Source of the DNA: Limnomonas spitsbergensis
Lineage: Eukaryota > Chlorophyta > Chlorophyceae > Chlamydomonadales
Length of the DNA stretch: 64,000 nucleotides
Reading direction: 5' to 3'
Assembly (NCBI GenBank): GCA_037349105.1
Contig: JAYJMM010000110.1
Coordinates: 1,798,001-1,862,000 of the forward strand
Shown piece by piece: positions 1 to 64,000 of this stretch. Below the pieces are notes generated by a model that saw nothing but the letters and a program-made list of their open reading frames with translations, made no database searches and was not told the origin of the DNA. Each line of letters opens with the position of its first letter. Position 1 is the stretch's first letter. Position numbers and translations under genes: made by a program.

Positions 1-43
1 AACCTAAACACTCAAAATGAAGATGAAAAGTATCTGTGTGACT

Positions 44-205
44 GCATGAGAGGTGTTTGTACCCTGAGCCCTGAACACTTAACTAGGGTTTAATGGATCA
101 GTATGAGTGCATGAGAGGGGTTTGTACCCTGAGCCCTGAACACTCAACTAGGGTTTAATGGATCTGTATGAGTACATGAGAGGGTTTTGTACCCTGAATC
201 CTGCC
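44..205. repeat. 65-nt tandem repeat, about 2.5 copies
   Basis: Units start with CATGAGAGG near 45, 110 and 175. Each carries the phrase 'ttgtaccctgagccctgaac' followed by 'actagggtttaatggatc'. No coding potential is seen from 1 to 404. This stretch may be an intron of the cyclophilin gene that follows. Confidence 0.8.
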
Positions 206-404
206 CACGTGTCATATACTCACATTGAGCACAATTTAGCTACAATTTAGCCACAATTCAGCTACATTGTGGCATTAGAAGGCCTTAGAGGGCTGGTGCG
301 GCAAGACCACTGCTACCGCCACTTTATCTGCCCTGATTCAGACCTGATTCTCCCCTGACTGACCTGTTTCTGCACCAAACGCTGCCCCTCTGTGCCCCCT
401 GACA

Positions 405-2322
405 GCTAACGCATGGACGTCGGGCTCTGTGTTCAACCCCACCGAGCGGAAGGCCCTGGAGGGCTCGACTAGGAGCCGTCTGGAGGGTCTCAGGAAGAAC
501 AAGCAGCTGCCCTTGGTGTACTTAGACATCACCATCAAGGGCGATGCGGTGGGGCGGATGGAGATCGCGCTGTTCTCCGACGTATCACCGCTAGCCGCGG
601 AAAACTTCCGGAGGTTTGTCACCGGTAAGCGGTCACCTGCCTTGAACTCATCCTTTCGCCGAGCCCTTGGATTCTGTCCCTGTGTGTGTGTGTAGGGGGG
701 CAGGGCGTAGGGCTGGCGAGCCATGAGCAAGGTGGTCAAGAGACTTGCACCGATGAGCCTCCATGTCTAGTATGTGCAAACGCCTGTGACTTCCTCATTG
801 CCTGTTTGCTGGGGAGAGTGGATCCGCCAACCCCTTGAAACCTGTCCCTGTGTGTGTGTGTGTGTGTGTGCAGGGGAGCAGGGCATCGTGCCGGCAGGAC
901 ACGATGGCGCAGGCAAGCCGTACTCTTTCAGGGTGAGCCGGCGGCTTACTCTGCAGCGGGTCGTACGGGCTGCAAGTGCAGCTCTCTGGCTTTTTTTTCT
1001 AGCGCTACACATGTAACGGAACACAAATCAATAACCGTCCAGAATAAACAGTAAACAGAATGACAGTTGTTGCTGCCGTCTAGACATGATCACTTGATGG
1101 CGCATGGCTGTGACGCCAGGAATACCACCAGACTGACGGCATGGATGATGACCCGCTCGCCCTGACCCAGGGCTCCACCTTTTACCGCATCATCGACCGC
1201 TTCATCTGCCAGTCCGGAGCAACCACAGAGTCTACATACGGCGGCGCCTTCAAAGACGATCCAGGCGGACTGCTGCTGAAGCATGATCGAGTGGTGGGTG
1301 ATGTGGGGAACAATAGGCGCGCCCACTGGCGATTTGCTTTTCCAGTGGATTCAAGACGGCCTGCCTTTGGGGGCCGCTGGGTGGCCACTGCTCTACAAAC
1401 CGGTCTACTGGGCGGCCTTCAAAGACGATCCAGGGGGACTGCTGCTGTAGCATGATCGAGTGGTGGGTGCTAATGGGTACAAGAAGCTGATTTTCCTTGA
1501 AATTATGGTGACTCAAACTCAGCTACGCAATTTAGGCACGGTACGGACCGTAATCGGAGGATCTGTTTGTGGACAGATTCAGAGCTTCGTGATGGGATCT
1601 GTTATAGATCTGTCCTTGGTCTAATTGTGTGCCTCCTCCGTTGCTGGTGCAGGGTTTGCTGAGCATGGCCAACACTGGACCCGACACCAACACGGCGCAC
1701 TTTTCAATCCTGATGGCAGCTGCGCCGCACTTGGACGGGAAATACGTCATCTTTGGAGAGGTCGTCGCAGGGTTACACGTAAGCAGGCAGATCTGTATTC
1801 GTTCAGCGGGATTAATATGAACCTCTGTTTCCATTTGGGGTTACCTGACACGCCACCTGCTGCAGGTTCACACGTCAGAAGGCAGAGCTCTCCGTTTTCG
1901 TTCAGCAGGATAAAAGTGAACCCCTGTTTCCGTTTGGGGTTGAAAGAAACACCCCCTGTAACAGTTGAGGCTTCAGGAGATGATGATGTGGGTGTATATA
2001 TACCACTTCTTATGTTCGGGTGCCTCAGCTACACTTCTGCTGCATGATGGGCTACAGCCGGGAGGAGGGGGGGGGGGGCATGGAGCAGCCAGCCCTGCAG
2101 GTTGAGGCACTGGCTGTAGTCATTCCCTACCAGCCGCACGTGGCCCAGCGTTCAGGGCAGGGCCCAGTGGGTTCCATGCACCGTTCTAAACCTGTTCACT
2201 GTCTTGCACCTCGCCTGCAGGCTGCACACAAGATCAATGCGCTGGCCCGAGGAAAGCCCAACAATTCAGCAGGCCCAGAGGAACAGGCGATAATTGCAGA
2301 TAGTGGAGAGATACTGAAATGA
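405..2322 (+). CDS. Cyclophilin-type peptidyl-prolyl cis-trans isomerase (5' partial), 5 exons
   Basis: Exons in window: 405-624, 874-932, 1171-1290, 1653-1778, 2221-2322 (TGA). All phases agree and give 208 residues. Cyclophilins catalyse cis-trans isomerisation of prolyl peptide bonds. The cyclophilin order is clear: VYLDITIKG, then GRMEIALFSDVSPLAAENF, FVTGEQGI, a catalytic-Arg block STFYRIIDRFICQ, the LLLKHDRGLLSMANTGPDTN block, and LDGKYVIFGEVVAG. Arg, Phe and Gln of the active-site block are kept. The usual QFFI strand reads HFSI and the position often Trp in the cyclosporin pocket is changed (PHLDGKY). The reading frame is open upstream of 405 to a stop at 360-362 without an ATG, so the first exon(s) lie upstream or outside the window. 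The short lysine-poor tail after the last exon ends without a targeting signal. Family assignment is firm; subfamily is not. Confidence 0.87.
1411..1470 (+). pseudogene. Partial copy of cyclophilin exon 3 inside the following intron
   Basis: The stretch repeats the last ~50 nt of exon 3 (1240-1290) plus the start of the intron ('cgagtggtgggtg'). One change turns the Lys codon AAG into a TAG stop. It lies about 170 nt downstream of the original, so it is a local duplication of an exon end with its donor site. Confidence 0.85.
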
Positions 2323-3836
2323 TGAGAAGGGAGAGAGACGAAAATATTGAAGAAGGATTCTGAATTCAGACAGCCATGGCATTGATCAGGTCTTGAGGGC
2401 AATAATTTACATTTGCATAGCCATCACGCCAGCTTGCTTTGCAACCTTTAGTTGCAGTTTTAAATTTTGACTAGCCTTATTATGCGGTTGGTTCGCATGT
2501 GCCGTATATTTGATTTTCCTTGCCTCAGGTATGCAAAAAATATTTCTCTGAATGCTGCCCTCAGGGCAAATTTTCGAGCAAAACTCTTAATTTCTGACTG
2601 AGACCGGGGTTGACAATCAATCAATAGGACATCCATGGATCCTTCTACCCCAAACAACGATAATTATGAAGGGAGGCAAAGCAAATCTACGCTACTGTTT
2701 GATTCACAGCTGTGTACATCGCCATGGCTCAATGCTCAAAGCATGTCAGGACGGGCTTTGGTATTTGGGGCGGGGGGGCCGGAGCTGGGCCGTTGAGTTA
2801 CGACTGGTTGGTGTCCATCCACTTTCATGTCATGGATAGCTAGTCAGATTTCCTAGGGCAACTGAACCTTACAGGATCTCCTAGATACAAGTTAATGACG
2901 CCACACCTCTGGGCCATGCTGAAATGAAGCTCGGCCACGTCGGCAAACAAAAAGCCAGCTAGGAAAGTCAAGGGGAAGGCACAAAAGGAAAGAAAGGGTA
3001 GGAAGTTCACCCACCAAACAACAAGAACACAGAGGTCAGGCAAACCGTATCCCCTGCCCCTGAAGAGAGTAGCCTTCAAAAAGCTCAACTACAAGTTGCA
3101 CAAAACCAGGGCCTCTCACCCCTGCCTGCAGGCTCTCTGACGTCCTGTCTGGTTGAATGGAAAAAGGAAAGGAACTAAAGTAACCTATCAGAGGTATCCT
3201 ATGTACCGTACAAGTATTTTGCTCATCTCCTGGCATGTCTTGGATCCGGTCCTTTTTGCCTTGAATGAGATTATCTCGGATTAAAAGCATGGATACCAAA
3301 ATTAGCGAAATAGAGGGATGGTTGATGTTAATAAGCTGATGAATGGCTTACCTGGCTCATCCCTTTCGTCTTTATCCACTCAGCCCGTGTCTGCATTTTT
3401 ACAATTGCGTGATTTCCGTTGAACCCCAGCTTCTTGTTAGCTACAACACCTCAATTTCGGCGCAGGCCACAACATCCGCCTGTGACACCGTCCTAATTTA
3501 GGGATGCCATTATGACAGCAACAGATCACCAAGAATAACTAATCCTGTTCATGGACCACGATTCTGGAGCTTCACCACTTTGGCTGGGATTTAGCCACAA
3601 AAAGTGCGATCACGTCAGCGATACAGAAAATTCAAATTCCACATTTTGAAAACGAGTCTCCATGTTTCGCTCTTGCTCGACCGCGGGCTCAAGGTTAACG
3701 GAGATATTTAAGCTGGGCTTCATTATTTATCGACCTCGTTTTTTCTGCTGTCCACGCCTACTACACATCCTCTCATCCTACTACACATCCTATTTATCTC
3801 CCAATATACCTAAAGCTACGGAAGTTGTTTGACAAG
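2323..3836. other. Intergenic region with a dispersed repeat (2889-3190)
   Basis: No gene is seen. The segment 2889-3190 resembles 42815-43630: both have 'gttaatgacg' with 'acacct', then a 'ggccat..tcggcaa' block, then 'atcccctgcccctgaagaga' and 'ggaaaggaact' or similar. It is probably the non-coding end of a retroelement. Short direct repeat 'tactacacatcctat' occurs at 3758-3795, just ahead of the next gene. Confidence 0.6.
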
Positions 3837-5699
3837 ATGGTCCAACTCAAAGGTAGATCTAAGCTGCCAGAATTCGCTGGACCAGACGCCACAAGCCCTC
3901 AGTCTCCTCCCAAAGCGAATTCTATGCGGTGGGTGGCTGACAGCCTAATACTGTTAGCTGCATGTAGGGCTCCCTAATGCAAGGGTTTTGTCACCTAATG
4001 CAAGGGATTCCCTAGCGACCTCAAATGATACTAAGTCAGTTAAGGTAAAAGGTTTAGCGGAGCTTTTGATCAGGGCCTACAGGTGCAATATCATTGAATT
4101 AGTTCAGAGTTACGCCATGCATTCAATGTTGCCTGTGGAGTCTGCTAGCAAGACTCTCGTTCTTGCATGAGACCCACCAATTTTTGAACACGAACGGGAT
4201 ATACTTTACATGGGAATACTTCCCACATGACCTGTGCGCAGGACATCAGTAAGTGGCAGGGTGATAGGGGGTAGGCAGACACCACGGTCTTCTGGCAAGA
4301 TTTTGGCACAAGCTCAGCCAGCCTATGCGGGACCTACAACGAGCACTGCTGGTCTGCAGTGCCGGACACGAAGCTCCACTTACACAGCCAGGTTTCTGTC
4401 AAGCCAGCAGCTGGCCAGCCAGCCATCGCCAGCCATCGTCAGCAGTCACAACCTGCCAAAACTGAACTGCGCTGCTGAGCACCAAGCAAGAGGTGGGGAT
4501 AAGTCATCTGGGAAGCCTTCAACAAACCAGCCTGGGAAGGTGCTGCTAGCTGCAACTAAAGCTGATCAGTTGCTGTAGATCTCGTCTTGCCAAGATTTCT
4601 GCAACAAGATTATAGGACCTACCAGGAATCCAGAATACTGAACCAGCCCTTTGTGTTTTGTTCATTTCGAATTTCAGCTGCTGACCCAGCTTCATATTGC
4701 TGTCCAAGGGCATGACAGTTGTGCATGACACTATGCAGATGACAAACTGATTGCCACATGCAGGATGCAAGGATGATGGTGCACACACATCGTCAAAGCA
4801 GCCCCGCCTCTTCATGGCTTCAGAGGAATCAAAACTCCCTTCTGTGCACGTTGCCATGACATCGACGCCAGATATCTCATTCATGGCATCATCACCAGAT
4901 CTCTCTAAGATGGCATCCATTCTAGACCTCTCTTATAGGGCATCAGCGCCAGATGTCTCCAACATAGCATCAACGCCAGATCTCTCTCACATGGGATTTA
5001 CTCCAGATCTCTCTAAAATGGCAGCAACGTCAGAGGTATCCAGCATGGCATCAACACCAGGTCCCTCTAACATGGCACCAACGCCAGACCTCTTGGCAGC
5101 AACCCAAGATCTCTATGTCTCAAAGGCATCAAAGCCAAATATCTCGAAGTCTGGCAGGAGTGGCAGTCTGCCCGAGCCTCCAGTGAGTCCTGAATTCTGT
5201 ATCCATTTTTTGATCTGTTTTGATGTCTGGTATTTGGGTCTCTGCAATGGCAAAGGCAGAAACAGCTGTTCAGTTCCATGCGCATTGCATATCATAGCAC
5301 CACCACTTTTGGGTGGTGGAACATTTTTTTCTTTGCACCTACCGTACCTGCGAAGCTTTAAAATGAAAGCACGCTGTGACCTCACACCATGCACTGCCCT
5401 CTTGCAAGTTTGATTGCGAAGCATGCTTGCAGTTACAGGTTCCCCCAGGAGCTGACGAGATGCCAGAGCCAGTGTGTGCAGCCGCGGAAGTGGCAAGGCA
5501 GGAGACCTGCCGAACCCCACAGGAGATGACGTCGCAATGCCATGAGCAGCAGTCCACGCCAAGTGCAGATGTAGCGCAGCCAGTTGCCGTCTGCGACAAA
5601 CCTGTCCACAAGCTGGAGGTGCTGTGGTGGCTTGCCTCCTGGATCCTGACCGCAGCGTGCACCATTTCGGCGTTGTCGAGGAGGGACATGTTCCCCTGA
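3837..5699 (+). CDS. Unrecognised protein with nonapeptide repeats and a C-terminal membrane segment, 4 exons (tentative)
   Basis: I do not recognise this gene. Model: 3837-3928 (ATG), 4242-4492, 4764-5182, 5439-5699 (TGA); 1023 nt, 340 residues, all phases agreeing. The exon 2 end is the weakest point: GAG|GTGGGG at 4492 is chosen because it supplies the phase exon 3 needs. Exon 1 is Ser/Pro/Lys-rich, exon 2 is Ser/Gln/Thr-rich and disordered. Exon 3 has about eight copies of a nine-residue unit of the form PDLSKMAST. Exon 4 ends in a hydrophobic run (VLWWLASWILTAACTISAL) followed by only eight residues, SRRDMFP plus one, as in tail-anchored membrane proteins. A piece of exon 3 is duplicated at 12.0 kb. 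Function cannot be inferred. Confidence 0.5.
4857..5092 (+). repeat. 27-nt coding repeat (PDLSxMAST), about 8-9 units
   Basis: The 27-nt unit 'ccagatctctctaagatggc' plus 'atcaacg' repeats in frame with 10-30% divergence. Because the unit is a multiple of three it keeps the reading frame, and substitutions favour conservative residues, which supports real coding use. Confidence 0.75.
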
Positions 5700-6044
5700 T
5701 AAACACAGGTTGTTCGGGCGCTTATCAGAACAGTCGAGACGTGCTCGCGGCCAGACAGGGCGATTTGCCCTCCCTGCCTTGATTACCAGTGAATTGCATA
5801 GGCTTTTCATTTCTTTTAATCTCTCTCAATCAAATTTTATTTATCATTCGTGCGTCTAGACGTGTGCTTGTCGCTCGACAGCGTGACCTCATGGAATTGG
5901 TTACATTCTGTTACTGGGTTCGGTTTTTGGGCTTGACCTTGCTTTGACTCGTCATGACTCATGCACAAACAAAGTTTCCTATACACGTATTCGAATTAAT
6001 GCTCTCAAAATTCCTCCTGGTGCTTGTCTAAAAGCACTGGGAAA
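5700..6044. other. Intergenic region upstream of the large gene
   Basis: Nothing firm is seen. The sequence is AT-richer than the neighbouring exons and would hold the promoter and 5' UTR of the gene beginning at 6045. No TATA-like box can be assigned with confidence. Confidence 0.4.
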
Positions 6045-9000
6045 ATGTCCGGCCTGTCCTCATTGGCGGGCATTCCCAAGCTCGGCGCTCTCGGAGCAGG
6101 AAGACGTGAACCAAGTCAGTATTTTGCATGAACGAGGTTATGAACATTTAAATTCAACAGCGTCGCAACCCTCTGTTCAGGCGCAGCGGACGATGACGAC
6201 AAACCCTCGGTACGAAGGCCACCACCCATTGTGGAGCACTAAGCTTGGGGCGATAGAACTCACCATGTTATATTGTCCTTTGCATGGTGAATTCAGTACA
6301 GCCGCTACCTGCTGAGCATGCCTGCTTCATACCAGCCATGCAGTCAGCTGTGCCATCGCTGGGTACCTCCCAGCGCTGCCATGCACCCCATGCATGCATA
6401 CCAAGGTATCGTTTTATTCAAAATATATCGAAGGATTGGTATCTCCTCATGTGGGGATACTGAACCTGGGCTGAGCGAACCATGCTGCATGGTTGACTGC
6501 GACCCATGCTGCCATGCTTCATGGGTCGCATGGCCATGGGCACGCTCAGGTCTGCTCCTTATAAGGGCCATGCGCAGACTACTGGGAGACACTTTCATTA
6601 AGTTTGAACTGTGCCACTTTGGGATGGCTGCTGGAGGCTTACCACTTGGTGGATTGAGACCAAACTTTGCCGGCCCAGGGCCTGTGGCCAAAGAAAAAAC
6701 CAAGCCATCCCGGCTAAAGGCCAGGTTACTGCTGAATTGCAGTGCAAGCAACTTAAGCATAAGCAATTTTAGTTTTTGCCGAGCCTGGGCCAGCACTGGC
6801 TGGTCCTAAGTACTAAAAACTTGCAATAGGCAAGACCAACACGTTTTTTGTGGGGGGATCCTCTGCCCCCACAGAGGCAGACATCTGCATCCAATTTGCG
6901 GAAATCCACGCCAGCGTCGTTCACGGCTCCGAAGCCCTCCACTGAGGACGACGATGACAGCTTGTATCCCAAGTCGAGGGGTCTTGTGAAGAAGAAGAAG
7001 AAGGATGCGGGCCCTCGAGGAAAGGACAAGGGAGGCGGTGGGTCCCATCCTCGTCTGCTGGTCGAGCTTTTGCATGTACCCGGCATAAGCTTTCTTTCTT
7101 GCTGGTTGTGCTCAGGCATGCACCTCGCAAGGCATGCTCAAGCATGCACACTGTATGGCATGCTCCAGCATGCAGCCCGCATGGCATGCTCAAGCATGCA
7201 CACTGTATGGCATGCTCCAGCATGCAGCCCGCATGGCATGCTCAAGCATGCACACCGCATGGCTGCACTCGCTGAAGCCACACATGTGCGTGCACGCACC
7301 TGTGCCCTTGTGCAAACCCTGCAAACTTAGGGCAAAACTTCGGGCAAACGAAGGGCAAACTTAGGGCAAAATCTTGGACAGGCTTTGACATCGACTCAAG
7401 GAATGTCTATGTGCAAGCTTCTGTCCATTAAGAAGTCACTTTTGAAAAACTTGAAAATGATAGAAACTGTATCACGCCTGTTTGTTTTGGTAATTGGGCT
7501 TTTGGGAAACCGTAAATTTATGGATTTCGGATGCAATCTCCGGCCGAGCTCTGGCATACACAGGCGTAATTTAACCATCTGACGAACGCGCGCCCTTTCC
7601 TGTACAGGAGTGGCCGATCTAAACATAAGAAAGAAAGTGGCAAAATCTCATCCATCATGAGACATGATCACATGAGGGAGCGAGATTTCTCCTCCCAGCT
7701 GCACCCCCATCTGCTGTGCATGCTGGCTTGCCACTCTCCTCCCATTTGCTGTGCATGCTGGCTTGCCACTCTCCTCCCATTTGCTGTGCATGCTGGCTTG
7801 CCACTCTCCTCCCATTTGCTGTGCATGCTGGCTTGCCACTCTCCTCCCATTTGCTGTGCATGCTGGCTTGCCACTCTCCTCCCAGCCCGGGCCCTCATTT
7901 GCTGTGGTTGCTTGCTAGCCATGCCTTCCAGCTGCGCCCTTATTTGCTGTGCCCGTCTGCCTGCCTGCCTATCTCTCTTTCCTGACCCTATTCTACGTGC
8001 GAGTGTGCAGCGCCCTCCTGCCCCTTCTCCCAGCCCCAAACCCATGTGCCATACGTCAAATATGTATGTTTATACCGGAATACCGGTAGGCTTGAGCTGA
8101 CTTAGATGCCTCTTGTCCCAGCCACCCAGCCCCACCCCTAACTGCTTTAACCAACTGTTCTGCCTGCCCTTGTTGTGGTACAAGGCGCCAGCGGTGACTC
8201 AGATGACTTTGACAGCAAGTACACCGCCCCCAAGCCGTCAGCCGGGACAGCATCGGCGTACGGCGCCGCGAGCAACAGCAGCAGCAGCGCGCCCAAGAGC
8301 GCCTACGGCTCAGGCGCTTACGGCGCCGCAGCGGGCGCTGCCAGCAAGCCGAGCAAAGGCCTCTTCGACGATGATGATGACGACGAGTTCCTGGCGGGCC
8401 TGGGCCCGCCCAAGGGCGGGGATGGGAAGCCTGAGCCCGCTGGCGCACGGAAACCAGGTGCAGGCGGCGCCGCCACCGCCGCCGCCCCCTCGGCCGCCCC
8501 GGCGTCGTTGGCGTCGCGCCACGCCGCCAGCAGCAGCATGGCCAAGGCGGTGGACAAGTCAATGGAGTCTATCAGCAGGCTGCTCATGGATGACTTGCCG
8601 CCGACGTCGTCGCTGGGTCTGCTCGATGGGGCCGGCGAGCCGTCCAGGTGAGTGAGACCTGCTGCTGCCACCGCATGGTGCATCTAGGAGGGATTTCGAT
8701 GGGAGGGTGTGTGTGAGGGCCTGCCTTTCCAAGTGGCACACGATTTCCCAATACCTCCTAGTTTCCAGGGTGCTTCTGTTCTGGGTGGCATGCGCTGGCG
8801 GGGGAAGCTGAGGCTGGTGATGGATTAGGTTAAGGGTTTGGGTTAAGGTTTAGCCAAACCCTAGGGTTTATGTTTAGGGTTTATGTCGAGGTTTCACTAA
8901 ACCCTAACTAGGCGGGGGAAGCTGAGGCTGGTGATGCATTGGAGGCCTGACAGGCAAGCAGCCAGCAAAGGCCTGACAGGCAAGCAGCCAGCAGAGGCCT

Positions 9001-12000
9001 GGCAGGCAAGCAGCCAGCAGAGGCCTGACAGGCAAGCAGCCAGCAGAGGCCTGGCAGGCAAGCAGCCAGCAGAGGCCTGGCAGGCAAGCAGCCAGCAGAG
9101 GCCTGACAGGCAAGCAGCCAGCAGAGGCCTGGCAGGCAAGCAGCCAGCAGAGGCCTGACAGGCAAGCAGCCAGCAGAGGCCTGGCAGGCAAGCAGCCAGC
9201 AGAGGCCTGGCAGGCAAGCAGCCAGCAGAGGCCTGGCAGGCAAGCAGCCAGCAGAGGCCTGACAGGCAAGCAGCCAGCAGAGGCCTGGCAGGCAAGCAGC
9301 CAGCAGAGGCCTGACAGGCAAGCAGCCAGCAGAGGCCTGACAGGCAAGCAGCCAGCAGAGGCCTGGCAGGCAAGCAGCCAGCAGAGGCCTGACAGGCAAG
9401 CAGCCAGCAGAGGCCTGACAGGCAAGCAGCCAGCAGAGGCCTGGCAGGCAAGCAGCCAGCAAAGGCCTGACAGGCAAGCAGCCAGCAAAGGCCTGGCAGG
9501 CAAGCAGCCAGCAGAGGCCTGGCAGGCAAGCAGCCAGCAGAGGCCTGACAGGCAAGCAGCCAGCAGAGGCCCGACAGGCAAGCAGCCAGCAGAGGCCTGG
9601 CAGGCAAGCAGCCAGCAAAGGCCTGGCAGGCAAGCAGCCAGCAAAGGCCTGGCAGGCAAGCAGCCAGCAAAGGCCTGGCAGGCACGCAGCCAGCAGAGGC
9701 CTGGCAGTCAAGCAGCCAGCAGAGGCCTGACAGGCAAGCAGCCAGCAGAGGCCTGGCAGGCAAGCAGCCAGCAGAGGCCTGACAGGCAAGCAGTCAGCAG
9801 AGGCCTGACAGGCAAGCAGCCAGCAGAGGCCTGGCAGGCAAGCAGCCAGCAGAGGCCTGACAGGCAAGCAGCCAGCAGAGGCCTGACAGGCAAGCAGCCA
9901 GCAGAGGCCTGGCAGGCAAGCAGCCAGCAAAGGCCTGACAGGCAAGCAGCCAGCAAAGGCCTGGCAGGTAAGCAGCCAGCAGAGGCCTGGGAGGCAAGCA
10001 GCCAGCAGAGGCCTGACAGGCAAGCAGCCAGCAGAGGCCTGACAGGCAAGCAGCCAGCAGAGGCCCGACAGGCAAGCAGCCAGCAGAGGCCTGGCAGGCA
10101 AGCAGCCAGCAAAGGCCTGACAGGCAAGCAGCCAGCAAAGGCCTGACAGGCAAGCAGCCAGCAAAGGCCTGGCAGGCACGCAGCCAGCAAAGGTTAGCTG
10201 GTCAGAGGGAGTTCCCCGCCTGAACTAACTCAAACTGCTGGCAAAGGCTGGCTAAAGGGGGCGCCCCGCCTGCACTAACTCAGAGCGCTGGCAAAGGCAT
10301 CCAATGCTTGCAAGAGATTCTTCGTGGCGGTCCATGCTTGCCGACGTTTTCCGAACGTCTTGCAGGTGTCTTGTTTTTATACTTTCTGATGATTGCGTGT
10401 GCTGTTGTTGCTGCTGAGTTAATGAAACCGCCGAAAGCAAAAGTGTGACTGTTTGTGTGTGTGTGTGCCAAACTTGCTGCAAGCAGCTCAGGAACCCCCA
10501 GGGCTGGCCGGAGAGCAGCAGGCGCTCCAGCTCCAGCCCCCTCTCCAGCTCCAGCGCCAGCTCGCGCTGTGTCGAGGTCGCCCGAATCCTCCCCAGAGCC
10601 GGCGATGAGAGCTGCTGAGAAGCTGCCAGTCAAAGGTAGGTCTTAGATGCTGCCGGGAAGCTGCCAGTCAAGGGTAGGTGGTGGAAGCTGCCATTCAAGA
10701 GTAGGTATTGGAAGCGGCAGTTAAGCTGCCAGGCAAGGGTAGGAATTGGAAGCCACTGATAAGCTGCCAGTTAAGGGTATGTATTGGGAGCCGCCGGGAA
10801 GCTGCCAGTCAAATGTAGGTCTTAGAAGCCGCCAGGAAGCTGCAAGTCAAGGGTGGGTCTTAGAAGCTGCTGGGAAGCTGCCAGTCAAAATTTGTCTTGG
10901 CAGTTGCCGGGAAGCTGCAAGTCAAATGATGGAAGCCGGAGAGAAGCTGCCAGTCCAGGGTAGGTATTGGAAGCCACAGGGAAGCTGCAAGTCGAACGCA
11001 GGATTTAGCTTTGTGTGTCTGTTTGTGAGGATCTGTGTGTGTGCGCGGGGGGCATGTGGGGGCATGTCAGGGTGGGTGGATGAAGCCGATGCCCCCCCTT
11101 CCCCTACCCCACGGACCTTCCAACCGCCCTTGCCCCTCTGCGCCGCCCCACTGAACTTCCATCCGCCCTTGCACCTTGCCCCTCTGCCCTTTGTACCCTG
11201 CCCCTCTGCCCTTCCAACCACCCTTGCCCCTTGCCCCCCTGCCCCTGTGCCCTCTGCAGCGCCGGCAGCTGCTCCAGGCCGACAGATGGAGCCGTTCGGA
11301 TCTCAGTCGGGCCATGGCCACGGGCTGCAGCCCTCGCCAGAAAGAGTATCTAGACTGGGCGAGGAGCAGTATTCACTTACCACAGAAACATCAAGGGGTG
11401 AGAAGATAACTAGATAATTGGAAATTTGTGGAAGCTCGTGGAAACCTGTGGAATCTTGTGGAAACTTGTGGAAGCCATTGACACGCTCCCCTTCTCCCCC
11501 CCCCCTCAGGTGCGTCTGCAACCAGAGCCGGGCGACGAGGCGGGCCGCTGGCAGAACCCGTAAGTCGATTTGCTAGCTTGTCTCATAGCTGCCTTCGAAT
11601 TTTGAATTTTTAATTCCGAAGCTGCCAGATTCTGAATGTCCAGCCTGGAGGAGCTGGGTCGGGGGGGGAAAGGGTCAAAGCTGCCTGGGATTTGAATTGT
11701 GAAGCTGCTTGATGTTTGAATTTCGAACTTGGGGGTTAGGGTCGGTTGGGATAAGTGGGACCCTTGCTGCATAGTAGGACCTGCCACTGTGTCGTTCACT
11801 ATTTTCTGGCATGTACTCTTTTGTTGCGCACGCCAAACCGCCTTTGGCCGGTCGCTGGGCGGCTATCACTGGGCCAGGAGGAAAGTCAGTATGGCCCAAG
11901 CAGAGCAGGGCATGCAGGGCCGGTCTTCACAGCCACAGCTGTTTGTAGCTAAATTTGAGCTGTTTTTGGCTGGGTTAGAGCTTCGGCACTATATTATGCT

Positions 12001-15000
12001 TTTTACTCCAGATCCCTCTAACATGGCACCAACGCCAGATCTCTTGGCAGCAACCCAAGATCTCTATGTCTCCATGGCATCAAAGCCAAATATCTCGGAG
12101 TCTGGCAGGAGTGGCAGTCTGCCCGAGCCTCCAGTGAGGCTGGGTCAAAGCTTCGGCACGTTATTATGCCTGCCACACTCCAGGAATCCAGCTTGGCGAC
12201 TTTTGGCCCGGTCCCTTGGCAGCATCTCATGATGGCGTTTAGACATCTCACATTAAAACGATTGGAGGCTTGGCAGCGCTGTGGCAGTGTTCCATGATGG
12301 TGTTGATGGAACCTTTTCAGATATCTAATTTCTGCACGATATCAGGCACGAGATCTTCTCAGCTACTGCTCCTATAGCATGCAAGTGTGTCCTATATATG
12401 GGCTTCAATGGGGATCTCAACTCCTGGCCTATTCCTGGCCTATTCCTGGCCTATTCCTGGCCCATTCTTGGCCTATTCCTGGCCTATTCCTGGCATCCAA
12501 GAGGAACCATGGGCCTCATTGGGGCTGTTTCAGGCATGCTGATACCCTCACAATTTTATCTCCCTAATGCTGCCCCTCACAATTTCATCTCCCCAATGCT
12601 GCCCATCTGCCCCAATAACAACACAATTTCATCTCCCCCTTGCTGCCCCTCCCCCAATTACGTTTCCTATCAGGCGGCCCCTGCACCGATGGCATCCAAG
12701 AGTAACCTGGACATGGACTTCAGCGGGGATCTTGACATGCCGGGCATGGGCAGCCCAGTGATCGCCCCTTCTGTTGGTGAGACATGGGGAGCACTAGCTG
12801 GTTGTGATAGCCGGGGGATGGTGGGACATGCCGGGCATGGGCAGCCCAGTGATCGCCCCATCAGTTGGTGAGACATGGGGAGCACTAGAGAATTGTGATG
12901 GCCGGGAGATGGTGGGACAGGCCGGGCATGGGCAGCCCTGTGATCGCCCCATCTGTTCGTCAGCACTGGTGATGGTGGGGTGATGGTCAGGCGTGGCAAA
13001 AGGTGCCCCGCGATAGTCCCCTCTGTGAATATTTGGGGGAGTATTAGTGATGGCGGAGGGATGGACTTAACGGGCAGGGGATGACCTGTGCCAGTCCCGT
13101 CATCTGGTGAGGCAGGGGCCCTGCCGCAAGGGCCACAGGGGGGCAGTTGTGATGGTAGGGTGATGGTCTACAACAGCCCCTTCTGCTGATGAGGCAGGGG
13201 GGGGATCCCCTGCATTGGACCCATGATTGCCCATGATGACCCATGCTTGCCAAATGCTGTTCATCAGCCCTTTGTCAAGGGAGTTACCCTAGGCCGCTTT
13301 GAGGAGTTAAGGCGGGGGAAGATTTCCCACCATGCTCTGGCTACATCCGATTACCACCCCTCCGTCCACCAATTGCCCCCTGTCTTGCCCTGGCTCCCCA
13401 GCAAGCTCGATAAACTCGGGTTTCGGAGGCCCGAGCGGAAGGCGCGGCGGTGAAGGCCACACTGCAACCGCGTCCAACCTTGGGCCGTCGCCGCTGGGTC
13501 AGACAGGCGACGCAAAGCCAACGGCAGCTGCCGCAACGAAGCCGTCGAGAGCGGCACAGTCTGTGAGGTTCAGCGACAGCTTTGGAGACGACCCGATCCT
13601 CCCGGACGAGAGCGGGCCCAGTGGCACCGCGGCCGCCGCCGGCGGCGGCGGGCGGCAGCCGCCGCCGCTGCAGCAGGGCCGCGGGGCGCTTGGCGATGCG
13701 TCGGGCGCAGGCAGCGGAGGCAGCGCTGCGGGTAGCAATAAGACGTCTCCGTTTGGCTCTCGTCAGGCCACGCCGGAACGCACAACACGCACGAACACCT
13801 TGCTTCCATCAGGTGCGGTGTGCAGGAGCGTCACCGTGGGAGGGCTTTGAAGAGTACCAGTAGGTACGGGATTGCGGGGCGGTACCGGGAGGAGGCAGAT
13901 GCGTGGCGGGGAGGGCCGGGGGGTAGGTTGGTGATTGCGGAGAGGTAAATGGGTTTTAGGTGGGGCATGGAGTGATGGTTCCACGTCACTGTTATGTTTT
14001 ATAGAGCATTTCTGCTGCGACTCGGTGGACTGGTAGCTGTGTAGGTGGACTGGTAGCTGTGAAGAGACACACATTGCTCATTCCTTTTGAACCCCGTCGT
14101 CTTCGTTGAATTCTGCCTAACGGTTGTTGAGTTTTTAAGAACCTTGGTCTTGTTGAGTTCTACCTTGGGCTTGTATGATGTTTCCTGCGCAGGCAAGGAC
14201 GTGTCGGCGCCAACCGACGACTCAGACGACGACGTCGGCGGCGGCGGAGGCGGAGGTTACATGCCCTCCTTCATGGGCAGCAGCAACACCCGTAAGTCCG
14301 CGCCCTCCAACCCTTTCTACGGCTCCGCCGCGCCGGGCCTTCAGCAGAACCAGCAGCCGGCGGGGGGCGCCAGCGCCAGCGGAGCGGACACCGGCGACAA
14401 GCCGCAGCCGCGCCAGCGGAGGAACATTCACGGCGGTGATGTCGGCAGCGGGCCTGCCTCAGGAGCGGGGCGATTGAACCCGCTGATGGGCGGCCCGCTG
14501 GCCAGCGGCGGCGGGGGTAAGCCGAAGAGTAGGGAGGACGAGGAGCGGGAGGAAACGGCGGTGGCCATGGCGGCTGCGCTGCAGCGGCGACAGGCGGCGT
14601 CATCGGGCCCTAACACATCAGGCCCATTCAGGTGATCACTCGTTGTTGTTTTCTTTATTGTTGTTTCCGTTAGCAGCCATTTCGGTCTCTCTTACTCTTC
14701 CCCACCTCTCTTTCTCTCTCCCCTCCCTTACTTCTTCTCTCTTCCACTCTTGCAACTCCCTACCCCAGCTAGCAATGCGCCCTACTCTTACTATCCCCTA
14801 CCCCAACTAGCCCCTTCTCTTGCAATTTCCACCCCAAGTCCCCGACCAGCCAAGCCCTGCTCTCACTACCCCCTACCCCAGCCACCCGCGTGCCCCCCAT
14901 TCTTTATCGTCGCAGAATCCCCGCGGAAACCAAGAGGCCGTCCACTGCCTCTGCCTCTCTGGGTACGAGCACCGCAGCTGCCGCCCAAGCGTCGGCGATG

Positions 15001-18000
15001 CGGAAGAGCGCGATCGACTTCCTGGATTCGTCCAACGAAGATGTATGTCAGCATGCTAGAGAGCTTTCCCGCTTGCCCGCTGGTTCTCTCTCATGGTCCT
15101 GCTTGTCTATGTCAGGGGCATGGCTTCCAGCCCCCGCTCCTCCTCCTTCTGCTTCCCCTATCCTCTCCTCCTCCTCCTCCTCCTCCTCCTCTTCGCCCAA
15201 GCAGCAGGGGGGGGGGGGCAAGCAGCAGGGGAGGGAAGTCCCAAGCCGCTTCCTCCATCCTCCACCTTCTCCTCCTCCACCCATGTTCTCACTGCCTGCA
15301 CATAATTTACCGTAAGCTCCAATCCTAAACTCTCCTCCCCCCCCTGCATTGTTCTCAGGACCTCAACCTCTCCTGCCCTCAACCCTAATCCCACATCCTC
15401 CTCCTCGACCCCTTGCCTCAGGGCCTGGACATCCCTAATATCAAACCCTAATCCCTCCTCCCCCCCGCTGCATTGTTCTCATGACCTCAACCTCTCTTGC
15501 GCGAAACCCTTAACCTACTCCCTCCTCCCCCCTTGCATTGTTCTCAGGACCTGGACCTTCCTGGCATGAAGGCGCCTGCAAAGCCTGCTCCTGCTTCGTC
15601 CCAGCAGCTGCCGGGCCGCGGCGCGCCTGCTGTCCAGCAGCAGTCCATGGGGTCCAATCAGCAGCAGGCCAGCAGACAGCGAACTCCGAGTCCACTGGGC
15701 AGGTATTTGTGCGTGTGCGCGCCTGTTTTGTGTGTGTGTGTGGCAGGCCAGCAGGCAGCGATCCCGCGTCCATTGGGCAGGTATGTGTGTGTGTGTGTGC
15801 GTGCCTGTGTCTGAGAGTGTGAGTGTTGGGGTTGAGGGGTGGCACCGTCAGCGGAGAGCCCTAAGTCCACAGGGCAGGTGTGTGTGCATATGCATGCCCA
15901 CATACCTGCCCTGTACGTGTCCCTCTCACCTGTGTCTGAGAGTGTGAAGGAAAGAGCATATTTTTTCCGCTTCTCCCCTTCTTTTTGTCGGCTAAGATTT
16001 TGCAAAAAGAGGTTTATGATTCTGCAGTGTTGGGGTTTTGAGGGGTTGCACCTTTGGCGGAGAACCTTAAGTCCACTCGACGGGTTTGTCTGTGTGTCTT
16101 AGTGTGTGTGTGTGTGGCAGGCCAGCAGGCAGCAAACCCGAGTCCACTGGGCAGGTGTGTGTGCATGCCTGTGTCTGAGAGTGTTGGGGTTGGGGGGTTG
16201 CACCGTCAGCGGAGAACCTAAGTCCACTCAACAGGTTTGTCTGCATGTCTTTGTGTGTGTGTGTGTGGGGGGGGGGGGGGCAGGCCAGCTGGCAGACGAA
16301 CTCAAGGGCGAGTGTGTCCACAGGGCGAGTGTGTGTGCATGTGCCTGTGTGTGAGAGAGCGTATGTATCTTCATGTCGGTGAGGGGGGGGATAGGACGGG
16401 GTTGCCCTTGCCCCCCTTGTTCTTTCTGATTTCTTCCCTTCCTTTTCTCCAGAGTGGACAAGCGTGTGTCAACCCTCCCCCCCCCCCTATATGTATAGGG
16501 TTTAGGGACCCCCCCCCCCCCCTCCAGAGTGGACAAGCGTGTGTCAACCCTCCCCCCCCCTCTGTATGTATAGGGTTTAGACCCCCCCCTCCAGGGTGGA
16601 CAAGCGTATGTATAGGGTTTAGGCCCCCCCCCCCGTTGAGAGTGGACAAGCGTGTGTCAACCCTCCCCCCCCCTCTGTATGTATAGGGTTTAGACCCCCC
16701 CCACCCCTCCAGAGTGGACAAGCGTGCGTCAACCCTACCCCCCCCTCTGTATGTATAGGGTTTAGACCCCCCCCCCCCCTCCAGAGTGGACAAGCGTGCG
16801 TCAACCCTACCCCCCCCCCCTCTTTTCCCTCAGCAGGATAGACAGGACTGCATCAAACCTCGATGTGCCCTCCGCGAGAGCCGCACCTGCACCACAACAG
16901 CAGCCACCACAACAGCAGCAACAACAGCAACCGCCCAAGCAGCAGCAGCCCTCCGTGGTGGTACCTCCCCCGCAACAGCTGCAACAGTCCCAGCCGGTCA
17001 TGCAGGCCTCCCCCACCGGAAGCGATCACGCGACGCGGTTGTCAACCTCCTCCCTTGGGGGTGGCGGCATCTCGCCTGGCGGCGGTGGCAGTAGTGGGAA
17101 TCAGTTTGCGTTTCAGCAAGCGGAAGGCAGCCGGGGCGGAGGGGGAGGGGGCGCCTCGCTCCCCCCCGGCGTGACGGCCATGGGCGGCGGCGGCGGCGGT
17201 GGTGGCCCGAGCGGGGTAGGGAACTGGCCCTCTGGGGTCACGCCGCTGAATGGGCCGCCGCCGGGAGTTACGCCGCTCGCTGGCGTCCCGCCTGGCATAA
17301 CCTCGTTCCAGAACCCGTCCGTTGGAGGGGGCCCTGCGGACGGGCAGGGCCTGCCGCCTGGCATCACTCCGTACTACAGCCCGCAACAACAGCCACAGCT
17401 GCAACAGCAGCAACAACAACCTCAGCAGCTGCAACAACAGCACCAGCAACCACTGCTGATGCAACAGCAGCAGTTTCAGCAGCAGCCTCAGCAACAACTG
17501 CAACAGTTGCAACAGCCGCAACAGTTGTTTCCGTCCTCTGGAGGATCAGGATTCGACGCCTCGGCCGCGCTGTTCGGGCCGGCGGTATCGGCCGCCTCGG
17601 CCGCCGCCGCCGCCGCCGAAACAAAGCAGCTGGCCGAGCGCGCCGCGGCGCTCCAGAAGGAGCACGAAGCGGCGCTGGAGGCGGCCAGAGGGGATGCCAG
17701 CAGAGCGCAGAGTGACACCGCCCGCGCTCTGGCAGACGCCAGCAAGGCGCAGGTGTGTGCGCGTTTAAACGCATGTGTGTGTCAAAGCTCGACTGCTTGC
17801 ATCATGTTGGCAGTGGTAGCTCTGCTGGGTTCCCGTAGCCGCGCTGAGATACAGCTCCTCCTCCCCTAAACCCTAAGCCCTTCCCGGCTTCCTTCATGGG
17901 AGAGGAGAGGCAGGCTGGATAGTTGCCATTCGACAGTTCTGCTATATTTGTTTGACCTGTTGTCTGACCCTTTCCCAGAGCTGCAGCGCAATGTCTCAGT

Positions 18001-21000
18001 TTGCCGCTTGTCTTCTAGGAGTGCCTCCAGTCACCATAGGCGAGGGTTTAGGGTGCCCCAGTTCTGATGGGGCCCTGAGGGCTTGCCTTCGACCCCCAGC
18101 AGCAGCACTCTATGGATGTTCAACTGAGGGTTTGAGGGAATACTATTTTGTTTGCATAACCCTAATACCAGAGCCCTTGTTCTTAACCCTTAAACCCTGG
18201 GCCCCATTCACCCTGGAAATCCACTGGGTGCTCATTGTCACTGGAGGACACCTTTTTGTGTGTTAACCTAATTTTCAACCCTAAACCTCGACCCTTTCAC
18301 TCTGGAAGGCCAGGGTGAAGGTTGTGTGCTCATTGTCACCGGATCACACCTTCTTGTGTGGAAGCCTTAACCCCGAGCCCTAAACCCTCGAATCTCATTG
18401 TGCGCACAATGTTTCCAGATCACTCATTTTGTGTAAATTTGAAACCTGATAACCCAGTAAGTGCTCAATCTCATTGTATACCATTTGGCATGGGTGCAAC
18501 CCTGGACCCTAAACCCTGAAAAAGACATCAAGTACCGGTACTCAATGTCACTGGATTACTCGTTTTCACTGTATTACTCAATGCCACTGGATTACTCAAT
18601 GCCACTGGATTACTCGTTTTATTTGTGTATCCCTCGATCCTGAAGCCTGGATCCTGAACTCTGGTTCCTGAACCCTGGCGGTATTTGTACCGCAGGAGGA
18701 TCTGTCCAAGCTGCGATCTCAGATCTCGGATCAGGATACGCTGCTGCGGGGAAAGGACGTCAAGCTCCGCGAGGCCGAGGGGCGAGTGGTCATTCTGGAG
18801 GCCCAGATAAAAATGGTGGTGGCGGAGACGCAGGTGTGTGCGTGTATGAGGGGATGGGTGGTGGTGGTGCATTATGGGTGCGTGCGTGTATGTGGGGATG
18901 GGTGGTGGTGGTGCATGGTACACTCTGGTGGCCCAAATGGAAAAGGTGGTCATGGAGATACAGGTGTGTGTGTGTGGGGGGGGGGGGATCAGGGGGAAGT
19001 AACATTGGTTGCTGAGACAGGTGTGTGTGTGGGGGGGGGGAGGATCAGGGGGAAGTAACCTTGGTTGCTGAGACAGGTGAGCGTGTGTGTGTGGGGGGGT
19101 GGGTGGTGTGGGGGCCTTGGCCACTCTGGAGGCCCAGATGAAAATGATCGTGGCTGCGCCAGCTCCTCCGTAATTCCTCCTTGTCCACTTTTAGGCGCTG
19201 ACGGCCTTTGAGACTCGGGATGTGCGAGCTCAAATCGGCCCTTCCCCCCTCTGGCCATCATGCCCCTTAAAGATGCTGTCGGCCCCCGAGGCTATTTCTG
19301 CGCCAGCCCCTCTTCCCCTCTCAGTGACATGATTTCTGTCTGCTCTGTTTCAGTCGCTGACGGTCTCTCAGGCTAAACCTGTGCCAGCCCTTCCCCCCTC
19401 AGGCCATCATTCCTGTGCCAGCCCTTCCCCCCTCAGGCCGTCATTCCTGCGCCAGCCCCTTTTTGGGGGGGGGCTTGGGTGGTCCACTGCGTCTCTGGAG
19501 ATTTGCAGCAGCTCCGCTGTGGACATGACTCTGTGGGCGAATGCCTCCACGGTTTCCTCTGGCTTGACGCCTGGGTCCAAGGTGGTTTTGACCCACAGCT
19601 TGAGGCCGGTGACCGCTGCCCTCTCGTCTGAAGTTGGCTTGCCCACCTCCTCGGTGACATGATGTCTGTCTGCCCTGTCTGTCTTAAATGCTCATGTGCT
19701 CACCCCCTCAGGCCATCATGCCTCCTTGCCTCCTTTTAGGCATGATCTGGCATGCACGTTCAACCCTTGACTGGCGTGCCCCCAGCCCCCCGGACATGAT
19801 TCCTGCTTGCTCTCCCTTCAGGCGCTGTCGGTCTCCGAGGCATCAGCCCTTCACCCCCAGAACATGATTCCTGCCCCCTGCTTCCTGCTTCCATTACGTA
19901 CTCACCCCCTGGCCATCCTGCCTGCATGACTCCCTTCAGGCGCTGTCGGTCTCCGAGGCATCAGCCCTTCACCCCCAGAACATGATTCCTGCCCCCTGCT
20001 TCCTGCTTCCATTACTTACTCACCCCCTGGCCATCCTGCCTGCTTGCTCTCCCTTCAGGCGCTGTCGGTCTCCGAGGCATCAGCCCTTCACCCCCAGAAC
20101 ATGATTCCTGCCCCCTGCTTCCTGCTTCCATTACGTGCTCACCCCCTGGCCATCCTGCCTGCATGACTCCCTTCAGGCGCTGTCGGTCTCCGAGGCATCA
20201 GCCCTTCACCCCCAGAACATGATTCCTGCCCCCTGCTTCCTGCTTCCATTACGTACTCACCCCCTGGCCATCCTGCCTGCATGACTCCCTTCAGGCGCTG
20301 TCGGTCTCCGAGGCATCAGCCCTTCACCCCCAGAACATGATTCCTGCCCCCTGCTTCCTGCTTCCATTACGTGCTCACCCCCTGGCCATCCTGCCTGCAT
20401 GACTCCCTTCAGGCGCTGTCGGTCTCCGAGGCATCAGCCCTTCACCCCCAGAACATGATTCCTGCCCCCTGCTTCCTGCTTCCATTACGTACTCACCCCC
20501 TGGCCATCCTGCCTGCATGACTCCCTTCAGGCGCTGTCGGTCTCCGAGGCATCAGCCCTTCACCCCCAGAACATGATTCCTGCCCCCTGCTTCCTGCTTC
20601 CATTACGTGCTCACCCCCTGGCCATCCTGCCTGCATGACTCCCTTCAGGCGCTGTCGGTCTCCGAGGCATCAGCCCTTCACCCCCAGAACATGATTCCTG
20701 CCCCCTGCTTCCTGCTTTCATTACGTTCTCACCCCCTGGCCATCCTGCCTGCATGACTCCCTTCAGGCGCTGTCGGTCTCCGAGGCATCAGCCCTTCACC
20801 CCCAGAACATGATTCCTGCCCCCTGCTTCCTGCTTCCATTACGTGCTCACCCCCTGGCCATCCTGCCTGCATGACTCCCTTCAGGCGCTGTTGGTCTCCG
20901 AGGCATCAGCCCTTCACCCCCAGAACATGATTCCTGCCCCCTGCTTCCTGCTTCCATTACGTACTCACCCCCTGGCCATCCTGCCTGCTTGCTCTCCCTT

Positions 21001-24000
21001 CAGGCGCTGTCGGTCTCCGAGGCATCAGCCCTTCACCCCCAGAACATGATTCCTGCCCCCTGCTTCCTGCTTCCATTACGTACTCACCCCTTGGCCATCC
21101 TGCCTGCATGACTCCCTTCAGGCGCTGTCGGTCTCCGAGGTATCAGCCCTTCACCCCCAGAACATGATTCCTGCCCCCTGCTTCCTGCTTCCATTACGTG
21201 CTCACCCCCTGGCCATCCTGCCTGCATGACTCCCTTCAGGCGCTGTCGGTCTCCGAGGCATCAGCCCTTCACCCCCAGAACATGATTCCTGCCCCCTGCT
21301 TCCTGCTTCCATTACGTACTCACCCCCTGGCCATCCTGCCTGCATGACTCCCTTCAGGCGCTGTCGGTCTCCGAGGCATCAGCCCTTCACCCCCAGAACA
21401 TGATTCCTGCCCCCTGCTTCCTGCTTCCATTACGTGCTCACCCCCTGGCCATCCTGCCTGCATGACTCCCTTCAGGCGCTGTCGGTCTCCGAGGCATCAG
21501 CCCTTCACCCCCAGAACATGATTCCTGCCCCCTGCTTCCTGCTTCCATTACGTGCTCACCCCCTGGCCATCCTGCCTGCATGACTCCCTTCAGGCGCTGT
21601 CGGTCTCCGAGGCATCAGCCCTTCACCCCCAGAACATGATTCCTGCCCCCTGCTTCCTGCTTCCATTACGTACTCACCCCCTGGCCATCCTGCCTGCATG
21701 ACTCCCTTCAGGCGCTGTCAGTCTCCGAGGCATCTGGCATGCGCGCTCAGGCTGAGGACCTGAAGGCCTCCTTGGCTCGCGTCAGGAAGCAGTACGATGA
21801 TGCAGATGAGATCCGGGTCAAGGAGACAGATCGACTCAGGGTGAGAGTGGGAGGTGTTGGGAGGGAGGGAGCGGGTCAGGGAAGGGGAGGAGGGGTGAAG
21901 GAGTTGGATTGGCTCAGGGTGAGAGTGGGAGATGTTGGGAGGAGAAAAAGGGGAGCGGTTCAGGGAAGGGGAGGAGGGGTCAAAGAGACAGATCAACTCA
22001 GGGTGAGAGTGGGAGGTATTGGGAGGAAGGGAAGGGAGCGGGTCAGGGGAGGGGGGAAGGGGTCAAGGAGACAGATCAACTCAGGGTGAGAGTGGGAGGT
22101 TGAGATTGGGAAGGGTGGGAATGACAGGGGCGGGGAGGGGTGGGGTGAGAGCAGGAGGGAAGGGTGGGAATGACAGGGGCGGGGAGGGGTGGGGTGAGAG
22201 CAGGAGGGAAGGGTGGGAATGACAGGGGCGGGGAGGGGTGGGGTGAGAGCAGGAGGGAGGGGTGGGAATGACAGGGGCGGGGAGGGGTGGGAATGACAGG
22301 GGCGGGGAGGGGTGGGGTGAGAGCAGGCGGGAAGGGTGGGGGTATTATAGAGGGTGAGACGGTTGAGAGCGGGATGCATTGGGAGGGACAGGGTGGGGAT
22401 GGTTGAGTGCAGGAGGTATTGGAAGGTGCAAGGGCAGGACGTTATAAGTGGGGAGGCGACGAGTGAGAGTAGCCCCCCCCCCCTGTCTGGCCTCCAGCTG
22501 CTGCTGCTGCTGTAGCTGCTGTTGTTGTTGCTGCTGCTCCTGCTGCTGTTGCTTTGCCTCCAGGGTTCAGGGTGGGAGTGACTTGGAAACATGGGTTTAG
22601 GGTTCAGGGTGGGAGTGACTTGGAAACATGGGTTATTTACATCCTAAGCCCTACACCCTTAGCCCCCTTGACCAGACCTCAACCGCTGATGCTGATGCTA
22701 TTTTTTGGTCTTCAGCCTTTTATTTGTGGGATGATGTGGTATGGTGTATATAAATATATTTATATATGTATACCCAAAGCTCTGCACCCGACCCCTTCCA
22801 AACTATGCCTTGGCCTGAAGGCCGCATTCGAGATCGAACGCACCAGGCCCCGGAGAAACGCTTCAGCGTCAGCCGGGCCTTCAATTCAATTTGTTCTGAA
22901 TGCCAGACTTCATATGCAGATGTTCCTGCTTTGACTAAAGGCCGTACTGAGACTAAAGGTCGTACTGCTTTGACTCAAGGCCATACTGCTTTGACTCAAG
23001 GCCGTACTGCTTTGACCAAAGACCATACTGCTTTGACCAAAGGCCGTACTGCTTTGACTCAAGGCCGTACTGCTTTGACTGAAGGCCATACTGCTTTGAC
23101 TCAAGGCCGTACTGCTGTGACTCAAGGCCATGCTGCTTTGACTCAAGGCCGTACCGCTGTGACTCAAGGCCATACTGCTTTGACTCAAGGCCGTACTGCT
23201 TTGACTCAAGGCCGTACTGCTTTGGCTCAAGGCCGTACTGCTTTGACTCAAGGTCATGCTGCTTTGACTCAAGGCCATACTGCTTTGACTCAAGGCCGTA
23301 CTGCTGTGACTCAAGGCCGTACTGCTTTGGCTCAAGGACGTACTGCTTTGACTAAAGGCCGTACTGCTTTGACTCAATGCCATACTGCTTTGACTCAAGG
23401 CCGTACTGCTTTGACTCAAGGACATGCTGATTTGACTCAAGTATGTACTGCTTTGACTCAAGGACGTACTGCTTTGACTCAAGACCATGCTGCTTTGACT
23501 CAATGCCGTGCTGCTTTGACTCAAGGCCATGCTGCTTAGACTCAAGGTCGTACTTAAGGCCGCAAGCTTCCCCTCGCAAGATATTTTAAGCAAGCCTTTC
23601 ATATCCTGTTTTTTGAATGCCAAAACGTATGACCCGCTTCTTTTGCTTCCGTCTCCAGGCCGATCTTGAGACTGCACGCGTGGCACACTATGCTGAGCTC
23701 TCACAAATTAAGGAGGCTGCTGGGGAGCAGGTGGGTGGTGCCTGGGGAGGGGGACGTGTCTGCAGGGGGGGCGAAGGTAGGCTTGCACCTGCTGGGGAGT
23801 AGGTGGGTGGTGCCTGCTGAGGGCTCTCGGAAGGGCAGAGGTAGGCTTGCGCCCAATGAGGGGGGAAGGCAGGCTTGCACATACTGAGGGGGGGAAGGTA
23901 GGCTGGCACCTACTTACACCTGCTGGTCTTAAAAGGAGGTATCCCCTATCGATTGCTCACCTATGCTCATGCCTCTTGCTTGTTCGCTCTAGCCACATAC

Positions 24001-27000
24001 CTGCTCATGCTCATGTCACCCGCCAGCCTATGCACGTGCCCCCCTTTGATCCTCTGCACTGCATGCCATCAGCTCATGCTCTTGCTCCCCTTCGACCCTC
24101 TGCACTTCATGCCGCCAGCTCATGCACATGCTCATGCCCCCTGCCATCTCATGATAAAGCTCGTCTGGAATCCTCCCCCCTGCATGGGGCCTGTCCATGC
24201 CATCAAGACCCTGCCAGCCCATGGCATTATACCCCCATGGCATTATACCCCATGGCATTATACCCCATGCCATCAAGCCCCTGCCAGCCCATGGCATTAT
24301 ACCCCATGGCATTATACCCCATGGCATTATACCCCATGGCATTATACCCCATGGCATTATACCCCATGGCATTATACCCCATGGCATTATACCCCATGGC
24401 ATTATACCCCATGGCATTATACCCCATGGCATTATACCCCATGGCATTATACCCCATGGCATTATACCCCCATGGCATTATACCCCCATGGCATTATACC
24501 CCATGGCATTATACCCCATGGCATTATACCCCATGGCATTATACCCCATGGCATTATACCCCATGGCATTATACCCCATGGCATTATACCCCATGGCATT
24601 ATACCCCATGGCATTATACCCCATGGCATTATACCCCCATGGCATTATACCCCATGGCATTATACCCCATGGCATTATACCCCCATGGCATTATACCCCA
24701 TGGCATTATACCCCATGGCATTATACCCCATGGCATTATACCCCATGGCATTATACCCCATGGCATTATACCCCATGGCATTATACCCCATGGCATTATA
24801 CCCCATGGCATTATACCCCATGGCATTATACCCCATGGCATTATACCCCATGGCATTATACCCCATGGCATTATACCCCATGGCATTATACCCCCATGGC
24901 ATTATACCCCATGGCATTATACCCCATGGCATTATACCCCCATGGCATTATACCCCATGGCATTATACCCCATGGCATTATACCCCATGGCATTATACCC
25001 CATGGCATTATACCCCATGGCATTATACCCCATGGCATTATACCCCATGGCATTATACCCCATGGCATTATACCCCATGGCATTATACCCCATGGCATTA
25101 TACCCCATGGCATTATACCCCATGGCATTATACCCCATGGCATTATACCCCATGGCATTATACCCCATGGCATTATACCCCATGGCATTATACCCCCATG
25201 GCATTATACCCCATGGCATTATACCCCATGGCATTATACCCCCATGGCATTATACCCCATGGCATTATACCCCATGGCATTATACCCCATGGCATTATAC
25301 CCCATGGCATTATACCCCATGGCATTATACCCCATGGCATTATACCCCATGGCATTATACCCCATGGCATTATACCCCATGGCATTATACCCCATGGCAT
25401 TATACCCCCATGGCATTATACCCCATGGCATTATACCCCATGGCATTATACCCCATGGCATTATACCCCATGGCATTATACCCCATGGCATTATACCCCA
25501 TGGCATTATACCCCATGGCATTATACCCCATGGCATTATACCCCATGGCATTATACCCCATGGCATTATACCCCATGGCATTATACCCCATGGCATTATA
25601 CCCCCATGGCATTATACCCCCATGGCATTATACCCCATGGCATTATACCCCATGGCATTATACCCCATGGCATTATACCCCATGGCATTATACCCCATGG
25701 CATCATACCCCATGGCATTATACCCCATGGCATTATACCCCCATGGCATTATACCCCTGGCATTATACCCCCATGGCATTATACCCCATGGCATTATACC
25801 CCATGGCATTATACCCATAGGGCTCCCATGCAATCCTGTTTCCTGCATGTGGCCAGGTGGTGGTGGCCGAGGCGCGCGGCAAGCGTGCGGGGCTCATCGA
25901 AAAGGAGATCGCTGACGCGCAGCTCAAGGCGGCCCAGGCCTCGCTCGCGGAGGAGAAGGAGCAGGTGCACAAGCACCGGCTTAGTGCAGACCTGCTGGCT
26001 GCTCTATCTGACAAGGTGAGAAGGGTGTGCAGCACCCCTTTGGGTAGGAGCGGGTGCACAGGCACCGACTCAGTGCATACCTGCTGGCTGCTCTATCTGA
26101 CAAGATAAGAGGGTTTGCAGCACACCTTTGCCTGGCCTCAGGTTCGCTCGGGGGGGAGTTCTGCAATGGAGCTGGTGCTGCAAAATGCATTTTAATAGTG
26201 TTGCTGAGAGCAAGCCGCCCCGCTCTTTAGCGGGGCAGCTGTGGATGATAGACTCGACCAGCATGCATGCTTGGACCTCGAAAATGAGGATGTGTTGCAC
26301 TCCTTTCCATCCTTGCTTTGCCCCAAGGCTCCCCCCCTCCCCCCCCAGGTTGGAGGTAAAATCATTGAAGGTGGGACTGACTCCTTTCCTTGATTCATTT
26401 TTTTGTGGGACTGACTCCCTTCTAGGGTGAGACTTAATCCTTCCCTGGTTCCTTTTTTAGAGGGACTGACTCCTTTTTATGGTGGGACTGACTCCTTTCT
26501 ATGGTGGGACTGACTCCTTTCTATGGTGGGACTGACTCCTTTCTATGGTGGGACTGAATCGTTTCTATGGTGGGACTGAATGGTTTCTATGGTGGGACTG
26601 ACTCCTTTTTATGGTGGGACTGAATCGTTTCTATGGTGGGACTGAATCGTTTCTATGGTGGGACTGACTCCTTTCTATGGTGGGACTGAATCATTTCTAT
26701 GGTGGGACTGACTCCTTTCTATGGTGGGACTGACTCCTTTCTATGGTGGGACTGAATAGTTTCTATGGTGGGACTGACTCCTTTCTATGGTGGGACTGAC
26801 TCCTTTCTATGGTGGGACTGAATCATTTCTATGGTGGGACTGAATCATTTCTATGGTGGGACTGACTCCTTTCTATGGTGGGACTGAATCGTTTCTATGG
26901 TGGGACTGAATCGTTTCTATGGTGGGACTGAATCGTTTCTATGGTGGGACTGAATCGTTTCTATGGTGGGACTGACTCCTTTCTATGGTGGGACTGAATC

Positions 27001-30000
27001 GTTGCTATGGTGGGACTGACTCCTTTCTATGGTGGGACTGACTCGTTTCTATGGTGGGACTGACTCCTTTCTATGGTGGGACTGAATCGTTTCTATGGTG
27101 GGACTGAATCGTTTCTATGGTGGGACTGAATCGTTTCTATGGTGGGACTGACTCCTTTCTATGGTGGGACTGAATCGTTTCTATGGTGGGACTGACTCCT
27201 TTCTATGGTGGGACTGAATCCTTTCTTTAGTGGGACTGAATCGTTTCCTTGACTGAGGACCGCTCGGTGCGAATTCTGAACTGACAAACATCCATGCTTT
27301 GAACCTAACAACAACAACACTCTCCGTGCCTTGACTCATGTCCGCTCGATGGCGAATTCTGAACTGACAAGCATCCATGCTTTGAACCTAGCAACAATGC
27401 TCTCCGTGCCTTGACTCAGGTCCGCTCGGTGGCGAACTCCGCGATGGAGCGTGAGGAGCGGGCGCTGCACATGATCGAGCGGGACGCCGCCGACCGGGAG
27501 TCGAGGGTGGTGTGCCGAGAAGGGTTCCTCGCGGAGAGGGAGGCCAAGGTGGGGGGCGGGATAACAGTTGCTAAGGAGGGGAGGGGAGAGGAGGGAGGCT
27601 AGGGTGGGAGGGCGGGATAGCAGACACTGAGGAGTGGGGGGAGGGAGGCCAAGGTGGGAGGGTGGGATGACAAATACAGGGGGGGGGGCAGGGGGAAGAG
27701 GAAGGGGGAATCCTTAAGGGGGTGGAGGGGGGCGAAGGTGGGAGCGTGGGATACTGGGATGGCAGGCTTTCGAGGGGCAGGGGAAGGGCAAACGAGGTGG
27801 AGGGGGGGGATACAGGGAGGGGGGGGCAATGGCAGGCAGTGTGGGGGGGGGCAATGGCAGGCAGTGTGGGGGGGGGGCAATGGCAGGCAGTGTGGGGGGG
27901 GGGCAATGGCAGGCAGGGAGGGGGGGGCAATGGCAGGCAGTGTGGGGGGACACAGGGAACCGAGGAGCAATGGCAGGCAGTGTGGGGGGCCGCTGGTGGG
28001 AGAGAACGGGTGGTGATGGGGTGGGAGGGGTGTTGAAACAAAGGGGTGGTGAGCCCCGCTGTTTCGGGATGAGGGATTCATGAGCATGCTTGTTTATGAT
28101 CATCGACACAAGATTTGTTGGCTGGCACCAAGATTTGTTGATTGGCACCAAGATTTGCTGGTTGGCACCAAGATTTGCTGGTTGGCACTAAGATGTGTTG
28201 GTTGGCACCAAGATTTGTTGGTTGGCATCAAGATTTGCTGGTTGGCACCAAGATTTGTTGGTTGGCACCAAGATTTCTGGTTGACACCAAGATTTGTTGG
28301 TTCGCACCAAGATGTGTTGGTTGGAAATCCATTCCTTCCGAAGCCTGGACCCTCTTATCTGTCGCTGTGATTTTTGGGACACATCACCTTCCTTCTTCTC
28401 TACGACCAAGGGAGGAAAATTCAATATAATCGGCACCTTGAGGTTTTTGTGACCGTTTTAAGAAGTTTCATAATCAGTTTAATCATTTTGAAGATGTTTC
28501 AGAATCAGCTTCGGAGAAGTTTCGTAATCAGAACGAACGTGATCCTGCATGCCTCCCCCACAGGTGGCTGTTCGCGAGAAAGAGGTGGACGCCTCACGCC
28601 ACGAGATGCAGCGCCTGGTGAGGGCTCGCGCCGAGGGTTTGGGCACGATGGAGTTTTATATTTAGTCGTTGAGGCGAGGGTTTAGGGTCGAGTGGGAAGA
28701 GACGACTGGATGAGGGAGTGGGTGAAGCGCAGGAGTCCCTCCCCCCCCGTGCCCTGCTTCATGATCTGTGAAACCCTTGGTTTTGAAACCCTCGGCTCCC
28801 CGCTGCCTCCCCCCTTCTCCCCCTGCCCCCCTCTCCCCCTGCCCCCCTCCCCCCCTCTCCCCCTGCCTCCCTCTCCCCCTGCCCCCTCTCCCCCTACCCC
28901 CCTCTCCCCCTGCCCCCCTCCCCCCCTCTCCCCCTCCCCCCTCTCCCCCTGCCCCCCTCCCCCCCTCTCCCCCTGCCTCCCTCTCCCCCTGCCCCCTCTC
29001 CCCCTCTCCCCCTGCCCCCCTCCCCCCCTCTCCCCCTCCCCCCCTCTCCCCCTGCCCCCCTCCCCCCCTCTCCCCCTGCCCCCCTCTCCCCCCCTCTCCC
29101 CCTCCCCCCCTCTCCCCCTGCCCCCCTCTCCCCCCCTCTCCCCCTCCCCCCCCTCTCCCCCTCCCCCCCCTCTCCCCCTGCCCCCCTTTCCCCCTGCCCC
29201 CCTTTCCCCCTGCCCCCCTCCCCCCCTGCCCCCCTCTCCCCCTGCACGCCTGAAAGAGTGAGACCCAAAGGCTTTTGTACCATCAATCCCCTAAACCTCG
29301 TTTCCCCAACGGATCATCCTGCCCCTCCCTCCTCCCTGAGGTATCCACCGTCGCCCTGCTCCCTCCCCCCCTCCCCTTCACGGCTTCAACCTCCCTTTCC
29401 ATGCGCAAGTAGCCACCCTGCAGGGCACCATGCAGCATGACAAGTAGGACATGAAGCGCGAGGCAATGCAGGAGTCCAAGATGCCAAATAACAATCTCCC
29501 CTTAAAACCCATTATTTCCTCGGCCATCTGCATGGCCTACCCTCCTCCCCCAGGAATCCGCCATTGCCCTGCTTCCTCCCCCCCTCCTCCCCTCCCCTTC
29601 AACCCTGCCCCTCCTCTTCTCTCCATGCCCAGGTCGCCACCTTGGAGGGCTCCATGCAGCATGACAAGGAGGACATGAAGCGCGAGGCAATGAGGCTGAA
29701 CCGCGAGGCTGCGCGCATGGATGCTATCCAGGGCGCGGTCGTGTCGGACATGCAGGACTTGCGCATGCAGGTAAGAGGGGAGGAGACCCCTCCCTGCTTT
29801 GTGCAGTTAAGAGGGGGGCAGTTGGCATGCAGGTAAGAGGGGAGGAGACCCCTCCCTGCCTAGTGCAGGTAAGAGGGGGGCAGTTGGCATGCAATTAAGG
29901 GGGGGGAGACCCCTCCCTGCTTTGTGCAGGTAAGAGGGGAGCAGTTGACATACAGATAAGAGGGGGAAGACCCCTCCCTGCTTTGTGCAGGTAAGAGGGT

Positions 30001-33000
30001 GGCAGTTGGCATGCAAGAAAGAGGGGGGAGACCCCTCCCAGCTTTGTGCAGGTAAGAGGGTGGCAGTTGGCTCACGTAAGAGGGGGAAGACCCCTCCCTG
30101 CTTTGTGCAGGTAAGAGAGTGGCAGTTGGCATGCAAGAAAGAGGGGGGAGACCCCTCCCAGCTTTGTGCAGGTAAGAGGGTGGCAGTTGGCTCACGTAAG
30201 AGGGGGAAGACCCCTCCCTGTTTTGTGCAGGTAAGAGGGTGGCAGTTGGCATGCAAGAAAGAGGGGGGAGACCCCTCCCAGCTTTGTGCAGGTAAGAGGG
30301 TGGCAGTTGGCTCACGTAAGAGGGGGAAGACCCCTCCCTGCTTTGTGCAGGTAAGAGGGTGGCAGTTGGCATGCAAGAAAGAGGGGGGAGACCCCTCCCA
30401 GCTTTGTGCAGGTAAGAGGGTGGCAGTTGGCTCACGTAAGAGGGGGAAGACCCCTCCCTGCTGTGTGCAGGTAAGAGGGGGGCAGTTGGCATGCAGGTAA
30501 GAGGGGGGAGACCCCTCCCTGCTTTGTGCAGGTAAGAGGGGGGCAGTTGGCATGCAGGTAAGAGGGGGGAGACCCCTCCCTGCTTTGTGCAGGTAAGAGG
30601 GGGGCAGTTGGTATGCAGGTAAGAGGGGGGAGACCCCTCCCTGCTGTGTGCAGGTAAGGGGGGGGCAGTTGGCATGCAAGTTAGAGGAGGGCGGCACACA
30701 TGAATGCAATCCAGGGCGCGGGCGTGTTGGATATGCAGGACTTATGCATGCAGGAACAGCGCATGCAGGAACAGCGCATGCAGGTAAGAGGGGAGGAGAC
30801 CCCTCAGCTTAGTGCAGGTAAGAGAGAGGAGACGCCTCCCTGCTTTGTGCAGGTAAGAGGGGGCTGCGCGCATGGATGCAATCCAGGGCACGGCCGTGTC
30901 GTGCATGCAGGAACAGCGCATGCAGGCAAGAGGGGAGGAGACCCTCTTGGGACTAAAAGATAGGATTGATTTCAATGTGTCCGTGCAGCAGAAGAGGAGG
31001 GACTGCCTGTGTCTGTCCCTGCTGAAGGTAACCGCGGGTCCTAAACCCCAGCCTAAACCCTAAACCGCCCATCGCATGATTTCTTGGCGTTTTTTCAATG
31101 TGGGTTGGGTGGTTGGGAAGGCCAGGTGCTGTTAATTAAGGGAGCGAGGGTGGATTATCACAACCAGGAGCTGTGGGTTGAGGGATCATACACTTAATCT
31201 TAAACCTAAACCGCAACCAGGAGCTGTGGCTGCTGTGTATAACCTGTTGGAATGTACCGTAGGCAGTGGGGGTGGCATGGTCGTCAGGGTGGCTCTTAGA
31301 CGCCAAGCCGCAAGGACGTTTTATTATACATTTGATGTATCAGTGTCTTGTGAATGTATACCGGTACTGGTATAGTACCAAAACCCATCATGGTAACTTG
31401 ATTTAAATTCAACAAATCTGTACGATGAATTTATCAGGTCAGTTGTGGTTGTCCCATTTCCCCGGTATTTCTTTGTGCTTTTGAGTTATTCATTTACAAA
31501 AATGAAGAACACACACACACACACACAAGATGAATGAGCAGAGTTATATAAGGACACTCCAGCAGAAAAACATATTTCAACGCACAGCTTTCAGAGGTTG
31601 TATTCCTGCCTTCCGCTTTGTGTCAGACGGCTCTAGAGCGCAAGCTGCTCGAGGAGGCGCGCGAGGCGCGGCGCAAGGAGCGCGAAAGCTTCCTCAATGA
31701 GGTTATGTGCGAACGCCGGGCCGTGGCTTCGGAGCACGCGGACATGCAGCGGCAGCTTGAGGCCAGCAGGGCAGAGCTGCTGGCGCTCAAATCAAGGTAA
31801 GTGGGGGGAAGCAGTACTCGGTGGGGGAGACATGCAGGCCAGCAGAGACCAAAATCCCACGTGGGGCATCAGTGTGGCAGCTGCATGCTACCTCCCCTCC
31901 CCTCTGATGCTGACGTGTGCATGTGTGTGTGCATTCCATCGGGCCATTGACGAGGAGCCACGTGTGGGGCATGCCCCGATTGCACATCTGTGTGAACCCT
32001 CCTTTTTGTTTTCCCCCCAATCAGGGTCATTGAGTATGAGGCTCGCGCCACGACCGCGCTGCAGCAGGCCATCGACGAGGAGTCGCGCGTTGGGCAGGCC
32101 CAGCGCGAGACCGACGTGGAGCTACAAGCAGTGGCGGCGGCACGGGCCACGCTGCAGGTGCGGTCTTCGGCAGCATAACCTTGCCTTTCCACACCTGTCC
32201 ATACTTCAAATATAGCTGCAGGTGCGACGTGGCGGGGTCTTTGGCAGCTTAAGCTTGCCTTTACACTCTTGTCCATGCTTCAAATCTAGCTGGCTCAAAC
32301 GAAAAATAATGCCGCTGACCACAATTGCCTGGCCTGAAAGGACTTGCCCGCCTGCCCGCCTGTCCGCCACCCGTTGCTTCATCCGGCAGAGATATCTGCT
32401 CTGTAGGCTGAAGCGAGGCAGCTCGTGGACTTGCCCGCCTACCTGCCTACCTGTGTGAAAGTTAGTTGTCCACCTGTCCACCACCCGTTGCTTCAACAGG
32501 CGGAAAAAACCTCTCTGGAGGCCGAAGCAATGCAGCTCATGGACTTGCCCGCCTGTCTGTCTGTCTGCCTGCCTACACAATCTTGCCTACCTGCCTGCCT
32601 GTCTGAAAGGACTTTCCCGCCTGTCTGCCCCTGTTGCTGCAACAGGCGGAGAAAGACTCTCTGGAGGCCGAAGCGAGGCAGCTGGTGGACTTTGCTGGGA
32701 GGTTGCAGGTGCGAAGTCAGACGTGCAGCTTACGTACCGGTATCAGTCGTAACCAGTGCTGTGCAATTTCACCGTAATTCATCATTTGTGTCGGTAATTA
32801 CAGTCCCTTACTGGTATAAGTAGCTGAGTTTGCCTGGAAATTACGGGAATGAAACTATACATAAAATAATCATATTCTTTCCGGTGAAGGGTGTGGAATT
32901 AAAAGCATCGATTATTGTACCCGAGGGAAGGCAATTCAAATCTACGGTCACAACAGAAATTCAAAACGGGTACCGGTAATACCGTATGGGATAATAATAA

Positions 33001-36000
33001 TATGAATATGAATAACAAATTCAAAACGGGTACCGGTAATAAGGGATAATAATAGTATGAATAAGAATATCAAATGAATATGAACACGCGCATGAAAAGT
33101 TTCACCGGTGATAGGAAAGCAAAAATAATAATTATAATGGAATCCGCCGCCAAGCCTGAACCCCAAACACTTTCTTTTCAGGGCACAGATTAAGCTCAAT
33201 CCGCGGCTAAAACCCCTTGAACCCTACAGTACTCCCCTCTTTACGTCCTCCTTCAGGATCAATCAACAGAGCTGGCGCAGTCCGCCTCTCAATCCTGAAC
33301 CCTACACCCTCACCTTCCAGATCGATTCTCCGCGCTCAGGCTTGATCCACCGCCTATAAGCCTTCACCAGGAGCGCATCTCAAATTCAAAATCAACACAC
33401 AGAGCTATGTCAAACCCTAAACCCTAATTCCCTTCAACCCCGAACCCTTTACCCTCCTCCTCCCCCAGGATCAATCGACCGAGCTGGCGCAGTCCGCCGC
33501 AGATCTGGACGCAATGAGGCTTCAGTCCACGACGGAGCTGCAGGCCCTGAGGGTCCAGACCACGGCGGAGCTGGACGCCACGAGGTTGAGGACTACTAGC
33601 GACATCGAGGCGACAAGGATCAGGTGAACGACCGAGCTGGGTGCTTGCATGACCACCACGGTCACACTTCTGGTGATGCATGTCACACAATTGCACACCT
33701 GCGGGTCTGTGACCGAGCTGGATACTTGCCTGCCCACATATGTCACACTTCTGGTGATGCATGTCACATAATTGTACACAGTTCGGTTCTGCAACCGGGC
33801 TGGATGTACACCTGCCCCACACAGGTCACACTTCTGATGCTGCACATCACAGCATTCCACACGTCAGATACGTGACCGAGCTGGACACAACGAAGCTGGA
33901 GCTGTCACACTTCTGGTGATGCATGCCACACCATTACACACTTTGCATGCATGTATGTTCATTTATGTCACACTATTCCACACCTGTCAGATCTGCGACC
34001 GAGCTAGATGCAATGAAACTGGAGCTGTCTCAGCAGCGTGGACAGGCGGCGGCGGACGCAGCACGGCTCGCGGCGCAAGTGGCCGAGATGCAGCAGCAGC
34101 GCGCCATGATGGACGAATTGAAGAAGGTAGGTTCGTGTGGGATTGGCTGGCCCAGGAAGTGTGATTTCCCAAGAGTTGGGGGGCCAGTCTCACACTTTGA
34201 ATAGTCCAAGCAAAAGAAGGGTGGGGTCGTGTGGGATTGGCTGGCCCAGGAAGTGTGACTTTCAAGGGTTGAGCGGCCAGCCTCATGCTTTGAATAGTCC
34301 AAGCAAAAGAAGGGTGGGGTCGTGTGGGATTGGCTGGCCCAGAAACATGGGCTTGCGGTTTTGCAACTGATGGTTGATCAAGAGCTTAATGAAGGTGGTA
34401 GGAGGGGGCAATCTAGTATAAAATCTAGGGTCAGAGCCAGGGCTTGTCGCTCTGTTAAGATGGCTGAGGAGGTAAACGCTCGTCCCGCTCAGGGCGCACG
34501 ATGCTCGTCGTGGCTTGCACCCCATACTTTTCAACAATCAGTCATCCCCTTGGGTCTTAGGTGTTTAGGGTTCAGGGTACATGGCATCCCCTTGGGTCTA
34601 AGGTGTGAAGTGCCGGGCCCACTGAACCCTGCAGGTAAGGGGGGGAAACTGGGGAGTTCCTGAACCCTCCTACCACTCAGGGTCTTAGGTGTAAAGCACG
34701 GGGCCCAAGGAACCCTGAAACTATGAAAACAACTGAGGAGTTAGTTGATCCTTGTCCTGCTCAGGGTCTGGATCGGGAGCGCCTGGTAATGGCCGAGGAG
34801 CGTCGCGCTCTTGGGGAGGAGCGGGTGGAGGCCTCGCGCGCCGCAGACCGCTCGAGAGACCTGCAGATCAAGCTGGCCGAGGCGGTGCGCACGTACGTCT
34901 CGCAAGGCGTGCCCATCCCTTTCGCGCTCCAGGGTGAGCACAGGGGCTAAAGGCTGTGGTTGATTGCGTTAACTTTGTAACACCAACTACATTATAGATC
35001 CTTAACCCTAGACATTTAACCCTAAACCTTTAAACCTAAACACAGGTACGTCTGGCAGGGCGTGCCGATATCTTTCCCTCTTTAAGGGGGGCTCTGAGAC
35101 AAAACCTTAAACCTTGAACCCTTAATCTTGAACTCTAAACCCTGGACCCTAACCCCGCGTATGCCTCACAGGGCATGCCCATCCCTTTCGCTCTTTAGGA
35201 TGAGCACTGACACTTAACCCTGAACCTTGAACCCTAAATCGTGCACTACAAACCCTGAACCCTAAACCCCGCGCAGGAGGCCGTAGCTGACATATCCCAT
35301 TATCTAAATCACCCAATCCTGGATGACTGAATATCTGAATCTCCCAGCCCTGGATGACTGGTCATCGAAGGGGTAAGGGTTTAAAGGTTAAGGATTTCGT
35401 CTGGGGTTAAACCCTCAATCCGTAACCCTGGATCACTGGTCATCAAAATCAACTCTCCTGAACCCCCTCCCCCCCCCTGTCCTCTCCCGCATGAGCAGCT
35501 GCCCCAGGCAGCGGCTCGCCCTTCAAGATGGTCCCCGTCGAGCGGGCGACGCATCCCGACCTCTTCTTGAAGCCTACTCACGCACCCCCGGCCGCGGTTC
35601 CGGAGCACCTGTCGCAGAACGCGACGAACGCCAAGCGGAGGCCGGCCGTGGCGCCCGGCGCCGGCCGTCTGCAGAGTCGCAATGCCCTAAAACGGATGCT
35701 GGACAAACTGGGCCTGTCGGATGCAGAGACAGGTGTGTGTGTGCAGGTGTGTGTGTGTGTGTGCGTTGTCGCTACTGCGCCATGGCGTGCTTTTTTCTAT
35801 ACAACAACCGGAGACAAGCTGGGTCTGTTACTCGGAGAAGCACGGGTGTGTGCACGTGTATTACTTTGGGGGGGATGCTGGTTTTGATGCTGCTGGAGAT
35901 GAGATGAGCCTGTCAGATGCAGGAGCAGGTGTGTGTGCACGCATGTACTTCCTTACTTTCTTCGTGCCTGCTGCGGCCTGCCTCCTAGCCCTCTCAACGC

Positions 36001-39000
36001 CCGCCTCCTACTTGCGTTGTGCCTCTGCTACAGCCCGCCTCCTAGCCCTCTGCGCACTTGCTTCCTCCTGTCTCCTTGCCTGAGGCAGCCTGCTTCCTAG
36101 CCCTCTCATCACCTGCTTCCTTCGTACTTGCTGCGGCCTTTCTCCTGGCCCTCTCAACGCTTGCCTCCTCCTTTTCTGCAACTTTAGGGCTTCCCTCCCG
36201 GCCCTCTTTAAGTCCTTGGGGCCTAGTTGCCTCCTGGCCTTCTTCACCCCTGTGGGGCTTGCCTCTTGGCCCTCATCAACCCTATGGGGCCTGCCTCCTG
36301 GACCTCTTCACACCTTTGGGGCTTGCCTCTTGGCCCTTTTCACATCTGTGGGGCTTGCCTCTTGGCCCTCTTCACACCTGCATCCTCCTTTCCGCGCAAT
36401 GCTGCAGGTGCACCCTCAGGAGGCGAGGCATACATCAACACACAGCGCGAGTTTCTGCACCAACTTCGCCTACACTCGTCACCAGGTGTGTGTGCGTGCG
36501 TGTGTGTGTGTGTGTGTGTCACTGTCCGTGTCCTGGGTCTTCTGCTACGCTTCAGCGACCATGCAACGCGAGTTCCTGCGCCAGCTTCACCTTCACTGGT
36601 CACCAATTGTGTTGGTGTGTGCTTGTGTGTTGGTGTGCATGTGTGTTGGTGTGTGTGTGTGTGTCTCTCTGTTTGTGTTATGGGTCCTCTGCAGGTACGT
36701 TTTGGCTCACTTATAGCAAACTTGCCCAACTTGTCCCTTTCACTGGGGGCGGGGCTGCTTGGGGACCTTCCCACGGAACCAACTCGCTGAAATAAGTTAA
36801 ATAAGCACACATGTGAAGATGTGTGTGGATATGTGTGGGTGTGTGTGTGGATATGTGTGTGGGTGTGTAAGTTTCAGAGTGATTTATTGCCAGTGACTCG
36901 GGAAAGCAACAGCAGCGAATGCAGGTGTGTGTTTTGGCTCACCCACAGCGCACTTGCCCAACTTGTCCCTTTCAATTGTGGCGGGCCTGCTGGGGGACCT
37001 CCCATTGGGAACCAGCTCACTCAAATAAGTAAGATACAATAAGTGTGGATGTGTGAGTTTCAGTGTGTTTGGTTGCCAGTGATGCGGGAATGTAGCAGCA
37101 GCAGCGAATGCAGGTTGGTGTTTTTGCACGCACCCATTGCCCACTTTTGCCCTGCTTGCCCTTCTTTCACCGGAGGCATGTTGTATCGCGTTGATATCAG
37201 TTACACCAGAGGATCCAGATGGGGTGAATGGCCTCTCACACTTTATTCTAGGATTGTCACACACGTAGGGCAAATGAATGGCAATGGCCGCAGGCCGTGC
37301 AATGGCTGCAGTGCAGAGCATGACCAGGGTCGTGCAATGGCTGCAGTGCAGAGCATGACCAGGGTCATGCAATGGGTTTAGGGTTCAGTATCTCCAAGTG
37401 CTAGCCGGACTTGATTTGTTTCCCCTCCGTTTTTTCTTCGAGTCGGAGATAATTGCATTTTGTCCGTTTTCCCGAAGTGTGACAAGTGTGATGTATTCCA
37501 TTGAGATGCTGATTCAGGCAGCCCATGGAATAGTGTGTGTCTTTGTGTGTGCAGGCACAGGTGCAGCCGCAGCCATTCATCCAAGCACCCCGACCAGCTC
37601 CGCCATAGGACACACCTCTTGGGATCTGCCGCAGCCTGGCTCGGTGCACGGGAGGATGCCCGGCGCCTCCGGAGTCGCTCAAGGCGGCGGCGACGACGGC
37701 AGCGGGCCAACGCCGCTCTCCGGGCAGCAGCAGCGGCGCGGGCCGGCCGGCTTCCCAGGATTTGCGTCGGATGGCGCAGCAGCAGCGGCCGCGGGGGCGG
37801 GAGTTTCTGATCGTGCAGAGGATGCCGCCCGGCGGGGCCAGGGCCGGGACGGCGCCAGGGGGGCTGGCGGTGGAACGGCCGTCGGGGGAGGCGCACCCGG
37901 ACAGCAGCAGGGCTCTGCGGCCACAACATCCAGCAAGGTGCGCACCGTTTGGTTCTGGTCAAAGGATCACACTTAGACGTACACTGTGTACACTTTTGTA
38001 AGACACACATCTAGCTAGATTACTCTTACAGTCATACCGCGCCCTCCATACCAGTGGGAAGTGTGATGTGATGGAAAAGCCTCCTGACGCTCTGTGCGCA
38101 TAGATGGTGTTGCAATGCTGCATCATTCTCCCACATGCATTTCGAGAAGGGCTATGAGTGTTGTGTGAATGTTGTGTGAATGTTGTGACAACATCTAACG
38201 TGTACGCTCGCACGTGTTTGTGACTTAATGTGTACCGTATGTGTGTATGACCATGTGCATGCGTTCGTATGTTGGTTCCTCGTCGCAGTTTCCTCCTTAT
38301 TTCATTAGCAACTATGAAGAAAATGGAGCAGTTTCTACGAAGTCCATACCGTTGTCCCCATGTGATTATGTATCCCTTTGCTGCTTGCCCTGTGTGGCCT
38401 GGTTGAAACCCTCTTATCTTAGTACAAAACTTGATGCAAACCCAAGTGAAAAAACTGGCGCAAAACCTGGCACAATCACTGAACCCTGGCCCCTGAACAG
38501 GGCACGTCTTCCGAGTTCCCGTCTATGCTGGCGGTAAGCTCCTCGTCCTCCTCTGACCATGCGGGCGGCCGCCGTACTGGGGATAATATCTCAAGCATCG
38601 GCTCGCTGGCCACGATGACAACAATGGGTGCGGGCGAGGAGGCGGACAGCGGCCCTCTGGCGTTGCTTCCCCCCGTGGCCGAAGCGGGCGCCCGGCGGGG
38701 CAACAGCGCGACCAGCTACAGGAAGCCCCCGCTGGCTCCGGCAGCTCAGGGTGCGGGCAGCGGGGGTGGGGGCGCCGGCTCTGCTGAAATTTCCTCTGAC
38801 TGGGGATCTGATGGCCAGCGTGGCGCCCAGCTCAGGCTGGCGGCGAACAGCTCGCCCAGCTTTGCGGCGGGGATGGCGTCCGGCTTCGACGAGGCCTCTT
38901 CCTCGACAGTGGGGTCTGCCGCCGCGCCCGGACCGGGTTCGGCGGGCGGGCTGATGGAGGGTGCGCTGGACGCGCGGCTGGATGACAGCAGCAGCTCCAC

Positions 39001-39061
39001 GAGCAGCCCGGAGCACAGCAGGGCCTCTAGTGCCCTTGCGCTGATCCCAATTGGCGTATGA
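6045..39061 (+). CDS. Giant 30-exon gene: acidic/disordered N-terminal half plus long coiled coil; possible centriole/transition-fibre protein
   Basis: Exons: 6045-6105, 6181-6209, 6875-7037, 8185-8647, 10487-10635, 11260-11397, 11510-11559, 12674-12776, 13402-13812, 14193-14631, 14916-15042, 15548-15702, 16837-17752, 18696-18833, 21712-21840, 23659-23730, 25857-26015, 27420-27548, 28564-28617, 29633-29770, 31627-31796, 32025-32157, 32646-32708, 33469-33623, 33991-34126, 34765-34933, 35499-35732, 36408-36485, 37555-37937, 38501-39061. Sum 6105 nt; every junction keeps phase. Residues 1-760: Ser/Gly/Ala-rich with acidic motifs ([60 protein letters not shown]). Residues ~763-1000: poly-Gln and repeated GVTPL/PPGIT motifs. 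Residues ~1025-1616: Ala/Glu/Arg-rich coiled coil. Residues 1617-2034: GSPFKMVP, a [12 protein letters not shown] helix and a low-complexity tail. Acidic patches plus a C-terminal coiled coil recall Fas-binding-factor-1-type proteins, but that is only a resemblance. First two exons are the least certain; a 13-codon exon at 30989-31027 is possible. Confidence 0.78.
7110..7262. repeat. GCATGC-rich tandem repeat (about 52-nt unit)
   Basis: The phrase 'catgctcaagcatgcacact' with 'gtatggcatgctccagcatg' recurs about 2.5 times. Each unit has several GCATGC palindromes. It lies in the intron after exon 3 of the giant gene. Confidence 0.8.
7690..7890. repeat. 35-nt minisatellite, about 5 copies
   Basis: Unit begins 'catttgctgtgcatgctggc' and ends 'ttgccactctcctcc'. 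It gives open frames on both strands, but no codon bias or splice context supports translation. Intronic. Confidence 0.85.
8943..10195. repeat. 26-nt minisatellite, about 48 copies
   Basis: The unit is 'aggcctggcaggcaagcagc' plus 'cagcag', with GG/GA and AG/AA variants. Reverse-strand frames of up to 423 codons ([10 protein letters not shown] type) are by-products of the 26-nt period and should not be annotated. Each unit contains CAGGCAAGC, a match to the GC-AG class donor, and CCAGCAG. It fills the intron between exons 4 and 5 of the giant gene. Confidence 0.95.
10636..10985. repeat. Degenerate ~38-nt repeat derived from the end of exon 5
   Basis: About nine units of 'gaagctgccagtcaa' followed by GGTAGGT-like sequence. 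The first unit is the end of exon 5 itself (AEKLPVK, donor at 10636), so the array looks like serial copies of an exon end with its donor. Confidence 0.75.
12008..12137 (+). pseudogene. Partial copy of exon 3 of the gene at 3837-5699
   Basis: This matches about 5000-5190 closely, from 'tttactccagatc' through the codons for [11 protein letters not shown] and [11 protein letters not shown] to the donor GTGAG at the copied exon end. It sits in the intron between exons 7 and 8 of the giant gene, about 7 kb from its source, and has no flanking exons of that gene. Likely a non-functional segmental copy, though it could be spliced in as a cryptic exon. Confidence 0.85.
12421..12492. repeat. 11-nt repeat (CTATTCCTGGC), about 7 copies
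   Basis: Head-to-tail copies of 'ctattcctggc' with CC and TT variants, in the intron before exon 8. Confidence 0.8.
12817..12960 (+). repeat. Two further copies of the exon 8 end plus donor
   Basis: The end of exon 8 (codons for [13 protein letters not shown], then G|GTGAGA at 12776) is repeated at 12824-12871 and 12915-12960 with its following intron sequence ('catggggagcacta'). The first copy keeps an intact donor; in the second it reads TTCGTCAG. Confidence 0.85.
15703..16360 (+). repeat. GT-rich intron with copies of the exon 12 end
   Basis: Exon 12 ends 'agcagacagcgaactccgag' then 'tccactgggcag|gt'. Near-copies end at about 15780, 15885 and 16155, each followed by GT-repeat sequence that also forms a donor. 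Long GT runs lie between them. Confidence 0.8.
16450..16825. repeat. ~65-nt satellite with poly-C runs, about 5 copies
   Basis: Each unit has 'agagtggacaagcgtgtgtc', 'aacc', a C run, 'tctgtatgtatagggtttag' and another C run. It directly precedes the acceptor of exon 13. Confidence 0.9.
18921..19162 (+). repeat. Two degenerate copies of the exon 14 end
   Basis: The exon 14 end ([13 protein letters not shown], donor at 18834) is echoed at 18921-18963 with an intact CAG|GTGTGT and at 19121-19162 where the donor is lost. G runs and GT runs lie between. Confidence 0.75.
19822..21711 (+). repeat. 118-nt satellite: 16 copies of the exon 15 acceptor and first codons
   Basis: Units begin at 19822, 19940, 20059, 20177, 20295, 20413, 20531, 20649, 20767, 20885, 21004, 21122, 21240, 21358, 21476 and 21594; the genuine exon 15 starts at 21712 as the seventeenth. 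Each starts with CCCTTCAG|GCGCTGTCGG, that is, an intact acceptor plus codons for ALSVSEAS, and then diverges from the exon into 'gcccttcacccccagaacat' and about 65 nt more. Older, more diverged copies may be seen at 19195 and 19353. Confidence 0.95.
21841..22335 (+). repeat. Copies of the exon 15 end, then a 49-nt G-rich repeat
   Basis: Exon 15 ends 'gagacagatcgactcagg' before GTGAGA at 21841. Copies of that end with the donor finish at about 21918, 22002 and 22085. From 22100 a G-rich ~49-nt unit ('gggtgggaatgacaggggcg') repeats about four times. Confidence 0.85.
22930..23545. repeat. 21-nt minisatellite, about 29 copies
   Basis: Unit 'actgctttgactcaaggccg' plus T. The 21-nt length keeps frames open on both strands (TALTQGR forward; QSSTALS reverse), but no splice sites link it to the gene in a way that preserves phase. 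It lies in the intron before exon 16. Confidence 0.93.
24225..25830. repeat. 15-nt minisatellite CCATGGCATTATACC, about 107 copies
   Basis: A nearly uniform array; most units are 15 nt and about ten are 16 nt. All three forward frames and two reverse frames are free of stops, so several 500-690-codon frames appear ([15 protein letters not shown]). They shift frame at each 16-nt unit and have no biased substitutions, so they are artefacts. It sits in the intron before the exon at 25857. Confidence 0.97.
26049..26105 (+). pseudogene. Copy of the end of the exon at 25857-26015
   Basis: It repeats 'gtgcacaagcaccggcttag' through 'gctgctctatctgacaag' with several substitutions. The donor is mutated: CAAG|ATAAGA in place of CAAG|GTGAGA. 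Confidence 0.85.
26440..27245. repeat. 22-nt minisatellite, about 36 copies
   Basis: Unit 'ggtgggactgactcctttct' plus AT, with GACTCC / GAATCG variants. Intronic; no coding support. Confidence 0.93.
27246..27419 (+). repeat. Two upstream copies of the exon start at 27420
   Basis: The true acceptor reads TTGACTCAG|GTCCGCTCGG. Copies at about 27250 (GACTGAG|GACCGCTCGG) and 27338 (GACTCAT|GTCCGCTCGA) carry the same exon start followed by 'gaattctgaactgacaa'. The second has lost the AG, the first has a weakened site. Confidence 0.8.
27600..28030. repeat. G-rich repeats, including ~30-nt GGGGGGCAATGGCAGGCAGTGT units
   Basis: From 27826 to 27985 the phrase 'caatggcaggcagtgtgggg' recurs about six times. 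Upstream, 'gggagggaggctagggtggg' variants repeat the exon end 'gagggaggccaag' of 27548. No coding support. Confidence 0.8.
28110..28330. repeat. 20-nt minisatellite (ACCAAGATTTGTTGGTTGGC), about 11 copies
   Basis: Regular head-to-tail units with G/C and T/C variants; intronic. Confidence 0.92.
28795..29250. repeat. Polypyrimidine tract (CCCCTCTCCCCCTGC)n, about 450 nt
   Basis: Pure C/T-rich array with a periodic G. It lies between the exons at 28564 and 29633 and could form unusual structures or serve as one long polypyrimidine tract. Confidence 0.9.
29410..29480 (+). pseudogene. Copy of the exon at 29633 with an in-frame stop
   Basis: It matches the start of exon 29633-29770 ('gccaccctgcagggcaccat', 'gcagcatgacaag', 'gacatgaagcgcgaggcaat'). 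GAG is changed to TAG in the copied frame and the acceptor reads CAAG|TAG rather than CAG|GTC. Confidence 0.85.
29771..30690 (+). repeat. Satellite in which each unit runs GTAAG ... GTGCAG
   Basis: About 25 short units (~33-38 nt) in pairs of ~70 nt: 'gtaagagggggaagacccct' then 'ccctgctttgtgcag'. The first GTAAG is the genuine donor of exon 29633-29770. Every unit therefore starts with a donor consensus and ends with an acceptor-like CAG; alternating units read 'gcagttggcatgca'. Confidence 0.9.
30691..30945 (+). repeat. Two further copies of the exon 29633-29770 end
   Basis: Codons for [20 protein letters not shown] reappear at 30694-30783 and 30862-30925, expanded by repeated 'gaacagcgcatgcag' blocks. 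The first ends in an intact CAG|GTAAGA; the second ends in CAG|GCAAGA. Confidence 0.85.
32385..32580 (+). repeat. Two copies of the exon at 32646-32708
   Basis: Exon 32646-32708 ([16 protein letters not shown]) is echoed at about 32391-32432 and 32500-32548. The second copy keeps the CAACAG acceptor. Both diverge into 'ttgcccgcctacctgcctac' type repeats. Confidence 0.82.
33257..33288 (+). pseudogene. Copy of the start of the exon at 33469
   Basis: It has CTTCAG|GATCAATCAACAGAGC and 'tggcgcagtccgcc', matching the true CCCAG|GATCAATCGACCGAGC. The acceptor is intact. Confidence 0.85.
33624..33990 (+). repeat. Four degenerate copies of the start of the exon at 33991
   Basis: The exon start 'gcgaccgagctagatgcaat' is echoed near 33628, 33709, 33797 and 33871 within a ~80-nt repeat that also contains 'cacacttctggtgatgcatg'. 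The acceptor differs in each copy. Confidence 0.8.
34127..34345. repeat. ~88-nt repeat, about 2.5 copies
   Basis: Starts at the donor of the exon ending at 34126 ('gaattgaagaaggtaggttc') and repeats 'gtgtgggattggctggccca' with 'agtccaagcaaaagaagggt', so each copy repeats the donor region. Confidence 0.8.
35041..35210 (+). repeat. Two copies of the end of the exon at 34765-34933
   Basis: The exon end coding for [14 protein letters not shown] is echoed at 35046-35085 and 35159-35205 ('cagggcatgcccatcccttt'). The copied donors are degraded ('aggatgagca'). Confidence 0.82.
35805..35935 (+). repeat. Two copies of the end of the exon at 35499-35732
   Basis: The exon end [11 protein letters not shown] is echoed at 35812-35850 and 35895-35929. 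The second ends CAG|GTGTGTG, an intact donor. Confidence 0.82.
36555..36610 (+). pseudogene. Copy of the end of the exon at 36408-36485
   Basis: The stretch repeats 'cgcgagtttctgcaccaact' as 'cgcgagttcctgcgccagct' and continues to the donor position (CACCA|ATTGTG), where the donor is lost. Confidence 0.82.
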
Positions 39062-39638
39062 GAGGACTCAGGCAGGGAGCTAGGGGACACCTTGTATTTG
39101 AGCCTTGACTTTTTGTTTTTATGTCCATGATCCTGACCCATGGGATTCGGGTACACATCCTTGTTTGACTCGTTTTTCGATTGAAATTTTTCGAAATCTT
39201 CCCAGGTTCGGCCATGACTGACCCTTATTTTCACCCTGATCACACCCATTGTGACTGCCAATCAGCGATTCAACGTACTTCTTGTTGGCTGACAACTGTC
39301 ATGCACATAATCTCGTACTTCTTGTTGGCTGACAACTGTCATGCACTTAATCTCGTTTGCCGTTGAGTTGCTACTGTATGGAAAGATGTAACTAATAAAT
39401 CGTGCTGTATCCTTCACCCCCGTGGTAGCGTTTAGATTTTCTGGTTTAGATGGACATGCTACCACGCCGCACACAAGATCTCCCGCGCCCACCAGTCCGC
39501 AATGTCTTAGATGTACCGCACTTGCTTAGGTGTACGAGACATAGTATTCAGTGCACGCTATCAAGCCATCAAACGTTCAAGAACCTTCACCGACTGAAAC
39601 ACGAGTACACATTACAGTTCAGCATCGAGAGAACTGCA
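39062..39638. other. Intergenic region between the giant gene and the STPGR gene
   Basis: It would hold the 3' UTR of the giant gene and the promoter of the next. A 42-nt direct repeat ('gtacttcttgttggctgaca' with 'actgtcatgcac') occurs at 39278 and 39316. The reading frame of the next gene is open back to an ATG at 39450, so some of this may be coding. Confidence 0.6.
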
Positions 39639-41933
39639 ATGGTGGCTGAGGACCCAGCATGCCGCATGCTTAGGTCGGGCTTTGCAAAGCAAGCCAAGAG
39701 CGTTAACATCACCGAACCTGCATATGGATTTGGCACAGCTGGTCGTGATAATTACAACAAAGTGAGCCGAATTTCCCTGCATGAGAAGTCCTGCACGCCT
39801 CCAATTGGTTTTGACATGACGGTCGCGAACTTCGAAATTTCGCCCTGTTCCTCTTGTCCGAAAGTGCCGCTGCAAACACATTGCATTCCTCGCCCTGATT
39901 GCTCATGCATTCACATTTATTTGTTGGCATCAACTGCTGCACCCGATGAATCGATTGTGGGCGCGGATCTCACAAGCCAAACTTCCCCCACTGTCCAACA
40001 GCTTTACTTGTCCCAAGAGCAATCAAAAGCACAATCGGGGAACGTCAGTCAAGGGGCGGTGTACAAGGTATATCAGGCTATCGGCCCTCAGCCCGATTCT
40101 AAGTACCCATCTGCAGCGGCCTCGGGCTTCGGCACATCATCCCGATCAATCAAATATGGATCCAATAACACGCCGGGCCCAGGTAAGAAGCGGGGGATAA
40201 TGACATGAGTAGATATATAGGCGTCCCAGTGGAAGCTGTGAGGATATGCAGGACAACAGAGCGTTGATGTGTTCTGCGAGGGAAACGTCTCAGACGGCCC
40301 TTGCCCATTCTGTCCCCTCTTGCTCCCCGTGTAGCGAGACTCAGACGACCAATATTTGAATCCACCAACCTTGCACAGGCACGTACCCCGTGGGAGGAGG
40401 CATCGGCCCCATGAAGGAGTCGCGGCACGAGACTGCCTCGCGCACCGTATTCGGCAGCTCGACGCGAGACGGCTCTGCCAAAGTGTTCTTAGAGGAGGAG
40501 CTTATGAAGGTTAACTTCGGCCGCGAGTCCCCGGGGCCCTGCTCCTACACCACTCCCTCGGGGCATGGCAAGCAGACTGACAGCAAGTACCTGTCAAACC
40601 CGGCATACAAGCAGGGCACGTCGAGTAGATTTGCGGAGAAGAACACTTGGAAGGATGTGCCTGGGGCTGGAACCTATGCCAACAACTACCCGTCAGTTGG
40701 CAAGCAGACGCTGTCCACAAAGCAGACGGGACCCACACCGAAGATCGGTACCAGCCAACGGGATGTGTGCACAAAAAAGGTGCGCTCGTGCCAAGTTAGC
40801 ACGTTGGGACTGGGGGTGTATCAGAGTCGGTGCATGGCAGCATGCTTAAAGAAGTGTGAAGAGCGCCAGCTCGTACAACAGCTTCCCAATTCGTCTGGGA
40901 GCAGCCATGCTGTCCACAATAGTGGGCTTTGACATGCGGAAAGCTATTCCCATTGTGCATGGCAAGTGGGTTGCTATAGGTTTTCAAATTCAAAAAACAT
41001 TACCCTGGTCATCTCGAGAGGATCCAGGTCACAGGTCAGTGTCAGCTCCTCCGCCTCAACAGCACATTGCGCCACACAGGCTTACATTAATACAGTCCCA
41101 GGACAGCAGCGGCAGTAGCAGAGCTGACTGTCACCCAACAACATTGTGTCCCAGACATTTCAAGATCCAAAACGTAGCATCCAAAAATAAAGTGTCTGAC
41201 TCCTCCTCCTCCTCCTCCAGCCTTACTCTGGTGTTCTTCAACTCCAAGGAGCGCGAGCTGACCCAGTACGGTGGCATTGAGCCCAAGGCCCCGAATTTCA
41301 AAATCCGAAACAACTGCGCGCCTGACTCCTCCGCCTCCCACCGCTTGCTTCAGGTCTTCATCTCGAAGGAGCACGAGAAGGCCCAATATGGCGAGATCGG
41401 GCCAGGGCCTGGAAACGGACCCAGGCCTGAGTCATTCGGTACTCAGACGCTCTCCTCCAAGAAGACCAACCCAACCTGGGGCTTCGGCACATCCAAGGTG
41501 TGTCCATAGTGTGAGAGAATAGCAGATGAGGGAAAAAGGGTTAAAAGCTAAAAACCCTGGACACTGCACCCCTGAAATAACCAATACGGTATACACCCAT
41601 GGTATTGGAGCGGAGCAGATTAGGGTTTGAAGTCAGAACCTCTGGTCCTACAGGCTTCCAAGGGGACGGTTCGGTGTGTGAGCAGCGCAGCAGAGCATGT
41701 GTTACTTCAAGCGCCAAGGCATCAGCATCACGCAACCAAGGCAATTGGATCAACATCATTTCACGACGCATGCCAAGGGGCGACAGCTAAGGTCGCAAAT
41801 GAAGATCCCTATTCCCCCCCGTTCCTCCCACTGTTTTTGGCACCCTCGTTCCTGACCCCCTTTCTTTTCATCTGCGCAGAGGAGTCCAGGATATGACAAC
41901 AACACTCCAGGCCCAGGAACATACTACGCATAA
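39639..41933 (+). CDS. STPGR (sperm-tail PG-rich / SHIPPO-type) protein, 5 exons
   Basis: Exons: 39639-39761, 40002-40182, 40379-40779, 41354-41497, 41880-41933 (TAA); 903 nt, 300 residues, phases agree. Proteins of this family associate with microtubules, often as inner proteins of ciliary doublets. Two full NTPGPGTY motifs are visible (SNNTPGPG|TYPVGG across a junction, and NNTPGPGTYYA at the C-terminus) with ESPGPCSYTTPSG and VPGAGTYANNYP between. Recurrent modules are YGFGTAGRD, SGFGTSSR, WGFGTSK and VFISKEHEKAQYGE / LYLSQEQSKAQSG. The start at 39639 is chosen for its GCAATGG context; an in-frame ATG at 39450 would add 63 residues. The intron 39762-40001 has no stop in frame, so retention would add 80 codons without the family motifs. 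Confidence 0.87.
41215..41305 (+). pseudogene. Diverged copy of the start of STPGR exon 4
   Basis: Codons for VFFNSKERELTQYGGIEPKAPNF mirror the true exon start at 41354 (VFISKEHEKAQYGEIGPGP). The copy keeps the exon frame but its upstream acceptor is 'tactctg|gtgttc', without AG. Confidence 0.85.
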
Positions 41934-42814
41934 ACGACATGCCCCTGGGGGCGCAAAACTGGCGGCTTAGGCTGGAGCCACAGAAGCGCGGCGCCGTACG
42001 AGCCGGGCGGGCATGACTGTGTGATGACGCTTCGACCCGCCTTCTTGCCCTCCCCTGTCCCAGTCTGGACGGCCGCGTCACAAGGGGCTGGGGCAGCACA
42101 TTCTGGTAGCACAATCCGGCTGAACATGGGCCGTATCGTGCCGTATCATGGCACTTTGGTAGTACAATCCGGCTGAACCCGTGCCGCATTGCGCCGTATC
42201 ATGCCGTATCATGCTACCATGCAGCACATCTTGGGGTAGAATTTTGTTAACCAGGCATGAAAACACCTACCAATGCTGACTTCTGAATGCCAGGTTTTGG
42301 CCACTTGCAATGTCTCCCCCCTTGCATAACCTAAACGTACACTGCGGAGCTGTTGGTGGTGTGTCTCTCTCTCTCTGTGAACCAAAGCGTCTTTTGCATT
42401 TCGACAGGGAGGGTTGGATGGAGAGGGGGGCCTCTCCATTTGCAAGGGCCGGAAACACATATATAGCATAGCGATAGAACTGCATTGCCACTTGTGCCGT
42501 TTTGCCTTTGTCGGGTGAAAGGATCTGGTAGGGGCCTTTTTGACTGTTGGCCGGGGGGCAGGGCTGCATCATAAGCACACGTTTGCTCGAGGGCAAGGGG
42601 CAACCCCTGCGTATTACCGCTGCTGATTTCTCTTATGGCTAATTTCAACTGGATCTGGCTGGACCTGGCTGAATCTAACTTATTTGGTTTGGCTGGACCT
42701 GGCTGAATCTAACTTATTTGATTTGGCTGGACCTGGCTATTATTTTTCTCTTTCTGGCTAAACCATACCTCCGGCTGAATTCATTGCAGGCCGTGTTTCT
42801 GCTTAGAGCATGTT
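41934..42814. other. Intergenic region with small repeats
   Basis: No gene is seen. 'tagcacaatccggctgaaca' and 'tagtacaatccggctgaacc' form two units at about 42107-42180 with GTATCATGCCGTATCATG runs. At 42650-42745 'ggctggacctggctgaatct' with 'aacttatttg' repeats about 2.5 times. Confidence 0.6.
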
Positions 42815-45780
42815 AATGACGTTACACCTGGGCACGGCTGAAATAAAGCCCGGCCATGTCGGCAACTGTTAAGTCTGGTACACAAGTCAAGGAAGAAGGC
42901 ACAAGAGGGACAAGTAATCAGAGGTGCTGCTGTGCAGCACAAAAAACGGCAGAGCAGTCGGGTATGTGACTTTTCAGAGGGCAGGCGCAGGTGCGGACGG
43001 GGTCACCAGGATCCCATGCAAACCCCCTCGCCATGTTGCAGGATTTCAAAATATTTGTCACCAATCTATCGATGGTTAAGTGCTTTTCTTTAGTGATGCG
43101 TTTCAAATTGCGCATAGAGAAGCGAAGCTGCAGCTGTCGGCATGTCGCGTGACACCAGGAGAGCGTGACGACACCTTACGTCATCCGCTGTGAGATCCAG
43201 CCTTGGTAGCTGAGTTTCTCATTTCTGCACCTCGGCCTTTGAGGTCTGACAGGAATAACCTTAATAAACACAGCCGGTTGATTTGCGCTGTAGCGCATAA
43301 AGTTTCCGGGACGTTCCAGAAACATCGGGCTGACAGACAGACTGACGGACGGACGGACGGATACGGGGTGACTCTGGGGGCTTCGCCCCCGCGACCTTCG
43401 GCCGCCTGGGGGGCTCTGCCGAAAAAGGAAAATAAGTTTACCGTAACTTCCAAACAACAAAAACAACAACGAAAAGGTCAGGCAGACCTTATCCCCTGCC
43501 CCTGAAGAGACTAGAGTTACAAAAATCCGAAATACAGGTTCCACAAAAGCCAAGGCCTCCCACTCCTACATGCGGGCTATCCTAGTGCCTGTCTCGTCGG
43601 GAGGAAAAAGGAGAGGAACTGAAGGCAAGAGGGAGGACATGGAGGAGCACAAAGGACACACACCCTCCCAGAAACGGAAAGGCGGACCGAAGGTACCCGC
43701 CCCTGAAAACAAGAGAGAGACAAAAAGGGAAAGAGCCAGTCCCCCTGGAGGAAAAACAAAGACAACAAACTAGCCCTCAACAAAGTCTAACACGTCGACA
43801 ACAAAAGCCAGAGCCTCCCACATACGCCTGCCCTAGTACAGCTGCTGAAAGTCTGTGGCGCTAGTGGCGCCTGCCGGGGAGCATGGCCAACCTCTCGCCC
43901 TCAGCCTCTCCTTCACGCTAGGGCAATGAAAGCACACATGCAGCGAATCCTCCACATGCTGGCCTTGTCCTCAGCCCAACACCGGTGGCAATAGCGTGTC
44001 ACGTTGCTGATCGTTGCGCCGTCCTCTATTATCAGCAGTGCTGACCGCTCCGAGTCGCAGCCTTAATTCAGTGCACACAAGCACACTCCCTCTTGCTGGT
44101 GCGGCTCCTTGCCTGCCCCGCTAGCAGTAGCGTGTCTCACCCTGACCCCTAAGCCGTCCTATAATGTCAGCCGTGTCAACCGCACCGAGCTGCAAACCCA
44201 AGTTGGGGACACAAGCACACGCCTTGTTGCTAGTGTGGTTCCAGTATGCGCCTCCCACCCCTGCCTGCCCCGGTATAGCTGGTGGAAGTCTGTAGCGTCG
44301 TTCGGAGGACCAGCCCACCCCCGCTCCCTAGATGCCGCCATGATGCTAGGGCATTGGACGCAAGTATGAAGCGCATCCTCTACATGCTGGCCATGTCCCC
44401 TGGCAGTAGCGCATGTCACGCTGCTGATCGTTGTGCTGTCCTCTAGTGTCACCTGTGCTGACCTCGCCGAGATGCAACCTTAGGTTTGTGCACACACGGG
44501 CACACGCCCTTCTGCTGGTGCGGCCCTTGGCATGCCGATGCGATTATCCCGGCACCTATGGATGCGATCATCCCGACACCTACAGACCTCTCGGCACCAA
44601 CCGATGCGATCAACCCGGCACCTACGGACCTCCCGGTCTCCCTGAGGGGGTGGGAGAGGGGTGGCCATCAGGGGCTAAGATTCCGCTGTTAAATCTTGCA
44701 AATCTTACCAGTATTTTGCATGGTTCCGCCTGTTACCCCACCGAATCCACATATGGTATGATACTGCATCCCTGTAATAACACGCGCTGTAGGCTGAAAC
44801 CAGGCGTGGTAGGCCGCCGCAGACCTGTGTTGGTGGCAGGGTCCGGAGGGTCTCACCGGCCGACGTCCTCCATCTGCGCCCGCTCATAGGCAGCGTCCAC
44901 TAGCGCTAGCACCTCAGAGCCGGGGAGAAGTTGTAGGCGAGCCGCTGCCTGACGCAGTTTGGGAAGGCTGCTCCCCACTCTAGCTTCTCTAAGGCACTTA
45001 GCAGTTCATTGCACCAGTTGCATCCACCAGTGGCCTTACTGGGCGCGAGCTGCATATCAGCTGATCAGCCGCCATGGCTGCCGCCATGAATGGGCTGTCT
45101 CCCTGTGCTGCCGGTGCTACCGCTGCATTGTAGAAGCGAAGCACTTGGCGCCACCAACCTCGTTGTAACGGTTGGATCAGTAGCTCCTGCATGTATCCCC
45201 AACCGGTGGCGGACGCTGGGAGCCCCGCTGCCTGGCACAAGTGCTGTAGAAAGCTGGACTGCAGCTTGTTGTGGGGGTAGTGTTGCAGTCAGATGTGTCC
45301 GGTGACCACATTACATCACCGTAGTTGGCTGCATGCGCTGCGTATGCGTATGCCAAATGATATGCCTCAGGTGCACCTTGGCTGCCATACGGCGGACACC
45401 AGCAGCCAGAGGCGCCTCTCTGCCATGCATGGCCTTCTTCATGCTACCGCTCTCGTGCTGAATGATGCCCAAGAACTTGAATTCTTGGACACGCTTTAGC
45501 ACTGTCCTATCGGGGCTGTACACGCAGATATGGGCTGGTTGCCGGCGCTGTGCTGCTAAGCGGCTGCCGAAATCTAAGATCTCAGCCTTGCTGACGTTGA
45601 CCTGGAGATGTTTGGCCGCCGCATATTCATGCAAGGCATCTAGCATGCTTACAGCATGTAGGATTGGGGTGTGTCTATCTAAGGGGCTAGGGCGGGACAG
45701 CATTTGATCTAAGACTGAACGTGCCTTTGTGAAGACGCACAGAAATTTAGCAGGAGTCCACCCATCTGAATTCCGAAGGT
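42815..45780 (-). mobile_element. Decayed non-LTR retrotransposon (LINE), minus strand
   Basis: On the minus strand, 45780 down to 45311 encodes reverse-transcriptase C-terminal sequence: KHLQVNVSKAEILDFG, then EFKFLGIIQHESGSMKKA, and GVRRMAAKVHLR. Frames then break up. Minus-strand sequence near 44420-44260 and again near 44060-43900 gives an H/C-rich stretch (HGQHVEDALHTCVQC) like the C-terminal zinc motif of LINEs, present twice. The part 42815-43800 matches 2889-3190 and is probably the 3' end. No intact frame remains; limits are approximate. Confidence 0.65.
43376..43390. repeat. GC-rich hairpin GGGGGCTTCGCCCCC
   Basis: A 5-bp G/C stem with CTTCG loop, preceded by (GACG)n and followed by 'gcgaccttcggccgcc'. 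Its exact reverse complement occurs at 50596-50610. Confidence 0.8.
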
Positions 45781-45785
45781 AGCAG

Positions 45786-46470
45786 GTAAGAGATCTGGTG
45801 GTAGGTGAGAGGTCTGGTGTCAGGTAAGAGATCTGGTTGCAGGTGAGAGATCTGGTGGCAGGTGAGAGATCTGGTGGCAGGTGAGAGATCTGGTGGCAGG
45901 TGAGAGATCTGGTGGCAGGTGAGAGATCTGGTGGCAGGTGAGAGATCTGGTGGCAGGTGAGAGATCTGGTGGCAGGTGAGAGATCTGGTGGCAGGTGATT
46001 GGTCCGGTTGCAGGTGAGAGATATGGTGACAAGTAAGACATCTGGTGGCAGGTGAGAGATCTGGTGGCAGGTAAGAGATATGGTGATAGGTAAGACGTCT
46101 GGTGGCAGGTAACCAAGAGATCTGGTGACAGGTAATCGGTCTAGTTGCATGTGGTAGATATGGTGGCAGGTAAGAGATATGGTGATAGGTAAGACGTCTG
46201 ATAGTAGATGAGATATGGTGACAGGCAAGACGTCTGGTGGTAGATGAGATGCCTAGTGCAGGCAAGAGGTCTGGTGACATGTTTAGAACAGTGCATACCT
46301 GCTGGGCCCTGCCGAACGCTCGGCCATGTGGGTCTGGTGACATGTGAGATGTCTGGTGACACATGCGAGATATGGTGGCAGGCGAGAGGCCTGGTGGCAG
46401 GTGAGAAGTCTGGTGGCAGATGAGAGATATAGTGGCAGACCGCAGATGACATATCTAGTGGCAGGTTAGA
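45786..46470. repeat. 19-nt satellite GGTGGCAGGTGAGAGATCT, ordered then degenerate
   Basis: About 18 regular units to ~46130 and more diverged ones to ~46470. Each regular unit contains CAGGTGAGA, a perfect plus-strand donor consensus. It abuts the LINE fragment and is outside any gene model. Confidence 0.92.
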
Positions 46471-46569
46471 GGTCTGATTTATAGTTGAGTGGCCATTATA
46501 TAATTTGGGCGCCCACGTGGCCATGTTCAGGACGCTGACAGACGATTGAGCTCCCACAGATCATGACGT

Positions 46570-46730
46570 GTGAACGTGTCATACGGTACAGATCAACAAG
46601 GGGATTCCTGATGTGCTGCTGCGCGGTATAAGCGCTGCGCGGACACATGCCTTTTTTTGCTGTGCGGACGATTTGCTCAAATCTTGAAATCAGGGGTGCG
46701 CGAACCCTATTCGGTTCTACGGTACCCATA
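46570..46730. mobile_element. Probable fragment of a TIR transposon (right end)
   Basis: 'tgctgcgcggtataagcgct' and 'gcgcggacac' are followed by 'ggggtgcgcgaaccctattc' and the end 'ggttctacggtacc'. The end matches those of the elements at 57164-57458 and 50438-51910. No matching left end is clear. Confidence 0.5.
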
Positions 46731-48478
46731 ACTTCAGAACTGCTTTATTGATTTACCCTGCAATGTTTTTTTACACCGTTCAAGGACAGCTTATTCCAAG
46801 AAAATAGCGCTGTGTCAACCTTAAAACACCCACACGTTGGGATCCGAACTCATTTGCAATCTCCACCCGTTCTTTTTATGGAAGGAGTCCTGAGGAGCAT
46901 CAGACTTGATGCATCAGACAGGCGCCCGAAAACAGGTTCTCACACTTAAACAAACCAACTACAGGACAGCAAAAATCCGAACCAACTAATGAGACAAGAC
47001 CATGCCCAACCAATGGGCACACATGAAGTTAACTGCCCACCGCTTCAAACTAAGCATCAAGTTGGCTTTCTATGCGGGGTATGATATACTGTCCAGCCAA
47101 GTTGTAGGGCTGGCAGGAAACGTATCTTGCAATCTACATATATACTTTGCATATGTACTGCGCATTCGGGCTTCTTTTAGTTACTTGGGGCATGGACGAG
47201 TGTGCCATCCCCACTCCGGAACCTGTCCCTGGCCTGCCACTCTGCTGGCATCGCAGCAAGCCTCCAAAACAAAACAGGTGAAACCCATTCAAAGTAAAAG
47301 GGGAACCCGACACGCCCTTGGCGCCTGGCCATGAACACAAACAATAACAGAGTCGCCGGGATCTCTGGAGAAGGCGCCATGGCCCCCAATGTACAACATA
47401 CACATTTTGGGTGACTACATGGGCTTCACCTACATAGCAAGCCATGCCACCTCACGTTCATCAATGCTTTCTCACGCAAAATTCATACCTTCCTTCGTTC
47501 CCAGCGAGTGGAAAGAAATACATCGTCCATCTCCTCCCAAGCCTCAATCAAAAAATTGACCATTGCCAGATAACAAAACTCCGATCTCCGACATGCATCG
47601 ATTCATCGATAGCCAGCCTCGCAGTCACGACCCTCCACACACGTCCCCAAAGGATCCCCAAACATCTCGCAAGCCTCCTCCTACGCCTCGAAGGCCCCCA
47701 CACCTAGACGTTCATTTCCATAAGGTTTCGAGCCTCAAAAAAGCAGGTAATAAAAACAACCCATTCAGCGTCAGAACCCCGATCCCCTGATCCCCTGAAC
47801 CCCTATTCCCTGATCCCCTGATCCCCATGAGCCCTCGTTAGACTCAAATTGAATTCGTTTAACACAGGGTGCTCCCTTGCAGTTTCTTGTAGTGTAAATA
47901 GACTTGAGAAAGTCTTACTGATGATACTAAAAACGTGCGCTAATACAAAGGGCGCGCTAATACCAGGGCCTCGACGGTGACCCTGCTCGAAGACTAGTGC
48001 TGCTGCCTTCTGCAAAAACGTAGGAGTCGCTAAATGCACAACCTGATCTACGTGGCAGCGATGCGCCTGTCAAAGGGTAAAGGGATAAGATATAGCTGGC
48101 AGGGGTTCCAGCCAGAAAATGCTCATATAAATGTTTCAAAGCAAATCCTCCTCACCATAAAATGATGCACAAGCCGAATGAAGGCACAAGCCCTAAAAAG
48201 GGGCACTGCAGTACCATGTTTTTTGAACTCATGGAACAGAGCCCCCCAAAAGACATACAGCGCAAACAAATGAGCACACACCCAAATCCACCCACGATCA
48301 GCAAGAGGCCTGACAGCAGAGCTTGCTGCATCAGGCCCCCAGGCCGCGATATATCTGAAGCGCATTAACGTGAACAATGCCACCTACGCCTAGGGAATCT
48401 TCCTCGCCCAGACGAGAGGGGAGACATGTCTGCAAGGCGTGTGCACCACCACTCCCCCTCCGCAAGACAGAGAGGACG
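46731..48478. other. Intergenic region, no gene seen
   Basis: Short unsupported frames only. 'ctgatcccctgaacccctat' type repeats lie at 47785-47830. The last part is downstream of the minus-strand kelch-RING gene and should hold its 3' UTR. Confidence 0.5.
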
Positions 48479-51400
48479 TCAAGCATCAAACACCTTGATC
48501 CTAGCAGTGATGGGCAGGCGGCAGAAGGGGCACTCGGGTAGTTGGCTGCCGCACGTGCCGCAGCTCTGGTGCCCGCAGTTGAACACGAGTCCGCGAGGCC
48601 TTTCGAGGCAGATGGAGCAGACAGGCGACCGGTTCTCAGAGGCCGCCTTCGCGAACTCGGCCGCCGCTGCGTCAGAGATGCGCCTGAGCATCACTGCCTC
48701 GCGCACGGCCCGCAGCCCGCACTCCAGCTCCGTCTCCACAGCCTGTAGCGCCCGGAGCGGCAGACCCTGCAGGGCCTCCGGGCTCAGCCTACACTCCAGC
48801 CTTTGATGCTCCGCCTGGGCAGCCGACAGAGAGGCGCCCAGCGCTGCAACCTCCGCCGCGAGCCTGTCCCGATGCGCCTCGACGCCGCCCAGCACCGAGA
48901 CCAGCTCCGTTGCGCACACCGTGGACTGGTGAAAGGCAGAGCTGCCGCTGTAGCAGCTCGCGTCGCTGGCGCTGTACAGCGGGTCGAAGCCGCCGCCGCC
49001 GTCCGTCAGCAGGCCCGAGGCCATCAGCTGCTGCACTGTCATCTGCTGTCGGGGCAAGCTGACGGAGCTGCTGCTGTCACAGCTGTCAATGCTGCTCAGC
49101 GGGGCAGACGGGCAGGCAGTCACGGGTGGCGGCTTGGATTCAGCCTCGGAGCGGGTTCTCTGCAACACGAGGGCGCCTGTCTGCTGCTGTAGCCGGGCGT
49201 ACCTATGACAGACAGACACGAATTATATTGAGTTATTAAGCTGCCCTTAAGAGAATGCCTACAAGCGCGTCCTTGGCTTCGTCATCATCATCATGGTCAT
49301 CATGGTCACTATTGCATCCGTACCAGCACAACAGGCATAGATTACCGTATGGTATGAAGGTGTGGGCATTTCATGCATGCCAGCACATCCTCTTTCGAGA
49401 GTCAGTGTCTCCGAGACCCTGCACCGATGCAAGCGGCATCCCAAGGCATCCCGACTCGAGCGCCTCCCAAACTGTTGCGATCCACCAATGTGAGCTTGAT
49501 CCCCCTTGTTCCCTGGAGTTTTTGCACCCAGCATCGCCTATTCACCTCCCTCCTTCCCTTCCCTTCCCCTCCCACCTGCTGGCCACCAGCCCGAGCTCCT
49601 TCACCAGCCCCTGATGCATCTTCCGCGTGCTCTCCGCCTCGGCATCTCTCTGAGCAAGCTGGCCCAGCGTGGCATCATGCTCGGCCCGCAGCGCCGCCAG
49701 CGCCGCTGCGTCTCGCGTGGCCTTCACCTCGGCTTCCTTCGCCTGCATCCCCGCCCGCGCAGCCTCCGCCTCTGCCTCTGCCGTCAGCAGCCACGCCCGG
49801 GCCTCTTCGCGCCGCAAGCCCTCAAGCACTTTCTCCGCGGCATCCACCCGATGTGACGCGTGCGCCTGGATCTCTTCCATGTTACGCTTGTACAGCAGAT
49901 CCTGGAGTTGAACCCGGATCAGACCCGTTGAGACTGAAGACTCCGAGATTCCACACGGTTCCCTGGGCTGGCCGGCATCGCCGCAAACAGCAGCGCCGAG
50001 GCCGGCTGGGCCGCCGCCGCCGGCAGCAGCAGCCGGCCTGCCACCACCACCACCGGCAGCGCCCAGGCCGGAGGAGCTGCGCAGCAGCATGTGCAGCTCA
50101 TCCGCGATGAGGCCCATGTCTGAGGAGAAGTCGGTGTCGAGCACTACGACATTGTCGAAGGTCTGCACACGCACGTGGACAGGCGGTTGGCAGGCGGCTC
50201 AGCTCATGGCATGAGGCTTGGCACTTTGTGGCCTTGGTCACTGCTTGCCACAGCCCTATCCAGCCAAGTTGGAGGTGAAGCGTATGAAGTGTGGCATGCT
50301 GTATAGGCTCAAAATCCAAGCAGCAAAGCTGTCACCATCTGAGTTAGGATGTTTACCGTGGGTCAGGATATTCACGGTGGATTAAGATGTCTACGGCCCT
50401 GACGGTCGTTTTTCAGTACACACCCATTTTCTAACTTACAGTAAAACCAGTTTGACTCTGCGCACAAGTTTTCCCCCCCTTCAAAATATGCAATTAATTA
50501 AAAAAAGCCTAGGGTGTGAAAAAGTGTGGACTTGTGAAAAAGTGTGTTCCCCCCCGCCTGGGGGTCCGGGGGCCAGCGGCCCCCGGTGGAGGTTTGGGGG
50601 CGAAGCCCCCAAATTTCAGGAACAGTGTGTGGTTTCAACTCTAGATTCTTGTCCCAAATCTGTTGTCATTTAACTGTGTTAGTCCATTAGTCCATTCAGT
50701 CAATGGCCCTGCCTCTCCCGGCCCAACCGCTGGTGGCCCTGCCTCTCCCGGCCCAACCGCTGATGGTCCTGCCTCTCCCGGCCCACCCGCTGATGGCCCT
50801 GCCTCTCCCGCCGGCTCAACCGCTGATGGCCCATGCCTTGCTGCAATCTTTGGAATCCCCTTAGGGCGCCCAGGCCTTTTCACCCCATGCCCATGTCTAT
50901 GAAGAAGTACGGGTTGTGACTGATGGCCGGAAAGAAAGCTGAGAATGCCTGCTTGGCGAGGAGAAGTAGCCCTCGAGAGATCGATTTCATCTTTTCGACG
51001 CTTCACGGGCCGCCCAGAATGACTAGAATCAGTAGATGATGTAGACATATTAAGCGATTCACGCGAGTCGATAGTGTTTCAATGATGCGGAGATTAAGGC
51101 GGTACCGAACAGCGATTGTGAGCGACTCCGGAGCGAGCTACAGGCGTACAGCCGCTGCGCAGCAGCGAAAAGCCCCTGGGCCAATGTTTCAGTCAGGCTT
51201 TTCCCCTCAAAATATAATTAATAAAAAAAAGCCCAACTATCGCCTGAGGCCATTTACCGCCTACAAAAAAAGCACTGCCGCGCACCCCGCTTTGGAATAA
51301 TTTTGTCAAATTTGTCGCGCAGCCAAAAAAGACCATACTCCGCGCACGCGCAGCTGATTCTTTTTTAAACAGTTGTTTACTTTATCGCGCAGCCGGTCCG

Positions 51401-53513
51401 AAACAATTAATTAAACACCGCGCAGCACTTTTAGTGACTGTCGTTTACTCAACTCCGCGCAGCGCTTATAGCCACTACGTTCAGTCAACTCAATACCGTG
51501 CTAATGAGGAGGAGAAGGAGGAGGAGGAGGAGACGGAGGAGGAGATGGAAAAGAGGGAGGAGAGGGAGAAGAGGGACGCCGCATACGAGCGTTGGCTATC
51601 CTATGCTACCAGGCCCACTGCCATGAAAGTCGGTAGCCATACAAGCTACCGGTAGTGTTCTGCGGTACTACTTGATCAGACTTGACAAGGATCACTGAAT
51701 GGTTGCCGAGTCGAACAGTTGCGCGCTAGCGCTTTTTTTTTGGAATATTTGGTGCCGGAAAAACTACGCGCACCCCCCAAAATAGTTGTTTTGGTCCGTG
51801 ACTGACCGGTCACGCACACTTTTTGCTATTATTTAATCTATCGCGCATACACTCCGCGCACCTCTGAAAATAATTAATTTAAAGGGGAGTCAGACCGGTT
51901 CTACGGTATCCTGATTTGACGCAGATTGCAGATGTTTTTACACAGAGGATAACACCACTGATGAGAGGAAGGAGCTTCCCATGCTTGAGGCAGTTTACAG
52001 GCGCAGGGACACCCCGCTGCCGAGCCCTCCGTATTCCAACACTCCCCAGCTACACTCCTCAGCTACACTTCTGAGGGGGCCAAGTGCAGCGCGGAACCAG
52101 CTGCTTGGGCCACCGACCGTAGGTCGGGCAAGCTTTGGCCTGCCGATGGTGGCTTGGTGCTCCCTTGAATCCAAACTGCATCCCATTCCCGCACCTGCTT
52201 AGCGTTGATGCCGCCATAGAGGAAGGTGCGGCCGTTGATGTGGCAGCAGCTGTGGTGGTAGCGGGGCGCCGGCGCCGAGTTCAGCTGCTTCGGTCTGTGC
52301 CAAGTGAACGTGGCTGTGTCGAGCACGTACGCGTCGTTGAAAAAGGTGCCCTGTGCGTTGCAGCCTCCGAACACGAGCATCTGGCAGGGAGCGATCAGTA
52401 CGGCTGAGTGGTTGGTGCGGGCGCTGGGCGCCTGCCCCTGCTGCTGCGGGTGCGACCACTCGTTGCGCTGCAGGGAGTAAACGCTGAGTGCATTGTCAAT
52501 GCTGCTGCCACTGGTGCCGCCGAAGCAGATCAGCGAGCCTCCCATATATTCCACATGGACGAGGCTCATGCCGCGCCGGGGCGCCGGCGGGCGGCCGCTC
52601 GGCTTCAGCTCTGTGAACTCCCCAGTGACCGGGTTCAGCTGGTGCAGGTCATTCGTGAGCTTCTTGCCCTGGCCTCCGAACATGAAGATGGTGGTGTCGT
52701 TGAGGGCAACCATGGCGTGCCCGGCACGGGCAGACGGCAGCGTGTTGTTCGAGAGTCGCCGCCACGTGGAGTAGGTGTCGGAGACCTCCAGGACGAACAG
52801 CTTATTGGTGAGTTTTCGGCCCTGCTGACCGCCGAACACGAACATGCAGTTCCCGATAGCAGCAGCCGCGTGCGCCATCGTCTTGCCGGGCCGGTCTTTG
52901 GGTGAGGCCGCGATTCGAGGGCAGGTGCCTCGCCACTGCATCGACTGCGTGTCCAGCATCCAAAGGTCGGCGTAGGTCGTGTGTCCTAAGAAAAGGTGGA
53001 ACTTTGCTCAAATCTCGAATCAAGCACCACCCTCCATTTTAACCTGTGAGTATCTCGGACGGGCTGGGACTGATGGTGAATGCATGCTTTAAATAACAAG
53101 TGCAGATGTTTCTCTAGCTGCTCACCTATGCCTCCGAACACAACCATCGTCTTCGCCTTGGTACCAATGCCGACACAACAAGCAGAGTGCGCCCATCGAG
53201 CTGCTGGTGTGCTGCTGCAGCTGGGATAGTTATAGAAAATCGATGACGGGACATCCTGTACCATGTTCCACGTTGCGCTGGAGGTAGAGTTCATTGTAGA
53301 GGCCAGCGACATGTGCTGGAGGTGCATCGAAGCACCCCCTGCTGCCATGATGCAGCTGGAGTGTTCTGATGATGGGCAGGCATTCGTGCTCAATTGCGTG
53401 TCTGCACTTCGACCACTGGAGGCACGTGAGGTGATGAAGCCTGCCAAGGTCTCACGTGACAGAGGTGGAGAGGGCAAAATTGCATGATCAGACACCTGTA
53501 CTTGTCTTGACAT
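48479..53513 (-). CDS. Kelch / coiled-coil / RING-finger protein, 4 exons
   Basis: Minus-strand exons: 53513-53126 (ATG at 53513), 52985-52195, 50162-49576, 49202-48479 (stop). 2490 nt, 829 residues, all phases agree. N-terminal half: six kelch blades marked by VVFGG, FVFGG, FMFGG, ICFGG, LVFGG and FLYGG (residues ~100-400). Residues ~470-590 and 690-770: Ala/Glu/Arg-rich coiled coil. Residues 784-816: C3HC4 RING, C-X2-C-X10-C-X-H-X2-C-X2-C-X6-C-X2-C, followed by RLPITARIKVFDA. The RING is closest in style to those of copine-like/RGLG ubiquitin ligases (CGHQSC). A RING with a substrate-binding beta propeller suggests an E3 ubiquitin ligase; that role is inferred. The second intron (2.0 kb) carries a transposon-like insertion. 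Confidence 0.9.
50566..50610. repeat. Two GC-rich palindromes
   Basis: 50566-50586 has arms CCGGGGGCC / GGCCCCCGG around AGC. 50596-50610 reads GGGGGCGAAGCCCCC, the reverse complement of the hairpin at 43376-43390. Such hairpins usually mark mobile short repeats in algal genomes. Confidence 0.8.
50641..51048 (-). CDS. Hypothetical 135-residue ORF inside the transposon-like insertion
   Basis: I do not recognise it. It starts at an ATG at 51048 and ends at 50641. The first half is Ser-rich and basic (SGRPVKRRKDEIDLS), followed by GVKRPGRPKGIPK, which contains an AT-hook-like GRPKG core. The second half repeats a ten-residue unit, GEAGPSAVGP, about five times. It may be the N-terminal part of an element protein that binds AT-rich DNA. 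It lies in an intron and on the same strand as the host gene, so chance retention is also possible. Confidence 0.4.
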   Translation of the reverse strand: MSTSSTDSSHSGRPVKRRKDEIDLSRATSPRQAGILSFLSGHQSQPVLLHRHGHGVKRPGRPKGIPKIAARHGPSAVEPAGEAGPSAGGPGEAGPSAVGPGEAGPPAVGPGEAGPLTEWTNGLTQLNDNRFGTRI

Positions 53514-56013
53514 ATTGACCAGACGGGCCTCGAGCTTAACTTTACATTACTGCGGCCACGCAAGTATACGCAGGACTACCTCCCAGGCGATCATGGACGC
53601 CTTCAGCATTCAGTTCCGATCTTGAAGTGTACGGCATTCAATTCAAGTTAATGATAGGGAACGAAGACGATACATTCCGGACCTAACGATATATATTGAC
53701 ACTTCCAAAGCTCCAAGTCTGAGGATCTGATATGCAAGATTCGTTAGCAAGGTCCCAATCACGTGGGAAGGGGCTGGGTGGGAAGGGGCAGGTTACGCAC
53801 GAGTGCCGTATTTCTACTTTTCTAGCCACGCGCTGGCCACGGGGCTGTTCTGCTGAACATATCTGCTTATTTGAATCCCTAATATAACGTCAGATGATTC
53901 CAGCCCGTCTCTGATTGGTGTGAAACAAGTTTCTCCGTGGACTTTTCCTCCACCCGATCTCGCGGAACAGGGGCGCGTTCACATTGGGGGTGATCCGAGC
54001 CAAAAGTGGGCGATGTACAGAATCCTGAGATGATCTTAACTCGATCCACGCTCTAGTAGAGATTTTTGCAAACTGTTGTGATACACAAGTGATGGAGCTA
54101 TCGTGGCATGCCGTACATGCTCCTTATCGTCTGTTGCAAATTCTTGTATCGTTTGAGTGAGAAATCAAACTTTATTATGAAGGAGCCTGTCTCTTTTCAA
54201 GTGGGTCTTTCTTTTAGTTAATGCCTCCTGCATTTATTGGTGGGTTTTGTGGGTTGCTGCCTCATTGCAAGGGATCGGCTTGGAAGATTGCTTTCTTCAG
54301 TGGCTGCCACTCGTCTGGAGGGCGCTTATCAGGTGACAAAGAAATACAGATGCGTGCCACGTGGGGTGTGGGGATGCTTTGTGAATTTGGGCTTGCTGGC
54401 TCATGCATGCAGCCCATGAAAATGTAACCATGCAACCCATAAATCCACACAGCCCAAGGATCCATGCAGCCCATTGATTCATGCAGCCATCCATCAATGC
54501 AGCTCAGGGATCCATGCACTCCAAGGATCCATGCTGCCATGCAGCCCAGGGATCCATGCAGCCTTGCGACCCAGAATTCATGCGGGCCTTTGCCATGCAA
54601 CCATGGATTCAATGGGACTGGTCCATCTCAAGCGAAGGTGCATTCGGCATAGGTCATGCACTTCTTAAACTATACGTGCATGCATGCGAGTCCCTGTTTA
54701 TTTTTTTGTGCCCATAAAACAGGCGGCCACCACAGCGCCGATGGGGACCATACTTTGACTGGCCTACTGCCGGTGGCCCAAGCAGCAAGGCTTTATGCTC
54801 CAAACCGAGCAGGCATAAGGCTTTGCTGCAGCTGAATAGTAGCAGAAGCACCCCCAGATCAACAATGTGGTGCGCAGTCATAGGCTTCTAATTTTAGAGG
54901 GCATGAGGTTGACCGACACCCGGCATACCCTAGCTGTCGTTTTAAAACATGTAGCGGGTTGGACATCCGGCGCTAGAAGCGTCCATGCACCATGGATGCT
55001 ATACGTATCTTAGCCACTCGTTCTGTTGTATATTTACTCCTAGGACCAGCATAAACGTGCGCTGCGCCGCTTAGGCAAATCGCAGTTTATGATGGGCACA
55101 ACTCATGGCCGGAAGGTCAAGCTCATGGCCCAGGCCAAGCGCATGCGAGCAGTGTGTGTGCATTGTTAAGCACTCTTTCGTCCAGAAAAACTTGACAGGT
55201 TGGTGCCATCCCGCCCCTGCAAGCTCGCTGTGCAGCCCATGGAATGATTGAATGCCATTCAATGAAATGATATTAAAGCCAAGTCAAGTAAGTCAGTCAT
55301 ATCCCCTGGCTTTCTGGCCTGTAGATATGAGTGAGGGCTTGCCGTATTGTGTACCGCATGCCATTATCTCTGGGTCAAGGTGCTCATATCATCTATCTCT
55401 CACCATCTAGGGCTCCGATAATGATAGATGATGTGTACGGCGACAGTTTGCAAAAAGCTCTAGTAGAGGCGCGAGTTGGGCGACATTTAGTCGTTGTACT
55501 GTCGTGTACATCTAGGATCATTTCAGAAACGACCTCCCAAGGTAGTGTTGAGAAATGAGCCAAATGATCATGCCACGCTGGCTGCCACGCTGCCACGCTG
55601 GCTCGGTTCAGGGTTTACGCAAACTCAAACTAGGTCGATTACGTGCATTCTTGTCTCATTCGTTTACATGGTTGTTATCTTTTTAACGAGTGTGATAAAA
55701 AACTGTTTGATCAAGGCGGAACCATGCTGGACATTGTCAAAATGGAAAGTCTCGGTCAGTACGAGCTCTGGTACAAGCTCGAGATCCCTGAGCGATTTCT
55801 CTTGCGTTTACCGCAACATTGACAAGCGCACCACGACGATCGTGTTGTGCTCATAACAGACTCAAACAACCGATGCCAGTTTTCAGTTGGAGAGTTTGGG
55901 TCGGAATTTTGCATTAAGGGCAGAGCGCTTGAAGCATGAGTAATTCAAACCTTGGGGAAAGCAGATAAAGTCCGCGGTACTCGAATAATGGTACCACCAG
56001 AACACCCAAACTA
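53514..56013. other. Region between the kelch-RING gene and the helicase exons; no clear gene
   Basis: Only short frames. I looked for N-terminal helicase motifs (GxGKT, DExH) and did not find them. From 54400 to 54610 a loose repeat of 'catgcagcccagggatccat' occurs about eight times. 53514-54000 would hold the promoter of the minus-strand gene. Confidence 0.5.
54415..54610. repeat. Degenerate ~20-25-nt repeat (CATGCAGCCCAGGGATC)
   Basis: CATGCAGCC and GGATCCATG alternate irregularly. No coding support. Confidence 0.7.
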
Positions 56014-59000
56014 ACAGCCTACCCACGTCCTTGTCACCCCTTTCCTACCTGTCACACTCCCACTTGCCCCCATCGTGCTTTCGACGCCGATCGCCGAATC
56101 GAGTTTAACGATCAACGGGATCGGGATTGTGGTGGACAGCGGGTACAGGAAGTCGCCACAATTTAATGCCAGGACAGGTGTGTGTGGGGGGAGGGGAAGT
56201 GTGGACGGCAAACGGAAATTGTAATCGGATCAGATCGGATCGGATCGGTTCGGATGGGTTCGGATCTGGTCTGATGTCACTGGTATTGTGGTGGGCAGCA
56301 GGGACCGGAAGTTGCTGCAATTCGACGTCAGGACAGGTGGAGGATAAGTGTGGACAGCAACCACATTGTGGATCCTGATGTGATCTGGTCTGATATGATA
56401 TGATGTCCCTGCAATTCAACGTCAGGACAGGTGAGGGCGCCCGGAGGCCACTGCTGTTTATTTCTAGTTTATAAACCCTTAACCCTTAATAACCCTTAAC
56501 CCTTAACCCTGAATAACCCTTAACCCTTAACCCTGAATCTTAATATCTCAGTCCAATGTCAGTACAGGTGTGTGTGTGTGGGGGGGGGGGGACCAAACGG
56601 AAATTGGTTCCTCTTACAATGCACATGCTGTACACGCTGTCACGCTGTTACGATGTACACGCTGTCACGATGTACTTCCTCTCATGGTGTTCACGCTGTC
56701 GAGATGTACTTCCTCTCATGATGTTCACGCTGTCACGGTGTAATTTCACAGTTCTACTCATGATGTACACGCTGTCACGATGTACTTCCTCCCATGATGT
56801 ACACGCTGCCATGATGTAATTCCACAGTTCCACTCATGATGTACAGGCTGTCACGATGTACTTCCTCTCATGATGTGCACGCTGTCACGATGTACTTCCT
56901 CTCATGATGTGCACGCTGTTACGATGTACTTCCTCTCATGATGTACCCGCTGTCACCATGTACTTCCTCTCATGATGTTCACGCTGTCACGATGTACTTC
57001 CTCGCATGATGTTCATGCTGTCACAATGTACTTCCTCTCATGATGTTCACGCTGTCACGATGGACTTCCTCTCATGATGTACACGCTGTCATGATGTACT
57101 TCCTCTCATGATGTGCACGCTGTCACGATGGACTTCCTCTCATGATGTGCACGTTGCCACGATGTACCGTAGAACGACTTTGACTCCGCTCGTAATATAA
57201 TTATTGGGGTGCGCGGACATGCTGCGCGCTAATAATTGATAAAACAAAATCAGCGGTGTGCGGAGTTGAACTCAGGTTTTCACCCTATTCGATGTGCGAA
57301 TGGTCGGTCAGGTGCCTGTATGAACTCCTGCGCGGCCAGAAATTAAATTAATTTCAAAAATTTCGTCGCTGCTCAACCGTTTTTTAATTCTTTTTAGCTG
57401 CGCGACGAAAAAAAAAATATTCGGGGGGGTGCGCGGAGTCTAAGGTGTTCTACGGTACTTCCGTCACGGCAGTTTGTACCTGCCATGTCTCTTTAACGCA
57501 GGGAGCAGGTACCGTTCTGATCTTCTTGACTTCGTCACACACCTCCCCCCCCTTCCCCTTCCCCTTCCCCTTCCCTTGACCCTTTTTGACCTCTTTCGAC
57601 CCCTAAACCCTAAGCACCTTTTCCTTATCCTCTGCCTCTCACAGACCTCAATTTCGGTTGCCAGCTCTGTCCCGATTCTCTCTGAAAGGTCCTTTCGAAA
57701 ACGGCTTTGGTTGGTAGCGTTAACTCGGCAGCGTCGAACCTGACCCCCTTTCAGACTTACCCTTAACCCTCAACCCCTCACAGCCCAAACCCTGAACCCT
57801 GAATCCTCAACCTCTCACAGCCCAAACTCTAAACCCTTAACCCCACACGGCAGGCGTCAACGCTCTCAAAATGGTGCGCATCAGCCAGGCTTCCGCGGAG
57901 CAGCGTACGGGCCGAGCGGGACGCACCGGCCCGGGTGTGTGCTACCGTTTATGGGACGAGGAGGGGGAGAAGGAGATGATGGATGCCACGATGCCGGAGG
58001 TGCTGGAGGCGGACCTGGCCTCGATGGTGTTGTACATGGCAGCATGGTAAGGAGGGCAAGGGTGAGGGGAATGGGGGCAGAGTGGCAGGGGGACGGTTGT
58101 GTGTTACTGGTAATGGGACAAGGAGGGGGAGAAGGAGATGATGGATGCCACGATGCCGGAGGTGCTGGAGGCGGACCTGGCCTCGATGGTGTTGTACATG
58201 GCAGCATGGTAAGGAGGGCAAGGGTGAGGGGACTGGGCCCTGGCTTGGCTCTCAATTTTCGAATCGTTTTTTTTCAAACCCTTTACTCAGGGGTCACATG
58301 GATGTGCAGGCGTTGCCCTGGCTGGGCTTGACAGGTGTCAACCGTACTCTTTACCCCCCCACACACACCCCCCTCCCTGCTTCTCCCCGGTCTCTGTCTC
58401 TCATAGGGCCGGACCGACGTGAAGGCGTTACCCTGATTGGACTTGAAAGGTGTCAACCATCTTACTCATCACTTCCCCCTCCCTGCTTCTCCCTGGTCTC
58501 TGTCTCTCCTAGGGGCCGGACCGACGTGAAGGCGTTGCCCTGGCTGGACGAGCCTGTTGACGCGCATGTCAGCTGCGCCGTGCAGCTGCTGCTCAGCCTG
58601 GGAGCAGTGGACAAGGAGGGGCTAGCGACGGCAGAGGGGCAGAGGATGGCACGGTGAGTGGAAGAGGGGGTGGTACGGTGAGGGGAATGGCACGGTGAGT
58701 GGAAGAGGGGGGGGGTGAGGGGTGTGTGTGTGTGGGTGGACAAGGAGGGGCTGGCGACGGCAGAGGGGCAGAGGATTGGTACCGGCCCACAGAATGCAAA
58801 CCTCGCAGTAGCGTCGGTTTTTCTGTATCTTTGAATTTGAACCTTATACCCTTTTACCTTAATACCCTTAAGCTTACATACGGTACCCTTATACCCTTAA
58901 CCTAAATGCCTATACAACACTTACACCCTAAACCTTATATACCCTTATACCCTAAACCTTACACTCTCACCCATTGACCCGTTGGCCCTTAAACGTGTAG

Positions 59001-62000
59001 CCGTTGCAGCTGGTTTGGGGGGTTTTGACCATAAACCCGCAACTCTTGAGTCCAATGACCCGCTGATCTGTCAAGCCTGAAACCCGCAAGTGTTGTTGCA
59101 GGCAACTGTTTAGGCGTTGTCGGGTTTTTGACCCAAAACCCTTAGCCCGCCGATCCGATTTTGAACTGTTGATCTTCGAACCGGCAACTGTTGCTGCATG
59201 TCTGGGGTTGGGAATCACTGGGCTGCACCCTACACCCAAAACTGAGGTTGGGTTTGGGATTGGGGTTGGGGTTGGGAAGTTTAGGAGTTGTACCCTACAC
59301 CCAAAACCCCAACTACGTTGGCACGCTGATCCGTTGATCTCTGAAATGGCAACTGTCGCTGCAGGTTTGGCGTGCACCCGCGCTTCGGCCACCTAATTCT
59401 CCGCAGCCTCGACTTCGGAGCGCCCGAGCTGGGCTGCCTGCTGGCCTCCCTGCTTGAAGAGCGTGACCTATTTAAGTACGGGCCGGACGGCCCCGTGGTC
59501 ACCTCCAAGGACATCATGCTGCGGCTGCGTGTGCTGGCGGTGTTCGCGCAACAGGTGCCGCCGCCACCGCCGCCACCACCGCTGCGTGCGGAAGGAGGAG
59601 AGAGCAAGAAGAACGCGGCAGGTGGGTGGTGGTCACACTGCCTCTTCTGCTTCTTCTGCTTCTGCCTCTGCTTCTGCTTCTGCTTCTGCTGCTTCTGCTT
59701 CTGCTGCTTCTGCTTCTGCTGCTGCTTCTGCTTCTGCTTCTGCTGCTGCTGATTCTGCTGCTTCTGCTTCTGCTGCTTCTGCTTCTGCTTCTGCTTCTGC
59801 TTCTGCTGCTTCTGCTTCTGCTGCATCTGCTGCTTCTGCATCTGCATCTGCTGCTGCTGCTGCTTCTGCTGCTGCTTCTGCTGCTGCTGCTGCTTCTGCT
59901 GCTTCTGCTGCTTCTGCTGCTTCTGCTGCTTCTGCTGCTGCTTCTGCTGCTTCTGCTGTGGCTGCTGTTGCTGCTGTTGCTGTTGCTGCTGTGGCTTTTG
60001 CTTTTGCTTTTGCTGCTGTTCCAGCCTCAAGGGTTTGGCGTTTGTGTCATCTCGCATCAGAGTATAAGGCCACCTTCAGCAGGCGGCTGGGCATCCACCG
60101 ATGGGCTAGGGAGAACGGGGCATGAACCGGCCTAAGGCTGGCGGCCCTCGGCAGTTGGGGTATGGACCGGCCTGAGGCTTGCGGCCCAAGCAGCACGCGC
60201 TGCCCGGTCCCGACTGATTCCAATTGATTATAACCGATTCCACCCAGCATTATGTCGCGCATCCCCACATGAAGAACTCACTAGCTGGCACAGCCTATCG
60301 TAAACAATGCATTTATGCACACTTAAACATGGCACTCCGGTAACCCGGCTTTATGCAAACTAAGGTTTAAGTAACTTAATGCAGGTTACCCTAAGGTTAT
60401 GTAATATACAGATACTACCCTTGATTGATTGTAAACAATGCAGCCCTCGTAAACAATGCATTGACACACAGGCAATCTGAAAGTACGGCAGCTCACCGAA
60501 CGTGGCTGTTTTGGTCCCCGCTGCAGCAGCCACGTGGCGGCGGCCGTGATGCGCGACAGCATGGATCCGGTGCTTGAGGGTTTAGGGTTTAAACCCTCAA
60601 CCCTCAGCCCTCAACCCTCAGCCCTATTCCATTCATCCATAAACCCACAATGCGCTGCAGTATAGATCTGGTGCTTGAGGGGGAATGGCTTGATGGTTTA
60701 GGGTTAAAACCCTGAACCCTCAAACCTAGACCATTCACCCTAAACCCTCAATGCGCAACAGTATGGATCTGGTGCTCCAGGGGTTGAATCCTTTCACCGA
60801 TAACCCTAAACCCTTTTCAACCCTCTTTCTTTGACCCCCGTACAGCACGTGAATTCCACACTGCCAACGCCTTCCGGAGCTACGTTGTTTGCCACAGCTG
60901 CCTGCTGTCTGCAAAGAGCAGGTTCCGCCAGCTTCAGGATTCACAGGAGCGGGAGCAAAAGCGCACGCGGGGCGGCAGCGGGGGTGGTAACGGAGCTGGC
61001 ACAGATAGCAAGGCTGCCGCTGCCACAGCGGCAGCGGCGGCAGCCGCCGCTGCTGCAGCTGCGGCGGAAGCATTCCTGCTGCCCGGATCCTCCTTGGAGT
61101 CCGTTTGGGACAGCGGGGATTTCTTTGCCTTGGGCCTGGATGTGGATGAAGATGAGGAGCTGCCCCTGCCGCCCCCCAGCCTCGTCCTCTCGGCCAAGGG
61201 CAGCTCCTGGCTGGATGCGCGTGACTTCAATGGCAAGTGGGCTGAGCAGATGAAGGACGAAGATCTGGTGGCGGCACTGGTAGCCATGGCCTACCCTGAC
61301 AGGCTGGCGAGGTGGGTGATTGGGTGGGTGGGTGCGGAGCTAGGGGCCATGGCCTAACCTGACAGGCTGGCAATGTGGATGGTGGGTGGGTGGGTGGGTG
61401 CAGAACTGGTGGCCATGACCTAACCTGACAGGCTGGCAATATGGGTGGGTGGGTGGGTGGGTGCAGAACTGGTGGCCACGACCTAACCTGACAGGCTGGT
61501 GATGTGTGTGTGTGTGGGTGTATCAGTTGCAACCATTGTGGCCATGGCCTACTCTGACAGATCTGGCAATGAGGATGGATGTGGCTTTCATTGTCTGTCG
61601 AGTTCGAATTATGCACAAAGATGGCGTGCATTTTCATCCTTGCAAATCACGTTCACACTCACATCCACACTCGTGTTCACACCATCTACCTTCCAAGGCT
61701 CTAGTTTGCATCCACTCACAGGGTGGACAAACAAGACAAGACCGGTGCTCGCATGAAGATCGCGCCAAACGGACGCAAGGCCTTCATGCGCGGCTCCCCT
61801 AGCTCTGAGTCCGTTGCCATAGCGGACATGATGACGATGGACGGGACATCCGCGGGCATCGTGTTCCTCATGGCGAATCTGACGTACGAGGTGCGGCAAC
61901 CACCAGCATTTGGCATGCCCTTAGCCCTACAACTTAAATACCTAGGCTAAGCCCTCAATTGTAAATCCTAAATGTAATATGTACAAACTGTGGCAACATC

Positions 62001-63024
62001 CAGCATTTACAACATATAGTCATATACCCCAGCCATATAACCTACACCCCAGGATTAACCCCAGCCCCACCCCAGCTTGTGACCTATACCCCAGCCCTTA
62101 AGCCTATACCTCTATGAACCCCAGCTTTACCCCAGCCTTGGGTTCCTCTACCCCACAATCCACCCCAGCCCTACCGCAGCCATATAACCTACACCCCAGG
62201 ATTAATCCCAGCCCCACCCCAGCTTGTGACCTATACCCTATCCCTGTAACATGGGCTACCCTAAACCCTAAACCCTAAACCCTCTAGCCTTACAGTTTTA
62301 CTAGGTTTTTATCCGGGTTTCCCTTAAGTAACCCTTAGCCTTTTCCTAGAGTCAGCTGACAAGGGTTTCCCTAGGCTCTCCCTAGGGTTTCTCACTGCAT
62401 TTATCTGCCCCCTACGTCAGGCGGCGATGCGCTACATAGGATTCCGACCAGGGTTTTCCTTAATGTTTCTCTTAGGGTTTCCTAGGATTCTCCTTAGGGT
62501 TTCACACCACATTTATCTGTCCCCTACGTCAGGCGGCGAAGCGCCACATGAGATTCCGACCAGGGTTCCCCACGGATTCTGCTTTCATCTGTCCCCTACG
62601 TCAGGCGGCGATGCGCTACATATGCTTCCGACCAGTGTTCCCCACGAATCCCCCTAGTTTTACCTAGGAGTTTCTCACTGCATTTATCTGCCCCCTGCGT
62701 TAGGCAGCGGAGCGCTACCTATAATTCCGACCAGGGTTTCCCTTAGGGTTTCTCTTAGGGTTTCCCTAGGATTCTCCTAAGGGTTTATAACCCCATTTTA
62801 AAATATCTGTCCCCTAAGCCACCAAAAGTATCTGCCTCCTTCGTCAGGCAGCGGAGCGCTACCTGGGGTCCATGCTCACGCTCAAGACGACCGATTGCTA
62901 CGTCGAGCCTACCACGATGAGCCTCCTCATCAGTAACATGTGGTGCATGGAGAACTTCTACCTGGTGAAGAAGCAGCTGCCGCCCACCTGCTCTGATGCA
63001 GAGGGCTTGAAGATTTTTCTCAAG
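56014..63024 (+). CDS. HrpB-type DEAH-box RNA helicase, C-terminal two thirds (partial at both ends)
   Basis: Exons: ~56014-56177, 57854-58046, 58513-58653, 59365-59621, 60846-61311, 61722-61890, 62848-63024; phases agree and the frame stays open at the last donor. Exon 1 carries motif V and following strand: TPIAESSLTINGIGIVVDSG. Exon 2 has motif VI, QRTGRAGRT, then GVCYRLW. Exon 3 has DVKALPWLDEPVD and the winged-helix/ratchet part (LLSLGAVDKEGL, AEGQRMARFGVHPRFGHLIL, LLEERDLFK). Exon 5 has the HrpB-type VAALVAMAYPDRLAR, and exon 6 has PNGRKAFMRGS. A poly-Pro and a poly-Ala insertion lie between. The N-terminal RecA domain (motifs I-III) is not found upstream. The start of exon 1 is uncertain. 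HrpB-type helicases remodel RNA using ATP; the substrate here is unknown. Confidence 0.83.
56280..56580 (+). repeat. Three degenerate copies of the first helicase exon end
   Basis: The exon end 'tttaatgccaggacag|gtgt' and the upstream codons IVVDSGYRK are echoed at 56284-56336, 56404-56431 and 56548-56565. Each copy keeps CAGGACAG|GT or CAGTACAG|GT. Confidence 0.82.
56635..57163. repeat. 34-nt minisatellite, about 15 copies
   Basis: Unit 'catgatgtacacgctgtcac' with 'gatgtacttcctct'. It contains the partial palindrome CATGATG/CATC. It is interrupted at its right end by the element at 57164. Confidence 0.9.
57164..57458. mobile_element. 295-bp MITE-like element with terminal inverted repeats
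   Basis: Left end GTACCGTAGAAC, right end GTTCTACGGTAC: a perfect 12-bp inverted pair, extended imperfectly to ~28 bp ('gactttgactccgctcg' versus 'gcgcggagtctaag'). The element sits inside the 34-nt minisatellite; removing it and one GTAC rejoins 'cacgatgtacttcc', a normal satellite phrase, so GTAC is a likely target duplication. The interior is AT-rich with GTGCGCGGA motifs and no ORF. Confidence 0.8.
58047..58213 (+). repeat. Tandem copy of the second helicase exon end plus donor
   Basis: The exon end 57934-58046 is repeated about 164 nt downstream, ending in CAGCATG|GTAAGG again at 58210. The copy has GGTAATGGG where the exon has GTTTATGGG, creating an in-frame TAA. Confidence 0.9.
58291..58460 (+). 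repeat. Two upstream copies of the third helicase exon start
   Basis: 58291-58328 encodes GHMDVQALPWLGLT and 58407-58451 has 'ggccggaccgacgtgaaggc' with a stop (CCC TGA). Both follow an intact AG acceptor like that at 58512. The first could be spliced in frame as a mini-exon because it also ends in a phase-compatible GT. Confidence 0.85.
59640..60025. repeat. (CTTCTG / CTGCTG)n array, about 390 nt
   Basis: Imperfect TGCTTC and TGCTGC hexamers fill the intron after the fourth helicase exon. They give long low-complexity frames on both strands (poly-Leu, poly-Ala/Ser, poly-Lys/Gln) that have no splice support. Confidence 0.95.
61345..61575 (+). repeat. Four copies of the fifth helicase exon end
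   Basis: The exon end 'gccatggcctaccctgacag' followed by 'gctggcgag|gtggg' is echoed at about 61347, 61413, 61473 and 61540, with TAA in place of TAC in the first three copies (CCTAACCTG). Confidence 0.88.
62421..62735 (+). repeat. Four upstream copies of the last helicase exon start
   Basis: The genuine exon starts at 62848 after CGTCAG. Copies of acceptor plus 'gcggcgatgcgctacat' start at 62421, 62533, 62605 and 62704, each followed by 'attccgaccagggtt' or similar. All keep AG; the fourth has TAG. Confidence 0.9.
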
Positions 63025-63239
63025 GTGGGTTGATTTGAATACTGGACCTTATGCCCTGATCTCCGGATCACCCAGAACCCTCCCTCTGCTCCTGGCAATC
63101 CCACGCTGCTGTCCATTTGGTGAAGCGACTTGCCTCATGTCCAACACCTTTCCTGCGCCACCACACATTCACTGCCCGTCCCCTCCACTCTGTTCCCTGT
63201 TCCCCCTGTCATGGTGCTTAGTGTCGGGTTTCCACCTTG

Positions 63240-63720
63240 TTTGCTGGTTTAGGGTTTAGGTTTTAGGGTTTCCACCTTGTTTGCTGGTTTAGAGTTTAGG
63301 GTTTAGGGTTTCCACCTTGTTTGCTGGTTTAGGGTTTAGGGTTTCCACCGTGTTTGCTGGTTTATGGTTAAGGGTTTCCACCTTGTTTGCTGGTTTAGGG
63401 TTTAGGGTTTCCACCTTGTCCGCTGGTTAAGGGTTTAGGGTTTAGGGTTTCCACCGTGTTTGCTAATTTAGGGTTTAGGGTTTCCACCTTGTTTACTTGT
63501 TTAGGGTTTAGGGTTTCCACCTTGTTTTCTGGTTTAGGGTTAAGGGTTTCCACCTTGTTTGCTGGTTTAGGGTTTAGGGTTTCCACCTTGTTTGCTGGTT
63601 TAGGGTTTAGGGTTTCCACCTTGTTTGCTGGTTTAGGGTTTATGGTTTAGGGTTTCCACCTTGTTTGCTGGTTTAGGGTTTAGGGTTTAGGGTTTCCACC
63701 TTGTTTGCTGGTGTCGGGTT
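63240..63720. repeat. ~33-nt satellite with TTTAGGG telomere-type motifs, about 14 copies
   Basis: Unit 'gtttccaccttgtttgctgg' with 'tttagggtttaggg'. One to three TTTAGGG motifs occur per unit. It begins about 215 nt after the donor at 63025. From 63721 to 64000 nothing further is recognised. Confidence 0.92.
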
Positions 63721-64000
63721 CCGCCTCATTTGCTTATTTCGGAGATTGTCTCCTACTGGTGTTATTTGCTGGTTTAGGGTTTTCGGGTATCAGGGTTTAA
63801 GTTTAAGAGTCAAGGGTCCTGGTTTGTCTCGTTTTCTTCTAAATTGAATTTGTTAGTTATCCTGTCGGTTGGCCCGTGTCTGTTTGGGTTCCTGGTGGCT
63901 GGTCTCCCCCCGGTTCAATTCGTCTGGCCCCTTTGAACAACTTGTGTCGAAACTTTGCGCGGTTGTGTGTCCGAAGCTCGTAACATCAGCTGGCACCCAG

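Follow-up and report, generated by a model that had tools for sequence, protein, structure and literature searches.

Copies of exon edges beside their own splice junctions in introns of Limnomonas spitsbergensis, and the question of junction preference

Introns in a 64,000-nt stretch of the Limnomonas spitsbergensis genome (GCA_037349105.1, contig JAYJMM010000110.1, 1,798,001-1,862,000, forward strand; the whole stretch is hereafter the window) appear to hold partial copies of the edges of neighbouring exons, splice sites included. Are these copies real, where do they come from, and does the process that made them prefer exon-intron junctions, as a first-pass annotation of this DNA had proposed? 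Four plus-strand genes of the window were rebuilt as open frames, giving 47 exons and 86 junctions. The models to which the following sections refer are:

1132..1293, + strand: exon 3 of a cyclophilin-like gene (open-frame gene model; Pfam Pro_isomerase 2.5e-31; source edge at 1293)
6045..39061, + strand: FBF1-like gene (30 exons, 2037 codons, inner stop absent)
56025..63024, + strand: C-terminal part of an HrpB-like helicase (7 exons, stop-free)

The match of the FBF1-like gene to Pfam FBF1 (4.9e-7, 29.1 bits) is under the 45-bit cut-off, and those of the helicase gene to Helicase_C and HA2_N are both under cut-off as well; the relatives of the helicase are HrpB. A local copy is present for 45% of the intron bases of the FBF1-like gene, and the PG-rich gene is nearly free of local copies (0.2% of intron bases), a point absent from the first-pass annotation. 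Six kinesin loci with 55 junctions, picked blind to their repeats, formed a further gene set.

Exon-edge copies in the adjoining introns

A copy matching at least 32 of 50 bases lies within 1.5 kb of 26 of the 86 window junctions, where 3-kb stretches drawn at random from distant parts of the window predict 0.21. Raising the threshold to 34/50 leaves 24/86, and none of the distant draws reached that score. At 36/50, a copy was found at 7/55 junctions of the kinesin set. The presence of exon-edge copies beside their junctions, well above chance, is thus confirmed. When all 21 positions named in the first-pass annotation were scored, with position 20000 used as a proxy for the array at 19822-21594, 18 reached at least 33/50 in an ungapped comparison with the neighbouring exon. 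The other three (35046, 56284 and 58407) scored 29, 27 and 31, and copies of the exon edges behind them were confirmed by BLAST pairs: 34892-34941 with 35158-35207 (82%, the copy lying 110 bp past 35046), 56123-56211 with 56282-56360 (72%), and 58416-58549 with 58301-58442 (81%). The claim of up to sixteen copies also held, with 16 at the FBF1 exon 15 acceptor. A difference between donors (15/71) and acceptors (8/70) is not supported (P 0.17). The sites in the cyclophilin-like and FBF1-like genes are:

1415..1482, + strand: 68-bp copy of the 3' edge and donor of cyclophilin-like exon 3 (90% to 1246-1313; preceded by a 101-bp spacer; in-frame stop)
10606..11013, + strand: copy field of the 3' edge and donor of FBF1 exon 5 (7 copies reaching 32/50, GT intact in 7/7; tandem array 10610-10993)
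12734..12963, + strand: 91-bp tandem array of the FBF1 exon 8 donor edge (2.5 copies, 91%)
15743..15825, + strand: copy of the 3' edge and donor of FBF1 exon 12 (80%)
18916..18983, + strand: copy of the 3' edge and donor of FBF1 exon 14 (76%)
19786..21734, + strand: 118-bp tandem array of the FBF1 exon 15 acceptor and first 23 exon bases (98%; AG intact in 16/16)
21815..22100, + strand: 84-bp tandem array of the FBF1 exon 15 donor edge (GT intact in 3/3 copies)
26046..26130, + strand: copy of the 3' edge of FBF1 exon 17 (88% to 25957-26042; donor GT lost, 0/1)
27247..27439, + strand: 80-bp copies of the FBF1 exon 18 acceptor edge (41/50 at offset -80)
29327..29468, + strand: upstream copy of the FBF1 exon 20 acceptor edge (79% to 29540-29692)
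29763..30863, + strand: FBF1 exon 20 donor field (donor-like unit array and a longer exon-edge copy, 30690-30863)
32353..32546, + strand: upstream copy of the FBF1 exon 23 acceptor edge (69% over 228 columns; 38/50 at offset -146)
33246..33286, + strand: upstream copy of the FBF1 exon 24 acceptor edge (90%; 171-bp spacer)
35158..35207, + strand: copy of the 3' edge of FBF1 exon 26 (82%; spacer still like its tandem partner)
36564..36646, + strand: copy of the 3' edge of FBF1 exon 28 (80%)

In the helicase gene, paralogues could be compared at several sites; paralogues lie at C110:2132038-2140582, C109:41813-45230 and C100:3587515-3591453:

57932..58075, + strand: original unit of exon 2, 144 bp (last 115 exon bases and donor; 29 intron bases in all)
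58076..58093, + strand: 18-bp filler between original unit and copy (missing in paralogue L030)
58094..58237, + strand: copy of the exon 2 unit (95%; 6 mismatches in the first 27 bases, 1 near the right end)
58301..58442, + strand: upstream copy of the exon 3 acceptor edge (81% to 58416-58549)
58736..58776, + strand: 41-bp copy of exon 3 (98% to 58607-58647; stops 6 bp before the donor)
61283..61560, + strand: array of the exon 5 donor edge (the near paralogue has a longer one; one match in each of two distant paralogues)
62357..62878, + strand: acceptor-edge copies upstream of exon 7 (near paralogue aligns throughout)

Where the window has two exon 2 units and the filler, paralogue L030 on the same contig has one unit, and two distant paralogues each give a single match. 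In this one case L030 shows the pre-duplication state. The exon 7 upstream copies had no match in the two distant helicase paralogues. Copy number among paralogues varies both at a junction array and within an intron interior. Together with a Spearman correlation of 0.70 between intron length and repeat share (n=43), the single-unit paralogue supports the proposal that local duplication acts as intron growth.

The suggestion that each copy stems from the nearest exon was borne out where it was tested. Exon-edge units of FBF1 10400-18900 had no matches elsewhere among the 40 scored of 295 candidate genome places, so that similar copies in the introns of many genes, as expected of introners, were not seen at those places; helicase exon-edge matches elsewhere are paralogues. 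The statement that copies always include the junction nearly held. Among 34 exon-derived entries (exon overlap of at least 20 bases; one exon-exon pair and low-complexity pairs excluded), copies of 29 distinct exon edges span the junction by at least 6 bases and three cross it by 2-5 bases, but two stop short, by 6 and 10 bases. None of the 34 comes from deeper than 10 bp inside an exon. Junction-blind copying and pasting from any nearby source would leave about one-third of exon-derived copies without a junction by our own geometric estimate; with only 2/34 seen, contiguous duplication is the better fit. Donor copies lie downstream in 48/48 cases and acceptor copies upstream in 50/50 (window and kinesins), which is where contiguity demands them. 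Inverted local copying is rare: direct and inverted copies number 47 and 0 loci in the window, and 159 and 19 in all stretches read.

In a list of 41 two-copy pairs, from which arrays and low-complexity pairs were left out, the gap is zero or less in 11 and above 30 bp in 23; the independent pairs are fewer, since a single family in a tandemly repeated gene supplies four rows (L022-L023) and what looks like a further repeated segment supplies two (L010-L011). Gaps above 30 bp made up 10% in a pure tandem simulation and 0.28-0.34 with deletion turnover, against the observed 23/41. The spacer before 1415-1482 is unlike the partner predicted for a plain tandem unit (score 13; shuffle mean 13.4), and that of 35158-35207 has kept its likeness to the tandem partner (score 66, where 200 shuffles gave at most 23). 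Head-to-tail arrays occur at some junctions and not at the two-copy pairs.

Local-copy coverage and junction preference

If duplication favoured junctions, coverage by local copies might be expected to peak there. Neither the window genes nor the kinesins showed such a peak. At 36/50, window coverage is 0.05 in the exon interior (-100..-60), 0.21 in the last 10 exon bases, 0.15 in the first 10 intron bases and 0.31-0.32 at 100-300 bp into the intron, a fall from intron to junction to exon; the kinesins give 0.13-0.15 at the junction and 0.10-0.17 deeper in the intron. The comparison of repeat overlap at junctions and at intron positions, proposed as a check in the first-pass annotation, came out against junctions: intron bases were more often copied in all three gene sets, with shares of 0.407 against 16/86 junctions (window), 0.173 against 7/55 (kinesins) and 0.138 against 3/44 (random sample). 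The last set is a redone 180-kb sample, limited to exons scoring at least 10 and 60-1600 bp long, with interiors more than 30% repeated dropped and identical exons counted once; its figures are for 36/50 and for introns within 1 kb. In its first version (ab initio gene finder; 93 junctions of strong predicted exons), exons seemed more repeated than introns, a result that we rejected because the gene finder had called tandem arrays, chiefly L008-L009, coding.

We also simulated placement-blind tandem duplication in which exon-internal duplications were rejected, using four hand-set parameter pairs. The nearest of the four (lam 0.004, K 0.35, 8 runs) gave junction 0.156 +- 0.042, intron 0.477 and exon 0.088, the observed window values being 16/86, 0.407 and 0.087. 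Placement-blind duplication can therefore give a close match to the coverage profile, as it did in one of four hand-set simulations. The simulations give junction-to-intron coverage ratios of 0.25-0.40, below the value of about 0.49 seen in window plus kinesins.

Counts of families lean the other way. Junction-spanning families number 23/54 against a placement-blind expectation of 16.6 (P 0.02), and over seven thresholds the excess is 1.2-1.75-fold (P 0.012-0.42). The remaining 31 of the 54 intron repeat families at 36/50, which the first-pass annotation had omitted, span no junction. An earlier, cruder count (23/70 junction clusters; 11.1 expected, sd 2.8) was replaced because it used a tight 60-exon-base cap and present intron lengths; both counts are above expectation. 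Among two-copy genic families, 8/14 lie across a junction; a tandem-only model predicts 0.23-0.24 (P 0.007), and one that includes deletion turnover 0.27-0.33 (P 0.04 at 0.31). Overall, the family-level excess is about 1.2-2.1-fold, or 2.4-fold against the simplest model, with nominal P of 0.007-0.42. A weak junction preference is thus possible. That the process prefers junctions is not established, given the peak-free coverage and the close profile from a placement-blind model.

A filtered, nearly junction-blind duplication and its alternatives

We consider it likely that the introns of this genome have been lengthened by frequent short-range duplication, blind or nearly blind to splice junctions and filtered by selection. 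Stretches of about 30-290 bp would be duplicated in direct orientation, beside or near their source, with breakage and repair as the presumed chemistry; some duplications would carry filler or a spacer and some would expand into arrays. Selection would then shape the visible set. A fully exonic unit would alter the protein and be lost, a fully intronic one would be retained, and so would a junction-crossing one, because the original edge is still joined to the exon body and the copy lands in the intron. Such a filter would leave exon-derived copies that carry the junction, stem from the adjoining exon and, relative to their source, follow donors or precede acceptors. Pairs anchored in an exon would also stay recognisable for longer, as one partner is constrained. 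The direct orientation and boundary crossing of the copies are those of tandem genomic duplication across an exon-intron boundary; the process is of a known kind, and dense in this genome.

A machinery that favours junctions, for example through breaks at R-loops or splice-site-bound chromatin with the product pasted into the adjoining intron, would account for the family-level excess, for the lack of exon-derived entries from more than 10 bp inside exons (0/34) and for spaced copies in which the spacer shows no remnant of a longer tandem unit (1415-1482, for example). We nevertheless think it unlikely: coverage has no junction peak, intron bases are copied more often than junctions in every gene set, intron-only spaced pairs occur (62025-62098 / 62172-62245), and tandem contiguity by itself already forces inclusion of the junction. 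Equally doubtful is its wider form, in which duplications start preferentially at or near junctions, gene structure steers intron growth via transcription- or splicing-linked breaks, and splicing ignores near-perfect decoy fields. Minisatellite slippage alone, with arrays born in introns and some overlapping exons by chance, would suit the several junctions at the ends of long arrays (19786-21734, 29763-30863), but is very improbable because short-unit slippage does not readily yield two-copy pairs of 37-144 bp, in some cases with spacers or filler, and eight of the junction families are such pairs. An assembly artefact is hardly credible; repeat-rich introns are difficult to assemble, yet the copies diverge at many sites (69-98% identity) and loci elsewhere, on other contigs, show a like pattern.

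The copies could also be exons, alternative or constitutive, that encode repeated protein segments, a reading whose constitutive form the first-pass annotation had itself set against its own. Many do retain their sites (GT in 40/48 donor copies, AG in 43/50 acceptor copies; family means 0.73 and 0.61), and in 13 of 26 window families a copy is no weaker in score than the authentic site, in agreement with the earlier view that duplication leaves decoy splice sites behind. Over-retention of GT or AG is not claimed, since the scoring windows were centred on the site; selective loss of decoys is unsupported by the same figures. Exon duplication would give complete open exons flanked by two splice sites, but the copies carry a single exon edge. 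In-frame stops fall within 48 bases or less in 5/14 donor-side copies, and the full-length window frames are open without the copies, with no extra intron needed between them. We regard repeated exons as very improbable, and the authentic sites as presumably those used in splicing.

Bearing on introns and likeness to known systems

The exon-edge copies bear on how introns lengthen and how a splice site is chosen among equally strong neighbours. With 16-26 of 86 junctions (by threshold) beside their own copies and paralogues that differ in copy number, this genome lends itself naturally to the study of both questions. Gene prediction is affected too: a copy of an exon edge whose splice site is intact is readily miscalled as an exon. 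Templated or filler-bearing end joining of double-strand breaks can leave filler at joins, and the 18-bp filler between the helicase original and copy, our one well-resolved breakpoint, may be of this kind.

In the literature, whose full texts were compared in part, we recognised no paper describing this exon-edge copy pattern. The portions compared of a potato RdRp study (PMC4974935) describe a short direct tandem duplication across an intron-exon boundary that carries splice signals along, and another 83-bp duplication within an intron. The boundary-crossing duplication with its splice signals is common to both systems. In potato the copy gave rise to a new spliced intron and exon, whereas here, with frames open without the copies, the outcome would be an existing intron that has grown and holds unused sites. 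In Chlamydomonas and Volvox, tandem-repeat density is highest in introns, and the green algal survey, in the portions compared, uses units of 1-50 bp and reports enrichment near intron-exon junctions (PMC3887541); in our introns the local-copy share by tenths goes from 0.34 at the 5' end to a maximum of 0.51 and down to 0.27 at the 3' end, the opposite shape on a different measure. Introners (PMC9860276) are likewise repeated sequences tied to introns, but they spread between genes, whereas no FBF1 exon-edge unit was found away from its own place among the 40 candidates scored of 295.

Gene models and the extent of local copying

The whole window (C110:1798001-1862000, C110 being contig JAYJMM010000110.1 of the 260-Mb, 124-contig assembly) was read, and four plus-strand genes were modelled by hand, comprising 47 exons, 43 introns and 86 junctions. 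The joined reading frames of all four lack inner stops. The minus strand carries two more genes, which by eye look RING- and kelch-like; the analysis covered the plus-strand genes.

Genes modelled in the window
Plus strand, cyclophilin-like gene: 5 exons; Pfam 2.5e-31
Plus strand, FBF1-like gene: 30 exons, 2037 codons; Pfam FBF1 4.9e-7, 29.1 bits, below the cut-off of 45
Plus strand, small PG-rich gene: 5 exons; GPGTY motifs
56025-63024, plus strand, HrpB-like helicase, C-terminal part: 7 exons; Pfam helicase domains below cut-offs

A Pfam search with the PG-rich product gave no match; its GPGTY motifs are, we presume, reminiscent of PG-rich tail proteins. The HrpB-like product has its top match in the green alga Monoraphidium neglectum (52% identity, 40% of query covered). 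The source organism is probably a ciliated green alga. No exons for the first half of this helicase were recognised upstream of 56025, and the gene, found as its C-terminal half alone, may be partial. Directly upstream of its first exon lies an interspersed repeat of ~357 bp (55504-55860) with ~40 matches among those listed, mostly at 87-96% identity and spread over many contigs.

Local copying was measured at each position as the highest-scoring ungapped 50-base match inside 1.5 kb. A score of 36/50 matching bases was reached by 26.4% of window bases, compared to 0.6% in a dinucleotide shuffle (400-base blocks). Copies were present at 10/43 donors and 6/43 acceptors at this threshold, and at 14/43 and 10/43 at 34/50. 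At 32/50 they occurred at 26/86 junctions against an expectation of 0.21 from random distant 3-kb stretches of the window, and no such distant draw attained 34/50. The FBF1 exon 13 acceptor (16837) was below threshold and excluded from the counts; units with CCAGAGTGGACAAGCG at 16426-16834 resemble, by eye, decayed copies of this exon's start. The first-pass annotation had reported exon edges copied with their splice sites into adjoining introns: 18 of its 21 positions were verified ungapped at 33/50 or more, and the exon edges behind the remaining 3 by BLAST pairs. A genome search with the exon-edge units from 10400-18900 of FBF1 yielded no match at another locus among the 40 of 295 candidate places scored.

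Intron bases with a local copy amounted to 44.9% in FBF1, 36.4% in the helicase, 13.5% in the cyclophilin gene and 0.2% in the PG-rich gene. Per intron tenth, 5' to 3', the repeat share was 0.34, 0.37, 0.41, 0.51, 0.46, 0.45, 0.43, 0.43, 0.40 and 0.27. Long intronic arrays (8942-10193, 22926-23554, 24218-25816 and 26462-27247; units of 26, 21, 15 and 22 bp, at most 106 copies) lie for the greater part distant from junctions. Telomere-like TTTAGGG/CCCTAAA tracts occur in or next to introns at 63226-63712, 60592-60814, 56474-56538 and 35000-35270. A 134-bp segment occurs at 5054-5187 and again, 7 kb away, at 12005-12138, with 96% identity; one of the two lies inside an FBF1 intron, and the duplication is over longer range than the others.

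A genome search for kinesin motor domains gave 139 matches, from which six loci (L024-L029) were picked by size and several matched exons, blind to their repeats; exon edges were placed by matches, peptide reading and splice signals. At 36/50, copies were found at 5/28 donors and 2/27 acceptors and covered 17.3% of intron and 5.3% of exon bases. The intron repeat share was uneven (2.0%, 4.3%, 0, 14.8%, 38.9% and 19.9% for L024 to L029). In a third set, ab initio exons after filtering from 180 kb of other stretches, 3/44 junctions had a copy. The stretches L022-L023 hold a predicted gene in ~4 tandem repeats over 20 kb, with almost identical exons.

Placement of copies and junction preference

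In the window and kinesin loci together, with matches of 32/50 sought up to 2.5 kb away, all 48 donor copies lay downstream and all 50 acceptor copies upstream. Copies had been said always to include the junction; this applies to 32 of 34 exon-derived entries, 29 spanning it by at least 6 bases and 3 by 2-5, while 2 stop 6 and 10 bases short. Contiguous duplication that spares the protein yields exactly this placement and junction inclusion. Over the full set of stretches read, 159 repeat loci were in direct and 19 in inverted orientation; the window itself had 47 direct loci and no inverted ones.

The proposed preference of the duplication process for junctions found no support in coverage, which in window and kinesins alike drops off towards the exon and shows no junction peak, but family counts do exceed placement-blind expectation. 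We simulated tandem duplications placed anywhere in a gene, rejecting events within an exon or spanning a whole exon, with four hand-set parameter pairs and 8 runs per pair. The nearest simulation (lam 0.004, K 0.35) gave junction, intron and exon shares of 0.156 ± 0.042, 0.477 and 0.088, compared to 0.186, 0.407 and 0.087 observed in the window; with the remaining three pairs, the intron share came to 0.52-0.63 and the junction share to 0.165-0.253. At 34/50, the observed junction share (24/86) was two SD over the nearest simulation (0.18 ± 0.046). The junction:intron coverage ratio for window and kinesins (23/141 over ~0.33) was above the simulated 0.25-0.40, a ratio sensitive to the proportion of coverage made up by arrays.

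Junction-spanning families numbered 23/54, where the expectation given the lengths of the units and of the reconstructed introns was 16.6 (P 0.02), the excess ranging from 1.2 to 1.75 at seven thresholds (P 0.012-0.42). An earlier, cruder count gave 23/70 against 11.1, and 16 against 8.7 and 9 against 5.5 at stricter thresholds. Among two-copy genic pairs of at least 80% identity, 8/14 spanned a junction, compared to simulated shares of 0.23-0.24 under the tandem model and 0.27-0.33 with deletions balancing growth (P 0.007 at 0.235, 0.04 at 0.31). Since one partner of an exon-anchored pair is constrained and only one is deletable, such pairs are favoured without any preference; yet the second simulation, with deletion turnover, includes both effects and remains below the observed excess. 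For the most part, the junction excess is probably an effect of survival and of small numbers.

Helicase paralogues and a possible mechanism of duplication

An inverted helicase paralogue, 0.28 Mb off on the contig of the window (C110:2132038-2140582), shows 87-98% identity across the pieces that align, from ~56068 onward. Its exon 2 is intact, with the exon edge in single copy. In the window, 18 bp of filler separate a 144-bp unit (57932-58075) from a second, 95% identical unit (58094-58237) with six differences within its first 27 bases, one near its right end and, by eye, a stop in the exon 2 frame. Judged on these two copies, the difference would be a gain in the window or a loss in the near paralogue; two distant paralogues likewise show a single match to the unit. 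Matches to the exon 5 donor array span ~320 bp in the window and ~830 bp in the near paralogue, with 1 match in each distant paralogue, and copies of the intron-interior stretch 62025-62245 are more numerous in the near paralogue than in the window. Copies therefore vary between recent paralogues, at junctions and elsewhere. The stretch with acceptor copies before exon 7 aligns over its full length to the near paralogue; in the two distant ones, the exon alone matches.

Gaps over 30 bp separated 23/41 pairs overall, where some rows repeat one family, and 8/16 in window and kinesins. Simulated values were 10% for pure tandem duplication with small indels and 0.28-0.34 with deletion turnover. 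The FBF1 exon 26 spacer retains likeness to its tandem partner, scoring 66 where 200 shuffles reached at most 23, that of the intron pair at 62025 is marginal (19 against 18), and the spacers of the cyclophilin exon 3 and FBF1 exon 24 copies showed no likeness to the expected partner. The filler and spacers suggest that breakage and templated end joining may operate alongside slippage.

Candidate decoy splice sites and known systems

Scored with a matrix trained on the same authentic sites, 18/33 donor and 20/28 acceptor copies in the window reached at least the lower quartile of those sites, and in 13/26 families some copy matched or outscored the authentic site. By score, these exon-edge copies are candidate decoy splice sites.

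Tandem duplication across an exon-intron boundary is described in PMC4974935 and reviewed in PMC3443670, and PMC3887541 gives introns as the region of highest tandem-repeat density in two green algae. The present case stands out by its density and by the probable outcome, lengthened introns carrying relic exon edges.
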